The notes beneath the pieces are model-generated. The model was not told the origin of the DNA, did not search any database, and worked only from the letters and a program-made list of their open reading frames with translations. Positions 1 through 64,000 of a DNA stretch of 64,000 nt are shown here, piece after piece. This DNA comes from Sabellastarte sp. h YS-2021 (taxonomy: Eukaryota > Annelida > Polychaeta > Sabellida > Sabellidae). The DNA lies in assembly GCA_964017235.1 (NCBI GenBank), contig OZ024929.1, positions 162,301,609 through 162,365,608 on the forward strand, written 5' to 3'. The position numbers were made by a program, and so were the translations under genes. Each line of letters starts with the position of its first letter. The first letter of the stretch is position 1.

Positions 1-905
1 AAACAGCACGTCTCTAGGCCTTGTAGTTTTGGAGGAGAAGTTGTTCACGCGTACGCGGACGCCCACGCCGAAGAGTGACGACATAAAAAGTAGCTGAATA
101 AGTTATTCCAAGAAAACGCCAAAATCCTGACCGTTTTTGAGATACAGATCAAGTACCCATTTAAAAAAAATTTACGAAAATAAAATGCCTCCCCTTCAGG
201 TAGGGCTGTGACGGGTACAAAATAAGGGCATTGAGTACTCGCCCTCTGACAACCGGCCCGAATTCGAGTAACCGCGAGATTTAGTTCCCACTATTAGAAG
301 TCTTCTGTAAACAAATAGTCGATTCCGGAAATGAAACTTTTGAAGAAAAACGTCTCCTATTTAACCAGATATTATAGATTATGGAGTAAATTATAGGTTG
401 TCAAGCGAAAACAACAACTTTAATTGATGTTATGTGACGGAAATGCTGAAATGCAGCATATTTTACACAAACGTTTCATTACGTGGGCGAAAATACAATA
501 CCTCGTGAGTACTTAAAATGGACTCGAGTACTACCCAAGAACGACTCGTCTACCGAGGCTCGAGTACTCGTTTGCAGCCTTACCTTCAGGCATCTATGGT
601 CCGATTGATCAGAACATCCTTTCCGACCTGCGGATTTAGGTCTAGAATGTACCTGATAAATTTTATAGCACAGGTGTGTGTGGTTTTTTCTGAAACACGA
701 TGACGGGGTGTTTTTGAAAAAAGCTTAAGGTCTCCACAAAGTATCCCAAAAATTTTTCCCACCCCTATAGTTTAAAAGAAAGATAAGAAGGAAAGAAAAA
801 TTTGAAAGCCCAAGAAGTTATTCAAGGGAGACCATAATCCTGTGGCGGCGGCGATCAGTCAAACTTACTTGAAAACAAATAAGCGCCCCTGACGGGCCGC
901 TTAAT
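1..905 (+). mobile_element. 3' part of array element family C, hairpin end
   Basis: Left-truncated by the window edge. Bases 1-105 carry the GTTCACGCG / CACGCCG block that also ends family B (13020-13100, 36520-36590). The rest matches 59290-59760 in reverse complement: the stretch ending in AGACCATAAT, then GTGGCGGCGGCGATCAGTC, then AAATAAGCGCCC. It ends in hairpin 881-902 (AAGCGCCCCT...CGCTT) followed by AATTA. A hAT MITE interrupts it at 201-582. It lies beyond the last NDC1 exon visible here, so it is in NDC1 intron 4. No coding sequence seen. Confidence 0.75.
201..582. mobile_element. hAT-type MITE with 8-bp target duplication
   Basis: The 382-bp element begins TAGGGCTG and ends CAGCCTTA, imperfect terminal inverted repeats. 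It is flanked by a perfect 8-bp duplication CCTTCAGG (193-200 and 583-590), the hAT signature. The related family C copy at 59594-59612 reads through without the insert, an empty-site paralogue that fixes the borders. The small ORF at 518-703 runs across the border and is not a gene. Confidence 0.85.
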
Positions 906-955
906 TACAAAGAAAATGTTCCACAACAAACATTACATTAGTTAAGGGCACTTAC

Positions 956-1127
956 TCATCATCTGAACAGGCATGGGAGAAAGCATGCAGTTTTCCTCCC
1001 AGTATATGCAGCAAACACCAGCAAAGTACAGCACTGGCAAGGGCCGTAAGCGAGATGTGAAGACTCCGGGCAAAACTGAACAGGTGAAATAAAGCACCCC
1101 AGCGACTGCTACTCACTTCAGGGACAA
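956..1127 (-). CDS. NDC1: NDC1 nucleoporin, coding exon 4 (partial gene)
   Basis: Fourth coding exon of the NDC1/TMEM48 homologue, a multipass membrane nucleoporin that helps anchor the nuclear pore complex in the pore membrane. The 172-bp exon follows acceptor ATTATCACAG and ends at donor GA|GTAAGTG. It opens in phase 1 and reads (V)VPEVSSSRWGALFHLF, and contains LCWCLLHILGG and HAC. The family has VVP...SR at its start, WC in the helix and a cysteine near the end, with about the same spacing. A hydrophobic segment (SLTALASAVLCWCLLHI) fits one of the N-terminal membrane helices. It leaves in phase 2. Exons for the remaining C-terminal three quarters are not in bases 1-955 and must lie left of the window. 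Confidence 0.75.
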
Positions 1128-3075
1128 CTGTGATAATGTTAAAGGAAATAATTAGTTTATCCTCATACATACATTAGGTTATTAGTGTATCTTTGAAAAG
1201 GTAAACAAAGCACCCCAGCAACTACAAACTGCTGGAATAACTGTCTTAGTAAGACAAAAAAAATTATTATCTCAATATCTACCCAATTTTACTGTAACTT
1301 AGAAGTAAAGAGTGCTGAGATTAGTTGAAAGACCAATATACTAGACATTTGTATGAATTGGAATCATAAATAGAATTCAAGATAAAATACTTGATTTACA
1401 AATTTACTTGCAAGCCATTAAGTTGTTTGAAATTTCATTACTAAACAAAATTAACATTTATAATGCAATTATAATTGCTTTAAATTTATTCACTACCAAA
1501 ATCAGATACACAATCATGCAAATTACAGATCTGTTACAAAATTACACTTGTTATTTAATGAAAGCATTAATAATTAGTCAGAAGAACTGAAAAAAAAAAA
1601 CAAGAAAAATGTTTTTGCTTACAACAACAAAGCATTCGCAAAGGTTAGATGCAATATAGTATAAAAGTAGAAAAACATTTTTGAAAAAAAAGGAACTAGC
1701 AGTCCTGAGAGAAGTGAAAGTTAAGCAGACAGTGAATAGCTTTATTCATTAACATGAAAGAACAAGCAATCAGTGCCTGTAAACAGGCTCTGTGTCAGCT
1801 GACTTTGTGTTTGAGTACAAAAGGACACAAAAGCTGTGTGCTGCAAATGGTTTTGAGAAGTATAAATTTAACTGTTAAGGTGCTTCCTAAGGAGCTACTG
1901 AGGACCTGGTTCATAACAAAGGTAGAGAGTTCCAAAAGTAGATGCATAGTGACTTGTCATACTTTAATAATGATATATGGGTTTTGTAAACTTTGAAGTC
2001 AAAAGAAGGGATTATTAAAGGAACCCAAAGTTTTGGGAAGATAGGCTGCCATTTCAAATGGCTCAGCCAACTAGATATCAGGAATACATAGTTCATGATA
2101 GTATGTACTAAAGACATATGAACCAACTACTATTGTGTGCCACCCAGCCACAATTCAAGAGAACAAGCATTCTACTGATTGATGTAATTCCAATTAACAG
2201 CCCTCCTTTGTACATTACTTTGTTTGTACACATTTGCATTTGATTAAGGTTGTCCTTAGGAAAAAAACTTTGCTGCTCAGGTGTTTGAAGTACACATATT
2301 CTGATGTTTGAAATTCATCCTTTTGTGAATTGCCCTGTGATTTGTACATCAACGGGGGGTAAATTTGGCTTCCACAAATTCAATCCAGCCCCCATAAAAG
2401 GCAATACATCAGAAAGTAATCCTAAAAAGAAGGCTTTCCACTAACTAGTCTTTTCATCACAGTGTGGAAGTCATCCCTATTGTGTTGATTTGTTAACTAT
2501 TTAAGTGATCACTTAATATGATTTGTCCCAATTGTTAGGGTGTCACAAACTTAGCTTTGAAACAACTGACTTGATAAAAGTTAAAGATGTTTGAAAACTT
2601 GTTGAAAACTCATAATTACTATATATTGATATAATTATATTGCTATTTGATATTTTAATTTTTTTAAATTTATAAACTTAAATGACAAATAATGGAAAGA
2701 AAGAAATTAAATAATTTTCATGAAATAGTAAATTTATATCCCACGGAAGACCTAATAGTTAACCAACAGTTATACCTAGAAAAAAAAATAAAATGGCTGG
2801 GGGCTGGAGCCCGCCGTTTTAAATGGCTCAGCCATTTAGAACCATTATTTAAACCTACTGAATGTAAATGCAGGCTCTGTCATTTAAACCGGCGGACCCC
2901 ACCGTTTTAAACGGCTTGGGGGTCAAAACGGCAGTGAACATAGCTATTACTTAATTATGCAATGAGCTACAAGTCTGAAATTTTACTATGTTCTAATCTA
3001 ATCTACTGCTTTGCAGGCGCAATATATTCCCCACTAAGGGGAACTCAGTGTGCTAGTTTACAAAAATCATTTTTA
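1128..3075. other. NDC1 intron 3, AT-rich part without genes
   Basis: I see no coding exon in this stretch. Bases about 1610-1670 resemble the 5' end of family A (compare 3105-3160), so a degenerate fragment may sit there. Around 2790-2930 there is a GC-richer patch with an internally repeated ATGGCT / GCCGTTTTAAA motif (AAATGGCTCAGCCATTTA), a local palindrome of unknown origin. Confidence 0.5.
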
Positions 3076-3589
3076 ACTAGAGGATCGCTCGCAAAAAAAA
3101 AAAGATAATGTTTTTGCATAGCAAAAACAAAGCGTCCCGAAAAGGATATAAAGGTGAGTGCTAAAGTATTAAGAAAATGCTTCGTTTCTAGCCTTATACT
3201 GTTGTGGCAACCAAAGTCAGCGCAGTCTGCTCTATCTAGCACAGTTTTCACGATATAAGCATTTTTGTGTTTTGCAAAAAGATAAAAAAATTAAAAATGT
3301 CCGCTATATTTGGCGAGACAAAAATATTTTGAAAATTGGCATGGCTACTCTGCAGAGATACCCAGCAGGTCCAAAATTTTGTTGAGTTTGCTCCATATAG
3401 CACAGTTTTCGAGATATAAGCATTTTTGTGTTTTGCAAAAACTTTGAAAATTCAAAATGGCCACCATTTTTGGGGAGACAAAAATTTTCGTCAAGACCAC
3501 TGCCGTGGTGTGTATCTCCCGCCGAGCATTAAAGCAGAAGAAATAGCTTTTCCGAGATATTCACAATTTTTCATTTTCGTGTGTGAAAG

Positions 3590-5584
3590 GTCTTCCAAAA
3601 GTAGGTGAATGAGTTATTTGAGAAAAATTGGCTATCTACAATACTTTTACAGATAATTCGCATTTACTCATTTTGAGTAGGTGAATAAATAGCTATGGGT
3701 CTGAAACTTCACAGAGTGAAAGCTCTCCCAAAAGTAGGTGAATGAGTTATTTGAGAAAAATTGGCTATCTGCAATACTTTTACAGATAATTCGCATTTAC
3801 TCATTTTGAGTAGGTGAGTAATTAGCTATGGGTCTGAAACTTCACCAAGTGAAAGCTCTCCCAAAAGTAGGTGAATGAGTTATTTGAGAAAAATTGGCTA
3901 TCTGCAATACTTTTAGAGATAATTCGCATTTACTCATTTTGAGTAGACGAGTAATTAGCTATGGGTCTGAAACTTCACCAAGTGAAAGCTCTCCCAAAAG
4001 TAGGTGAATGATTAATTTGAGAAAAATTGGCTATCTGCAATACTTTTAGAGATAATTCGCATTTACTCATTTTGAGTAGGTGAGTAATTAGCTATGGGTC
4101 TGAAACTTCACGAAGTGAAAGCTCTCCCAAAAGTAGGTGAATGAGTTATTTGAGAAAAATTGGCTATCTGCAATACTTTTACAGATAATTCGCATTTACT
4201 CATTTTGAGTAGGTGAGTAATTAGCTATGGGTCTGAAACTTCACAGAGTGAAAGCTCTCCCAAAAGTAGGTGAATGAGTTATTTGAGAAAAATTGGCTAT
4301 CTGCAATACTTTTACAGATAATTCGCATTTACTCATTTTGAGTAGGTGAGTAATTAGCTATGGGTCTGAAACTTCACCAAGTGAAAGCTCTCCCAAAAGT
4401 AGGTGAATGATTAATTTGACAAAAATTGGCTATCTGCAATACTTTATGAGATAATTCACATTTACTCATTTTGAGTAGGCGAGTAATTAGCTATGGGTCT
4501 GAAACTTCACCAAGTGAAAGCTCTCCCAAAAGTAGGTGAATGAGTTATTTGAGAAAAATTGGCTATCTGCAATACTTTTAGAGATAATTCGCATTTACTC
4601 ATTTTGAGTAGGTGAGTAATTAGCTATGGGTCTGAAACTTCACGAAGTGAAAGCTCTCCCAAAAGTAGGTGAATGAGTTATTTGAGAAAAATTGGCTATC
4701 TGCAATACTTTTAGAGATAATTCGCATTTACTCATTTTGAGTAGGTGAGTAATTAGCTATGGGTCTGAAACTTCACGAAGTGAAAGCTCTCCCAAAAGTA
4801 GGTGAATGAGTTATTTGAGAAAAATTGGCTATCTGCAATACTTTTAGAGATAATTCGCATTTACTCATTTTGAGTAGGTGAGTAATTAGCTATGGGTCTG
4901 AAACTTCACAGAGTGAAAGCTCTCCCAAAAGTAGGTGAATGAGTTATTTGAGAAAAATTGGCTATCTGCAATACTTTTAGAGATAATTCGCATTTACTCA
5001 TTTTGAGTAGGTGAGTAATTAGCTATGGGTCTGAAACTTCACCAAGTGAAAGCTCTCCCAAAAGTAGGTGAATGAGTTATTTGAGAAAAATTGGCTATCT
5101 GCAATACTTTTAGAGATAATTCGCATTTACTCATTTTGAGTAGGTGAGTAATTAGCTATGGGTCTGAAACTTCACCAAGTGAAAGCTCTCCCAAAAGTAG
5201 GTGAATGAGTTATTTGAGAAAAATTGGCTATCTGCAATACTTTTACAGATAATTCGCATTTACTCATTTTGAGTAGGTAAATAATTAGCTATGGGTCTGA
5301 AACTTCACCATGTGAAAGCTCTCCCAAAAGTAGGTGAATGAGTTATTTGAGAAAAATTGGCTATCTGCAATACTTTTAGAAATAATTCGCATTTACTCAT
5401 TTTGAGTAGGTGAATAATTGGCTATGGGTCTGAAACTTCACCATGTGAAAGCTCTTCCAAAAGTAGGTGAATGAGTTATTTGAGAAAAATTGGCCATCTG
5501 CAATACTTTTAGAGGTAATTCACATTTACTCATTTTGAGTAGGTGAGCAATTAGCTATGGGTCTGAAACTTCACCAAGTGAAAG
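3590..5584 (+). repeat. 133-bp tandem array, 15 units
   Basis: Units begin CTCTCCCAAAAGTAGGTGAA at 3723, 3856, 3989 and so on every 133 bp. The count from 3590 to 5585 is exactly 15 x 133, so no net indel is seen across the array. Units differ only by scattered substitutions (for example ACAGATAATT/AGAGATAATT, CACCAAG/CACAGAG/CACGAAG). Both flanks are 169-bp repeat sequence, so the array lies inside the 169-bp array. Confidence 0.95.
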
Positions 5585-5589
5585 CTCTT

Positions 5590-6890
5590 TGGGATAGCTG
5601 CTCTGCAGAGATACCCTGAAGATAAAAAATTTCGTCGAAATCGCTCTATGTAGCACGGTTTTCGAAATATAAGCATTTTTGTGTTTTGCAATTTTTGCGC
5701 AAAAATTCGAAAATTCAAAATGGCCGCCATTTTTGGCAAGCCAAATTTTTTTTGAAAATTGGCATGGCTACTCTGCAGAGATACCCTGTGGGTCAAAAAT
5801 TTCGTCGAAATCGCTCTATCTAGCACGGTTTTCGAGATATAAGCATTTTTGTGTTTTGCAATTTTGCGAAAAATTTGAAAATTCAAAATGGTCGCCATTT
5901 TTTGCGAGAAATTTTTTGTTTGAAAATTAGCATGGCTACTCTGCAGAGATATCCTGTGGGTCAAAAATTTCGTCGAAATCGCTCTATCTAGCAGGGTTTT
6001 CGAGATATAAGCATTTTTATGTTTTGCAATTTTTGCGAAAAATTCGAAAATTCAAAATGGCCGCCATTTTTGGCGAGACAAAATTTTTTTGAAAATTGGC
6101 ATGGCTACTCTGCAGAGATACCTTGTGGGTCAAAAATTTCGTCGAAATCGCTCTATCTAGCAGGGTTTTCGAGATATAACCATTTTTATGTTTTGCAATT
6201 TTTGCGAAAAATTTGAAAATTCAAAATGGCCGCCATTTTTGGCAAGATAAAATTTTTTTGAAAATTGGCATGGCTACTCTGCAGAGATACCTTGTGGGTC
6301 AAAAATTTCGTCGAAATCGCTCTATCTAGCACGGTTTTCGAGATATAAGCATTTTTGTGTTTTGCAATTTTGCGAAAAATTCAAAAATTCAAAATGGCCG
6401 CCATTTTTTGCGAGAAATTTTTTGTTTGAAACTTGGCATGGCTACTCTGCAGAGATACCCTGTGGGTCAAAAATTTCGTCGAAATCGCTCTATCTAGCAG
6501 GGTTTTTGAGATATAAGCATTTTTATGTTTTGCAATTTTTGCGAAAAATTCGAAAATTCAAAATGGCCGCCATTTTTGGCGAGACAAAAATTTTTTGAAA
6601 ATTGGGAAAAGTACTCCGCAGAGATATCCTGCGGGTCAAAAATTTTGTCGAAATTGCTCTATCTAGCACGGTTTTTGAGATATAAGCATTCTTGTGTTTT
6701 GCAATTTTTGCGAAAATTTCGAAAATTCAAAATGGCCGCCATTTTGGGCGAGATAAATTTTTTTTGAAAATTGGGAAAACTACTCTGCAGAGATACCCTG
6801 CGGGTCAAAAATTTCGTCGAAATCGCTCTATCTAGCACGGTTTTCGAGATATAAGCATTTTTGTGTTTTCCTTATTTGGAAAATTCGCAA
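5590..6890 (+). repeat. 169-bp tandem array, about 7.5 units
   Basis: CTCTGCAGAGATA recurs at about 5601, 5771, 5939, 6108, 6277, 6445, 6614 and 6783, a 168-170 bp period. Each unit carries CAAAATGGCCGCCATTTTTG and TTCGAGATATAAGCATTTT. Related partial units lie at 3240-3590, and in reverse at 50760-51300. Confidence 0.92.
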
Positions 6891-7284
6891 TGATTAATTA
6901 ATCATTAATTACTCGGCCATTTCTTGACCAATCAATGCCAAAATCTAATGATTTCCAGATTTCAATAGAATGAATGTATTTGCCAAGTTTCAGGTGAATT
7001 GATAAAATTCCTTTCAAGTTATCATCCGGACAAGCTTCCCCATCGAAAAAAGACATTTTTGGTCATGTGACCTCTCTGATTGGTTGAAATGTCACTGCAG
7101 CATATTCAAAAAAATTCCCCAGGGCTACTGCCTAAACCTGCCAAATTTGAAAAGAATCCGCCTAACGGTTACAGAGTTATAAGGAAAACAAAATGCGGAG
7201 CCGGCGGAGCCGGAAGCTCTCCCATACACAAACAAGCGTCCCTTGCGGGATGCTTAATAAGGAGAGTTATAGCTGCAAGAAAAA

Positions 7285-7747
7285 TAGATGAAAAAAATAT
7301 TAACAAAATGCTCTAAATGCAATACTTTTCAAGTTATAAGAGATTTACTGCATGAACTTAAGAATTTTAATGCATTAAAATTATTTTTAAAAAATTTATA
7401 AAAAATTTTTAAAAAGATCCAGGCCTGATACACAAGGAAATCTACTTGTGGCCTAGTACATATATGCAAGATAAGACAGAAATCCTTGCAATAGTCATTG
7501 AGAAAATTATGATAAAGTGTTGAAATTTACACACTTTGGGTGAGGGTAAATCTCTTCTAACGGCTCTGGGGAACAGATGAACAGACACATCTGCACGCCT
7601 TAAACAATTTATCATCCTCAATAAATAAGGCATCTTTTATAAGCAACAGCATGTCTCTTGGCCTTGTACTTTTGAAGGATAAGTTGTCAACACGGACACG
7701 TATACGGACACCGCAGAGTGATGCCATGAAGTCAGCTGACATAAAAA
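7285..7747 (+). mobile_element. Solo end of array element family B
   Basis: Matches the last 440 bp of the family B copy at 12690-13125: GCATTAAAATTATT, then GGCCTAGTACATATATGCAAG, then the CAACAGCATGTCTC block, CACCGCAGAGTGATG and a terminal GTCAGCTGAC at 7731-7740. The upstream array and other end are missing. The two antisense ORFs here are not genes. Confidence 0.75.
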
Positions 7748-7897
7748 TGTTAGCTTCATTTTGTTAACCCCAACTCATAAAGGCTGGGGTTATAGTCGTC
7801 ACTTGTGACGTCTGGGTGGCAGCGGGCATAAAGCTGTGGGGGTTTCACAGCCTAAACCCTTGCATGGATTTCCACCAAATTTTCAGGGTATGTTTAC

Positions 7898-8268
7898 TAG
7901 TGTTGGGACTCGCCTTCAACTTTCAGGGTCGATTATTCGTCCATTTTTCCGACCGATGATCGACCCAAAATTGATTATTTTACTCCATTGTTGATCATTA
8001 ATTAAGAAACACTTTCCGGGATAAAGTATAGGTCAATCCGGTAAGAATAACGGTGTTCTGACATTTAGAATCTACTAAAAATACCCACTTCCTGTAAATA
8101 TGGTGGTAGACGTAAACAAACTCGAAATTCATGACAAATCTGTCTATTTATTAAGTAAAAATACATAAAATATAATTTAATCGATCATTAAAAAACGTTT
8201 GTAACCGACTGCAATTGTGCACTGTCACCGACGATTAATGGAGCACACGTCTAATTATCCACCCACTA
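7898..8268. mobile_element. hAT-type MITE in the family G array
   Basis: The 371-bp element begins TAGTGTTGGGA and ends ATCCACCCACTA. Perfect 8-bp duplication ATGTTTAC on both sides (7890-7897, 8269-8276). Removing the element and one duplication restores the array text AGGGTATGTTTACTCCAAGA. Confidence 0.9.
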
Positions 8269-8943
8269 ATGTTTACTCCAAGAGGATCCAGAGCTGATTA
8301 GGTTTCTGGGGGTATTTGGCAACAACTGATGCCATGGCAATACTTTTAAGATTTTTTGGTCTTAAACTTTGTGGGTGTTCCACAGCCCAAACCAATGCAT
8401 GGATTTTCACCAAATTTTCAGGGTATCTTCACCCTAAGACGATCAAGAGCTGATTAGGTTTAGGGGGGTATCTGGTAAGAACTGTTGCCATGGCAACACT
8501 TTTAAGATTTCTTGGTCTAAACTTTGTGGGTGTTCCACAGCCCAAGCCCTTGCACGGATTATCACCAAATTTTCAGGGTATGTTTACCCCAAGAGGATCT
8601 AGAGCCGATTAGATTTTGGGGGGTATCTGGCAAGGCTAAGATTTTTTGGTCTTAAACATTCGGATGTTCCACAGCCCAAACCCCTGCATGGATTTTCACC
8701 AAATTTTCAGGGTATATTTACCCCAAGAGGATCTAGAGCTGATTAGGTTTTGGGGGGTATCCGTCAACAACTGTTGCCATGGCAACCTTTTGAGGATTTT
8801 TTTGGTCTTAAACCTTGTGGCTGTTCCACAGCCTAAACCAATGCACAGATTTTCACCAAATTTTCAGGATATGTTTACCCCAAGAGGATCTTGAGCTGTT
8901 TAGTTTTTTGGGGGTATCTAGCCACAACTGTTGCCATGGCAAC

Positions 8944-9341
8944 TAGTGGTGGGATCGCCAGCTTAAATGAAAGATCGAGCATCACTTGTTAGAAGCGAGT
9001 TGAACTCGAGTCAAACTCGAGTAATTTTCAGGATAAAGTATTTCGTTTGTTAGCGAAAATATTTTACATAACCGTACATGAGGCAAAACTTTGAACTGGA
9101 AATGGTCTTTCGCGATATAATTTAAGTTAAATCTTCATTGATTTAAGCAAGAATAAAGTAAAAATACAATATATTTTTGAAAATTTCAGATATTTCTATT
9201 GTTTTGGTGAAATGTCAGCCTTAGATGGTGAAAATATATACGTGTTCAAAAACTTGAGTTTGACTTGCGCAAATCGATGCGACCCCCAATTATCGCCCAT
9301 CGAGTTGTAACTCGAGTTTCCGTCAACTCGTCCCAGCACTA
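8944..9341. mobile_element. Second hAT-type MITE in the same array
   Basis: The 398-bp element begins TAGTGGTGGGATCG and ends CGTCCCAGCACTA, close inverted repeats. Perfect 8-bp duplication ATGGCAAC (8936-8943, 9342-9349). The interior has CTCGAG-rich inverted stretches near each end (about 8996-9015 and 9296-9325). Confidence 0.9.
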
Positions 9342-10640
9342 ATGGCAACACTTTAAATACTTCGGGGTTTTAACGTTTGTGGGTGTTCCACAGCCTAAAC
9401 TGATGCATGGATTTTCACCAAATTTTCAGAATATGTTAACCTGAACAGGATCTACAGATGAGTAGGTTTGGGAGGGTATCAGACAATACCAGTTGCCATG
9501 GCAACGCTTTAAATACTTTCAGTCTTAAAATTCTTAATTTAGAAAGGGGTGCAATTAAACCAATGTTACCACAGTTGCATATCTTCACCAAATTTGCAGA
9601 GCATGTTTATGACTGTGAAAACATGTCTTTAAAAATTATGGTACTCATTTTAAAAAACAACATGGCCGCCATAGCTGATTTACTCGAAAATCAATGATAT
9701 GTTCTAAAATTTAAAATATTGCAGCTAGCTGTGTCAGATTTGCACAAAATGTAAATGGCTAGGAAAGCTTGCCTGAGAGTAATTGTGGCCTTGTTTTGAA
9801 AACAAAATGGCTGCCATATCTCCCTTGTTGGAATGACAAAACAACTTCTTGGAAATCTTGGTCTGCAAATCTTTTGCAAGTGTCAAATTCAACCTTCGAT
9901 CCCTGCTTGAAGGTCATTTAGTGTCATCATGCTAAAGAGGCTTTATATCTCCCTTATCATTGGTTCTAGGGCATCAAAATATGAAAACAACTTCTAAGAA
10001 ATCATGGCCTGTGAATCTTATGACTGACAACATTTCGTGGATCCTGTATACTTCTTACAACTTAAGTTGTTCCTAAGATTTTCCCAAATCTCAATTTTGT
10101 CGCCCATTTAGTTATACTTGCGGGCTGGGGTTCTTGCCCGCCAAGGCTGGCTATTTTTTTTTATGGTCATAAATTGTGAAAAGTTAATTTAAGAAATGCT
10201 ATAGTTTGTAAGAAGAGTTGTTTAGGTGTAAAATATGCCTACTAAAAAAAAAGATTACTTGTGGTCATATTATAAACCCCCAATTTGTGGAAAGTCCAGT
10301 AAAATATAACCCTAAATATTGAAGAGGAAAAAAACGGTTTGTTGAAACCTTTCTACCCGGCAGCCTTTAAAAGTTGTGCGAGTATTGCTTAAAGCAATGT
10401 CATCTGGCTGGACGGATGAGCTGTCGGGCAGCAGCAATCAGGCAGATATCTAGAATCTTTGTGTCTGGTTTCCTATAGCCCGGCAGTTTGACCCCAAGAG
10501 GGCGAGGGGGAATTTAACTTGCTTTCAAGACTCTCCATGTATGGTTTCAGCTCAAGTTTTTGATAGTATGAACATGTGTATAAAATTACAAGCCTCTGCG
10601 GTTAGTAGATTTTGTTGAGCGGGTGTACCCCCTAAACAAG

Positions 10641-13127
10641 AGGAGAGTGCCCGTGAACGGGCACTGTGTCAGCTGACTGAGTGTTTTTGATTTGTGAAGG
10701 TGATTAGAGGACAGAATAATTATCAGGAAAAGGGCTGTACAGAAATACAGTAAATGGTAACTGAACAGCAAGTTCGAAAGAAATTCCTTTTAAGTTTGGC
10801 TACCCTTGTTTGACCTTGAAGGAGGGGTCATTGAAGGTCAAATCTGACCACACCAAAAGATTCCCACCCCATGATTTCCTACAGGTTGGTTTATCATCCC
10901 AAACCTCTAGGATCAATAATAAGGGAGATATAAGCACTTTTCATGACTGACAAAAAACACCTGTGGCGGCCATCTTGTTTCTCAAAATGAGGCCAAAAAT
11001 ATTCCCAGACAACATTTTATAGTTATTAATATATACTGCAAACTTAAGAAAGCTAGCTATAATATTTTTTTTCATCAGAGCAGTAATGGTGAAATCTCTC
11101 TCTACACACTGCGGCTATCCAGTGGATGCAATGATTTATTCAACAGTGAGAACCTGAAAGTAGCTATTGCTCAGCTATGCCATGACATAGAGGTCTGCAA
11201 TTTCACTATGTTATAGCTGACCAAAAATTCTGTGAATAACATATTTAACAAATTTCTCTAAATGTAATAGTTTTCAAGTTACAACTGATTTACTCAACAG
11301 TGAGAACCTCAAAGGAACTATTACTCAGCTATGCAATGAGCTACATGTGTGAAATTTTACTATGTTATAGCTAACCCAAAAGTAGGTGAACAACATATTT
11401 AAGCAAACTACTGTAAATGCAATAGTTTTCAAGCTACAACTGATTTACTCAATAGTGAGAACCTGAAAATAGCTATTGCTCCGCTATGCCATGAGCTATA
11501 GGTCTGTAATTTCACTATGTTATAGCTGACCCAAAAGTAGGTGAACAATATATTTTAACAAAATACTCCAAATGCAATATTTTTCAAGTTATAGCTGATT
11601 TACTCAACAGTCAGTACCTGAGAATAGCTATTGCTCAGTTGTGCCATGAGCTATAGGTCTATAATTTCACTATGTTATAGCTGACCCAAAAGTAGCTGAA
11701 TAACATATTTGCACAAATTTCTGTAAATGCAATAGTTTTCCAATTATAACTGATTTACTCAACAGTGAGAACTTCAAAGTAGCTATTACTCAGCTATGAA
11801 ATGAGCCACAGGTCTGAAACTTCACTATATTATAGCTGACCCCAAAATAGGTGAATAACATATTGAAACAAAATACTCTAAATGCAATAGTTTTCAAGTT
11901 ATAAGTGATTTACTCAACAGTGATAACCTAAAAGTAGCTATTACTCAGCTATGCCATGAGCTACAGGTCTGAAATTTTACTATGTTATAGCTGGCCCAAA
12001 AGTAGCTGAATAACATATTTATACGAAATTCTCTAAATGCAATAGTTTTTAAGTTACAAGTGATTTTACTCATGATGGAAGTTACTGAAAAGCCCAAAAG
12101 TAGCTATTACTCACTTAGCTATTGAGACAGACACCCAACTTACTCACCATATTGTAGCTATGAAAAAAGTAGCTGAATAACATATTTTAACAAAATGCTC
12201 TAAATGCAACACTTTTCAAGTTATAAGTGATTTACTCAACAGTGATAACCTAAAAGTAGCTATTACTCAGCTATGCCATGAGCTACAGGTCTGAAATTTT
12301 ACTATGTTATAGCTGACCCAAAAGTAGCTGAATAACATGTTTATACGAAATTCTCTAAATGCAATAGTTTTCAAGTTATAAGCAATTTACTCAACAGTGA
12401 TAACCTAAAAGTAGCTATTACTCAGCTATGCCATGAGCTACAGGTCTGAAATTTCACTATGTTATAGCTGGCCCAAAAGTAGCTGAATAACTTATTTATA
12501 CGAAATTCTCTAAATGCAATAGTTTTTAAGTTACAAGTGATTTTACTCATGATGGAAGTTACTGAAAAGCCCAAAAGTAGCTATTACTCACTTAGCTATT
12601 GAGACAGACACCCAACTTACTCACCATATTGTAGCTATGAAAAAAGTAGCTGAACAACATATTTTCACAAAATGCTGTAAATGCAACACTTTTGAAGTTA
12701 TAAGTGATTTAGTGCATGATTTCATGAATGTTAATGCATTAAAAATTATTAAAAAAATTTATTAAAAAAAAAGTAAGACAGATCCAAGTCTCATACTCAC
12801 ACAAGAGAATCTACCTCTGGCCTAGTACATATATGCAAGATATGAGAGAAATCCCTGCAATAGTCACTGAGAAAATTGTGATAAAAAGTTGAAATTTTCA
12901 CACTTTTGGTGGGGGTACCCCCCTTGTAATGTCTCTAGCAAACAGACGAACAGACAGATTTGCATGCCTTGAACAATTTTTCATCCTCGATAGATAAGGT
13001 ATCTTTTAAAAAAAACAGCATGTCTCTAGGCCTTGTAGTTTTGGATAAGAAGTTGTTCACGCGGACGCGTACGCCCACACCGCAGAGTGATGACATAATG
13101 TCAGCTGACTGACAAGTCAGCTGATAT
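10641..13127 (+). mobile_element. Array element family B, plus-strand copy
   Basis: The left end carries hairpin 10646-10665 (AGTGCCCGTGAACGGGCACT) then TCAGCTGAC. The right end carries a long palindrome at 13100-13124 built on TCAGCTGAC. An array of about 155-160 bp units fills 11050-12720 (AAATGCAATAGTTTTCAAGTT, TTTACTCAACAGTGA, AGCTATTACTCAGCTATG). Next to the right end is the CpG-rich CGCGGACGCGTACGCCCACACC block. A second copy lies inverted at 36484-39515. The small ORF at 10586-10771 is shared by both copies because they are copies; no domain is recognisable. It lies in NDC1 intron 3. Confidence 0.8.
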
Positions 13128-13340
13128 AAAAAAACTATTTTTTTTTATCATATGACCTTGATAAAGATCAAAGGTCAAATTTAAGCATGTGGAAAAATTT
13201 TCCCACGCCTAATGTATATAACTGGCCAATATGATTAGAAAGCTTCCAATAATATGGGAGATGTTCAAGGTAGACCATAATGTGGCGGCAAGGAAACTGA
13301 AGTGAAAACAAATAAGCGCCTTTTCAGGGACGCTTAATTA
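13128..13340 (+). mobile_element. 3' end remnant of a family C element
   Basis: Contains AGACCATAATGTGGCGG, GAAAACAAATAAGCG and terminal hairpin 13314-13335 (AAGCGCC...GGACGCTT), then AATTA. It matches 790-905 and, in reverse, 44986-45075. Its terminal TTAATTA directly borders the splice donor of NDC1 exon 3. Confidence 0.8.
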
Positions 13341-13341
13341 C

Positions 13342-13443
13342 CACTAAAAAATCTGATTCTCTGTGAAGATACCACCCAGAAGACAAAACACATGAGGGTC
13401 ATGTACAGCCATTTTCTCAGGGATGTCATGCTGACTAATACCT
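13342..13443 (-). CDS. NDC1: NDC1 nucleoporin, coding exon 3
   Basis: The 102-bp exon has acceptor TATCTTCTTTTTCAG and donor AGTG|GTAATT. It opens with two bases that complete the phase-1 codon left by exon 2 and closes with one base that completes the first valine of exon 4, so exons 2-3-4 join in frame. It encodes about 34 residues including SLRKWLYMTLMCFVFWVVSS, a hydrophobic membrane helix, followed by QRIRFFS and then VVP from exon 4. In the NDC1 family a helix stands just before the VVP...SR motif at this distance. Its donor is made of, or touches, the end of a family C element. Confidence 0.72.
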
Positions 13444-13935
13444 CTGAAAAAGAAGATACTCAGCCTCTAAAAATGCTTGCTATTTGTTTCAGATAAAACC
13501 TTTGTACAGCAGGGCTTTCCCTTCACCTTTTTAACACCCGGCACCTCAAGTTTCGAGGGTCCATATTAACATCTTTCTTAGGTGTCCTAGAATCTAGGGA
13601 CAGTACCAGTGGTTGTACCGCTAAAAATTCAAAACTGGTTTGCAGGGTTTTAAAACAAATAAAATCTGGTGTTTTTACCCTCATCATTGATATGGTGAAA
13701 CTGACCACGTGTACATGATCAATAATTTATACCTGAAAATGCATATTGCAAGATATTATACAGTGAGTAAACTTAATTTTTTTTATCTGGTATAAAGTCA
13801 AAATCCAAGATATTTGCATACATATATATATATTTTATTTAATCCTAAAAATAATGTTTGCAAGAACCAGTTCAACAATACTCTATGGATTTTATTTCTA
13901 TCAAAACAAAATGAAAAATAACATCAGTGATGCCC

Positions 13936-15191
13936 GTACCCCACAGCCTGGGGAAATAGTTTTCAACACCATGAGATATAGAAGTAGTGAAACAGTACAA
14001 AGATTGGGATACTTCAGCAGTGTCTAAATGATGTTTAAGTAGAGAAAATAACGTCTAAGAGAAACAAAATGTATGCAAAGATAAAGTATTAAAACAAGAC
14101 AATTCAATAGCAAGATAAAAGCATTAATCAGTACACTAAAACCTATGATGCACACCTACAACCCCAAAGCAATGTCCCTAACAACTATCAACTTCCAACA
14201 CTTTACAGTTTCAGAGATATTGCCTGGACAAAATTTTAAAGGTTAAGGTTACTACGGCAAGGCCAAATGTCAAATCAAGGTCACACCATGACATTGCACA
14301 CCTACAACCCCCAACCAATGTCCCTACTAAGTATCAATTTCCTACACCTTACATTTTCTGAGCCGGACAAGATTTTATAGGTCAAGGTCACTACGGCAAG
14401 CTTAAAGGTCAAATCAAGGTCACACCGTGATGTTGCACACCTACACCCCCCTAACCAATGTCCCTACCAAGTATCAACTTCCTACACCTTACAGTTTCTG
14501 AGATATAGCCCAGACAAGCTTTTATAGGTTAAGATCACTACAGCAAGGTCAAATGTCAAATCAGGGTCACATAATGACAATGCACACCTACAACCCCCAA
14601 CCAATGTCCCTGCCAAGTATCAACTCCCTACACCTTATGGTTTCCGAGATATAGCCTGGACGAGATTTTATAGGTCAAGGTCACTACAGCAAGGTCAAAG
14701 GTCCAATCAAGGTCAGACCATGACACTGCACACCTACACCCCCTAACCAATGTCCCTACCAAGTATCAACTCCCTACATCTTACGGTTTCCGAGATATAG
14801 CCCGGACAAGATTTTATAGGTCAAGGTCACTACAGCAAGGTCAGAGGTCAAATCAAGGTCAGACCATGACGTTGCAGACCTACACCCCCTAACCAATGTC
14901 CCTACCAAGTATCAACTTCCTACACCTTACAGTTTCCGAGATATAGCCCGGACAAGATTTTATAGGTCAAGGTCACTACGGCAAGGTCAAATCAAGGTCA
15001 GACCATGATGTTGCACACCTAGTCATCTACACCTCCTAACCAATGTCCCTACCAAGTATCAATTTCCTACACCTTACGGTTTCTGAGATACAGCCCGGAC
15101 AAACTTTTTCCCGTCACCGGCCCGCCCACCCACCCATCCGGACACCATGGGTGAAAACAATACCCCGACAGCCCTTAAGGGCTGTGGGGTA
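13936..15191 (+). mobile_element. Array element family H, hairpin-ended
   Basis: Left end near 13939-13953 (CCCCACAGCCTGGGG). Right end is the 31-nt near-perfect hairpin 15161-15191 (TACCCC...ACAGCCCTTAAGGGCTGT...GGGGTA). Between them, 14118-15110 is an array of about 140-148 bp units (CACACCTACA, CCAATGTCCCTACCAAGTATC, TTCCGAGATATAGCC, AAGGTCACTACGGCAAGGTC), about seven copies. A CpG/C-rich block (15110-15150) separates array and hairpin. Reverse-oriented units occur at 44205-44480, 54770-55000 and 57660-57960. Confidence 0.75.
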
Positions 15192-15640
15192 AAAAAGTAC
15201 TAAAATCGCATATATTCCCAATTATTGCCCATTTGACACCACTTTAGTTACTGCTGACAGCTTCAGAAATAAATTACTGGGTTACCAGTTACGGAATAAA
15301 CAGCGATGTCATATTTGAAAATAAAATCAGTAGAACTTCCTGAAAATGTCTTCCAACGTGGGCGATAATTGGGTGATTGCGCCTTCTATATCAAGAAACT
15401 TGCAACTGCAAATTTTCACCATACGTCTGTCAGATACAAGAGACTCAATTTATTTCTTTTTGCCAATTTACTGCATGTGCTGAATTAAACAGCCAGTTAG
15501 CATACCTAAAATATTGTACTGAAACAATTTTATGTACCTTAGAAAAAATCTTGGTGAATGGATGACTGGCCCAAATACAAAGTATCCCCTTTTCTCTGTC
15601 ACCCTTGCATAAAAACACTTAACCATGGTAAAATACCTAC

Positions 15641-15761
15641 CAACAATCCAAAGATGAGGATGAAAGAGACTAACATTAGCTACTGCAATATACAAATATG
15701 AAGACAAAGGAAGCAGTCCTGTTGCCCAAAACAATGATCCTCTACCTCTCCAAAGAGAAAC
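15641..15761 (-). CDS. NDC1: NDC1 nucleoporin, coding exon 2
   Basis: The 121-bp exon has acceptor TTCTCTGTTTTTCAG and donor TTGTTG|GTAGGT. It opens in phase 0 and ends in phase 1. It reads VSLWRGRGSLFWATGLLPLS, then YLYIAVANVSLFHPHLWIV. The NDC1 N terminus has the same plan: an LWR near the start, W and LP in the first helix, and the diagnostic LFHP followed by W after it. The hydrophobic core is the first transmembrane segment. The longer antisense-strand ORF spanning 15468-15785 includes intron on both sides; only this part is exon. Confidence 0.8.
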
Positions 15762-16079
15762 CTGAAAAACAGAGAAGTCCAGCAAACTTGAACAAAGTGA
15801 CTTTCACTATGATGTACCTTATACTACTAGCTTAAATGCCACGAGATCACATGAGGAAAAGCTGTGAAACAACACCATTGTGATGGTATGATGTCCCACC
15901 AAGGGTTAAATACTAAATGTGGTAAAGGATATAAAAATATAAAGTGTCATTAACTCCAAAGGAATTGTTTTTGCATTCTTATTTGAGAATTCTGTTACAA
16001 AAAAGTACACAACACATTAAAAGCCATTGAATATATACCAGAGTAGGCACACAAAGTAGGTGTAACAAAGGTTTCCTAC

Positions 16080-18471
16080 ATACATCTTACAATGTGGTTT
16101 TTTGTCTGAACCTATAATTATTGGTAGGGGTTGTCGACAGGGTGATCTAGTGTAGGGATTGGTGCTCGATCTTTCAATATCGATCGATCATCCCACAGAA
16201 CTGCCGATATCGACACATACTACCAGCATTTCAATATCGAAACCACATATAAGAAACAGACAAAAATAAAATAAACAGAGTAATTTTACTGCTTAAATAA
16301 ATATTTATTATATAAACGCCTTAAAAAGCACATTTACAACAGAAATAAATTGGTTCAAGTCTGGCGCCATCTTTGTTTACATTGTCAGTGACAACTTCCG
16401 GTTTCACGGAAGAGAAACAAAACCTGACAGCTAGTACACAAAAAAGCATGAAAACTCTTATTTGATTGGATTTTTGTTCATTTTATTTAATTTTATATTG
16501 CAGAAATATATTTTTGGTGCATAAGTAGTATCTTTTGATAATTTCGTGAATTTATATGTGCACGTTTTCAAATAACCTGTATTATCGCCCACGGCTTACG
16601 TTAACGGTCCCGATATTGAAATATCGATCGATCCACAACCCTAAATTTTCATTCGATATCGATCCTCAATATGGCTCTCGATCCCTATACTAGGGTGATC
16701 CCATATCACCATACATGTTTTTGTTTGTCGCAGAATTCTTAACACTTATGATCGAAAACCATAAAGATATTAAAGGTATGAAAATAGGTAAATACTCCTT
16801 TAAGATAGTGCAGTTCGCAGACGATACAACTATAATACTGGATGGCACTCAACATTCATTACAGGCAACTCTTAACGTTTTAAAAATATATGGTTCAATG
16901 TCTGGACTTAAGGTGAATACTGAAAAAACAAAAACCATATGGTTTGGCAGTAAAAGAGGGTCAAAAGACAAGCTGGCCATCTCATCAGATTTAGTTTGGG
17001 ATGACTCCGAGTTTACTTTATTAGGTCTGGAATTTTCAGTGAATCTTCCAAGTATTCCAATTAAGAATTATTCCAAAGCAATAAGTAGCATTAATAAGAC
17101 AATAGAGTCATGGAAGTATAGAAAGACAACTCCAATTGGAAAGATTACGATTATTAAAAGTCTATTGCTATCTAAACTTGTACATTTATTTATGCTACTA
17201 CCCATAACAGATAAAATACTAAAAGAAATAAATTCAATCCTCTATAAATTTCTTTGGGGAGGTAAAGCCGATAAAGTAAATAGACAAGATGTATGTAAAC
17301 CATATATAAAGGGAGGACTACAAATGACAGATATTTTTCTTTTTGAAAAACGTATGAAATTGAAATGGTTACAGCTTATTATGAATTCAAATTCTAAAGG
17401 ATGGTTTAAACTATTGGATAAATGTCTTGGTAATGTTAATAATATTTTTATTTTTGGAACTGAAAGGTGCATAAAAACTAAACACTGTTTAAATCCTTTT
17501 TGGGAATCAGTATTTAGATATTGGACTGATATTGAAAAATCCCATCAATTTGAGTCAAACGATGACATTTGGAGTAATTGTCTTTGGTATAACAACAAAC
17601 TGGGTACACAAGACATTTGCTTCCAAGACTGGGTGAATATGGGTATTAACTTTGTTTCTGATATGTTGAATGAAAATGGCAGTGTGCTTAGTTTAAATGA
17701 AATGAAACAGGTATATCATTCAAATATTAATTTTCTTAATTATTATGCAATTAGTGGTCTTGTAAAAAAATTCATTTCCAAAAATAAAAAAGGAGACAAA
17801 TTGGATATATTGAAACCATATATTCCATTTCATGTCAAAACAATCGTGAATTTAAAGAAACATACAGGAAATCAATTCAAAGGAAATAAATGTAATGATT
17901 TACTAGGACAAAAGGAAATAAAATGGAATAGAGAGTTAAACCTAGAGCAAGATCAACTTTTTTGGAAATGTATATATAAAGGTTGTTTTTGGCCCATTCA
18001 AATGTCTATATATGGTTTCAATACAGAATACTACGAAAAATATTGGGTACCAATAACCTTTTGTTTAAAATTAAAGTGTCACAGTCAAGCCAGTGTCGAC
18101 TCTGTAGTGAGCAAACAGAAACTATTAGTCATTTATTTTCACAATGTTCCAAGTCTATAGACTTGTGGGAAAACATAAAGGTTTGGATAAAGTCAAAAAT
18201 TGGTTACATTCTTACTTTAAACAGTAAATTAATGATCTTAGGAGAAAATAATTTTGATGAACACTTTTGGCCTTTAAACTTTGTATTAATAGTTACAAGA
18301 TACTATATCTTTGCATGTGCACAAAAAAGTCAGATGCCTAATATTTATGTCTTACAGAAAAAGTTAAAGTCAAAATATCAGGAACAAGAGATATTATCAA
18401 AACTTAATAATTATGAAAACAAATTTGCACAAAATTGGGTAATATGGAGATCAATCTTTGACAATATCTAA
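16080..18471 (+). pseudogene. 5'-truncated L1/Tx1-like LINE reverse transcriptase, split by a MITE
   Basis: Non-LTR retrotransposon ORF2 remnant, antisense in NDC1 intron 1. Before the MITE (to 16147) the frame reads GFLSEPIIIGRGCRQGD; it resumes after it with PISPYMFLFVAEF. The RT active-site motif is FADDTT (16814-16831), followed by thumb-like and FLWGGK (about 17250) motifs and GGLQM, typical of L1/Tx1-like elements. The frame shifts near 18020; the second part runs to 18471 and holds a C-x2-C-x8-H-x4-C zinc knuckle (CRLC...HLFSQC, from 18093). The endonuclease and most RT N-terminal blocks are absent: a dead, 5'-truncated copy. The AT-rich tail to about 18790 and a duplicated GGGGTGGG stretch to about 19040 may be its 3' UTR. 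Confidence 0.85.
16148..16692. mobile_element. hAT-type MITE inserted in the LINE RT frame
   Basis: The 545-bp element begins TAGTGTAGGGAT and ends ATCCCTATACTA. Perfect 8-bp duplication GGGTGATC (16140-16147, 16693-16700). Near both ends are ATATCGATCGATC palindromic stretches in inverted orientation. It was inserted after the LINE, because excision restores the RT frame across RQGDP. Confidence 0.92.
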
Positions 18472-19340
18472 TATCCTGCCAAATACATAAATAATATTAA
18501 TATATTATATGTAAAATTTAGTTGGTAAGTATTTCAGTATGAAGAACCAATATTAAAAGCTTTGTAGGGTTTTGATATAAATATGTATGTAAAATTATAT
18601 ACAATACCTTTTTTGTATCAACATATAGTGTAATGTGTTGTAAAGATTCATAGTTTTTCATAGAAAAAATGTTTACCACATCAAAGATAATTATCAAATT
18701 GATCATATAATTTAATTTTTTAATTGATCATATAATTTAATTTTTAATTTTTTTCATGTAATTTATTGTGTAACTGTGATTGTTTCGGAGAAATTTAGGG
18801 GTGGGTGTGAATGGGTAGTGGTGGTGGACCAATTCACGCCCACTCTCAGTTTTCAGTAAGGTTTACAGTTTTTGAGGGAAATATGTCATGTTATAGATAA
18901 TGATAAAATTGATCATATACATTTGTAATATATTGTGGAACTATAGCTGTTTTTGATTAATTTAGGGGTGGGCATGAATTGGTCTACCACCACGCTGCCA
19001 CCACTACACGGGCATAAACTGGTCCACCATCACTACTTTAAAATTCTCCACTCAAAGCACCGATGGGGCCACTGCTATGAAAATTTACTATGACACACAT
19101 CAAAGGTAGTTGAGCAAGGTATTTCACAAAAACGCCTGAAGTTCAATAGCCTAGGTCTGGGTTTTTTACGTCAAAACTGGTTCTAACCATCAAATCTGTC
19201 AATGACGGTATCACATTCATTTCAGTTTTTTAAAATTAGCATGATAACTAGTTCAGCAGACATTATAATATTGGCAGGAAGACAGAATCCCAGTCTTCGA
19301 AAGGGATGTTTACTGATGAACTCAATTATCGCCCACATAC

Positions 19341-19388
19341 CTCACTTTTATAAAATTCAGTCGTTTTGTAATTATCAACTGTTGTCAT
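19341..19388 (-). CDS. NDC1: NDC1 nucleoporin, coding exon 1 (start)
   Basis: Proposed start exon: ATG at 19386-19388 in the context GTGAAAATGA, 16 codons reading MTTVDNYKTTEFYKSE, then donor GAG|GTATGTGGG. It ends in phase 0, matching the phase-0 opening of exon 2 (VSLWRGR). A short polar N-terminal tail before the first helix is normal for NDC1. The upstream 5' UTR and promoter would lie at about 19389-19553, which has a few CpGs (TTGGCGCTG, TTTCGGAA) just before a Mutator-like insertion. The call rests on phase and position; a start exon this short cannot be proved by similarity. Confidence 0.6.
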
Positions 19389-19553
19389 TTTCACAGGTGA
19401 ATTTTACTTTCGCTAACTCAACTTTTTTTCAATTGAAATGTTTGGCTGGACAAAATAAATAAAAATTTCAGCGAAACTGAAGTTGGCGCTGTTGGTTTTC
19501 GGAACACACTAAACTACAGTTGCGAAATATTCAAACTAAAACATTCCGGCTAA

Positions 19554-20019
19554 TAGACGTGGTTACCTCGGCTCTACTTTACTTGCGTGTAGAGCACGAC
19601 CCCACGTAAAACTAGAGATTTGCAAAAAATAATTTTCTGTTGAATAAAACATGATCAAATGACTCAAAATGGTTTGATACCGTTAAAAACAGTTGATATT
19701 AAGCCAAGGACACATCAAATACAATATGTGTATAATATTTATGCTATTTTATACAGTTTTTATAAATAACAAAAGATCATTTTCAAATTTTTGGAGAAAT
19801 GGTACAAAAAATATTGAAAATGAGGAAATATCCTTTACTTTTTGGTCAAATATGTTTGCATGTTGACTGACTATTGAGGTAAATGTAACAAAATAGTTGT
19901 AGGAGCAGTTGTGTGTATAATTTGTTTGGTATTTGTGTTTTATGCAAATCTCTAGTTTTATGTGGGGTCGTGCCACGGCTCTACACGCAAGTAAAGTAGA
20001 GCTGAGGTAACCATGTCTA
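19554..20019. mobile_element. Mutator-like TIR element, 9-bp target duplication
   Basis: The 466-bp element has long inverted repeats of about 75 bp starting TAGACRTGGTTACCTC and including CTCTACTTTACTTGCGTG, GACCCCAC and CTAGAGATTTGCA. A perfect 9-bp duplication TCCGGCTAA flanks it (19545-19553, 20020-20028). Long TIRs with 9-bp duplications are typical of MULEs. No transposase. It sits directly upstream of the inferred NDC1 5' UTR. The ORF at 19749-19976 is internal and unconvincing. Confidence 0.88.
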
Positions 20020-20029
20020 TCCGGCTAAG

Positions 20030-21090
20030 TGCATTCCAGGAGACAACATGATTACTCATTTATAAATATAAAGATTAAAGTTGGGGTTTTAAATTTCTTT
20101 CAAAAGCTAAAGTTATTCTTTGTGAAAGTCTTAAGTTTCATTCAAGAAATAGTCTCAGATTTGAGATCGGTTCCCGGCTGAGACATATCTCAATTTTTTA
20201 TTCACAACCAGGATTCCAGTTTGGACTAGTGAAAATTCTTTTAATGTAAACAAACAGTAAACATACTCACCCTCCCGTTGATTTTTAATCACCTCACCAG
20301 CAAGTATTCGTTTTTGTTTTTTTATATCTAACAACGTAATCTGACATCTATTTTTTTTTTAAAAATTGAAAAATTTTGTCTTTCTTATCATTTTCATGTC
20401 ACATGATCTCTGTAGCTATTCTGTTTGCCAATAAATTTAAACAAAAGTTAAGGCCAAATATTTGCATATGTTGAATATTATTTCTAGTTTACACCACAAA
20501 AGCCAAAATAGGCATCTCAATAAGTTGAAATAATGTTTAAGATTTCACCAAAATATTTGAGACAGTTACAACCAGTCTTAAGCTGTCTCACTAAATGTGA
20601 GAGTAAACTTGGTCTCACATATTCTGTGAATAGCCAAAAAAGGTCTCGCATTTGAGATTGACCAACATTTAAGATTACAATGGTTTGGGCATGTAAAAAA
20701 ATATAAGGAATCTACAGAGCATGAATGAATCTCAAGATTTAAATTATAGTTTAACACTCAAACCATCATTATCAGTAGTGTATAAGAGAGTGTATTTTGC
20801 AACTTTACTCAACATTTTTCTCCCATGGACCAGGGAGTTAATATACTTATATTGCTGGACCTGAAGAATAACATAATGGCTGGCCTTTGCAAGGTCTTAA
20901 CAATACCATAGGGTATGCCTAATGTACCATGGCTTTCTACTTTTAATTCCACTGCAGTCCCTACTCCCTAGTCAAATATAGCAGTCTTGGTGTGGTTCTT
21001 ACTCCTCTGTCTGGCACCTTCTTTGACAAACCAATGAATATTCTTTCTTCACTTTTCTTACTTTTTAGCTTTTCGTCAATTAAAGACTGT
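20030..21090. other. Intergenic stretch, no gene seen
   Basis: AT-rich. A GTCTCA/TGAGAC-rich segment (20140-20660) has weakly inverted ends (TCTCAGATTTGAGATC near 20150; TCTCGCATTTGAGATT near 20647) and may be an old MITE, but I cannot define borders or a duplication. Confidence 0.4.
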
Positions 21091-21094
21091 GTCT

Positions 21095-21260
21095 GGTAGC
21101 CATGGAGACGAAATGGTAACACACTAACCTTCCAGATGGGAAATCGGAGTTTAAATCCTGGCCAGGCCTCAAGTGCAAAAGCTGTTAACTGTCTGATATT
21201 GTTCAGCAGTTTACAATACAGAACCTTGACAAATTGTATGTACTGATTTCTTACACCTTT
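21095..21260 (+). repeat. Probable tRNA-derived SINE fragment
   Basis: The stretch holds an A-box-like GACGAAATGGTAAC and a B-box-like GGAGTTTAAATCC with tRNA-like spacing, and a matching GGCCAGGCC region, followed by a non-tRNA body (AAGCTGTTAACTG, TTCAGCAGTTTAC). It is too diverged to be a functional tRNA gene: no clear anticodon stem or acceptor pairing. Confidence 0.5.
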
Positions 21261-21959
21261 CTAATTATAGCGGTCACAATATAACAAATGAACAGGTACT
21301 AGGCTTGACATAAGACAAAAAAATAAAATACTGTGTTATATAGCCAGAATATCTCCTTTGCGGAACAACCTTGTTACAGCTGGAGTGTATATATAACTGT
21401 TTCAATGCACAAGGTTTGCATAGATTACATTTGGGTTTTCTTTCTTGCCCCACTTTACTAAGTTGGTTGGTGTTGGCAACGCATCATATGCAGACCAGAA
21501 ATTGATTCTAAGTGGTTCCATCTTCAACAATTTATTCCAGGATATTTTATTTTAGGCAGAACTATTCCCATCTCATTTAAGTATCCTGGTTTTGCAAAGT
21601 CACCACTTTCATATGTCTGTGTTTTTCTTTGGCTTTATCTCTTGTACTAGGGCATCTCTTTTACCTTTGTTCTTTGCTTTACTACACTCTTGTTGGTTGC
21701 CCTTATCCTATACCCTATTTTCCAGCACACACCATGCCAACTATATGTTCCAGCTTATGTTCCAAACTGGTTTTTGCTTGTCTTCCTGTCTCTGGGACAT
21801 TCTTATATTCATTGTTATACCTACCTAGCTCACCATATTTTTCCATGGACTCCTTCAGTGTAAATATTTTCAAATGTGCTAAAATTTCAAATTTTACATG
21901 TTTCAATATATAATGTTATCACTACCTATCTATATACCTATCCTCTTTGTTCCTTGTGC

Positions 21960-22540
21960 AATTTAAAATGAGGCAAAGACTTCTTTACAGGGGGGGGGGG
22001 GTATCTTTTGCTGTTCTTTCTTCAGCTGTATATCCATTTTCTCCCACATTTCTGTGATTTCTCGTACTACTGTTCTTTTGGTCTTCCCCTACTTCTCTTC
22101 CCTTCTCATGCCCATGTAAGTGTTATTTTGATGTTTTCTTGCTTTTCCTTTCTCAGGATGTTGACGATCTATTAAAATCTTATTGATTTGATGCTGTCTT
22201 CTATTTTGTTGGTTTTACTCCTCTTTTGTTACTCTTTGTTAGTAGCATTGTGTCTATAATTTTTATTGCACATGCTGCCATAATTTTTCATAATGTTCTT
22301 GTGTGTATTGTGTCAAAGGTCTTTTGATAATCAATAAAGTTGGATGAAGTTGGTGCTTGCCATCCAATGCATTATTCTACTATGTTACACGATATAAATA
22401 CTTGGTCAGGAGTTACAACTTATAACTCAATAATTTCTTTCCTTGTTTTGTCAGTGTTAATCTGTTCATCCTCTGCTTTTGGATTGATGTTTGCTATTTT
22501 TCTGGTAAATTTCTATTGAGTAGTTTCAAAACAAATGTTT
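21960..22540 (-). pseudogene. Decayed, internally deleted RTE-like LINE
   Basis: Translating the minus strand gives WQAPTSSNFIDYQKTFDTIH (about 22306-22370), the RT palm block of RTE-like LINEs, preceded by a DQVF-like stretch and a stop. Further downstream the reading resumes in GKRSRGRPKE (22073-22108), the characteristic C-terminal motif of the same family, so the catalytic half between them (including the YxDD box) is deleted. Several stops and frame changes make it non-functional. A G10 run follows at about 21991-22000. Confidence 0.8.
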
Positions 22541-23106
22541 TTTTTACACTGGACAATATATGTGTGCAATGTTTTCTGTGATAAAATGTGAATTAATGTA
22601 ATCTCTTTTTAATTTTTTTTTTGTGACAAAAGTAACGTATTTTATGGGTGTGATGTATTTTGATAAAAAAATATGACAATGTCTATTCGAGTATTAACCT
22701 CAGTTTATATATGGTTATGAATGCACTGATTTGACGATCACTTGTAGAAGTGATCCTACAATGTTGTGGTATCACTTAGTGTACAGGGCTCGCTATCCAC
22801 TAACATATAATACTAACAACATAAAGTTTTGAATATTATTCAGTAATAATTTATATTATATGTTTATAATTTTAGTTATTTCCAAACCTACAAACTTTGA
22901 TTCAAATCTTGAAACACCAATACAGATGGATCAAATTTGAGCCTAAAGTTGAGCCATAAATCAACTCAGCTTCTTTGTGAGCATTAATTTGATTCTCATT
23001 TCTATTAAGCTCAAATTGAGCCAAATATCACCTGAAGTTGAGCTTGATCCGTTTTGTGAATATGGCTCCAGGTTTTTGTTACACTTCACGATGAACAACA
23101 GCATTA

Positions 23107-23509
23107 GGCGTATTTCACAACCATAATCCGTCGAATATAGATTCTTCAGATCAATAGATTCGCTTGTGATGTGACTTGAATCTGAATCTGGATTATGAAT
23201 CCGTTCTCGAGGTAGATCAACGGATTCAGATTCCTTGGATTACCCATAAATCTTTGTAAAATAATGGCGGCAACATGTGGCAGGAAATTTTAACATTTGG
23301 GAAATTTTTGTAATATTGTAATATGATAATATTATTTTACTATATATTGCTATATGCGAATATATTATATTTATGTTGGTTCATCTTATATTTTTATTTT
23401 GGATTAAGATCTATAGAAAATTGCATTTCATGAATCAAGCTAATCCAACGAATCCAAATCTGAATCTGGATTGCACAGATTATGCAGATTCTTGTTTGTG
23501 AAATACGCC
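23107..23509. mobile_element. MITE with TA target duplication
   Basis: Ends GGCGTATTTCACAA and TTGTGAAATACGCC are 14-bp perfect inverted repeats flanked by TA (23105-23106, 23510-23511), the Tc1/mariner pattern. The interior has further inverted pieces (GAATCCGTT, AATCTGAATCTGGATT on each side). It ends about 70 bp upstream of the TAX1BP3 start codon, in the promoter or 5' UTR. Confidence 0.8.
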
Positions 23510-23581
23510 TACTACCTACTGTTGATATTTAGTGTTCACCTGAAATTTGAGTGGCCAGTTGGAAGATATTTTCTAATTAAA

Positions 23582-23623
23582 ATGGAAGGGCATAATGCCG
23601 GTGACCCAGTAGAATGTTTTGGG
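23582..23623 (+). CDS. TAX1BP3: TAX1BP3/TIP-1-like PDZ protein, coding exon 1
   Basis: ATG at 23582, 14 codons reading MEGHNAGDPVECFG, then donor GGG|GTTAGT. It ends in phase 0, as does the next recognised exon, which opens IPIVLHKD. TIP-1 proteins start with a short tail containing a G-x-PV motif immediately before the first PDZ strand, and GDPVEC fits. GTTAGT is a weak donor. No better start exon was found between here and 43600, which makes intron 1 about 20 kb, filled with transposons. Total predicted protein is 173 residues. Confidence 0.62.
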
Positions 23624-23805
23624 GTTAGTATAAAGTTTGCTGGATATTAATTGTAATAATAGATCATTAAGAGGTGAATGTGTGGTTTTTGAGCGATAAT
23701 AGGACATTTCCTGGTTATAAAGGTGCAGCGTACACCAGTGTCAGTAATGTTAGACGGCATTAATGTTAAACATTGATGAAAAACAGGTAGCTAAACATAT
23801 TTTAT

Positions 23806-24946
23806 GGGCTGAACTGCAGAATCCCCCTGACGGAAGTTAAAATATGGTAATTTTAGTTGAAATAAAATTCATGAATATTTATGATAATTAATCCACGAGT
23901 ATAAATTACACAATAAATGTTGTTGGTAAGGCAGAGGGTCGACAAAATACTATAAATAGTACAAGGTCGACAAGTCGACAAATTGGATATATGTTGTCGA
24001 CCTTCTACCTGTCTACCATTGCTTTCTTACTATTTGTAGTATTTTGTCGACTTTGTCAACCTCTCCACTATAGTAAGTCGACATGTTTTAATGCAATAAA
24101 GTTTTATAGGCTGAATAATTTTCAAATTTATCGACTTTGTCGACCTGTCAACCGATGTCTATCCGATGCTAATAGCTAATATTTTAGGCAGAGGATATTT
24201 ACACCACCGCTGTGTACGCAATGCTGAAAAGTCATCTTATGTACACCACCGCTGTGTATATAAGCTACATATGGTTCCTTATGTACACCACCATTGTGTA
24301 TATTAGCCAGATAATGTCTCTTATGTACACCACCGTTGTGTATATTAGCCAGATAATGTCCCTTATGTACACCACCGCTGTTTATGTAAGCTAGATTGAA
24401 TATCTTGTGTACATATGCAAGATATTTGGGATATTTTGTGTATATATAGCAAAAATACAAAAAGAAAAACATTCCTTTTAAGATTCTATATTTCTCACTA
24501 AATACATATCCATGGAGAGTGAACAGGACAATGTCAACTTGTTTTTGGCCTTTCTGTTTCAACTTTATAAGCATTAATCAAATATATTCTTGTAAAAGAG
24601 AGAAATTGCATTTATTTTCAAACTAACACTGATAAAACAGCTTTTGTTTTACTTTATATTATTGTAGTGTATTATTGCATTACTCGACAGCCGTGGTGTA
24701 CATAAAGAACTGAAATACCCTTATGTACACAGCCGTGGTGTAAATAACCAGTTCGAATATTTTAACATTTGTCGACCTGTGAACTAATACATAAACTTTC
24801 CAATTGGCGACCTTGTCGACTTGTCTACATATTTTAAAAGTTTTTTCTACATTATCTACATTATTCAAATTCTGAATATTCAAAAACATAAGATATTGCT
24901 AATTAGCACATTTATACTTCCGTCAGGGGGATTCTACAGTCGCTCC
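23806..24946. mobile_element. Inverted-repeat element with TACACCACCG arrays
   Basis: Ends share about 25 bp of inverted repeat (ACTGCAGAATCCCCCTGACG at 23813 onward; its complement at 24917-24940). Extended ends and a likely 7-bp duplication ATTTTAT (23799-23805, 24947-24953) set the borders; superfamily is unclear. Inside are TTGTCGACCTTGTCGAC-like stretches near both ends and an array at 24201-24400 of about 54-bp units, each with palindrome TACACCACCG.TGTGTA; two inverted units lie at 24690-24745. Located 180 bp inside TAX1BP3 intron 1. The ORFs across the array are repeat artefacts. Confidence 0.72.
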
Positions 24947-25094
24947 ATTTTATGTGATCAATGCACATTAATACATTTAAACCAGAGTTCGCTTATTGCA
25001 TTTCTGTGGTATTTTCGTGTCGTTGGAGTTTTCGTGGTATGCTGTAGTGATTACTTCTGTATTTAACCTAGGATTTACAAAGTGGCTATTTTAC

Positions 25095-25335
25095 TGCGAT
25101 TTCACGTCAAAATAGCTGTCATTTTATTTTACCTTGATTTCTCTACAAAATAGCTGTCATTTTATAGGTTTTTACTTAGTGGCTGAACCTGTCATTTTAT
25201 TTTCAACCATGATTTCTATACAAAATAGTTGTCATTTTATCGGAACAAGTAAGCAACAAATAACAGAACAGCTGTCATTTTATTTTACCTTGATTTCAAT
25301 ACAAAATAGCTGTCATTTTATTGGAACAAGTAAGC
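25095..25335 (+). repeat. Irregular repeats of AAAATAGCTGTCATTTTAT
   Basis: Six copies of (A)GCTGTCATTTTAT or close variants occur at about 25107, 25150, 25188, 25230, 25270 and 25310, with alternating spacers (TTACCTTGATTTC, GGAACAAGTAAGCAACAAATA). The ORF at 25134-25430 arises from this repeat. Confidence 0.75.
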
Positions 25336-25426
25336 AACAAATAACACCAACATCACGTCACAAACAACTTATACAAATTATAGGCACACACATTGTCTAT
25401 TTACATGATTTGCAATACCAATTCAC

Positions 25427-26890
25427 ATGAAGTCCGGCCAGGGGGAACCACAGCTGACAGAGAGACAGAAATGGACCAGAGACAATTTTGAGTTCCTCCG
25501 GGACCACCTCGGGCACCATCTTACAGCAAAAAATGAATTCAGGGCTCCCAAGGGGTCTGCTTCTCAAGCCAGTGCAGCAGCAGGCTCATCATCCAGACGG
25601 GAGACTGTGCAGATGGAACCGTTCCAGGATACTTCTTGTCCAGAGTCAACCTGTGACCCCGAGACATCTCACACCTGGATACACATACGCCTGCTACCAG
25701 ATCGCGTGCTGTCAGTGTGATGTCAAGCTTATTGATGAGACTTAAATGTATGGACAAGCAGCAGCAAAGGTACCAACATGGAATCAGCACGAGCATGGCG
25801 CAGACCATCAGCTACAGCCAAGCCTCAACGTCACACCATTACCCTGTGTTTCACACACAGATGCAGGCACCACATCAGCAGATGCAACAGACTTTTACAC
25901 ACGTACCACAAGGACTTTCACAACAGCAGTTACAGCATTCACAGCAGCACTTTCAGTTAGTGGTGTGAACGGTAAACCGGTATACTGCATTTTGTTTCGT
26001 TTAGGTAGAAACTAGGAAATCCACAAAGAATATTTAAGTACCGGTTATTGAAAACATCATTAAATTAGGCTTTGTACTGGTTAATATTTTGTCAAAACAG
26101 AAAAGAACATAATTATATATATTTGAGGAAATAACTTACATTTTCGCTTTATATTCATGGTAAATGAAGTTTACAAACCTCAAAATATCTCGCGAATGCA
26201 TATTTTCTATTTGAGAATATAGCTCATGTACGCTCGCGTAAAACTTTTTGTCATATCTGTAAACTTTTGAAATCCCGGATTTCGTTCGGTTTCAAAGCCC
26301 CGAAAACCGGTTTTTCTTTTTAGAACTGGTCCGACCACTACTTTCAGTAGACATTTACTCAGCCGCATGCACCAGCTCAGCAGCAGAGCCTTGGACAGGC
26401 TCCACAGCAAAGCATGCAGCCACAGCAACACTTGCAAGTGATGACAGCGCCACAACAGCCGATGCAGCAGCAGGCAATTCAACCACATCATTCCATACAG
26501 TCACAGCAGCCAGTACAGCAGCAGCAACAACAGCCAATACTAACACATCAGCCAATATAGCAGCAGCAGCCCACACAGCTACACAGTCAGCAAACATCAC
26601 AGCAGCAAACGTCACAGAGCACCACTTCATCATCACAGCTGCGTGTCATGTCACCACCTGTTACAATACCAGACATTAGACGCCAAGGCAGCCCACCACT
26701 CACCAGCGCACCAACAGGATTCACCCTCTCACCACCAATGAATCCACCCTCAACTGACAGCCAGTATTTCAGCAACATTCCAAACACGTCACAGGATGTC
26801 AGCTTCAGTGCAATCAACACACCTCAGTTCCAGCCAGTAGAAGACACATCAACCACCCAACCAGACCACCCAGCCTCAGGGGACGAGTAG
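25427..26890 (+). pseudogene. Gln-rich protein pseudogene, interrupted by a MITE
   Basis: A protein-like stretch read in successive frames: TERQKWTRDNFEFLRDHL from 25427 (frame 2), then a VQQQAHH stretch in another frame, then MQAPHQQMQQTF and QQQLQHSQQHFQ up to the hAT insertion at 25958. It resumes after 26349 with MQPQQHLQV and PMQQQAIQP and ends in a Ser/Thr/Pro-rich tail finishing HPASGDE and TAG at 26888-26890. After removing the MITE the frame has TAG at CAG|TAG (target site) and another TAG at about 26558, both likely from CAG glutamine codons. With at least two frameshifts it is broken. No domain is recognised; Gln/Met-rich composition suggests a transcription-related protein or an old transposon gene, but that is a guess. 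Confidence 0.6.
25958..26340. mobile_element. hAT-type MITE in the Gln-rich pseudogene
   Basis: The 383-bp element begins TAGTGGTGTGAACGG and ends CCGACCACTA. Perfect 8-bp duplication CTTTCAGT (25950-25957, 26341-26348). Subterminal AAACCGG and CCGGTTTT stretches are inverted relative to each other. Confidence 0.92.
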
Positions 26891-26921
26891 CCACCCAGCA
26901 GATCAGCAATAGCTGATAATT

Positions 26922-28350
26922 GTATCCCTGAATGAAAGTCGGGGATACTTAGGATTCAGTACGGTCACGCCGCTGCCGCCGCAGAGATTTCCTTACGGAC
27001 GCGATAACTTAAAAAATATTTTAGTTAGACCTTTCAAATTTGGTATGTGGGTATATATGGGCAATGCCACATCAGCTATTGTTTTGTGACCTTGACCTTC
27101 AATTTCAAGGTCACTGGTGGCCTCTTAAAGGTCAGATATTTGCCATTTTTTCACATTTTGGCCCAGTTCTCATATACAGAAAGTTAGATCATCCTATGGC
27201 TGGTATATATAATACATATATATGTCCTCTGTAAGCATGCAGAAATTTGACCTTGAAGCTCTTCATTGAAGGTCATGCACAGACCGCCAAAGTACCTCAT
27301 CGAGGCCATTTTTGGCCTTTTTGGAGATATTTTCACACTTTATGCTGACTATATTGCATGGAAACTATTGAAAATGGCTTTGGAGGTTGAGTACATGATG
27401 GAGTACCAGGATCTAGGCTTACTGGTTACAGAGGATTGTTGGGTATAGAAAAAATCTGCTGATTCCACAGTTATGGACAGGAAGAAAGGTCAGATATTGA
27501 CCATTTTTTCACATTTTGGCCCAGGTCTCATATACAGAAAGTTAGATCATCCTAGCGCTGACATATATAATACATATATATGTCTTCTGTAAGCATGCAG
27601 AAATTTGACCTTCAGGCTCTTCATTTAGGAGATATTTTCACACTTAATGCAGACTATATTGCATGGAAACTATTGAAATGGCTTTGGAGGGTGAGTACAT
27701 GAAGGAGTACCAGCATTCAGTTTGTTGACCTTGGCTATTGTTTTCAAGGTCACCTTAGGCCTGCTAAAATGACTCAAAATGGTACCTTAGACTGTGATGC
27801 CATATACCTCCTTTATTATTGGCTGTTAACACTCTAAAAAAAAATATTACACCTAGCCTTCTCAAATTTGCAGGATATATACATAACCATAAATTCTTGC
27901 CTGGGAATATTTTTGACCTCATTTTGAAAAACAAGATGGCCACCAGGGACGTTTATTCGACTTAAAGCAAGGACTTTTGTTGGCCCTCTAGAGCAAAGGG
28001 TATTATAGGTAGAGATCACAAAGTCACAGAATATGTTCCGGAATACACAATCTTGACTGGAAATATTTTCGGCCTCATTTTGAAAAACAAGATGGCCGCC
28101 ACGGGCGTTTTTGTCAGTCATGAAAAGTGCTTATATCTCCCTTATTAAAGGTCCTAGAGGTTATTGATGGAAAACCAACCTATGTAGTGGTGTGGGGCAT
28201 CTTTTTTCTGAAATATTTGCACCTTGTAGGTCAAGGCCTTTCTTGCTTGCCTGTCCATTTTTTTGAAAGCATTGTGTTTGAACCCTTTCAAAACCAAAGT
28301 TTATGCTACATTATTCAGCCAAAGGTGTCATTTAAGTCCAAATAGATGCA
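26922..28350 (+). mobile_element. Family D-like array element
   Basis: Begins with hairpin 26922-26948 (GTATCCC...GGGGATAC) and the CpG-rich CACGCCGCTGCCGCCGCAGA block, then GATAACTTAAAAAAT and a TTGGTATG phrase. It contains about 1.7 units of a roughly 357-bp repeat (TTGGCCCAGTTCTCATATACAG at 27159; a near copy at 27516). From 27850 it continues into sequence shared with family B (GGCCTCATTTTGAAAAACAAG, GAAAAGTGCTTATATCTCCC). The right border is uncertain. No genes. Confidence 0.55.
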
Positions 28351-28402
28351 GTTATTCTTCATGGTATTTTCAAATAAAATAAATGCACAGAAAATGAAAG
28401 CT

Positions 28403-28408
28403 TTTATT
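28403..28408 (-). promoter_or_regulatory. Poly(A) signal of the minus-strand transposase remnant
   Basis: AATAAA on the minus strand, about 250 bp downstream of the likely stop codon of the broken Harbinger-type transposase (28655-28657). Confidence 0.4.
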
Positions 28409-28654
28409 GGCACGAATATAACAGCAAAATGATAATATATACACAAGCAATAATGTGTGACATATGAATATCAGAAGACAGGAATTATCTTTAAAATATG
28501 ACAGTCATATAGTTGTGTACAAAAGTTCACAGTCCATGTAGCACTATTTAAATTTGATCACAATTCTTACTCATTTAATCTGGTTTTTGTCTTTAAAAGT
28601 GCTTAAATGTTCTATTTACATTTAGAGAGTCACGGTTTAACAATATATCACATT

Positions 28655-29112
28655 TTAACTGCTGTCCATTTGACCGGGGACCTGCCCCCCATTCATGAAA
28701 TAGTCCGGAGAACATTCCTCTGCCTTTTAGCTGCCCCAATTGCGTTACAGCCATCATAGGGAATGTCATTGCCCTCGAGCACTATCGTACACTGGCCCTC
28801 CCCCCAAAGTCCTCCTGTTGAGCTGTGGGGTATCTGATCCTCAGTGGGTTGTGCAGTACTAGGCAGGCCATGACAACCCTGTTGACCACCGGGGGCTCCT
28901 GCTGCAGTGGCCTCTGGAAAATCCTAAAGCGAGACGTCAGGATCCCGAAGCCATTCTTGACCACAGTTCTTCCCCGTCTGATCCTATAATTGAAGACCCT
29001 CTCCTTCAAGTCCGTACTGTGGCTGGAGTAGGGCCTCATTAGCCAGAGCTTGAGGGGGAAGGCATCGTCCCCGAGGAGGAAAAAATTCACTTTTGGTCCA
29101 CCAATCCCCAGA
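28655..29112 (-). pseudogene. C-terminal half of a broken PIF/Harbinger transposase
   Basis: Minus-strand reading gives LGIGGPKVNFFLLGDDAF, then LKLWLMRPYS, VVKNGFGILTSRFRI and VVMACLVLHNPLR. These match the second half of HARBI1-like DDE transposases: GDDAF carries the second catalytic aspartate, and the expected E-NxFGIL glutamate has become K in VVKNGFGIL, so the catalytic glutamate is lost. Two frame changes follow before the tail (DYFMNGGQVPGQMDSS, stop at 28655-28657). The N-terminal half lies at 32420-33064, beyond 3.3 kb of inserted repeats. It is a different family from the element at 33831-41693. Confidence 0.82.
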
Positions 29113-29141
29113 GATAACTCTCAGGGAAGCCATCCTCTATT

Positions 29142-31200
29142 TATATCCCCAGACGAAAGTCGGGGATATATTGGATTCAGGTCCGTCGCGCCGCTGCCGC
29201 CGTAGAAATTTCCTTGTGGACGCGATAACTCAAAAACAAATTAATATTTTTTTTCAAACTTGGTACACATGTTAAGGGTGCCCAAAGGAAGATCCCTATT
29301 TTAAGGTGAACTTAAACTCCCAGTAAAAAAGAACTTATGGCCACCTTAAGGTCAGAAATTGGACTTTTGGCCACTTAGAGCCCTGTAGGTCACAAACTAT
29401 GATGCTCAGCTGGCTGAAATTTTACCTGACAACACATTAATATGTTCTTAGTACATGTGCCGAAAATCACGACTTTAAGTTGAGGAGAAAATTGTGTTTG
29501 AGGCCCATAAATACCCCCACTTAGGGATTTTTTGCTATACTTTTCACATATTTTGCCCTATAATTTGGAAGTGGTAATTCTGATGAGTCTCAAACTGCGC
29601 TAGGTATAACTTTGATATGTAATCCTTGTCTGTAGAAAATTTTAGGGCTGTAGGTTTACCCAAAGGGGTCAACTTAAGGTCTCAAAAGTGCCCACAGAGA
29701 CCCAATTTATGCACTTTTTGCCACTTTCAAGCACTGTAGCTTTCAAACTATGTCTCTCATCTAAGTTAAATATCATCTGGGAATATATCTATGTGTTTTC
29801 TTATATGTGCCCCAACATTTAGGCCTTTAATAGACAGTTAACCTGTGTATCAGGACCATAAACACCCACCCGAGTGACCCTTATAAGACATTTTTGACAT
29901 CTTTTTCCCTGTAACTTGGAAATGGTAAGTCTGAGAAGTTTCAAACTGTATTAGATATATGTTCTGTGTGTAATCTTAGTATGTAACAGATTTTAAGTCT
30001 GAAGCTTTAATTTTGAAGGTCAAATTGAGGTCTCTAAAAGGCTCCCAAAGACCCAATATTTGGACTTTTTGCTACTTTTAAGCCCTGTGACTGTCAAACT
30101 ATGTGACTGATAGAGCTCAAATCCTATCTGGGAAGATATTAGTATGTTATTTATATATGTGCCAAAAATTAAGGCTTTAGGAAGACATTTAACCTGTGTA
30201 TGAGGACCATAAATCCCCACCCGAGTGACCATTTTTAGACATTTTTCACATATTTTGCCCTGTAACTTGGAAATGGTAAGTCTAAGAAGTTTCAAACTGT
30301 ATTAGATGCATATTCTATGTGTAATCTTAGTATGTGACAAATTTTAAGTCTGAAGCTTTAATTTGAAGGCCACATTTAGGTCTCTAGAAGGCCCCATAAA
30401 GACCCAGTATTTGGACTTTTTGCCAATTTTAAGGCCTGTGACTGTTAAACTATGTGACTGATAGAACTGAAATCTCATCTGGGAATACATTATTATGTTC
30501 TTTTTACATATGCCAAAAATCAAGGCTTCAAGTAGACATTTAACCTGTGTATGAGGACCTTAAACACCCACCTGAGTGACCCTTTTAAGACATTTTTCAC
30601 ATATTTTGCTCTGTAACTTGGAAATGGTAAGTCTGAGAAGTTTCAAACTTTATTAGATACATATTCTATGTGTAATCTTAGTATGTAACAAATTTTAAGT
30701 CTGAAGCTTTAATTTGAAAGCCACATCGAGATCTCTAAAAGACCCACAGAGACCCAATATTTGGACTTTTTACCACCTTTAAGCCCTGTGACTGTTAAAC
30801 TATGTGATTGATGGAGCTGAAATCCCATCTGGGAATGCATTATTATGTCCTTTTTACATATGCCGAAAACCAAGGTTTTTAGTGGACATTTAACCTGTGT
30901 ATGAGGGCCATAGACACTCGCCCAAGTGCCTTTTTGGACATTTTTTCCGTATTTTGCCCTGTTATTTGGAAATGCTTAGTGTGACAAGTCTCAAACTGTA
31001 TTATATATAATTTTTGTTTGTTATGTATGTCCCCCAAAAAGTTTCAGATCTGTAGTTTAATTGCTAAGGTCTCTTTAACAATTGTAAAATGCCCACAGAA
31101 ACCCAATTTATGGACATTATGCCACTTTAAAGCCCAGTAACTGTCAAACTATGTGGGTTATAGAGCTGAAATCTTTGAATTTTTAAAAGGAAATGCCTGT
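29142..31200 (+). mobile_element. Family D array element in the transposase pseudogene
   Basis: Starts with hairpin 29142-29170 (TATATCCCC...GGGGATATA), then CGCGCCGCTGCCGCCG, GACGCGATAACTC and AAACTTGGTACACATGTT. An array with a unit of about 320-330 bp covers 29500-31180 (TTTGCCCTGTAACTTGGAAATG; AACCTGTGTATGAGGACCAT; TTTGGACTTTTTGCC), about five units that diverge toward the right. Same family as 58442-63440 and, with only its head, 43790. It is one of the insertions that split the transposase. Confidence 0.75.
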
Positions 31201-31980
31201 CTATTTAAATTTTGAATATTAATAATGTTATGGCTATCTTAGTCTTTTAAGAACTTATTTTTGTGTGTTATACCTCTGCTTGCTGAGTTTTTAACTTTTT
31301 AAAATGAAACTGGTTAAACATATTCAAGTAGACAAAATGGACACTTTAAGTGAGCTTTAAGTCCCAATATTAATGAAATTATATCCTTATGTAGTAAAAC
31401 TAGGGATTTTTAACCCTCAACTAGCCCAGTTTTATTCAACTTGCCTCAGTTAATTTTGACACAGCTGCTACAGTTATGAACTCATTTCAGTTGATAATCA
31501 CATACTTAAAATTCTCAATTCTTTTTGTATTTGAGTACCCCTTTTATATAGATTGTTTGTTTACCATTTATGCTGTAGCACTCCATCTCTTTGTAGTCCC
31601 AACCCACATCCCCCACCCGGATTCCCCCCACCCACCTCTGGGACCTCCAGCCATATTGAGTGACACTAAATAAACAAAGGTATTTAATGATATCAGATGA
31701 GAAACAAAGAACTCAATGGGGTTGCAGATCTTGTGTAATAGTGAGAGAGGTGTGGAGAAGGGGAGAGGGGTGGGGGTGGGAGGTGGTGGGCTTCATTACA
31801 TATAACACAAAGGGGAGTCAGAACTGAGATTGTGTCACATATTTAGGTTGCATATATATGGACCACATATATAGGTATAGAGGAAATGAATAACTGAAAA
31901 CAATTTGCAAATTCTAAAAATAATATAATAAAATAATAATATAAATAATTTTTTTTAAAATAATATTTTAGTTGTGAACA
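31200..31980. other. Unassigned AT-rich stretch inside the insertion
   Basis: Includes a C-rich patch (31600-31650, CCCACCCGG / CCCCCCACCC), an AATAAA at about 31670 and a G/GT-rich patch (31750-31795). I cannot assign a gene or element. Confidence 0.35.
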
Positions 31981-32415
31981 AATATAGAAACAGATATGCG
32001 CTTTTGGGATTATGAATTTTAGAATGGACATTGAATCATCAATCATTTAAATACTTTGAAGGAAGATTGAAAAGTATGATGAGTTGAGTTAAAAATAATA
32101 TTTTATTTGTCAATAAATATAGAAACAGATATGCTCTTTTGGGATTATTATTTTAGAATGGACATTCAATCATCAATCATTTAAATACTTTGAAAATAGG
32201 TTTAGAGTTATCATTGCAGGAAGATTGAAAATATAATTTGAGTTATGTATTCGGCGTCTGGGGATACACCATCTTCCTTGGGAAGATATAAACAGAGTAG
32301 ATTGATGTGCTGAAGTTCATATAATAATGGGTAATTATGTTTTAAAAAATTCCCGATCAAAACCTGTGGCGTGAGTGATGACCTGTCTGGGGATATGTTG
32401 GCGCCGAGTTGGCCC
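31980..32415 (-). mobile_element. Short family D-related element (E), minus orientation
   Basis: A 130-bp segment is tandemly duplicated (GAAACAGATATGCKCTTTTGGG at 31988 and 32123; TCAATCATTTAAATACTTTGAA at 32038 and 32176). It ends in GTGGCGTGAGTGATGACC then TGTCTGGGGATATGTTG; on the minus strand this reads ATATCCCCAGACA...CACGCCAC, the family D head without its full hairpin. A sister copy is at 45860-46060. Together with the plus-oriented head at 29142 it makes the two edges of the transposase-splitting insertion. Confidence 0.6.
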
Positions 32416-32419
32416 AATC

Positions 32420-33064
32420 TAGTTTATGTCTCAAATTGGTGTGCTTGAAAATCTGAGCATCTAAAGTTGACCCGGCTGCCCCCATGTCCACCCCCAGGAA
32501 CTTGTAATCTCCATCCACCAGGGCCAAGAGTGGAAACCTTTGCACTTGTGGAAGAGGCTGCCTCCCCCTTGTGGACATCGGATTGGAAAATGCCTTCCAT
32601 CCAGGGCACCCAGGGGATGTGGAAAGTTCCACCTCTAGCGGGAAGACGGACTCGACCAGCAACCAATCCTCTGGGAGTGTGGGGCACCGCATCACCTGAT
32701 CTCAATAGGCCCTGGTGATAGCATCACAGACCTCAGGCACAAACTTCTCGATGGTCGGACTGGCCACTCTGAAGGCATACTGCAGGGTGGTGTAGCTGTC
32801 ACCTGTGGTGAGATGTCTGAGGGTTACTGCCAGCTTGACTCCTGGACTCACGGGATCTCTCATCAAGATCCTGTCTCTCTGGAACTCAGCAGTGATTCTC
32901 TGCTCCAGCTCTTGATAGAGCTCAGGTGGCATCTGGATGTTGTTTCTATATGCCATAGGGTCATCTAAGTGGAGCCTTGGCATCGGTCTGCTGTACTGAC
33001 CCTCTTCTTCAAGCTCTCCCCGGTTTAGCCAAGGCCTGAACCTATATCTTCTGTGTCTTCTCTA
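32420..33064 (-). pseudogene. N-terminal half of the broken PIF/Harbinger transposase
   Basis: Minus-strand reading starts near 33064 with RRYRFRPWLNRGELEEEGQY, the Arg-rich RPWL leader of this family, and runs through LRHLTTGDSYTTLQYAF and SPTIEKFVPEV (helix-turn-helix-like region). It then shifts frame into LALVDGDYKFLGVD and GSTLDAQIF. The block with the first catalytic aspartate (DGKH in the intact relative) is frame-shifted and badly damaged. The reading ends at 32415 where repeats begin, and the C-terminal half continues at 29112. Confidence 0.8.
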
Positions 33065-33579
33065 TCTAATAACTGGCAGACCCCATCTGCTTCTCAACCG
33101 GTCTATCATAGCTGAAATGATGAGTAACTGCCTCTCCATTTCTAACAGTAAGAGTTGAAGTTGTGTAAGATTTCTGTCGTGTCTGTCCATATTGACATTT
33201 ACATTGTATCTGGCTAGTTAGCTGGACCTTACTCCCTTTTATAACCATTGGCATCCAGTGGTTACTACCTTCCATGGAGACACCTGCAATGTTATGTTAA
33301 TAAAATTCCCTTATCGATAAGCTGACATCCGTGAGAAAAATAAAGATCTGTAACCCCATCCGTGAGTGTCTGTAAGGTCTGTAAACCCATCCGGGTTGTC
33401 CTTGAGATGTTGTGATGCATCCCTATGTTGTCCTGGCGTGTCCTGGGGTGTTTCCACCGTACTGTGAGTGGTCACGGATGTGTATCCGGGGGTATATCTG
33501 TGGGGGATCCGTGAAAGTGTAACTGGCCCCTTAGGAAAATAAGTGACATTTCTGACTGTTGTGTACATGTAAATTAAGG

Positions 33580-33830
33580 CAGGCTCTGTAACACCGGTAT
33601 CTCAGTATCAAGACCAATTCAGTTAGATACCATGACAACACTTTAACAACTGGCATTTCGAATGTCAGTACATAATATTTTGTGAGAAAACGTAAAACAT
33701 TAGAAACAATCCCCAAATCTGAAGAGATTATAAAGTTTTATTTCATATTTTTGTATATTTTAGTACTTCTGTGGTAATTTCTTTCGGAAGAACTGTTAAT
33801 GTTTTGTTTTCAAAATTTTGCTTCCTGTTA
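33580..33830 (+). repeat. Left copy of a direct repeat flanking the Harbinger element
   Basis: Shares CGGTATCAAGA-like and CCAAATCTGAAGAGATTATAAA, TTTTATTTCATATTTTTGT text with 41885-42060 on the right of the element, in the same order. So the Harbinger element landed in a pre-existing tandem or duplicated sequence. Confidence 0.6.
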
Positions 33831-34216
33831 TGCCCCTGTTCCACCAAAGGATTAAGCCCTGATCCTGTCGGCGACCCTTAATCGTGGACAGTCCGTGGAA
33901 AGAAAGGTAAAATGGGCGGGAATACTGAATCGTTATCAAAGCCTGGGATTAAGTACAGATCGTCCTCAGGAAGCCTCAGGCGGCCCCAGACAGTCCCCGA
34001 CTGGTCTGGGACTAAGAACCGACTAAGCCAGTTTTCTGGTCGGTTTCAACCACGATCCTGTCGTACACATACCGACTGGGTCCCAGGACGCCTCAGGCCT
34101 CCTGGGACTAAGCCCCGACTAACCCCCGATTAAGTCCCGGCATCCTCAGGCCTCCTCAGTCTTCCCCAGACCAGGATCGCCGATTCTTGTTTTGAAGAAA
34201 AGCTGGATTTTCTGGG

Positions 34217-34231
34217 TATATATATATAAAA
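34217..34231 (+). promoter_or_regulatory. TATA-like box upstream of the transposase
   Basis: TATATATATATAAAA lies about 45 bp before the first plausible ATG (34274) and just inside the GC-rich subterminal region. Prediction from sequence only. Confidence 0.45.
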
Positions 34232-34273
34232 TTCGCGATCTAATCACCATTGCTTTTATGGGAACACAGTAGG

Positions 34274-35586
34274 ATGCCACCTTTTAATGGAAGACAGATT
34301 CAACAACAACTTAGGACTTTTTTGGTTTTTAATCAGTTACAAATAATGATGTATTTGCTATTACTACGTCGACCACAGCAACCACCACCAGCACCACCAC
34401 CACCACCAGCCATACAGAGACCTAGAAGAAGGCACAACATGTGGGTCAGGCCATGGCTACTACAGAGAGAGGAGAGGTGGGGGCCTACCACAACATTATG
34501 GCTGATCTGTATGCCACAGACATTCCAGGATTCACTAACTACATGAGGATGACCTCAGAATTCTTTGAAATGATAAAGACCAGACTGGAACCACGTCTAG
34601 CCAGGCAGGCCACCAACTACAAAGCTCCAATCAGTGTTGGGGAGAAGTTAGCCCTCACCATCAGATATCTGACCACTGGAGAGTCATACACATCATTATC
34701 CTGTCAGTTCAGGGTTGGCAGATCCACCATTTCCAAGTTTCTACCAGAGGTCTGCAGGGCCATCCAGGATGAGTTCACCAGAGAGTACCTCAAATGTCCT
34801 ACTACTCCAGATGAATGGAAAGAACTGGAGAGGGAATTCAGGATCAGGTGGAATGTTCCTCATGCCCTGGGAGCCCTGGATGGGAAGCATGTGGCCCTGA
34901 AGAAACCCAAGAACACTGGAGCCCTGTACCATAACTACAAGGGGTTCTTTTCCATTGTGATGTTGGCCCTGGTAGATGGGCAGTACAAGTTTAGATGGGT
35001 GGATGCTGGTACAGCTGGATCTTGCTCAGATGCCCAGATATTTAATGCCTCTCAGCTGAAGAGGAGGATTGAGGATGGCAGGATAGGCTTCCCTGACCCA
35101 GCTCCTATAACACAGGGTGGTAGAGTGTCCCCCTACTTCATCCTGGCAGATGATGCGTTTGCCCTGAAGACCTGGCTCATGAAACCCTATGGCAGAAGGA
35201 TGTTAACAAGAGAGGAAAGGATTGCCAACTATAGAATATCAAGGGGCAGGAGAGTTGTTGAGAACGCTTTTGGCATCCTGGTTTCAAGATTCAGAGTGAT
35301 GAGGACCACCATTGAACTACCCCCAGAAACAGTCAGAGAAGTGGTATTCACCTGTGTGGTTCTGCACAACATACTGAGAAGCCAGTATCAAGGTCAACAT
35401 GGTGGTCAGCAACCTGGGGAGGATGATGATGATGATGATGTGCCTGGTGATTGTGGATTGATTGGTGGTGCTGCTGGTGGAGGCCAAGACAGAAACCTTG
35501 CTAGAGAAGCCAAAAGACAGATGGATTACCTGAAGGACTGCTTCAATAATGAGGGAGCAGTGGCCTGGCAAGATGGCAGAATATAA
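34274..35586 (+). pseudogene. HARBI1-like DDE transposase, one frameshift near the N terminus
   Basis: Cuts and joins transposon ends as a nuclease of the PIF/Harbinger family. The long open frame starts at ATG 34453 and runs to 35586 (377 residues). It shows an N-terminal helical region with SYTSLSCQFRVGRSTISKFL (helix-turn-helix-like), GALDGKHV (first catalytic Asp), LVDGQYKFRWVDAG, LADDAFALKTWLM (second Asp) and VVENAFGILVSRFR (catalytic Glu), then an acidic EDDDDDD tail. All three catalytic positions are intact. The family's Arg-rich RRHNMWVRPWLLQREE leader is present upstream in another frame from ATG 34274 or 34349; one extra G in the run 34479-34483 would join it to GAYHN. So either the leader is lost by a 1-bp deletion or translation begins at 34453. 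Confidence 0.88.
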
Positions 35587-35727
35587 GTCCTGCTGCAGTA
35601 ACCAGTCCTTTTCAGGACTAACTATAACGGTCCTTTTCAGAACTAACAAACAGTCCTTTTCAGGACTACCAATTATTCCAAAAACAATTAATGAGCTATG
35701 CTTGCTTCAGACAAACCGCATGCCAAA

Positions 35728-35945
35728 CATAACTTGTACAGACGGACAAACAGACAAACCCCATGCCAAACATAACTTGTACAGACGGACAAACAGACAA
35801 ACCCCATGCCAAACATAACTTGTACAGACGGACAAACAGACAAACCCCATGCCAAACATAACTTGTACAGACGGACAAACAGACAAACCCCATGCCAAAC
35901 ATAACTTGTACAGACGGACAAACAGACAAACCCCATGCTAAACAT
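35728..35945 (+). repeat. 42-bp tandem array, five units plus
   Basis: ACATAACTTGTACAGACGGA starts units at 35728, 35770, 35812, 35854, 35896 and 35938. Because 42 is a multiple of three and the unit lacks stops in several frames, long antisense ORFs (35688-35999) appear; they are artefacts. Located 140 bp after the transposase stop. Confidence 0.93.
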
Positions 35946-36483
35946 AACTCTCAAATCTTTAAAAACTACACCCAAAATTTGCCTTAAATTTAGAATCAAT
36001 TATAGACAAATAACTGAAAGTAAGAGAGAATTTTTATGATATCTTTTAAAATATTACAAATGTCCCAATGAAATCTGTTTCCTTGGTTAAAAAATATTAT
36101 AAAATATCATCACCCAAATGGATGTGTTGAGGGTGCAGTTCATGTGTTTGTGGAATTTTTTTGGGGGGTGGGATAATTCTGTTTCCAAATTTGTGTGTCA
36201 GTTCCTTGGTTGGTGGTTATGTTTACTAGTGGGTTTGTCTGTGTTTGGGTTGGTGGCTGGTGGTTGCTAGCCAAAAATCTTTAACTCAAGGGATGGTGTG
36301 AGTGTTGGACTTTTTTTTACAAAGTTTAAACAATCCCATGGATTTTAAGTTACAAATGGGCATATTATTGGCCATAATTGGAGTTCATTTATCAATATTT
36401 TTTTATATGTGGCCTTATTTTTGTGTATTACCACGGGTTATTTTATGTTTGGGGTGGTGTAAGTGTTGGGCTGCTTTTTTTTA

Positions 36484-39400
36484 TGTCAGCTGACTTGTCA
36501 GTCAGCTGACATTATGTCATCACTCTGCGGCGTGGGCGTCCGCGTCCGCGTGAACAACTTCTTCTCCAAAACTACAAGGCCTAGAGACATGCTGTTTTTT
36601 TTAAAAGATACCTTATCTATCGAGGATGAAAAATTGTTCAAGGCATGCAAATCTGTCTGTTCATCTGTTTGCTAGAGACATTACAAGGGGGGTACCCCCA
36701 CCAAAAGTGTGAAAATTTCAACTTTTTATCACAATTTTCTCAGTGACTATTGCAGGGATTTCTCTCATATCTTGCATATATGTACTAGGCCAGAGGTAGG
36801 TTCTCTTGTGTGAGTATGAGACCTGGATCTGTCTTACTTTTTTAAAATAAATTTTTTTACTAATTTTTAATGCATTAAAATTCATGAAATCATGCACTAA
36901 ATCACTTATAACTTCAAAAGTGTTGCATTTACAGCATTTTGTGAAAATATGTTGTTCAGCTACTTTTTTCATAGCTACAATATGGTGAGTAAGTTTGGTG
37001 TCTGTCTCAATAGCTAAGTGAGTAATAGCTACTTTTGGGCTTTTCAGTAACTTCCATTATGAGTAAAATCACTTGTAACTTAAAAACTATTGCATTTAGA
37101 GAATTTCGTATAAATATGTTATTCAGCTACTTTTGGGCCAGCTATAACATAGTGAAATTTCAGACCTGTAGCTCATGGCATAGCTGAGTAATAGCTACTT
37201 TTAGGTTATCACTGTTGAGTAAATCGCTTATAACTTGAAAACTATTGCATTTAGAGAATTTCGTATAAATATGTTATTCAGCTACTTTTGGGTCAGCTAT
37301 AACATAGTAAAATTTCAGACCTGTAGCTCATGGCATAGCTGAGTAATAGCTACTTTTAGGTTATCACTGTTAAGTAAATCACTTATAACTTGAAAAGTGT
37401 TGCATTTAGAGCATTTTGTTAAAATATGTTATTCAGCTACTTTTTTCATAGCTACAATATGGTGAGTAAGTTGGGTGTCTGTCTCAATAGCTAAGTGAGT
37501 AATAGCTACTTTTGGGCTTTTCAGTAACTTCCATCATGAGTAAAATCACTTGTAACTTAAAAACTATTGCATTTAGAGAATTTCGTATAAATATGTTATT
37601 CAGCTACTTTTGGGCCAGCTATAACATAGTAAAATTTCAGACCTGTAGCTGATGGCATAGCTGAGTAATAACTACTTTTAGGTTATCACTGTTGAGTAAA
37701 TCACTTATAACTTGAAAACTATTGCATTTAGAGTATTTTGTTTCAATATGTTATTCACCTATTTTAGGGTCAGCTATAACATAGTGAAGTTTCAGAACTG
37801 TGGCTCATTTCATAGCTGAGTAATAGCTACTTTGAAGTTCTCACTGTTGAGTAAATCAGTTATAATTGGAAAACTATTGCATTTACAGAAATTTGTGCAA
37901 ATATGTTATTCAGCTACTTTTGGGTCAGCTATAACATAGTGAAATTATAGACCTATAGCTCATGGCACAACTGAGCAATAGCTATTCTCAGGTACTGACT
38001 GTTGAGTAAATCAGCTATAACTTGAAAAATATTGCATTTGGAGTATTTTGTTAAAATATATTGTTCACCTACTTTTGGGTCAGCTATAACATAGTGAAAT
38101 TACAGACCTATAGCTCATGGCATAGCGGAGCAATAGCTATTTTCAGGTTCTCACTATTGAGTAAATCAGTTGTAGCTTGAAAACTATTGCATTTACAGTA
38201 GTTTTCTTAAATATGTTGTTCACCTACTTTTGGGTTAGCTATAACATAGTAAAATTTCAGACATGTAGCTCATTGCATAGCTGAGTAATAGTTCCTTTGA
38301 GGTTCTCACTGTTGAGTAAATCAGTTGTAACTTGAAAACTATTACATTTAGAGTAATTTGTTAAATATGTTATTCACAGAATTTTTGGTCAGCTATAACA
38401 TAGTGAAATTGCAGACCTCTATGTCATGGCATAGCTGAGCAATAGCTACTTTCAGTTCTCACTGTTGAGTAAATCATTGTATCCACTGGATAGCCGCAGT
38501 GTGTAGAGAGAGATTTCACCATTACTGCTCTGATGAAAAAAAATATTATAGCTAGCTTTCTTAAGTTTGCAGTATATATTAGTAACCATAAAATGTTGTC
38601 TGGGAATATTTTTGGCCTCATTTTGAGAAACAAGATAGCCGCCACAGGTGTTTTTTGTCAGTCATGAAAAGTGCTTATATCTCCCTTATTATTGATCCTA
38701 GAGGTTTGGGATGATAAACCAACCTGTAGGAAATCATGGGGTGGGAATCTTTTGGTGTGGTCAGATTTGACCTTCAATGACCCCTCCTTCAAGGTCAAAC
38801 AAGGATAGCCAAACTTAAAAGTGCTTATAACTCGCTTATTATTGGTCCCAGAGGTTTGGGATGGTAAACAGACAGGAAATCATGGGCTGTGAATCTGTTG
38901 ATATGGTCCGATTTGACCTTGGAACCCTCCTTCAAGGTCAAATGAGGATAGCGAAAATTGAAAGTGCCTACAACTCGCTTATTATTGGTGACAGAGATTT
39001 GGGATGGTAAACCATCCCATAGGAAATCATTGGCTCGGAATCTTTTGGTATGGTCAGTTTTGACCTTTGGATCCCTCCTTCAAGGTCAAATGAGGACAGC
39101 CAAGCTTAAAAGTGCTTATAACTCATTTATAATTGGTCCTAGAGGTTTGGAATGGTAAACCATAGGAAATCATGGGCTGGGAATGTATTTGTGTGGTTAG
39201 ATTTGACCTTGGACCCCTTCTTCAAGGTCGAACGAGGATATTGCATTTGTAGTATTTCTTTAAATATGTTTTAACCTATTTTTTACACTTAAACAATTAC
39301 CTTGTTATTTTCCTTCATAATACCATTTACAGGGCACAACTTTTTTATCCTTTTCTTCTATCAGCTTCGGAATTTCTTTCGAACTTGCTGTTCAGTTACC

Positions 39401-39515
39401 ATTTACTGTATTTCTGTACAGCTCTTTTCCTGATAATTATTCTGTCCTCTAATCACCTTCACAAATCAAAAACGCTCAGTCAGCTGACACAGTGCCCGTT
39501 CACGGGTACTCTCCT
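36484..39515 (-). mobile_element. Array element family B, inverted copy nested in Harbinger
   Basis: Reverse complement of the element at 10641-13127. The palindromic end is at 36484-36511 (TCAGCTGAC-based) and the other hairpin at 39491-39510 (AGTGCCCGTT...GGGTACT). The array of about 157-bp units covers 36900-38470. A second array of about 138-bp units (TTATTATTGGTCCCAGAGGT; GACCTT..CCCTCCTTCAAGGTCAA) covers 38670-39240. It is longer than the plus copy (3.0 versus 2.5 kb), mostly from repeat-number differences. Confidence 0.82.
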
Positions 39516-39663
39516 CTTGTTTTTTTCTTGTGATAAGTATTTGTACTGTTTTTTTTGTTTTGGGAGGGGGATTGGAATAACTTGCAGCTGAATAATTGTT
39601 TTTGGAAGATTTGGTGGCCCTGAAAAGGGCCTGGCAGGTCAAAGACCCGCCCTGACTGGATGG

Positions 39664-40905
39664 CTACTGAGGAGGCTGCTGCTGTTGAGGCGGTGCTGAA
39701 GTGGTGATAGTAAAGAGCTGCTGTTGAGGCGGTGCTGAAGTGGTGATAGTAAAGAGCTGCTGCTGCGGTTGCTGCTGCTGAGGCTGCTCGACGATCTGTG
39801 TTGATGTTAGATCTGGGAGCTGGCTTCATATTCCACTTAGGTTGTGTCTGCTCCCTTCGTCCTGTACAGTTAGGACTGATGTAGGGTTACCGAAGCCAAT
39901 GGGACTTGGTGTATAGTACTCAAAACTGCTGCCAGCTGCTGCTTGAGTGGAACTAGACGCCTGTGGAGTGGTTGTTGGCAGTAGGCCGACCCTCTGGGAC
40001 TCTGTGGTAACAGTGGCTGATCTTCTGGGCAGTGACTGATGCCTACGGTTGCTCTTAATACTTTCAATGTCTCTAAATATCCTGCCCTTTAGGTCTTCAA
40101 ATTCTTCTTGAGACATCTTTTCGGCCTCTGATGCCACGTAGTCAAAGAAGGGCTGCCTGTCTGACTTCTGCTGCAGAAAACCTGAGATCAATGTCCTCAT
40201 CTGGTCAAAGTGCTCGAGAATCTTGGAGTCTGTTGAAACGGGTGTAGATGTAAGGATGGACTGACTCCTCTCCCTCAGGACAATGGACTCAAGGTGTTCT
40301 GTGTCAGTAGTAGAGCCACGAGATTCGTCCTGCTTGCTGGTATTTGGACTGGCCTCAAACCCTGAACTTCTGTTTGCCCCCTTTCGTCTGATGTGGGTTT
40401 TAAGGAAACCCATCTGTTGGTAGACCCAGGACTGTCTCTTGGTCATCTCCCCCGGGGCTTGGCCAGTTTGGAGCTTGGACAGCTTGCCATAACGCGTTCA
40501 CTGGGATTCAAACCAACGTCTGACATCAAAGGGCTGGAGCTTCAGTTCTGCAGATATTTCTGCCCAGAGAGCCTCTCTTCTGTTCCTGTCGTGGAACCGT
40601 GGATGTTCCTTGTCATACAGTTCTGGGTGCTGCTTTACAAATTCCACAATGGAAATTTCCTGACTGTCAGTAAAAGTTGCACACACCCTGGCTCTCTTGG
40701 CGGATGAATGGCACTCTATATCTTCTTCACACCTCTCTTCTTCTTCTACAGCTTCCTCAATAGCTTCTGGACGTTCCTCAATCTCCTCCTCCTCTCTCCT
40801 CTCAATCCCTTCCTCTGCAACTTCAATCCTTTCCTGTTCTTCACTTTCCTTCTCCCTCTCATCCATCTTTTTCCTTCCTCTCTTCCCTCCTTTCTCTTTC
40901 CTCAT
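39664..40905 (-). pseudogene. MADF-domain partner protein with two in-frame TGA codons
   Basis: Accessory DNA-binding protein of the PIF/Harbinger element (the Myb/SANT- or MADF-type partner that helps recruit transposase). ATG at 40903-40905; one frame of 414 codons to TAG at 39664-39666. N-terminal 75 residues are Lys/Glu-rich; a MADF-like domain follows (ISIVEFVKQHPELYD, FHDRNRREALWAEIS, FDVRRWFESQ then TRYGKLSKL); then a linker with a FLQQKSDRQPFFDYVASEAE stretch; then a Gln/Pro-rich tail in which a 39-bp segment is duplicated (QLFTITTSAPP twice). The frame is interrupted by TGA at 40498-40500, inside the domain, and TGA at 39826-39828. Both could be CGA to TGA changes. Otherwise the frame is open, so the damage looks recent. 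Confidence 0.8.
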
Positions 40906-41076
40906 AATCCAGTCGACAAAATAATGAAAAAAATAGTAAAATGTGTCTCCTAACTAAAATTTGCCTTAAGCTCAAGTATTATATGATATTTAAAAAACTA
41001 AAAACCCCTACAAAACAGTGACACACGTCTCTCAGTAGCCAAACAGTCAGTAACAATGAGAATGTGTGTGCGGTCG

Positions 41077-41084
41077 CTTATATA
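41077..41084 (-). promoter_or_regulatory. TATA-like box upstream of the MADF gene
   Basis: TATATAAG on the minus strand, about 170 bp upstream of the ATG at 40905 and next to the GC-rich subterminal region, mirroring the arrangement before the transposase. Confidence 0.4.
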
Positions 41085-42059
41085 GTCCCAGACCTCCTCA
41101 TTGCCTCGTTTTAATTTCAGACGCGCGGAAAAGAGTCGGTTCTTAATCGGTTGTTAGTCCCAGGCCTCCTGGGGCGTCCTCAGACCGTCGCAGACTAAAT
41201 TTGTGTTGTCCCAGGCGGCCTGAGGACGCCGGCATGGATCGGTTAGGGTCGGTTACCCTTAGTCCCAGACCTTGATTTTTGGGTCCCACGACACCGCAGA
41301 CGGTCTGAGGCTTCCGGGGACTAATGGAACCGATTCACTTTCAGACGCATGAAATTCATACGCATCATATATGAGTCGGGGACTAACAACCGGCCTCCTG
41401 GGACTAAGCTACGGAGGTCTGGGACTAAGGGTCGCAGGCGGCCTGGGACAACACACGACTGTGTAAAATTGTGTCTGAGGAGGCCTGAGGAAGCCTGGGA
41501 CTGGACATTTTGTTGAGGGCGGGACTTATGAATTGGTTGGAGTCGTGAGAAATATCAAACATGTTTGATTTTCCTCACGGCCTCAACCGACCACAACCGA
41601 CCCTTACAGAAGGTCTGGGACTAAGCAAATATTTTAAACCGACCCTCAAAAACCCTTAATCGGGAGCCTTATTCGTGTGGTGGAACACCCACATTAGTGA
41701 GCCTATTCAGTTGGGGGTATACTGGAACAAATTTTTTTTTTTGTATCCCGGAATTGGTACCGCTTTACATTGGTGGGATACCAAAATGTAGAATCTGCTA
41801 CCGACCTGGTCCAAGTGTAAATTGTGCTTTTAATATACCTTTAATAAATGAAAACAGGTTATGTTTACTTATAACAATGGTACTAGGGATGGGTAGGCCT
41901 GCTGTCTCGGTATCAAGAGCATTTGACTGAAATACTGTAATGAGATTTTAAACCTGCCACTTTGCTTGCCAACACATGGAAGGAAAAGTTAAATTTCAGA
42001 AACATACCCAAAATCTGAAGAAATTATAAACTTTTATTCCATATTTTTGTGCATTTACA

Positions 42060-43600
42060 GACTTTTATACTAGTGATACAGGACTTTATAACCTCAATCT
42101 CGCTAAAATGGAAGGAAAACTTACAATATTGGAAATAAATCAGAAATCTGAAGAAATAATACGTATTTATTCTGATTCTAATTGGACTTTTATAGTGCTT
42201 AATCTCCCCATACAAGAGGACTCTAAGGTATAACAAAAACAAAAAAGCAGTCTACCAAATTTCAGTATCCAAAGATTTATTTATCTTGTATGCAATTTGG
42301 AGACTTTTATTGCGATGTCATTTAGAGGAAACATCTATTTTTTGTTGGGGTGTACTAAAATGCAGAGCCCCAAAATCGGTACGGTTTTACATTGGTGACC
42401 TTGTAATGTACATATTTTTGGTGCTGACCCACCGAAAATATGAGGTATGTTAAAAATTTGGTGAGTTGTCCTGATACCCAGCATGTTACAGGCTTCTTAT
42501 GTCAGACAGTAGTTATGGATGGAGCTAAGGTTTTAAATATTTTGTGAACAAACACAAAATACAAATACTACATCGATTAGCATGAAGTGGGTCAATTTTT
42601 TTATATTTTTTTCAGTGCTGTGTAAAAGCTAAATTATACAGAAACATAATAATTTTTCGTAATATAGAAGAAACAATTATGGGTAAAGTTATATATATAA
42701 TTTTCACATAATTTACTTTAACAGCTATAACTACTAATTGGATAAAACCTTTAAAACTCATCCACATAAAATGTTCAAGAAGTGGGTCAATTTGTTGAAA
42801 AAATTCTGTCTTCCTTTTGTATCATGATAAAAATTTATTTTTTTAAAAGGAAAAAATACAGCTTGATGATTGCAGAATATAAATGTTTTGTAGATGTGTC
42901 ATGGTGTTATTTAAGGTAGAGTACTTAAAGTAGGGGGATATTTCAAACTAAAAGTTTAAATTATTAAATTTACCAGATATTGAAATAACCAAAAGTAAAT
43001 GTTGCAGTGCAGCTCTGTATTGTGAATCATTTCAAACAGATTTTAAGATTCAGGTATGTAGCCTTTTGTTATTTTTATGAATATTCTTGAAAAATCGACC
43101 CACTTCATGAATTGAAGTTACATAGCTGAGGTAACCATGTGTAGTATCTGTTGCATGTCGTTTTATTCCTTTTATTATATCACAAGATAAACAAAAATTT
43201 CAGTCCCCACATGAAGATAACTTTCTAAAAACAACATTACCTGATGATTCAAAACTTTCCTAGTAAATAATCTTATGTAGTATACACTTAATTACATTTT
43301 AGCCTTCAAAATGAATCTTGATGTTTCTTTCTTATTAAGAAATGTTAAAGATGCATTTTCACTTTAATTTCAACAGTGAAAATTATTAAGTAAGATTTGC
43401 TATATCAAGTATGAATTTTTAAAATCAAGTCGCCCCCATAGATCAGTGTTTGGAAAAAGTAAGAAACGATAGAGTCAGATGTAAAAATGTTTATTAATTT
43501 TGAATGAAGTGCATGATTATATTGTAAAGATAAGTCACCTTTGTGTGATTAAGTGCTTTATTGGCTCCTGTCTCTTCATTGAATTCAGCAAAATTATTTC
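42060..43600. other. End of TAX1BP3 intron 1, no gene seen
   Basis: AT-rich. GCATGAAGTGGGTCAATTTT (42581-42600) and its complement AAAATCGACCCACTTCATGA (43091-43110) form a 20-bp inverted pair about 0.5 kb apart, with a third related copy near 42778. AGCTGAGGTAACCATGT at about 43127 matches the TIR of the Mutator-like element at 19554. These suggest an old TIR element, borders unclear. Confidence 0.4.
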
Positions 43601-43622
43601 TATCTTTATCTAATCTATTTAG

Positions 43623-43775
43623 ATTCCCATTGTTCTGCACAAAGACCAGTTAAGAAATGACCAAGGGAACCCAGTTATTGATGAAACGGGTAAGCCCGTT
43701 TACAAATGTGGATTTCGTATTGGTGGTGGAATAGATCAAGATCCTTCTAAAAGTCCACAAGGATATCCAGATAAA
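43623..43775 (+). CDS. TAX1BP3: TAX1BP3/TIP-1-like PDZ protein, coding exon 2
   Basis: The protein is a small single-PDZ adaptor: TIP-1 consists almost wholly of one PDZ domain that binds C-terminal motifs of partners (for example beta-catenin and Kir channels) and acts as a competitor of larger scaffolds. This exon has acceptor ATCTATTTAG and donor AAA|GTAGGTG, 153 bp, phase 0 to 0. It reads IPIVLHKDQLRND, then PVYKCGFRIGGGIDQDPSKS and PQGYPDK. FRIGGGIDQDP is the PDZ carboxylate-binding loop region and is nearly diagnostic for TIP-1 (GFSIGGGIDQDP type). A family D element head starts only 14 bp after the exon. Confidence 0.93.
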
Positions 43776-43789
43776 GTAGGTGTACTTTT

Positions 43790-44205
43790 TATATCCCCAG
43801 ACGAAAGTAGGGGATATACTGGTTTTAACATCTGTCACGCCGCTGCCATACGTTTTGACTTGTGTGCATGATAACTCAAAAACGCTGTCACAGATTTCAT
43901 TCAAACTTGGCACACACATGTTTTTGGGTCAGGGGTAGAACCCTATTAATAGTTTACGTTAAACTCCCAATAAAAAAGAAGTTATGGCCACCTTAAGGTC
44001 AGAAATTTGACCTTTGGTCAGTTAAGGCAGTGTGGGCCACAAGCTATGTGGCTCATCCAGCTCAAATTTTACCTGGAAACGCATTACTCTATTCTCCTTA
44101 CATATGCCAGGACTTTATGTTGAGGTTAGAATTGTGTTTGAGGCCCATAAAGACCCTACTTGGACATTTTTTTCAACATTTCTCACATATTTTGCCCTGT
44201 AAATT
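43790..44205 (+). mobile_element. Family D head fragment in TAX1BP3 intron 2
   Basis: Hairpin 43790-43818 (TATATCCCC...GGGGATATA), then GTCACGCCGCTGCC, GATAACTCAAAAACG and AAACTTGGCACACACATG, then a single degenerate array unit. It is followed by reverse family H units (44205-44480). The ORF on the minus strand here crosses the exon and is not real. Confidence 0.75.
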
Positions 44206-44480
44206 CGAAATTGCCAGGCTATATCTCGACAATGATAAGGTGTAGGAAGTTTATACTTGGTAGGGACATTGGTTGGGAGTTGTAGGTGTACAACATTATG
44301 GTGTGTCCTTGATTTGACCTTTGATCTTGCTTTAGTGACCTTGACATTTAAAATTTTGTCTGGGCAATATATCTGAAACTGTAAAGTGTAGGAAGTTGAT
44401 ACTTGGTAGGGGCATTGCTTAGGGGTTGTAGGTGTGCAACATCATGGTGTGATGTTGATTTGACCTTTCACTTTGTCGTA
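44205..44480 (-). repeat. Family H array units, reverse orientation
   Basis: Two units carrying GGAAGTTGATACTTGGTAGG, GGGGTTGTAGGTGTGCAACA and TTGATTTGACCTTT, the complement of units at 14118-15110. Confidence 0.8.
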
Positions 44481-44985
44481 GTGACCATGTATTTTAAAAG
44501 TGTGGCCTTTAACTTTGGCTCTGCCAAAGTGTGTTCACCTGCCATATTTGAGACATGTTTCTCTTATCACAAAGATATATGGATTGCTGTAGCTTATTAT
44601 TATAATTATGGACATTACATAATTGTGCTATTTCCATTGACAGCTATTCTCCAATTAATAAATTTTACAGCTTCATAAATTTTAGTTTACTGATTAATGC
44701 TGCCATCTTGCTATTGAAATGTCTTGGTTTTAATACTTTGTCTTTGCATACATTTTCTTTCTCTGAGATGTTATTTTCTCTACTTAAACATTATTTGGAC
44801 CTTTATACAACTGAGACTGCTCTGAAAGTATCCCAATCTTTGTACTGTTTCACTACTTCGTTATCTCATGGTGTTGAACACTATTTCCCCAGGTTGTGGG
44901 GTACCGGCATCTCTGATGCTATTTTTAACATAATATGTTATTTTACCATCTTAGCAAGTAGCATTTGGTAAATATTGTAATATTT

Positions 44986-45460
44986 AAGCGGCCTGTCAGG
45001 GGCGCTTATTTGTTTTCAGGCAGGTTCGACTGATCGCCACCGCTGCCGGATTATGGTCTCCCTTGAATAACTTTCTACCAGTAGAAACATTCTTATTTTA
45101 TGGTCACCTTAAAGACCCAATGTGAAGGAAGTTATGGCCACTTTACAGTTAAAATAAGGGGGTTTTCAGCCTCCAGCTACATTATTATTCAACAAACCTC
45201 AGTTAAACTTTGTACTCTTATTACGGATGAAAAACGGGACATTCTTATTTTCCGGCTACCTTTTAAGTTCCAACATGAGTGAAGGTGTGGCCATCTTACA
45301 GCAAAACTGGGCCACTTTTCCATTATGTACCAAACAATAAGCTTACATTCTGCTCACAGTCTGATACAGTAACTGCAACTACTTCAGACTTTAAGAAAAC
45401 CCACGTCTCCATCAGGGCTGCTTGTTCTTGTTAGTAAAAACCTTTTTCTGGTTATAGATT
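44986..45460 (-). mobile_element. Short family C element in TAX1BP3 intron 2
   Basis: Hairpin 44986-45007 (AAGCGGCC...GGGCGCTT), then the GATCGCCACCGCTGCCGG module and CTCCCTTGAATAACTT, then one or two array units (TTATGGTCACCTTAAAG, CAGCCTCCAGCTA), ending CTTTTTCTGGT near 45455. The same two ends bound the full copy at 59273-62805. Confidence 0.75.
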
Positions 45461-45859
45461 GGGTACGAAATATCCTAGGCTGGGTACGATATGTCCAGGT
45501 ACGAATTATCCTGGTACAAATGTCCCTTTACGAAATGTCTGGGTACGAATTGTCTGTACCCCTGTCTCCATATTCCCTTTTTGATACATCTCACAATGGT
45601 GGGGACAATGAGTGGACCTTCTGTTTGTTTAAGCAGCAGGGGTTTTAGGTAACTGTGGCATTTGTCTATGTTAAATCTGATTGTGTGAGTCTTTATATGT
45701 GTGTTTGCTTTTTTTTCTGTTCATAAGAAATAATTCCAAAATTCTTGAGATGTAAGTGAATCTGCTAAGATCTAATCACAATGTTTTATGATTTCATCTC
45801 TCCACTAATTTACATTGAAGGCACAAAATCCATACAGAAGTTTTGTACTACTATTTGAG

Positions 45860-46065
45860 AAATTACTGAAAATCATTTAAATATTTTGAAAAAAAAAGGT
45901 TAAATCTTATCATTGCAGGACAATTGACAAAATTACAAAAAAATGAAAAATTGCTTATAATAATTGTGAATCTCACAAAATGGGTGCTACCAAAAATACC
46001 CAAGGAATAACTGTGGCGTGACAGATGGCCTGTCTGGGGATATGTTGACGTTGAGTCATTGCAAT
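45860..46065 (-). mobile_element. Family E fragment in TAX1BP3 intron 2
   Basis: Matches 32170-32400: AATCATTTAAATA, TTATCATTGCAGGA, then GTGGCGTGACAGATGGCC and TGTCTGGGGATATGTTG. The ORFs on either strand are shared repeat text, not genes. Confidence 0.65.
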
Positions 46066-46505
46066 CTGGTTTTCTTTGGTTTTCCAACTGTGTACAGAAA
46101 ACAATACAGAGTCTTTATTTATCATCTTAAAGAATATATTTTACTCACCAGATCTCCTGGGTCAAGTTTTGGTCAATATTACAGGCTTTTTTGCAGTGAC
46201 ATGCAACTGTTCTGTTGTTGGGCTACTTGTCTCCCTCTTGTCAGGACACCTGTTATCCTAACCAGAATAAGCCTCCACTGTTATTAAAGCTATATTTGTG
46301 CTATGATTTGTAACAAAAGTATAGTTAGCATAATATTTTCTGCTGACTTTATAAAAGTGAATTTTTTTTTTGGACAAAAGTGCAACAGGATTAACTAGTT
46401 CTTTTTTATGTGCTAAAAAGTTTGCCTGATTGATTTTCTCAATTTAACAATGCTTTGTAAAAGACTTACCTATGACTGTTAACTTGATTATACTACATTC
46501 TTCAG

Positions 46506-46583
46506 GGTGTGTATGTGACCTACATTTATGATGGGGGTCCAGCACATAGAGCGGGTTTGCAACTCCATGACAAGCTTCTACAG
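46506..46583 (+). CDS. TAX1BP3: TAX1BP3/TIP-1-like PDZ protein, coding exon 3
   Basis: The 78-bp exon has acceptor ACATTCTTCAG and donor CAG|GTAAGAA, phase 0 to 0, 26 codons. It reads GVYVTYIYDGGPAHRAGL then QLHDKLLQ: the middle PDZ strands and the helix A region (GGPA..AGLQ..DK..Q), matching TIP-1 exon structure. Confidence 0.94.
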
Positions 46584-46619
46584 GTAAGAAGTTAGATATA
46601 TATATACATTAAAAAACGA

Positions 46620-47410
46620 AACAAAACAAAAAAAAAAGATGGCTGCCAAAAATCAGTTTTTTTTTAACTTTCATAGGGTTGCTTTTGTGCTACCATGAGG
46701 GTTCCAAAGTCTGATCCAAATAGTTCTACCTCTTACAGTTTCTGAGATATTTGTAATTTTGGATTTTCATAGCATATCCAAGATGATGGCCATTTTGTTT
46801 TTCAAAATAGTGCCCAAAAAAGTTTTTTCCACATCAGAAATCCTGAGGACCAATAACTAGGGAGAAAAAAAGACCTTTTTAATGTGATGACTCTACTTGA
46901 TCTTGAAGCAGGGGTCAAAAGTCAAATTTCACACTTGCAAAAGATTTGCAGACCATGATTTTCTTTAAGTTGTTTTCGTATTCTGAACTTTTGGGAACAA
47001 TTATAAGTTAGATCTAAGGCCTTTTTTATCTGATAACCCTCTTCAACCTTAAAGATGTGATATGGTGGCCCTTTTGTATTCAAACGAAGCCAGAATTACA
47101 CTCAGGCAAGCTTTCGTAGCCATATACACTTTGTGCAAATCTGATGAAACAAGCTGCAATATTTTAGGTTTTAGAAAGTCTTTATGATTTTCAAACAATC
47201 GGCTATTGGCCATATTCTTTTTCAAATGAGGTCCAATTTTTCACAGGCATGTTTTCATAGCCATTTACATTCTCTGCAAATTTGGTGAAGATATCTTCAT
47301 CAAAGAATAAGATGTGAAAGTCAATGTAAACACATGATGAAAAGACACACGCACACTTGTATGCACAGAAGGCCTTTTGTAATATCCTTACCAAGGTCTT
47401 CGGATGGTAA
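46620..47410 (-). repeat. Diverged family G tail in TAX1BP3 intron 3
   Basis: Shares, in reverse, CAAATTTGGTGAAGATAT, CATTTTCAAA.ACA, TTTGTGCAAATCTGA and CAGGCAAGCTTTC with 9570-9810. Strongly diverged, no coding content. Confidence 0.65.
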
Positions 47411-47631
47411 GACATAAAAATACTAAACTAAATGGTCCATCTTTGCTTAAAAAGTATTATCAATTTGGAAATTTTGTATCCACTTACTTATTCCAAAAAA
47501 ACTGCCAATATATAAGTAAAAATGGATATTGAATAATCTTCTATAAACTTAATACACTGAATAATACATTTCTCTTCCCTTTAATGGGCACTTTTAAAAT
47601 AGCCCTACTGCTTGATCTACTTTTCCACCAG

Positions 47632-47880
47632 GTAAATGGACATGACATGACAGTGGTCACACATAAAAAGGCTGTTGACTACATCCGTCGCAAGCCTGTC
47701 CTTAACATGCTTGTCCATCGGAAAGGTGTTCCACAGATTCAGAAAGCAGGTGGCAGCTTGCCACAGCCTCAGTTCCAGCAACAATTTGCACAGAATCAGC
47801 AGGGAGGTCACTACCAGAACCAGTTCGGGCCTCCCCCTGGATCACCCGGTGGTCCTCCGATGCAGTACAGGCCATATTGA
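47632..47880 (+). CDS. TAX1BP3: TAX1BP3/TIP-1-like PDZ protein, last coding exon
   Basis: The 249-bp coding part follows acceptor CTTTTCCACCAG and ends with TGA at 47878-47880. It opens VNGHDMTVVTHKKAVDYIRR, the end of the PDZ domain including helix B (the histidine of VTH contacts the ligand), followed by NMLVHRKG and VPQIQK. About 40 residues then follow that vertebrate TIP-1 (124 residues in human) lacks: QPQFQQQF, NQQGGHYQNQFGPPPGSPGG, PPMQYRPY. This Gln/Gly/Pro-rich, aromatic-spaced tail is probably disordered. The upstream in-frame ATG at 47584 is intronic and should not be used as a start. Confidence 0.93.
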   Translation, partial: VNGHDMTVVTHKKAVDYIRRKPVLNMLVHRKGVPQIQKAGGSLPQPQFQQQFAQNQQGGHYQNQFGPPPGSPGGPPMQYRPY

Positions 47881-48300
47881 AAGGCCTTTCGTGTATGGCA
47901 ATAATGGTATACAGTTTAACATTGTGAATTTTAGTCTTATGGGACAAGAAAAAATATGCAAATAGTTTTTTAAATCACTGTTTAGTAGAGTTTCCTTTAA
48001 GTAGACTTGAGTATCAGGTTCTTAGGAGACTTGTTCTGGTTAAAGGTATGCTACAACATGAAATTCCAGGTTAAATCAAAGTTGTTGTTTTTTTTCTGGT
48101 CTTATAAGATGCAAAGTTAACGCAATTCAGCTGTAACTGTGTTACATATTGTGCTATTGCATGGTGGTTTCAGTTAATAAATAAGTGCTTTAGATGATTG
48201 AAAATAATGAAAAGTCATACTCTTCAAATGAAGGTTAAGGTAATTTTCAGCTAATGATTTGTTTTGAGAAAATATCAATAAAGAAATTGTTTTAAAAGCA
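47881..48300 (+). other. TAX1BP3: TAX1BP3 3' UTR
   Basis: Non-coding sequence after the stop, ending with candidate AATAAA signals at 48176-48181 and 48277-48282. Longer isoforms into 48300-50400 cannot be excluded. Confidence 0.6.
48277..48282 (+). terminator. TAX1BP3: Poly(A) signal AATAAA for TAX1BP3
   Basis: AATAAA in TATCAATAAAGAAATTG, about 400 bp after the stop codon; an earlier AATAAA is at 48176-48181. Confidence 0.55.
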
Positions 48301-48925
48301 GTAATTTTGTGTTCTATTTCCTTGTGGCAGGAACCCCCCAAAATATGTTTATTATATTTATATTGTGGGCAGCTTTAATCTTGGTGATTGATTTACTGCT
48401 GCTGTAAAATAGTTTTGTGCAAGTGGCTTGCTGTAATTTGTTTCTATCAAAGCAGTATGGACTATGTAGGGTGTGTTAGTACTGTTTCTTTAAGTAAAAA
48501 AATCAAGAGTACTTAAGTGCTGTGGTGACTTCTATTTTTCGGTTGTTTCCATTTTTCAAAGTGAAAATGCAACAAAAAACGGTTATGATTGATTTAGCAA
48601 ACATCATGACAAGTTGTCAAAATGAATACATGATATATAGATGTTGATAACGATGTGCATTTTTCACCAAATGGATAATATCTTGGTAGAATATATTAAA
48701 CTAAGGTGAAATATTTTTGTAGTAGAATGTTTAATGTTTTGGTAAACTTCTGTGAAAATAGTATATGAGGAAACTGGTAATGGTTAAGCCCAAATGGAGT
48801 GTCACAAGATCCATATCTTTTAGTCAGTAATAGGTTTTGGCTTTACCATTTTATAGATTAAGGACACTGTATAAATGTGAACATAGTAAATAAATTAAAT
48901 ATAAAACTGAGAGCACAAAGGTAGC

Positions 48926-49046
48926 CAAACCATGAGTGACACTCAGAACCAAACCATGAGTGACACTCAGAACCAAACCATGAGTGCCACTCAGAACCAA
49001 ACCATGAGTGACACTCAGAACCAAACCATGAGTGACACTCACAAAG
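48926..49046 (+). repeat. 24-bp tandem repeat, five units
   Basis: AACCATGAGTGACACTCAGA is repeated every 24 bp with one substitution (TGCCACTC) in the third unit. The antisense ORF with repeated VTHGLVLS comes from it. Confidence 0.92.
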
Positions 49047-49049
49047 GAG

Positions 49050-50455
49050 TTCAAACAGAAAAATAATACCAAGGTAAAAATGTTAGATTCTATTTTTGTA
49101 GGAGATTTACTAGAGTAAGAAATCTAAAATTCGCCAGGAATCTAAAATTCGCCACCTCTAAAACCTTAGTTAATGTTATGAAGAAAATGATGTTTTTGTC
49201 TCAAAATTGGTATTTTTCAGTTCAAAAAGCCTTAATTTACTATACATTCAACAAATCTCTCCACAATTCATTTATTTTATTAGTATTTTCACATGTGGCG
49301 AATTTCAGATATGTGGCGAATTTTACATGTCTTACTCTATATCCTCCCTGAAATATTTCCTTTGGTTATCGAGTCTGTGTATCTTTTAACTTATCTGTGT
49401 ATTTGTTTAATGACAAAATGTTGATAAACATTTGAAAAAGTAAAGCCAGTCAGGCTTATGTGATTCAACTGTTGCTATTTGCTTTTGCACTGTGTTTATT
49501 GTATAGTTTAATGTTAAATTAACTGTGAGTTGCATTGTTGAATAATTTGTATATTGGAGGATTGTTCTAGCACACACATGCACAGATTCAACTGGCTTCC
49601 TCATCTTTTTCATTGAATAATTTTTTAACCAACCAACCAAGATTTCCTCTATATCTTAAAAATAGTGATAGATAGATAATTTCCTTCCTGCTACATTTAT
49701 TAGCAAGTCAAGTTGGGCCCAACTCAGATCAGTTAAATTCTCAGTGGTGGTCACAAAATTTTAAAACAAATTTTTTATATAATACCACTTTACAAATATT
49801 TGGATTAATCAAATCTCAAACCTTGTATACTACTCTTTTTATTCAAATTTAAATTTTTAATACAGCATATAATATCTGTGTCAAAACTAATGTTAGTAAG
49901 AGTGATTATTATGAAAAAGATTATAGTCGTGAAGTAAAATTAAACAATTATTTTTATAATGTTTGTATTTTTGTAGTTTAATATTTATTGAAACTATTTT
50001 AGGCTGTTTACAAAGTGCCTCTCTGCTTTCTGTGTTTTGTCAGTACAAAAGTTGATTTTGTGCTTGATAAATGTGGTGATATAGGTCCATCTGAACTTCA
50101 TGAAAAACTATTTTCTAAAGTTTCATATGTGTAACCCCCGAATGTGTAGTTTTTGCATTAGAATGGTAAGTAATTGCATGGTTCAGTATGAATGTCATAT
50201 TTAAATAATCATATTTAAAAAAAATATTCATTAAGAGTCAAATGTTAGGTCAGTGTAAGGTAAACAGTACAATGTAAGAGAAGGGTTATTAAGCATCCCT
50301 TACTTTATAATGGTTTCTAATATAACAAAAAGTAATATTTGTTAAAACCAAACTACTACAGGAAGTAACACTGAACTACACACACCTATTCAACATTTAT
50401 TTATGTTCTAGTCACAGTAACTTTGTGCTTTTTGAATTAATTGTGTTCATTCCTG
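49050..50455. other. Intergenic, no gene seen
   Basis: AT-rich, unique-looking. A repeated AATCTAAAATTCGCCA pair is at 49121 and 49138, with AATTCGCCA-complement GGCGAATTT at 49295 and 49316. No coding potential found. Confidence 0.4.
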
Positions 50456-50457
50456 CT

Positions 50458-51471
50458 AATTAAGCGTCCTGCAAGGGACGCTTGTTTGTATATGGGAGGA
50501 AATCAGGCTCCGCTGTCTCTGCTGGCTCCGCTGCTTCACGTTTTGTTTTCCTTATAACTCTGTGACTGTTGGGCGGATTCTTTTGAAATTTGGCAGGTGT
50601 ATGCAGTAGCCCCGGGGAATTTTTTTAAATCTGCTGCAGTGACATTTCGACCTATCAGAGAAATGGCCGAGTAATTAATGATTAATTAATCATTACGAAT
50701 TTTCCAAATAAGGAAAACACAGAAATGCCTCTATCTTGAAAACCATGCGCAATAGAGCAATTTCAATGAAATTTTTGACCCACAGGGTATATGTCAAGAT
50801 TAACACATTTTTCCAAAAATTTTTGTCTCACCAAAAATGGTGGCCATTTTGAATTTTCAAATTTTTCGCAAAAATTGTAAAACACAATCGAGAAATTTTT
50901 GGCCCACAGGGTATCTCTGCAGAGTAGCCATCTGGATTTCCAAAAATGGTGGCTATTTTGAATTTTTGGCCCAAAGGGTATCTCTGCAGAGTGGCCATTT
51001 TTTTTTTTTTTTTCGCAAAAATTGCAAAACACAAAAATTATTATATCTTGAAAACCGTGCTAGATAGAGCAGTTTCGACGAAATTTTTGACTCACAGGGT
51101 ATCTGTGTAGAATAGCCATCCCAGTTTTCAAAAATATTTTGTCTCGCCAAAATTTACAGCAATTTTGAATTTTCAAATTTTTCGCAAAAATACTTGTATC
51201 TCAACCGTGCTAGATAGAGCAATTTCAATGAAGTTTTGATCTGTGGGGTATCTTTGCAGAGTAGCCATCCCGATTTTTGTCTCGCAATATATACCATTTT
51301 TATGATTGCTCAATACCTAATAAACTATGCAGACTTTGGTTGCCACAACAGTATAAGCTATAAGCAGAGCATTTTCTTAATACTTTAGTACTCACCTTTA
51401 TAACCTTTTTGGGATGCTTTGTTTTTACTGTGCAAAAGTATTATCTTTTTTTTTGCAAGCGATCCTCTAGT
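50458..51471 (-). mobile_element. Array element family A, short minus-strand copy
   Basis: 3' hairpin 50462-50483 (AAGCGTCC...GGGACGCTT), the CpG-rich module (CAGGCTCCGCTG, GCTGGCTCCGCTGC), and 5' end ending ACTAGAGG at 51464-51471 (complement). It holds only about three irregular units of the 169-bp repeat (CTCTGCAGAGT at 50922, 50990) and none of the 133-bp array present at 3590-5584. Confidence 0.82.
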
Positions 51472-51479
51472 TTCTTTTA

Positions 51480-54400
51480 GTTCAAGGTACTTAACACTTG
51501 GGCCATATTTGAGAATGATAAGTGATAAAACCTGTGTGTGAGATACCCTTTTTGATTGTTCTATGTGTCAGTGGTACTAGGTCAAACTGCATTAAAATAT
51601 CTCCACTGATAATTAGAGGCTGTTGTACATCTTCTCATTCTGATGGTTAAACCCAGTCTGAGTTTATGACAGATTTATGTTTGACCATGTCTTCATTGCA
51701 CTTAATCTGTGGCACATAATCTGTGGCACATATGTTAATACCTTGGTTTATAGGCATAAAGCTACAGACCTTTGAATCAGTCCAGTGTTTTAACATATAC
51801 TTATTAATTTAATGTTATGTTTAACATAATTTGATTATTTTAACTTTTAAAAGTCAAAATGAGTGCAATCACCTCCAGCTTTAGAAGGTTTATTTAACAT
51901 TAAATTAAATATTATTTCAGTATGTAAATATGCATAAGAATCATATTTCAACCTTTGGGTCATCAGTGGTTTTTGTGAAAACACTTAATTTTAATATCAT
52001 TGTAAGTTAATGATGTTCTACTTTATAATTTGATTGACTGCTATATGTGTATAACTGTATATGTTTTAATCTGTGTCATAATATATTATTCATATAAATA
52101 GTAATGTTAATCATTCTAAAATATAATATCCAATGTTTGTATATTTTTAATTGCTTTTCTTAATTGCATTTCAAAGTTAAATTTATTTGTACCATTAGCT
52201 TACTTGTTGATACATGTAATTTCTTTCCGTGGTTTTATTCACCAGACATGTCCAGTTTTTCAGTATAAGTTTCCATGGTAAATATCTGTAATATTTTCAA
52301 ATGCAAGTTCTGGCCCCAATATACAAAACCTTATTTTTAGTATTCTATTTATTGTATAGAATAGAAAGAACAGAAATTCTATTTATTATCTTATTTTAAA
52401 GACATTTTCATATTTTGGATTGATGGTAGAGAATTATTAAAAGATGTATAACAGATAAATAGATATTATGTGGTTTTATTGTAAGGACTGAAAAAAAATC
52501 TAAGAACAGTAACTTTAAACCTGGATCACACAAAACTTACAAGTTATTGCTGGGACATTTGCTGAAAATTTGTTTTCAGAAGGCACTCTTGTTTTTCTTT
52601 ATCATATTTCTGATACATGGCTAGAATTGCAGAGGAGTTTTAATACCTCCAAATATTCTCTGCTAAAATAATAAAATAGGAAAACTTCCCAAATGACATA
52701 TACAGAAAAAATATATCACAAATGAAGATGACAATCTTATACGAGTGTTAACCTTCAATGGTAATATATTTTTGGTGTATATGTCTAATGAGGGATGTTT
52801 TACTTTTATTTTTATTTTCCACCAATTTAATGATTTCTTAGTTAAATTAAGCTATATTAAAGACAAACAAAAAAATACTGTTATATGGATACATGCACAA
52901 ATGAGTAAAAAAACTTGAATTTTAACTTGCAAATTCTCAGGCATTTCAGCAAAAATATTATGCAGCCAGAGGGTTCCTGGTAATTTTGTGGACAATTGTA
53001 TGAGGGATTTGGGTGATCTGACAATGATAAATTCAGTATTTAGTTGCACAAATCTGACCTCAAATTTTAATCATCAGTGTTGTTTATTGCATATCAACCA
53101 CACACTGGTGATTTTGAAACTTTTCTCCAATCAGTTGCTTGATGTTAATCAATAATTGAAATTCTAATGCACCTGCTGTGTAAACAGTAGTTTAATCTAA
53201 TTTGTTGTAATTGTCTTCTGACTTTAAAAAATCTTAAGCAACTTAAAAATTTGTACTTTTTGGAGTACCTTCTCAGAAACTGTCCATTTTATAAGAAACA
53301 TTCCTGAAGATTAAGATTACAAATGTAAGTGCATGTGGGCCCTGATGTTCTTTCAAAAGAACTAAAGCACAGACCTGTGTAGCCTGTATTTGCAATTGCT
53401 CATAAATATGTATTCATCTTGATGAGAAATATGCTCAAACTTTTGATTAAGCACCAAATAATTTTTCAGGTTGTGTTAATGTTTCTTGCACATTGCCCTA
53501 TATTACTGTGTCCACTGGACTCTTGTCATGGATCCATTAGATTATATATCATCCGGCTGCTACCACACATTTTTCTTCACTCTGGCAACAAAACTGTTCT
53601 ATCTAGCATCTCTAGAGGTTCATTGACATGGACAAAAGCTTGTCTGTGAATACATTTAGCCTTGTTTTGAAAGCAGTATGGCTTCTTCAGCTTATTCTTG
53701 TACGGTTTCCACTCATTTAAAAGAGAATAGTTTAAGATGTATTTTTTATATCAGCAGCCTTCATGCTCGTGAATTTTGGTCTATTCCAGTGATTTTCACT
53801 CTTGGGAAATCCATTCCACTCATACTGTTGGGTACAATGTGTTTCTGTTAAGAAAACATTTTTTCTATATTAGTAAAAGTACTCCATTTTAATATGTTGG
53901 ATATTGTTAAATAAAATGGGATAAAAGCGTTTTAACAATGGTGTAACAACCATTTGCGCTGTAAGTTCATCTCCATGGTGAAAATTTATTACTTTATTTT
54001 CATAGATAAGATTTCATTTTATTACAGTGACATGTCATATGTTTAACATTTTCACAAAACAATAATCAAGCACATCTTCTTACACAGCCTTAAACAGGCT
54101 TATGTGTCACTTTGAACACTGATACATTATTAAGGTCACAGGTCTAATTATACAAAAGAAATTACAAATTTATTAACAGTGTAAAATAATTGAAATTAAT
54201 TTAACATCAGTTCTTTACATTTGTACCATGCATTCATTAAAAAATAGACAATGATTTCTGTCAGTCCTTGTTTATATAGATAAATTTTTCCATTTGATAA
54301 AAATGTGAAAATAAGTAACATTTTTTGTTATCTCATTATATAACTCCTGTTATTTTGTCATATGTAGGAAAGATCATAAAAAGTGAAATTCATTCCTAAG

Positions 54401-54650
54401 TTATTGAAACAGATCACACAGATTCTTCCAGACCAAGATATCTTTGCAGATTAGGTTTAGAGTCAGTTACTGGATTAAATACCCCAGTTTCAATACATAG
54501 TGGAAGTATTCCTGACCGAAATTATGTTAGTAATGACCTTTTGATATATTGGAAGAGACATTTTCACATTTGATTCATTTTCATTATTATATACGACTTT
54601 TCTATATTTTTGTTTGGGACCAATATTTCTGTTTTATTGTCATATCCATT
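51480..54650. other. Intergenic, no gene seen
   Basis: AT-rich sequence without recognisable exons. The 76-residue ORF at 53419-53649 has no recognisable domain and no neighbouring exon signal that convinces me. Confidence 0.4.
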
Positions 54651-54699
54651 CAGTGAAAGAAGAAAAATATTTATAATTCATATATTTTTCATAATTTCT

Positions 54700-57600
54700 T
54701 GCATTTTTACCCCAGACCTTTTAAAGTTATTGGTTTCACTGATGGTGTCTGGTTGGGTGATGGAAAGAATCCTGTCTGGGCTTTATCTCCGAAACAGTAA
54801 GATGTAGGATGTTGATACTTTGTAGAGACATTGGATTGTGGTGTGTGTGCAGTGTCATTATTTGACCTTGACCTGACCTTTGACTTTCTGTAGTGACCCT
54901 GACCTTTCAAATCTTGTCAGAGCTGTATCTCAGAGACAGTAAGGTGTAGAAAGTTATTGCTTGGTAGGGACATTGGTTAGGGATGTAGATGTGCAATGTC
55001 ATAACATTACCTTGTGTGACCTTTTACTTTAACTCTGCCAGAATGTTTTCTGTCATATTTGAGACATATTTCACCCATGACAAAGATAAGTGGATTGCTG
55101 CAACTGACCATTATACATACTTTTAGCTAATTATGCTAATTATTATCTTGCCATTGAATTGTCTTGTTTTGATACTTTACATACATTTTCTCTCTGCTAA
55201 ATGTTATTTCTCCTGCACCTTTTAAATGCCCGTAACTTACACTATCTGTTCTGAGAGTCTCCTGATCATTGTGCTGTTTCACCTTTTCTACAACTTATAG
55301 TGTCCAATGCTATTTGCCTAGGCTGTGGGATCCCTGATGCAATTTTTGTATATATAGTGTCTGATGATGTATATTTGTATTTGTACATTTTCATGCTATT
55401 TAAATCCTTTGCTATTTCTGTTCAAATGGTATATAAATTCATGCATAGCTTTCAGAGAATAGTACATAAATCATTTGATGTAACATTATATTAACGTCAT
55501 TGGAAACATGTAGTTGTTTCATAGTTATTTTAGAATAAAGTGATTTCAAGAGAGTATTTTTGTTTGTCTGTTGTGGTTTTTAATGATTTACTTTATTATT
55601 TACCCTTGACTTTACCATAGTGATGTACGAGCGTATATGGCGCAAGGACAATTCCGCAATTAACCACAGTAGATATCGTGCGGTTGTCAACCGCTACAAT
55701 TTTCTACTTGAAGAGTCTAGATGAAGGCACTATTCCGCAGTTATTGCTGAAAACAATGGTAATCCCAAGGCTCTGTGGAACACTTTCAAAAAAATTCTAC
55801 ATAAATCTTCGACCATTATTTTACCCGATCATGTCAGTCTGAAAGATCTAGCCAATTCCTTTGGGCATTTTTTCTGTGACAAAATCATGAAAATCAGAAG
55901 CGCACTACAGTCATCGGTTCCAGTTTCGATCACCAGACCAAGCATGAACAACAGTGCCTTCTCTTCTTTTGAGCCTATATCTGAGGAAGACATTCTCAAA
56001 ATTCTAAAATGATCTACCAAATCGTGATCTAGACCCAATACCAACCTCACTGGTCAAAGATTGCGCAGACATCCTAATCACCCCAATTACCAATATCATA
56101 AATTATTCGCTCAAAGAAGGCAGTTTCCCTAACTGTTTCAAAATCGCATATGTTACTCCCCTTCTCAAGAAGCCTAGCCTAGATAGAAATCTCCTGAAAA
56201 ACTATAGACCAGTGTCAAACCTTAGTTTCATATCAAAATTGATTGAAAAAGCTGTAGCGAATCAGTTAAATAGTTACATCAATAAAGAGGGGCTCTCCAA
56301 TCTCAACCAATCAGCCTACAAGAGATTGCATTTCACAGAAACAGCACTCCTTAAAATTCAAAATGACATTGCTGCTTCGATGGACTCAGGTAAGGCTGTT
56401 GCTCTTACATTATTGGACCTCTCAGCAGCATTTGATATCATTGACCACACCATTCTTTTTAACTGCCTCAGGGATTGGTTCGGCGTGGATGGCACTGTGC
56501 TGATGTGGATCAAATGATATCTCACAAATCGTAGACAGAAAGTTAAATTGGGTAATAGCTTCTCGGATGCCTTCTCATTCCCTTATGGGGTCCCTCAAGA
56601 TTCTGTCCTGGGTCCACTTCTTTTCACTCTTTACACTACCGCCCTCGGCCATATAATTTCCGGTTTCAATGTTGCCCATCATCTTTATGCCGATTACACC
56701 CAAATATACTTGGCACTTGATTCCAGGAACTTTGATTCCAGTATTGATGAGCTCACAGAGTGTCTTGCTTGCGTTCAAAAATGGATGGATGGTGTCAGAT
56801 TGAAACTTAATCCAGAGAAGACAGAATTTATCATCAGTGGCGACAGACAGGCCACGGAGTCAATCATGCAAAAATTTCCCACCCAGTTTCTTGGAAACTC
56901 AATCTCCCCCACTAATGAAGTTAAGAATTTAGCTGTTACTTTTGATTCTGGGAACACCTTTGCCAGCCATATAACCAAAGTTTGTCGTGCCTGCTACTAC
57001 CATCTCAAAGATCTCAGACGCATTCGTAAATTCCTCAGTGTGGAGACTGCAGCCCTGCTGGCCAACTCAATGATCAGTAGTCGAATTGACTACTGCAATT
57101 CCCTACTTTATGGTGTGAATAAATACAATGTGGCTAAACTCCAAAAGATTCAAAATGCCCTCTGTAGAATTGTTTTTAGACTTGATAAAACAAGCCAGGT
57201 TACTCCCTATCTTCAAAAACTACACTGGCTCCCCATTTCATACCGTATCCTGTTCAAATATAAACTTATTACATTCAAGGCTATCAAATTCTCCCAACCC
57301 TCATATTTATCATCCTTAATCAAACCCAGTAGCCTTACTCGTGGAAATCAGCTTTCTCTTTCTTCAGTTCGTCCCAAGAAGGCCATTGGTAGGCGAGGTT
57401 TTGCAATGGCTTCTCCCACTGAATGGAACAGACTCCCACAATCGGTACGATCTCAGAACACAATCATAGGGGTTCGAAGCCACCTAAAGACCTACTTGTG
57501 TAGACTTGCATACCCCCACCATAGTATTTCTCCCCTTGTGGCGCTAAATCAGGATTTTGACCCGGCATGTCCCTCGAATTTCCCTTTTTTGCCTTAAGCG

Positions 57601-57960
57601 CATTAGAGGATGTTGCATCAATTTTGCGCTATATAAATGATTCTATTCTATTCTATGTAGACCTTGTGTATTTTCCCCAATCAGTATCTCAGAAATCATA
57701 AGGTATAAGAAGTTTTTTACCAGGCAGAGAGTTGGTTAGGGGTTGTAACTGTGCAGCTTTAGAGTGTAACCTTGATTGGACACTGCCACGGTGACTTTGA
57801 AATTTAAAATCTCACGTGGGCCATATCTCAGTCGTATGGTTAAGAAAATTCTTAGTTGGCAGGAATATTTGTTGGAGGTGTAGTTATTTAAGTCATGGTG
57901 TGACCTTGATTTGAATTTTATCTTTTAGTGACCCTAAAATTTAACATTTTGTCTGACCCA
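54700..57960 (-). repeat. Family H array remnants, split by a LINE
   Basis: Reverse-oriented H units at 54770-55000 (GTAGGATGTTGATACTTTGTAG, TTGACCTTGACCTGACCTTT) and 57660-57960 (GGTATAAGAAG, GGTTAGGGGTTGTAACTGTG). The text TTGACTTTACCATAGTGA just left of the LINE is the H phrase 'GACTTT...TAGTGACC', which continues beyond it. Confidence 0.7.
55622..57660 (+). pseudogene. 5'-truncated L2/CR1-like LINE reverse transcriptase
   Basis: Non-LTR retrotransposon ORF2 remnant. A weak upstream part (WRKDNSAINHSRYRAVVNRY, stops, a frameshift near 56010) leads into the RT domain: PIPTSLVKDCADI, TPLLKKPSLD, NYRPVSNLSFISKLIEK, LLDLSAAFDIIDH, YGVPQDSVLGPLLFTLYT (QG changed to QD) and LYADYTQIY, then the thumb and C-terminal domain (LHWLPISYRI) to the stop at 57595-57597. 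The RT box YADD reads YADY (56686-56697), so a catalytic aspartate is lost; a TGA (56515-56517) breaks the frame. The 3' end GCGCTATATAAATGATT plus a TTCTA repeat tail (57641-57657) is typical of L2/CR1-type elements. The endonuclease is missing. Confidence 0.9.
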
Positions 57961-59272
57961 TAACCCTGATGCTATTCTGTGTTAATATATCGGAACAGGA
58001 TTTAATGGTGACAAAAAGCAGTACATACAATGTCGTCTGCACTGTAAAGTACTGGGTATCAATGACCAGCTTCTGAAGGTTCATATTTCCGGCCATGGGG
58101 AAGATTCTAATTAACCTGAGGGATGAAGGCAGTTGTGTTATTACAACATCACTGAATATTTCTAGTCAAATAGGGCTGATCAGTTGTAACCTCATATCTA
58201 TGTATTTAAATCTTATGTAAAGTTTAAATTTTAGCTTACCTTTTACATTAAAAAAGATGGAAAAATACCACTTGCAATATTCAAATATGGTATACTGTTT
58301 AGAATAGAGCCTAGAAAATCCATTGATTGATGTTAAACTCAATTTGTAACTTGCAAGAAAAATTGGCTAGTAATTTTATACTATTGATACTTTTTATGTA
58401 GATTCCCTTGTGTGAATATCAGGCTAGGATCTTTCCTGGATTATATCCCCAGATGAAAGTCGGGGATATATTGCATTCAGGTCCGTCGCACCGCCGCCGC
58501 CGTAGAAATGTCCTTGTGTACGCGATACCTCGAAAATTGATCAGTATTTTTTTTTCAAACTTGGTACACATGTTAAGGGTGCCCAAAGGAAGATCCCTAT
58601 TTTAAGGTGACCTTAAACTCCCAATAATAAAGAACTTATGGCCACCTTAAGGTCAGAAATTTGACTTATGGCCACTTAGAGCCCTCTATGTCACAAACTA
58701 TGAGGCTCATCTGGCTAAAACTTTACCTGAGAACACATTAATATATTCTTAGTACATGAGTCGAAAGTGAAGACTTTAAGGTGAGGAGAAAATTGTGTTT
58801 GTGCCCATAAAGACCCCACTTACGGATTTTTTCCTACATTTTTCACTTATTTTGCCCTATAATTTGGAAGTGGTAATTCTAATGAGTCTCAAACTGCACT
58901 AGGTATAACTTTTATATGTAATCCTTGTCTGTGAAAAATTTAAAGGTTGTAGGTTTACCTATAAGGTCAACTTAAGGTCTCAAAATTGCCCACAGAGACC
59001 CAATTTATGGACTTTTTGCCACTTTCAAGCACTGTAGCTTTCAAACTATGTCTCTCATCTAAGTGAAATATCATCTGGGAATATATCAATATGTTTTTTT
59101 ATATGTGCCCCAAAATTTAGGTCTTTAATAGACATTTAACCTGTGTATGAGTAACATAAACACCCACCCGAGTGACCCTTTTAAGACATTTTTCACATAT
59201 TTTGCCCTGTAACTTGGAAATGGTAAGTCTGAGAAGTTTCAAACTGTATAAGATATAAATTCTATGTGTAAT

Positions 59273-62200
59273 TATTAATTACTAATTACTAATTAATGGG
59301 TCGCTTATTTGTTTTCACATAAGTTCGACTGATCGCCACCGCCAGATTATGGTCTCCCTTGAATAACTTCTTGGTCTTTCAAATTTTTCTTTCTTCTTAT
59401 CTTTCTTTAAAATTATAGGGGCGGGAAACATTTTTGGGATACTTTCAGGAGACCTTTAAGCATTTTTTAAAAACACCCTGTCATCGCGTTTCGGAAAAAA
59501 CACACACCAGTGCTATAAAATTTACCAGGTACATTCTAGACCAAATTTCGCAGGTCAGAAAGGATTTTTTCATCAATCGGACCATAGATGTCTGAATGGG
59601 AGGCGTTTGATTTTCGTAATTTTTTTTAAAATGAGTACTTTGTCTGTATCTAAAAAATGTCAGGATTTTGGCGTTTAGTTGGAATAACTTATTCAGCTAC
59701 TTTTTGATAATCTTTCACATGCCGAAATTTTAGCCCTGTATCTGCAATCTTAAGGTCATCTTAATGTCAAAAAAGGGGGTTTAACCCTCCAGTTCACTTA
59801 GTTTTTCACTTTTTTCAACCAAACTTGGCATATATAAGAAGATTTACCAAAGGATTATCTTGATGTTATGGTGACCTTAAACTGTTAATATTATTGGAGC
59901 TATGGCCCGCATAAAGTCATAAGATTGGAATAAAACAGCCCGGCTCCTTTATTTTTTCATTTTTTTTAAAATCTAACATGTATTGATATTGAGGTAGATA
60001 AAAAAAAGACATCTTACTACCGAATGATTTAAATATTAATAATGTTATGGCCAACTTAAACTTAACATATAGGGTTTTTCAGCCCTAAGCTCAGTTAATG
60101 TTTAAATTTGTAAAATAAAACTTGGCACATTTATAAAGGTTGCTAGGACATTCTAATTTTATGGTCACCTTAAAGTCCCAATATGAATGAAGTTATGGTC
60201 TCCTTACAGTGACAAAAAGGAAGTTTTCAGCCTACAGCTATCTTATTGTTCAACTGACCTCAGCTAAACTTTGTACACTTATAAAGGATGACAAAAGGGA
60301 CATTCTTATTTTATGGTCACCTTAACGTCCCAATATTAATGAACTTATGGCCACCTTGCAGTGAAATTATGGAGTTTTTCATCTCCAGCTATCATACTGT
60401 TCAGCTCACCTCAGTTAAATTTTGCACTTTAAAGATGACAATAGGGACATTCTTATTTTCTTTCCACCTTGGAGTTCTAATACAAGTACAGTCATGGCCA
60501 TCTTGAAGTAAAAATGAGTTTTCAGCAGCCAACTGACTTACTGTTCAATAACAACAGTTTAACTTAACACATTGATTAAGCTTAAGGAAGATTTTTATGA
60601 CCTTTTTTCTTAAAATTCTTGTATTTCAGAGACTTTGGCCATCTTAACATAATAAATATATAGTTCTTGCGGTGTACGGAACTTTGCCCTTCAGGTACTT
60701 TGCCCTTCAGGTACGTTGCCCTTCGGAACTTTGCCCTTCAGGTACTTTGCCCTTCACTAAATATGAGGGGTAGGAACTTTGCCCTTCACTAATTAAAAAT
60801 GCCCTTCACATGTAAAAACCTTTACTGGGAGTAATAGCACACTTTAGTACTATACAGTACTATACTGGGAATGAATCACCACAGGAAATGTAAAGCCCTT
60901 CACATTCAAAAAAGTTTTATTAGGATTACTTGCATACTACATAAAATCCAGAAATAAAATCCAGAAGTTAATTTATAAAGTTGTCATACCCTTACAATAA
61001 GTGCTTTTTATTATTTTTAATATGTGTAATTAAGCTTAAATGGATCTAATTTGTGGATCAACAAACTGATTCTACATACTACATAAGACACAACTATGTA
61101 CAAGCCCTTCATATTTTTAAGAACATTTGTTGGGATTAATTGTAGATCTTAATTGCATACTATACAGAGGCCCTTCATATTTTAACAAAGTTTAATTAGG
61201 ATAAATTGCATACTACATAAATTATTGAATTGAATAATACATAAAACTGGATTATTGATTGTCTAGAATAATAGCCTTCAATTATGTAATCATATGATAA
61301 AGTATCTTCTGTGATCATGGACTGAAACAATAGAACTGCCACAACAGTAAGAAACCAGTTATGGGTTTACCAGTCTCTCATTCATTCACCATCCATTTCC
61401 CTTTTCACCTCAATAGCCAATTCAACAAAAGGTCTGTCACCCATAGAAATGTATTGTGGGGATTAACTTGGACAACAGTCTTTTTGTTGGGCTTGACATG
61501 CATTATACAGTTATATATTATACATACTTGGCTTCCTCAACAAAATAAACACAGTATCTCATTCATTCACCATCCATTTCCCTTTTCACCTCAATAGTAA
61601 ATTCAACAAAAGGTCTGTCACCCATAGAAATGTATTGTGGGGATAAACTTGGACAACAGTCTTTTTGTGGGGCTTGAAAACAACTCGTTTACACACATGA
61701 ATGGACAATATTTATAATTTAAATTTTTTTTCATGTGAAGGGCATTTTTAATTAGTGAAGGGCAAAGTACCTACCCCTCAAATTGAGTGAAGGGCAAAGT
61801 ACCTGAAGGGCAAAGTTCCGAAGGGCAACGTACCTGAAGGGCAAAGTACCTGAAGGGCAAAGTTCCCGGATTCAGTTCTTGCTCCCACCTCATTTATTTT
61901 AAGACTTTTTAAAACCACACTTGGCACATGTATACTTAAAACTAAATTTCTGTTATCTGGCAAAGCTAACCTACTATTTATGAAGTTATGGCATCTTAAA
62001 AAATGAGGTATTTAGCATGCACTGATGTGGTTATTAACATATTACAGCTGATCAATGTTTATATAATGTAAATTCCCAATTTTAGGCACATTAAAAAAAT
62101 CCCACATTCTTCTGATTCCATTGTGGAATTGTGTGGATATGCTTTTTCCTTTTTGGGGGGAGAAAAAGGCTTTAATTCAGCTTTTGTTTTGCAGCAGGAG

Positions 62201-62805
62201 TTGTTGATCTATCTACTTATTCACATTGACTATTTAAATTGGTCCAATGTATAGACTTGACTTCTTTCAGAAGATAAGATGACTGAGAAAAGCACTTTCT
62301 CATAAACAGTTTTTCTTGTACAGTATTTTATGTATCTCCAGCTAATTGAAAAGGAATGAGTTGTCTCTTTTTTCTCGTCCAACTCTGTATTTGGTTTTGT
62401 GTGATATCTATCTGGAGGCACATTCATAGCAAGTCCCATGGCCTGCTGTGCTATTCATCCCTTCTGCACACTGAGTGAAAAGGTTGATAAGGGATATCAA
62501 GATGTATTCATTTCCTTTCATTAAGGGATATGCTTACAGTAAATCTTCTTGGGGGTAAACAATTCAAACAAGGACATTAAAATTTAGGTTCATAGAAGTG
62601 GATCCTTCTGGAAGTAATAGCTCACATTCTGCTTACAGTTTGATACTGCAACTGCTACAGTTTTAAATAATCCACCTTTTTATCAGATACAAAACACAGT
62701 AAAGCTTATGTTCTCCTTACAGTCTCATACTGCAACTACTACAGATTTATTAATCCAAGTCTCCATCCCGGCTGCTTGTTTTTGTCAGCAAAATCCTTTT
62801 CTAGT
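59273..62805 (-). mobile_element. Full-length family C array element
   Basis: Minus orientation. The hairpin/3' side is at 59273-59370 (here degenerate: GGGTCGCTTATTTG, GATCGCCACCGCC). The 5' side ends near 62805, reading ACTAGAAAAGGATTTTGCTG on the minus strand. It contains the region homologous to 590-840, an array of about 150-bp units (60100-60540: TTATGGTCACCTTAAAGTCC; CTTTGTACACTTATAAAGG), a nested fold-back element (60671-61873), and end-specific text CCGGCTGCTTGTTTTTGTCA shared with 45410-45440. No target duplication is evident at its borders. Both ends are fixed by the interrupted family D repeat. Confidence 0.82.
60671..61873. mobile_element. Fold-back Mutator-like element, 9-bp target duplication
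   Basis: The 1203-bp element is flanked by a perfect 9-bp duplication AGTTCTTGC (60662-60670, 61874-61882). Terminal inverted repeats of about 130 bp consist of short modules GGAACTTTGCCC, TTCAGGTACTTTGCCC and TTCACTAAT, with the complement at 61740-61865. The interior has a direct duplication of about 125 bp (61373-61498 and 61555-61680: TCATTCATTCACCATCCATT; GTCACCCATAGAAATGTATT). No transposase. Confidence 0.88.
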
Positions 62806-63440
62806 CTTTGTATGTGACAGATTTTAAGTCTGAAGCTTTAATTTGAAGGTCACATTGAGGTCTCTAAAAGGCTCACAGAGACACAATATTTGGACTTTTT
62901 GCCATTTTAAGCCCAGTGACTGTTAATCTATGTGACTGATCAAGCTGAAATCCCATCTGGAAATACATTATTATGTTCTTTTTATGTGCCAAAAATAAAG
63001 GCTTTAAAGACACATTTAACCTGTGTATGAGGACCATAAACACCCACCCGAGTGACCCTTTTTAGACATTTTTCACAAATTTTGCTCTATAACTTGGAAA
63101 TGGTAAGTCTGAGAAGTTTCAAACTGTATTAGATATAAATTCTATGTGTAATCTTTGTATGTGACAGAGGTCTCTAAAAGGCCCACAGAGACCCAATATT
63201 TGGACTTTTTGCCACTTTTAAGCCCTGTGACTGTTAAACTATGTGATTGATAGAGCTGAAATACCATCTGGGAATACATTATTATGTTCTTTTTACATGT
63301 GCCAAAAATCAAGGCTTTTAGTAGACATTTAACCTGTGTATGAGGACCATAGACACTCACCCAAGAGACCTTTTTGACATTTTTTCTGTATGTTGCCCTG
63401 TTATTTGGAAATGCTAAGTGTGACAAGTCTTAAACTGTAT

Positions 63441-64000
63441 TATGATCACCCCACTGGGGGGTGAACATATTATTTTTGCTTTTTCCGCCGTCTGGCGTCC
63501 GCCGTCCGTCACGCTTGGTTTCCGGTCATTTCAAGGAAAAGTATGTATCTTATCTTTACCAAATTTGGTATGGGTGTTTATTGGATTAATAGCTTGCATG
63601 GGATTGCTTTTGGTGAAGATAGCTCTATAGCTAACTGAGTAATAGCTACTTAGCTACTTTTGTGTGCATTATAAGGAAAAACATTTGACATATCTTTACC
63701 AAATTTGGTATGAACAATAGTTAGGTCAATAGCTTGCTTGGGATTGCTTTTAGTGATAATAGCCATATAACTGACTGAGTAATAGCTACTTAGCTACTCT
63801 GAGTAGCATTTTAATTTTAAGCATTTTAAAGGAAAAGTATTTCACCTATGTTCACAAAATTTGGGATGGAGGATTATTGGATGAATAGCTTGCTTGGGAT
63901 TGCTTTTGGTGATAATACCTTTATAGCTAACTGAGTAATAGCTACTGTGCTATATAGCTATTATGCTATTTTGAGGTGACTTTTTTCTTGACATTTTAAT
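63441..64000 (+). mobile_element. Start of array element family F, cut by window end
   Basis: Hairpin 63446-63464 (TCACCCC-ACT-GGGGGGTGA), then CCGCCGTCTGGCGTCCGCCG and TCCGTCACGC, then three units of about 150 bp (TTTACCAAATTTGGTATG; GCTTGCTTGGGATTGCTTTT; CTGAGTAATAGCTACTTAGC). GAGTAATAGCTACTT is also a core phrase of the family B array. The right part is outside the window. Confidence 0.7.

Follow-up and report, generated by a model that had tools for sequence, protein, structure and literature searches.

Seven element families of a sabellid worm with the modular plan of HINEs, and the orientation of their copies

Seven families of array-carrying elements (H1 to H7) were found in a 64-kb stretch of Sabellastarte DNA (the window). 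They are almost certainly HINEs, non-autonomous members of the Helentron class of rolling-circle transposons, in which a left and a right module flank a tandem array. The orientation of the copies seems to follow transcription, pointing along the host gene. The likely cause is coupling of insertion to transcription, through single-stranded non-template DNA, or the loss of antisense copies. Considered as elements, the families are unremarkable HINEs with a very high copy number; the surprising part is the orientation result.

Overall organization of the H families

The families were re-derived in the window from self-alignment, tandem-repeat calls and reading of the sequence. Read from the hairpin inwards, each of the seven shows a hairpin adjoining T-rich DNA, followed by a block that is either CpG-rich or GTCC-like and by a tandem array. 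The hairpin is the left (5′) end in every family, and the CpG-rich block lies directly inside it. A first-pass annotation had proposed one modular layout common to at least six repeat families, and this layout is now seen in seven. The annotation had also placed the CpG block either after or before the hairpin; this apparent alternation is due to the strand of reading, and only the order with the block just inside the hairpin stands.

Right ends were defined in five of the seven families (H2, H3, H4, H5 and H7), each bearing the left-end sequence in inverted form and a palindrome; none was found for H1 and H6. The short conserved part that had been ascribed to all families is clear as a core in H2, H4 and H5, and also in the autonomous element described below, and is weak in the remaining families. 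A core motif scan gave 44 matches of at least 12 bits on both strands of the window, and the corresponding figure for 20 shuffles is about 2 on each strand; the scan is partly circular because it was trained on left-end cores, and its use here is descriptive.

The long-unit arrays of the window are mostly explained by H elements. None of the four window open reading frames of at least 180 codons is located inside an H element, in agreement with the earlier description of non-autonomous array carriers. Two of these frames are LINE reverse transcriptase pieces, one corresponds to a Harbinger-type nuclease, and one has no Pfam match.

Among ten copies of H4 the CpG block is a (GCC)n run whose length varies from 2 units to at least 14, and GTCCG-type runs are present in H6 and in the autonomous element. 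The suggestion that the block is a conserved promoter or origin finds no support in such a length-variable run, which fits the microsatellite module of HINEs.

Elements in the window

Two H3 elements are complete, H3a on the minus strand (10637..13126), with a 155 bp array and the right end observed in 19 of 20 genomic copies, and H3b on the plus strand (36483..39519), with a second array of 143 bp in addition to that of 155 bp. An old H3 element (H3d, 1773..7741, minus strand) has its left end at about 7741 and a diverged right end at about 1775-1806, which probably belong together. It is interrupted by H2a (3077..7257, minus strand), with the left end TTAAGCATCCCGCAAGGGACGCTT, arrays of 169 bp and 133 bp, and a right end of ..GATCCTCTAG followed by TT. 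The other H2 element, H2b (50460..51470, plus strand), extends from the left hairpin to a right end of CTAG followed by TTT.

The H4 elements are all on the plus strand. H4b (29143..32422) is complete, with the left hairpin ATATCCCCAGAC.., a 351 bp array, and the right end GTCTGGGGATAT..CCCAATCTAG followed by TTT. H4a (26921..28230) is diverged and retains its left end, H4d (58443..59272) is a left part, and an H4-type array fragment is located at 62802..63443. H4c (43791..46069) lies inside an intron of a TAX1BP3-like gene and contains H5b (44214..44926, plus strand), a part with the right end, as well as the left module H1c (44984..45330, plus strand).

H5a (13915..15190, minus strand) is complete, with the left hairpin ACCCCACAGCC..GGCTGTCGGGGT, a 146 bp array and the right end GGCTGTGGGGTACGGGCATCACTGATG, and H5c (54770..55347, plus strand) is a part with the right end. 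H1 is represented further by the left module H1a (577..906, minus strand; hairpin AAGCGGCCCGTCAGGGGCGCTT at about 881-904, no right end found), the left-end fragment H1b (13264..13337, minus strand), and H1d (59297..60600, plus strand), whose left hairpin is truncated and whose outer limit is uncertain. H7 (7766..10155, plus strand) has the left hairpin AACCCCA..TGGGGTT, units of 134-157 bp, and the right end GGCTGGGGTTCTTGCCCGC with a tail of uncertain length. The left end of H6 (63447..64000, plus strand) continues past the window edge.

Termini and insertion site

The left hairpins of H1 to H7 and of the autonomous element fold with energies of -7.0 to -14.1 kcal/mol (native sequences, computed without shuffles). 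The right palindromes have energies of -9.0 (H3), -7.8 (H7) and -5.2 kcal/mol (H4), and are weak in H5 (-3.4 kcal/mol) and the autonomous element (-3.6 kcal/mol); that of H2, GTTTTTGC-TAT-GCAAAAAC, was recognized by reading. The longest stretch over which the left end exactly matches the inverted right end is 8 bp in H2, 11 bp in H7, and 12 bp in H3, H4, H5 and the autonomous element, where the H7 left end is from copy L040, as the H7 element of the window is diverged. Matches within a family are therefore 8-12 bp in all six cases, the autonomous element included, against 4-7 bp in the 30 cells of the matrix that compare different families.

The ends are sharply positioned among genomic copies. 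The right end of H3 is precise in 19/20 copies (17 exact and two one-base variants), and that of H5 has CTATTT in 19/20, with CTATTTTT in 17. TTA precedes the left-end pattern of H4 in 10/10 copies, and TT comes next at its right end in 6/6. Overall, TT is found beside the ends in 19/20 copies of H3, 4/4 of H2, and 10/10 (left) and 6/6 (right) of H4. Exact end patterns occur 7,481 times for H3, 10,237 for H5, 7,037 for H4, 7,585 for H1 and H2 jointly, and 5,640 for H6, and the reversed pattern gave zero matches in each case.

One H4 copy is lodged in a Rep open reading frame (L012 and L037), which is uninterrupted in the sister copies L015 and L014. In this pair, the single empty site tested, the insertion is in a T run and target duplication is absent. 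This copy and H4b are 98.7% identical over 1,503 aligned bases. An empty site for H2a within an H3 unit was at first accepted from the self-alignment and later withdrawn, because the H2 copies in L090 and L095 show that the family ends in ..CTAG before TT, which puts the end of H2a near 3077 in the window; about 80 bases are left unexplained.

An autonomous Helentron of the same plan

The genome contains an intact Rep-PIF1 Helentron (L033-L036), which has the same plan as the H families and its own end sequence. A single stop-to-stop frame of 2,245 codons carries both Rep and the PIF1 helicase in one protein, and the 2,088-residue part that was scanned matches Helitron_like_N (2.5e-25), DUF6570 and PIF1 (1.8e-27). 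The match to Exo_endo_phos is weak (E 2.1e-4; 21.6 bits, below the Pfam cut-off of 24.5). GDFN and SDH, which we take to be typical endonuclease motifs, are visible in the translation. The element is bounded by AGGCGGGTTGCG and CGCAACCCGCCT, and has a GTCC-type microsatellite and a short array. In the copies L033, L035 and L006 divergence starts directly after the tail, and the left hairpin occurs 1,954 times.

The first-pass annotation had called for a Rep-helicase element sharing the ends of the repeat families. The element just described shares their plan, and no autonomous element with H1-H7 ends was found in the longer flanks examined at 6 of the 24 Rep loci. A scan of four of these loci for ends of their own gave one match at R09 (null mean 3.25), one at R18 (0.3), none at R21 (1.1) and five at R22 (1.7). 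The counts at R18 and R22 are higher than the null means, yet the candidates there are not GC-rich hairpins of the H kind and were judged to be noise; two of the R22 sequences occur twice. The same scan of autonomous element B, run without a null, returned its known ends only.

Comparison with known HINEs

Bivalve pearl elements and the Tsp elements of sea urchin have reportedly been cited as DINE-1-like. A detailed comparison is made here, by description rather than by sequence, with parts of two published accounts, of Cg_HINE from Crassostrea gigas (PMC7492417) and of DINE-1 from Drosophila and HINE-Mo from a mite (PMC4067079). Like the H families, Cg_HINE is described with a 5′ subTIR, its inverted repeat and a microsatellite in the left flank, a central satellite-like array, a 3′ subTIR and palindrome in the right flank, and T-rich insertion with no target duplication; several of its microsatellites are of the GTCY, GTCC and GTCK types (PMC7492417). 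DINE-1 and HINE-Mo also have subTIRs, a microsatellite, tandem repeats, a 3′ palindrome and TT insertion, and DINE-1 has a core and an inverted repeat near its left end (PMC4067079). The subTIRs of HINE-Mo are palindromic, with no core (PMC4067079). H3 is similar to HINE-Mo in its palindromic subTIR core.

The HINE/DINE-1 plan is therefore already known, and the H families are new members of it. The same modules in flies, mite and oyster speak against the underdescribed system that had been envisaged (PMC4067079, PMC7492417). Autonomous Rep-helicase-endonuclease Helentrons accompany DINE-1 and HINE-Mo; partners with the same ends, by a criterion of subTIR identity of at least 11 bp, are shown for those elements (PMC4067079) and not for H1-H7. 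Relative to Cg_HINE, for which the relevant part of the paper mentions no autonomous partner (PMC7492417), what is seen here in addition is the orientation pattern, together with an intact Helentron built on the same plan.

The Helentron mechanism that had been suggested is supported by the subTIRs, the 3′ palindrome, T-run insertion with no duplication at the one empty site, and the presence in the genome of an autonomous Rep-helicase element that shares the plan. The left module consists of the 5′ subTIR, its inverted copy (forming the hairpin), the microsatellite (the CpG block) and the short core, and the right module of the 3′ subTIR, the palindrome and a short tail. By analogy with the Helentron literature, the Rep-helicase would act in trans, nicking the left end, and copying and peeling off one strand; it would halt at the right palindrome and join this strand to a T-rich target. 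The arrays may grow by slippage, recombination or rolling-circle repeats.

The inverted copies of 8-12 bp at left and right ends could suggest TIR DNA transposons (MITEs or foldback elements), with the copies as transposase-binding TIRs and the hairpin as incidental. This is highly improbable, as the right copies are subterminal and followed by a palindrome and tail, the H4 empty-site pair lacks a target duplication, and Rep-PIF1 is the sole autonomous element found with the H plan; the families with known ends do not fall into different TIR classes. Although some arrays in the window are cut or nested, the idea that the ends only mark where satellite arrays happen to stop has next to no probability, and is refuted for H3, H5 and H4, whose copies stop at the same place against unrelated flanks (19/20, 19/20, 10/10 and 6/6).

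Orientation of the copies

In the part of one chromosome that was analysed, 97 disjoint pairs were formed from copies of different families located within 20 kb of each other; both members are on the same strand in 88 pairs, far above chance, and a held-out family agrees in 55/57. The cross-family agreement falls from 149/166 at 5-20 kb to 237/381 at 50-100 kb, and one-strand runs reach about 0.375 Mb in the stretch listed. In dynein introns, all 12 segments (8 clusters in six genes, with genes on both strands) are in the sense orientation, as are the three elements in the TAX1BP3-like intron. Runs of at least 4 on the sense strand of masked introns number 537 for T and 485 for A, and target-run asymmetry was rejected as the cause of the sense bias.

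Other markers of host genes were also sought. A kinase motif had 42 matches, none of them in the mapped part of C1. A Pfam search for host exons in unmasked stretches of the window (917-3000 and 15200-26899 in six frames, 46070-54769 in the three plus frames) found LINE pieces only; this search is insensitive, as it also missed the known exon at 46.5 kb.

Selection could produce the sense bias by removing antisense copies from genes, through damage to splicing, polyadenylation or by antisense promoters. An antisense bias of transposable elements is known in human introns and has been ascribed to selection (PMC3517506), and LINE ends here tend to the strand opposite to the H elements (within 15 kb, no agreements, 5 disagreements and 1 tie). 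On the other hand, agreement of 88/97 and 55/57 would require nearly all surviving copies to lie within genes. AATAAA is nearly equal on the two strands of 16 element pieces (10 sense and 9 antisense), and polyadenylation-signal asymmetry was rejected. Moreover, many of the listed copies should be young, because their end patterns are perfect. Selection is a serious contender, though somewhat short of an even chance.

Transcription-coupled insertion, the other form of the preferred reading, may be put forward tentatively. Rep would join the peeled strand to the single-stranded non-template DNA of active genes, and the copies, numbering tens of thousands in six or more families and all pointing along the gene, would amount to a fossil map of transcription in the germ line, resolved by strand (or, in a replication version, a map of fork direction). 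The orientation offers a simple test of how Helentrons choose their targets in vivo, as any genome assembly that comes with gene annotation or replication data is enough to determine it.

The direction of replication forks might set the orientation instead, in which case the domains would be replication domains. The decay of strand agreement between 5-20 kb and 50-100 kb is on a plausible replicon scale, and the one-strand runs are in keeping with such domains. The bacterial IS200/IS605 elements provide a precedent, with insertion orientation tied to fork direction through the lagging-strand template, according to the relevant part of PMC5371812. However, the sense orientation of the 12 segments in dynein genes on both strands and of the three TAX1BP3-like intron elements, in a small gene sample, counts against fork direction alone, unless genes and forks are co-oriented. 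We consider this explanation unlikely.

Finally, segmental duplication or composite elements could multiply ready-made same-strand pairs. Head-to-tail left ends are indeed seen in the autonomous family, with 19/99 neighbour pairs less than 2 kb apart and all of these on the same strand. This explanation is very improbable, as 50 cross-family pairs have 50 different spacings and the flanks differ among the 20 right ends of H3 and the 20 of H5.

Organization of the repeat families

Self-alignment, tandem-repeat calls and reading of the window, which is part of a 1.786 Gb genome, define seven repeat families, H1-H7. Read hairpin-first, all seven have the same plan: a T-rich flank is followed by the hairpin, a CpG-rich or GTCC-like block, a short core, a tandem array and, where known, the right end. 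The first-pass annotation was therefore right to see one modular layout. It had also placed the hairpin either before or after the CpG-rich block; this varying order reflects the strand on which a copy sits. The families are real, precise and abundant, and they are new families of a known kind of non-autonomous Helentron (HINE).

The CpG-rich block of H4 is (GCC)n, with 2, 3, 6, 6, 7, 7, 8, 8, 10 and at least 14 units in 10 copies. The block is GTCCG- or GTCC-like in H6 and in an autonomous Helentron found elsewhere in the genome. It corresponds to the microsatellite module of DINE-1 and of Cg_HINE; nothing supports a role as promoter or origin. Beyond the microsatellite, H2, H4, H5 and the autonomous Helentron share a core of two boxes, TAACTC and, some 28-30 bases further on, CAAACTTGG (positions 14149-15102, 29222, 43868, 50551 and 58522). 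In a motif scan that is partly circular, this core also repeats roughly once in each monomer of the H5 array. By self-alignment, the H3 copies at 10637-13126 and 36483-39519 lie in opposite orientation with 98.6% identity over 2,348 bp; an additional 143 bp array is present in the second.

Exact end patterns, covering H1-H6 and the autonomous family, give 7,481 matches in the genome for the H3 right end, 10,237 for the H5 right end, 7,037 for the H4 left end, 7,585 for H1 and H2 left ends jointly, 5,640 for the H6 left end and 1,954 for the autonomous left end, with 0 matches for each reversed control. A looser CpG-block pattern gives 516 matches, versus 31 in its control.

Element ends and an H4 insertion site

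The element ends are sharp. The right end, defined for five families, consists of an inverted copy of the left-end sequence, then a palindrome, then a short tail. The inverted match is 8 bp in H2, 12 bp in H3, H4 and H5, 11 bp in H7 (with the left end taken from locus L040), and 12 bp in the autonomous element; left and right ends of different families match over 4-7 bp in 30 comparisons.

The H3, H5 and H4 left-end copies were selected because a portion of the end matched exactly, which favors intact ends; the boundary base is outside the search pattern, and the H4 left pattern begins one base inside the boundary. The H3 tail TCTCCTCTTG is found in 17 of 20 fetched copies and a one-base variant in two (L056 and L060), with L064 having no left context and L065 only 13 bases 3' of the pattern. 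The bases TT directly follow the tail in 19 of these copies (the exception is L061), and the DNA beyond differs between copies. For H5, CTATTT lies past the palindrome in 19/20 copies, 17 of them with CTATTTTT; L077 deviates. TT is located immediately 5' of ATATCCCC at the H4 left end (10/10) and 3' of the tail at its right end (6/6), while the H2 right end reads CTAG and then TT in all four copies (window 3077, window 51470, L090 and L095). Between the H2 right end at window 3077 and H3-type array DNA, about 80 unassigned bases (2996-3076) contain the palindrome TTCCCCTTAGTGGGGAA.

An H4 copy with 98.7% identity to window 29141-30636 (1,503 aligned bases) breaks a Rep open reading frame at L012, in a T run. 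The uninterrupted frame is present in L015 and L014 (99.4% and 99.1% identity up to the break). At the junctions, left in L012 and right in L037, the target has neither been duplicated nor lost bases, T-run ambiguity aside. Here a non-autonomous element has disrupted the Rep frame of an autonomous Helentron (L012 near 1499; L037 5180-5260).

The autonomous Helentron

A profile search for PF14214 (Helitron_like_N) finds 24 matches in the genome. Two near-identical autonomous copies, L033 with L034 and L036 with L035, share 99.0% identity over 6,623 and 98.7% over 5,373 aligned bases. Their frame encodes Rep, DUF6570 and a PIF1 helicase, and a C-terminal endonuclease match is weak, below Pfam's cut-off. 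The hairpin AGGCGGGTTG..CAACCCGCCT opens the left end, followed by a microsatellite of GTCC type, a short array and the right end CGCAACCCGCCT with the tail CCCTCTTG; divergence sets in past this tail, both between the two copies and at a third end, in L006. With a Rep-PIF1 frame and the same end anatomy, this is therefore a real Helentron of the shared plan. Its end sequence differs from those of H1-H7, making it a separate family.

Among the matches listed on contig C1, autonomous left ends are often head-to-tail: 19 of 99 neighboring pairs are less than 2 kb apart, all on the same strand, and 12 of the 19 are spaced by 0.73-0.78 kb, as expected of rolling-circle read-through.

With longer flanks, H copies are found near three of four further Rep loci (H5 at R09, H7 at R18, H4 and an H5-like end at R22) and none near R21; these copies do not mark the termini of the Rep elements. 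A scan for the loci's own ends gave 1 match versus a null mean of 3.25 for R09, 1 versus 0.3 for R18, 0 versus 1.1 for R21 and 5 versus 1.7 for R22. The matches at R09, R18 and R22 were set aside, none being a GC-rich hairpin like the others. No autonomous partner with H1-H7 ends was found among the Rep loci with longer flanks (the autonomous element, R09, R18, R21 and R22).

Strand coherence

The orientation of the copies is what merits further study. Left of 15.2 kb in the window, 7 of 8 H calls are on the minus strand, and right of 26.9 kb 14 of 15 are on the plus strand, some calls being parts of one element; the exceptions are both H7, one an element at 7.8-10.2 kb and the other a fragment at 46.8-47.3 kb.

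Long one-strand runs are also visible among the first 100 places listed per end pattern, used here over the first 33 Mb of C1. At separations of 5-20 kb, pairs share a strand within families (H3-H3 10/11, H4-H4 11/11, H5-H5 20/23) and across them (H3-H4 20/20, H3-H5 20/23, H4-H5 15/18). Below 5 kb the counts are 2/4, 6/7 and 4/5 within H3, H4 and H5, and 4/5, 4/5 and 5/5 for H3-H4, H3-H5 and H4-H5. Within 200 kb, 443/627 cross-family pairs agree, a value that none of 2,000 strand shuffles and none of 900 circular shifts attained. Pairs separated by 200-500 kb agree at a rate of 0.40-0.61; on C1 between 0.8 and 33 Mb the coherence decays over about 100 kb.

In a smaller set, 44 of 50 cross-family pairs agree, and no two of the 50 spacings are the same. 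Adding H1, H2 and the autonomous family gives 427 elements below 32.6 Mb, with autonomous places beyond left out. Here 88 of 97 disjoint cross-family pairs closer than 20 kb share a strand (binomial p 2e-17, assuming independent pairs, which is untrue of neighbors within one run). H6, searched last as a held-out test, matches the strand of most other-family neighbors within 20 kb in 55/57 cases, setting aside 2 ties and 41 H6 elements without neighbors, and in 45/47 after thinning to 20 kb spacing. Agreement at 5, 10 and 50 kb is 15/16, 28/28 and 66/74.

Orientation relative to genes and its possible cause

The strand shared across families appears to be that of the gene. Genes and introns were marked by dynein heavy-chain exons (PF12774, 92 matches), and ten stretches bounded by exons on one strand (85.7 kb, 7 genes) make up the sample. 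These introns hold 13 H segments, or 12 after joining one cut at L087/L088. Most were identified from their array units and not from their ends, and two are short (184 and 103 bases). All 12 are sense; no antisense segment was found in the ten stretches, also with a looser threshold and a larger library. They fall into 8 clusters spread over 6 genes, of which 4 are on the plus and 2 on the minus strand. L089 is flanked by exons that match the same profile part, so duplication of an exon or gene is possible there. Three stretches (L091-L093) have no H segments. In the window, the intron of a TAX1BP3-like gene (exons at about 43623-43775 and 46506-46584, plus strand; PDB match 3.9e-12) holds copies of H4, H5 and H1 (H4c, H5b and H1c), all sense. 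By gene, the dynein result is 6/6 (two-sided 0.031), or 7/7 (0.016) with the TAX1BP3-like gene, which had already been seen when the idea arose; the sample is small.

Coupling to transcription, coupling to replication and selection are not separated by these data. We lean toward coupling at insertion, and to transcription rather than replication, because the gene result favors the former. Selection alone, removing antisense copies from genes, would leave intergenic copies random and could hardly yield the local agreement of 90-96%, hence the lean to insertion-time coupling; on the other hand, the coherence of LINEs described below fits gene-strand selection too. Polyadenylation signals in the elements are even between strands (10 versus 9). 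T-run supply does not account for the sense bias, as the sense strand of masked introns has near-equal numbers of T and A runs (537 versus 485). The open-license literature found, including PMC5371812 and PMC9341512, gave nothing on how Helitrons or DINE-1 elements are oriented within genes.

LINE 3' ends (99 of 100 places listed) were used as a control. Among the matches listed, they are mostly on the other strand from neighboring Helentrons: they agree, disagree or tie in 0/5/1 cases within 15 kb, 1/6/1 within 30 kb and 2/8/0 within 50 kb; by pairs, 2/13 agree within 20 kb and 6/12 at 20-50 kb. LINE-LINE pairs closer than 200 kb share a strand in 11/13 cases, so strand coherence in itself is not unique to Helentrons.

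Other features of the window

LINE reverse-transcriptase remnants are located on the plus strand at 16715-18160 and 55620-57660; the latter LINE (about 55.6-57.6 kb) lies within the plus part, contrary to the opposite-strand trend on C1. A Harbinger-type DDE nuclease frame (34441-35586, plus; PF13359, 1.7e-32) has near it a frame without Pfam match (39826-40446, minus). Self-alignment also reveals a MITE-like element of about 1.2 kb (60678-61866), with 147 bp inverted ends (96%) and 16 bp tandem units inside.
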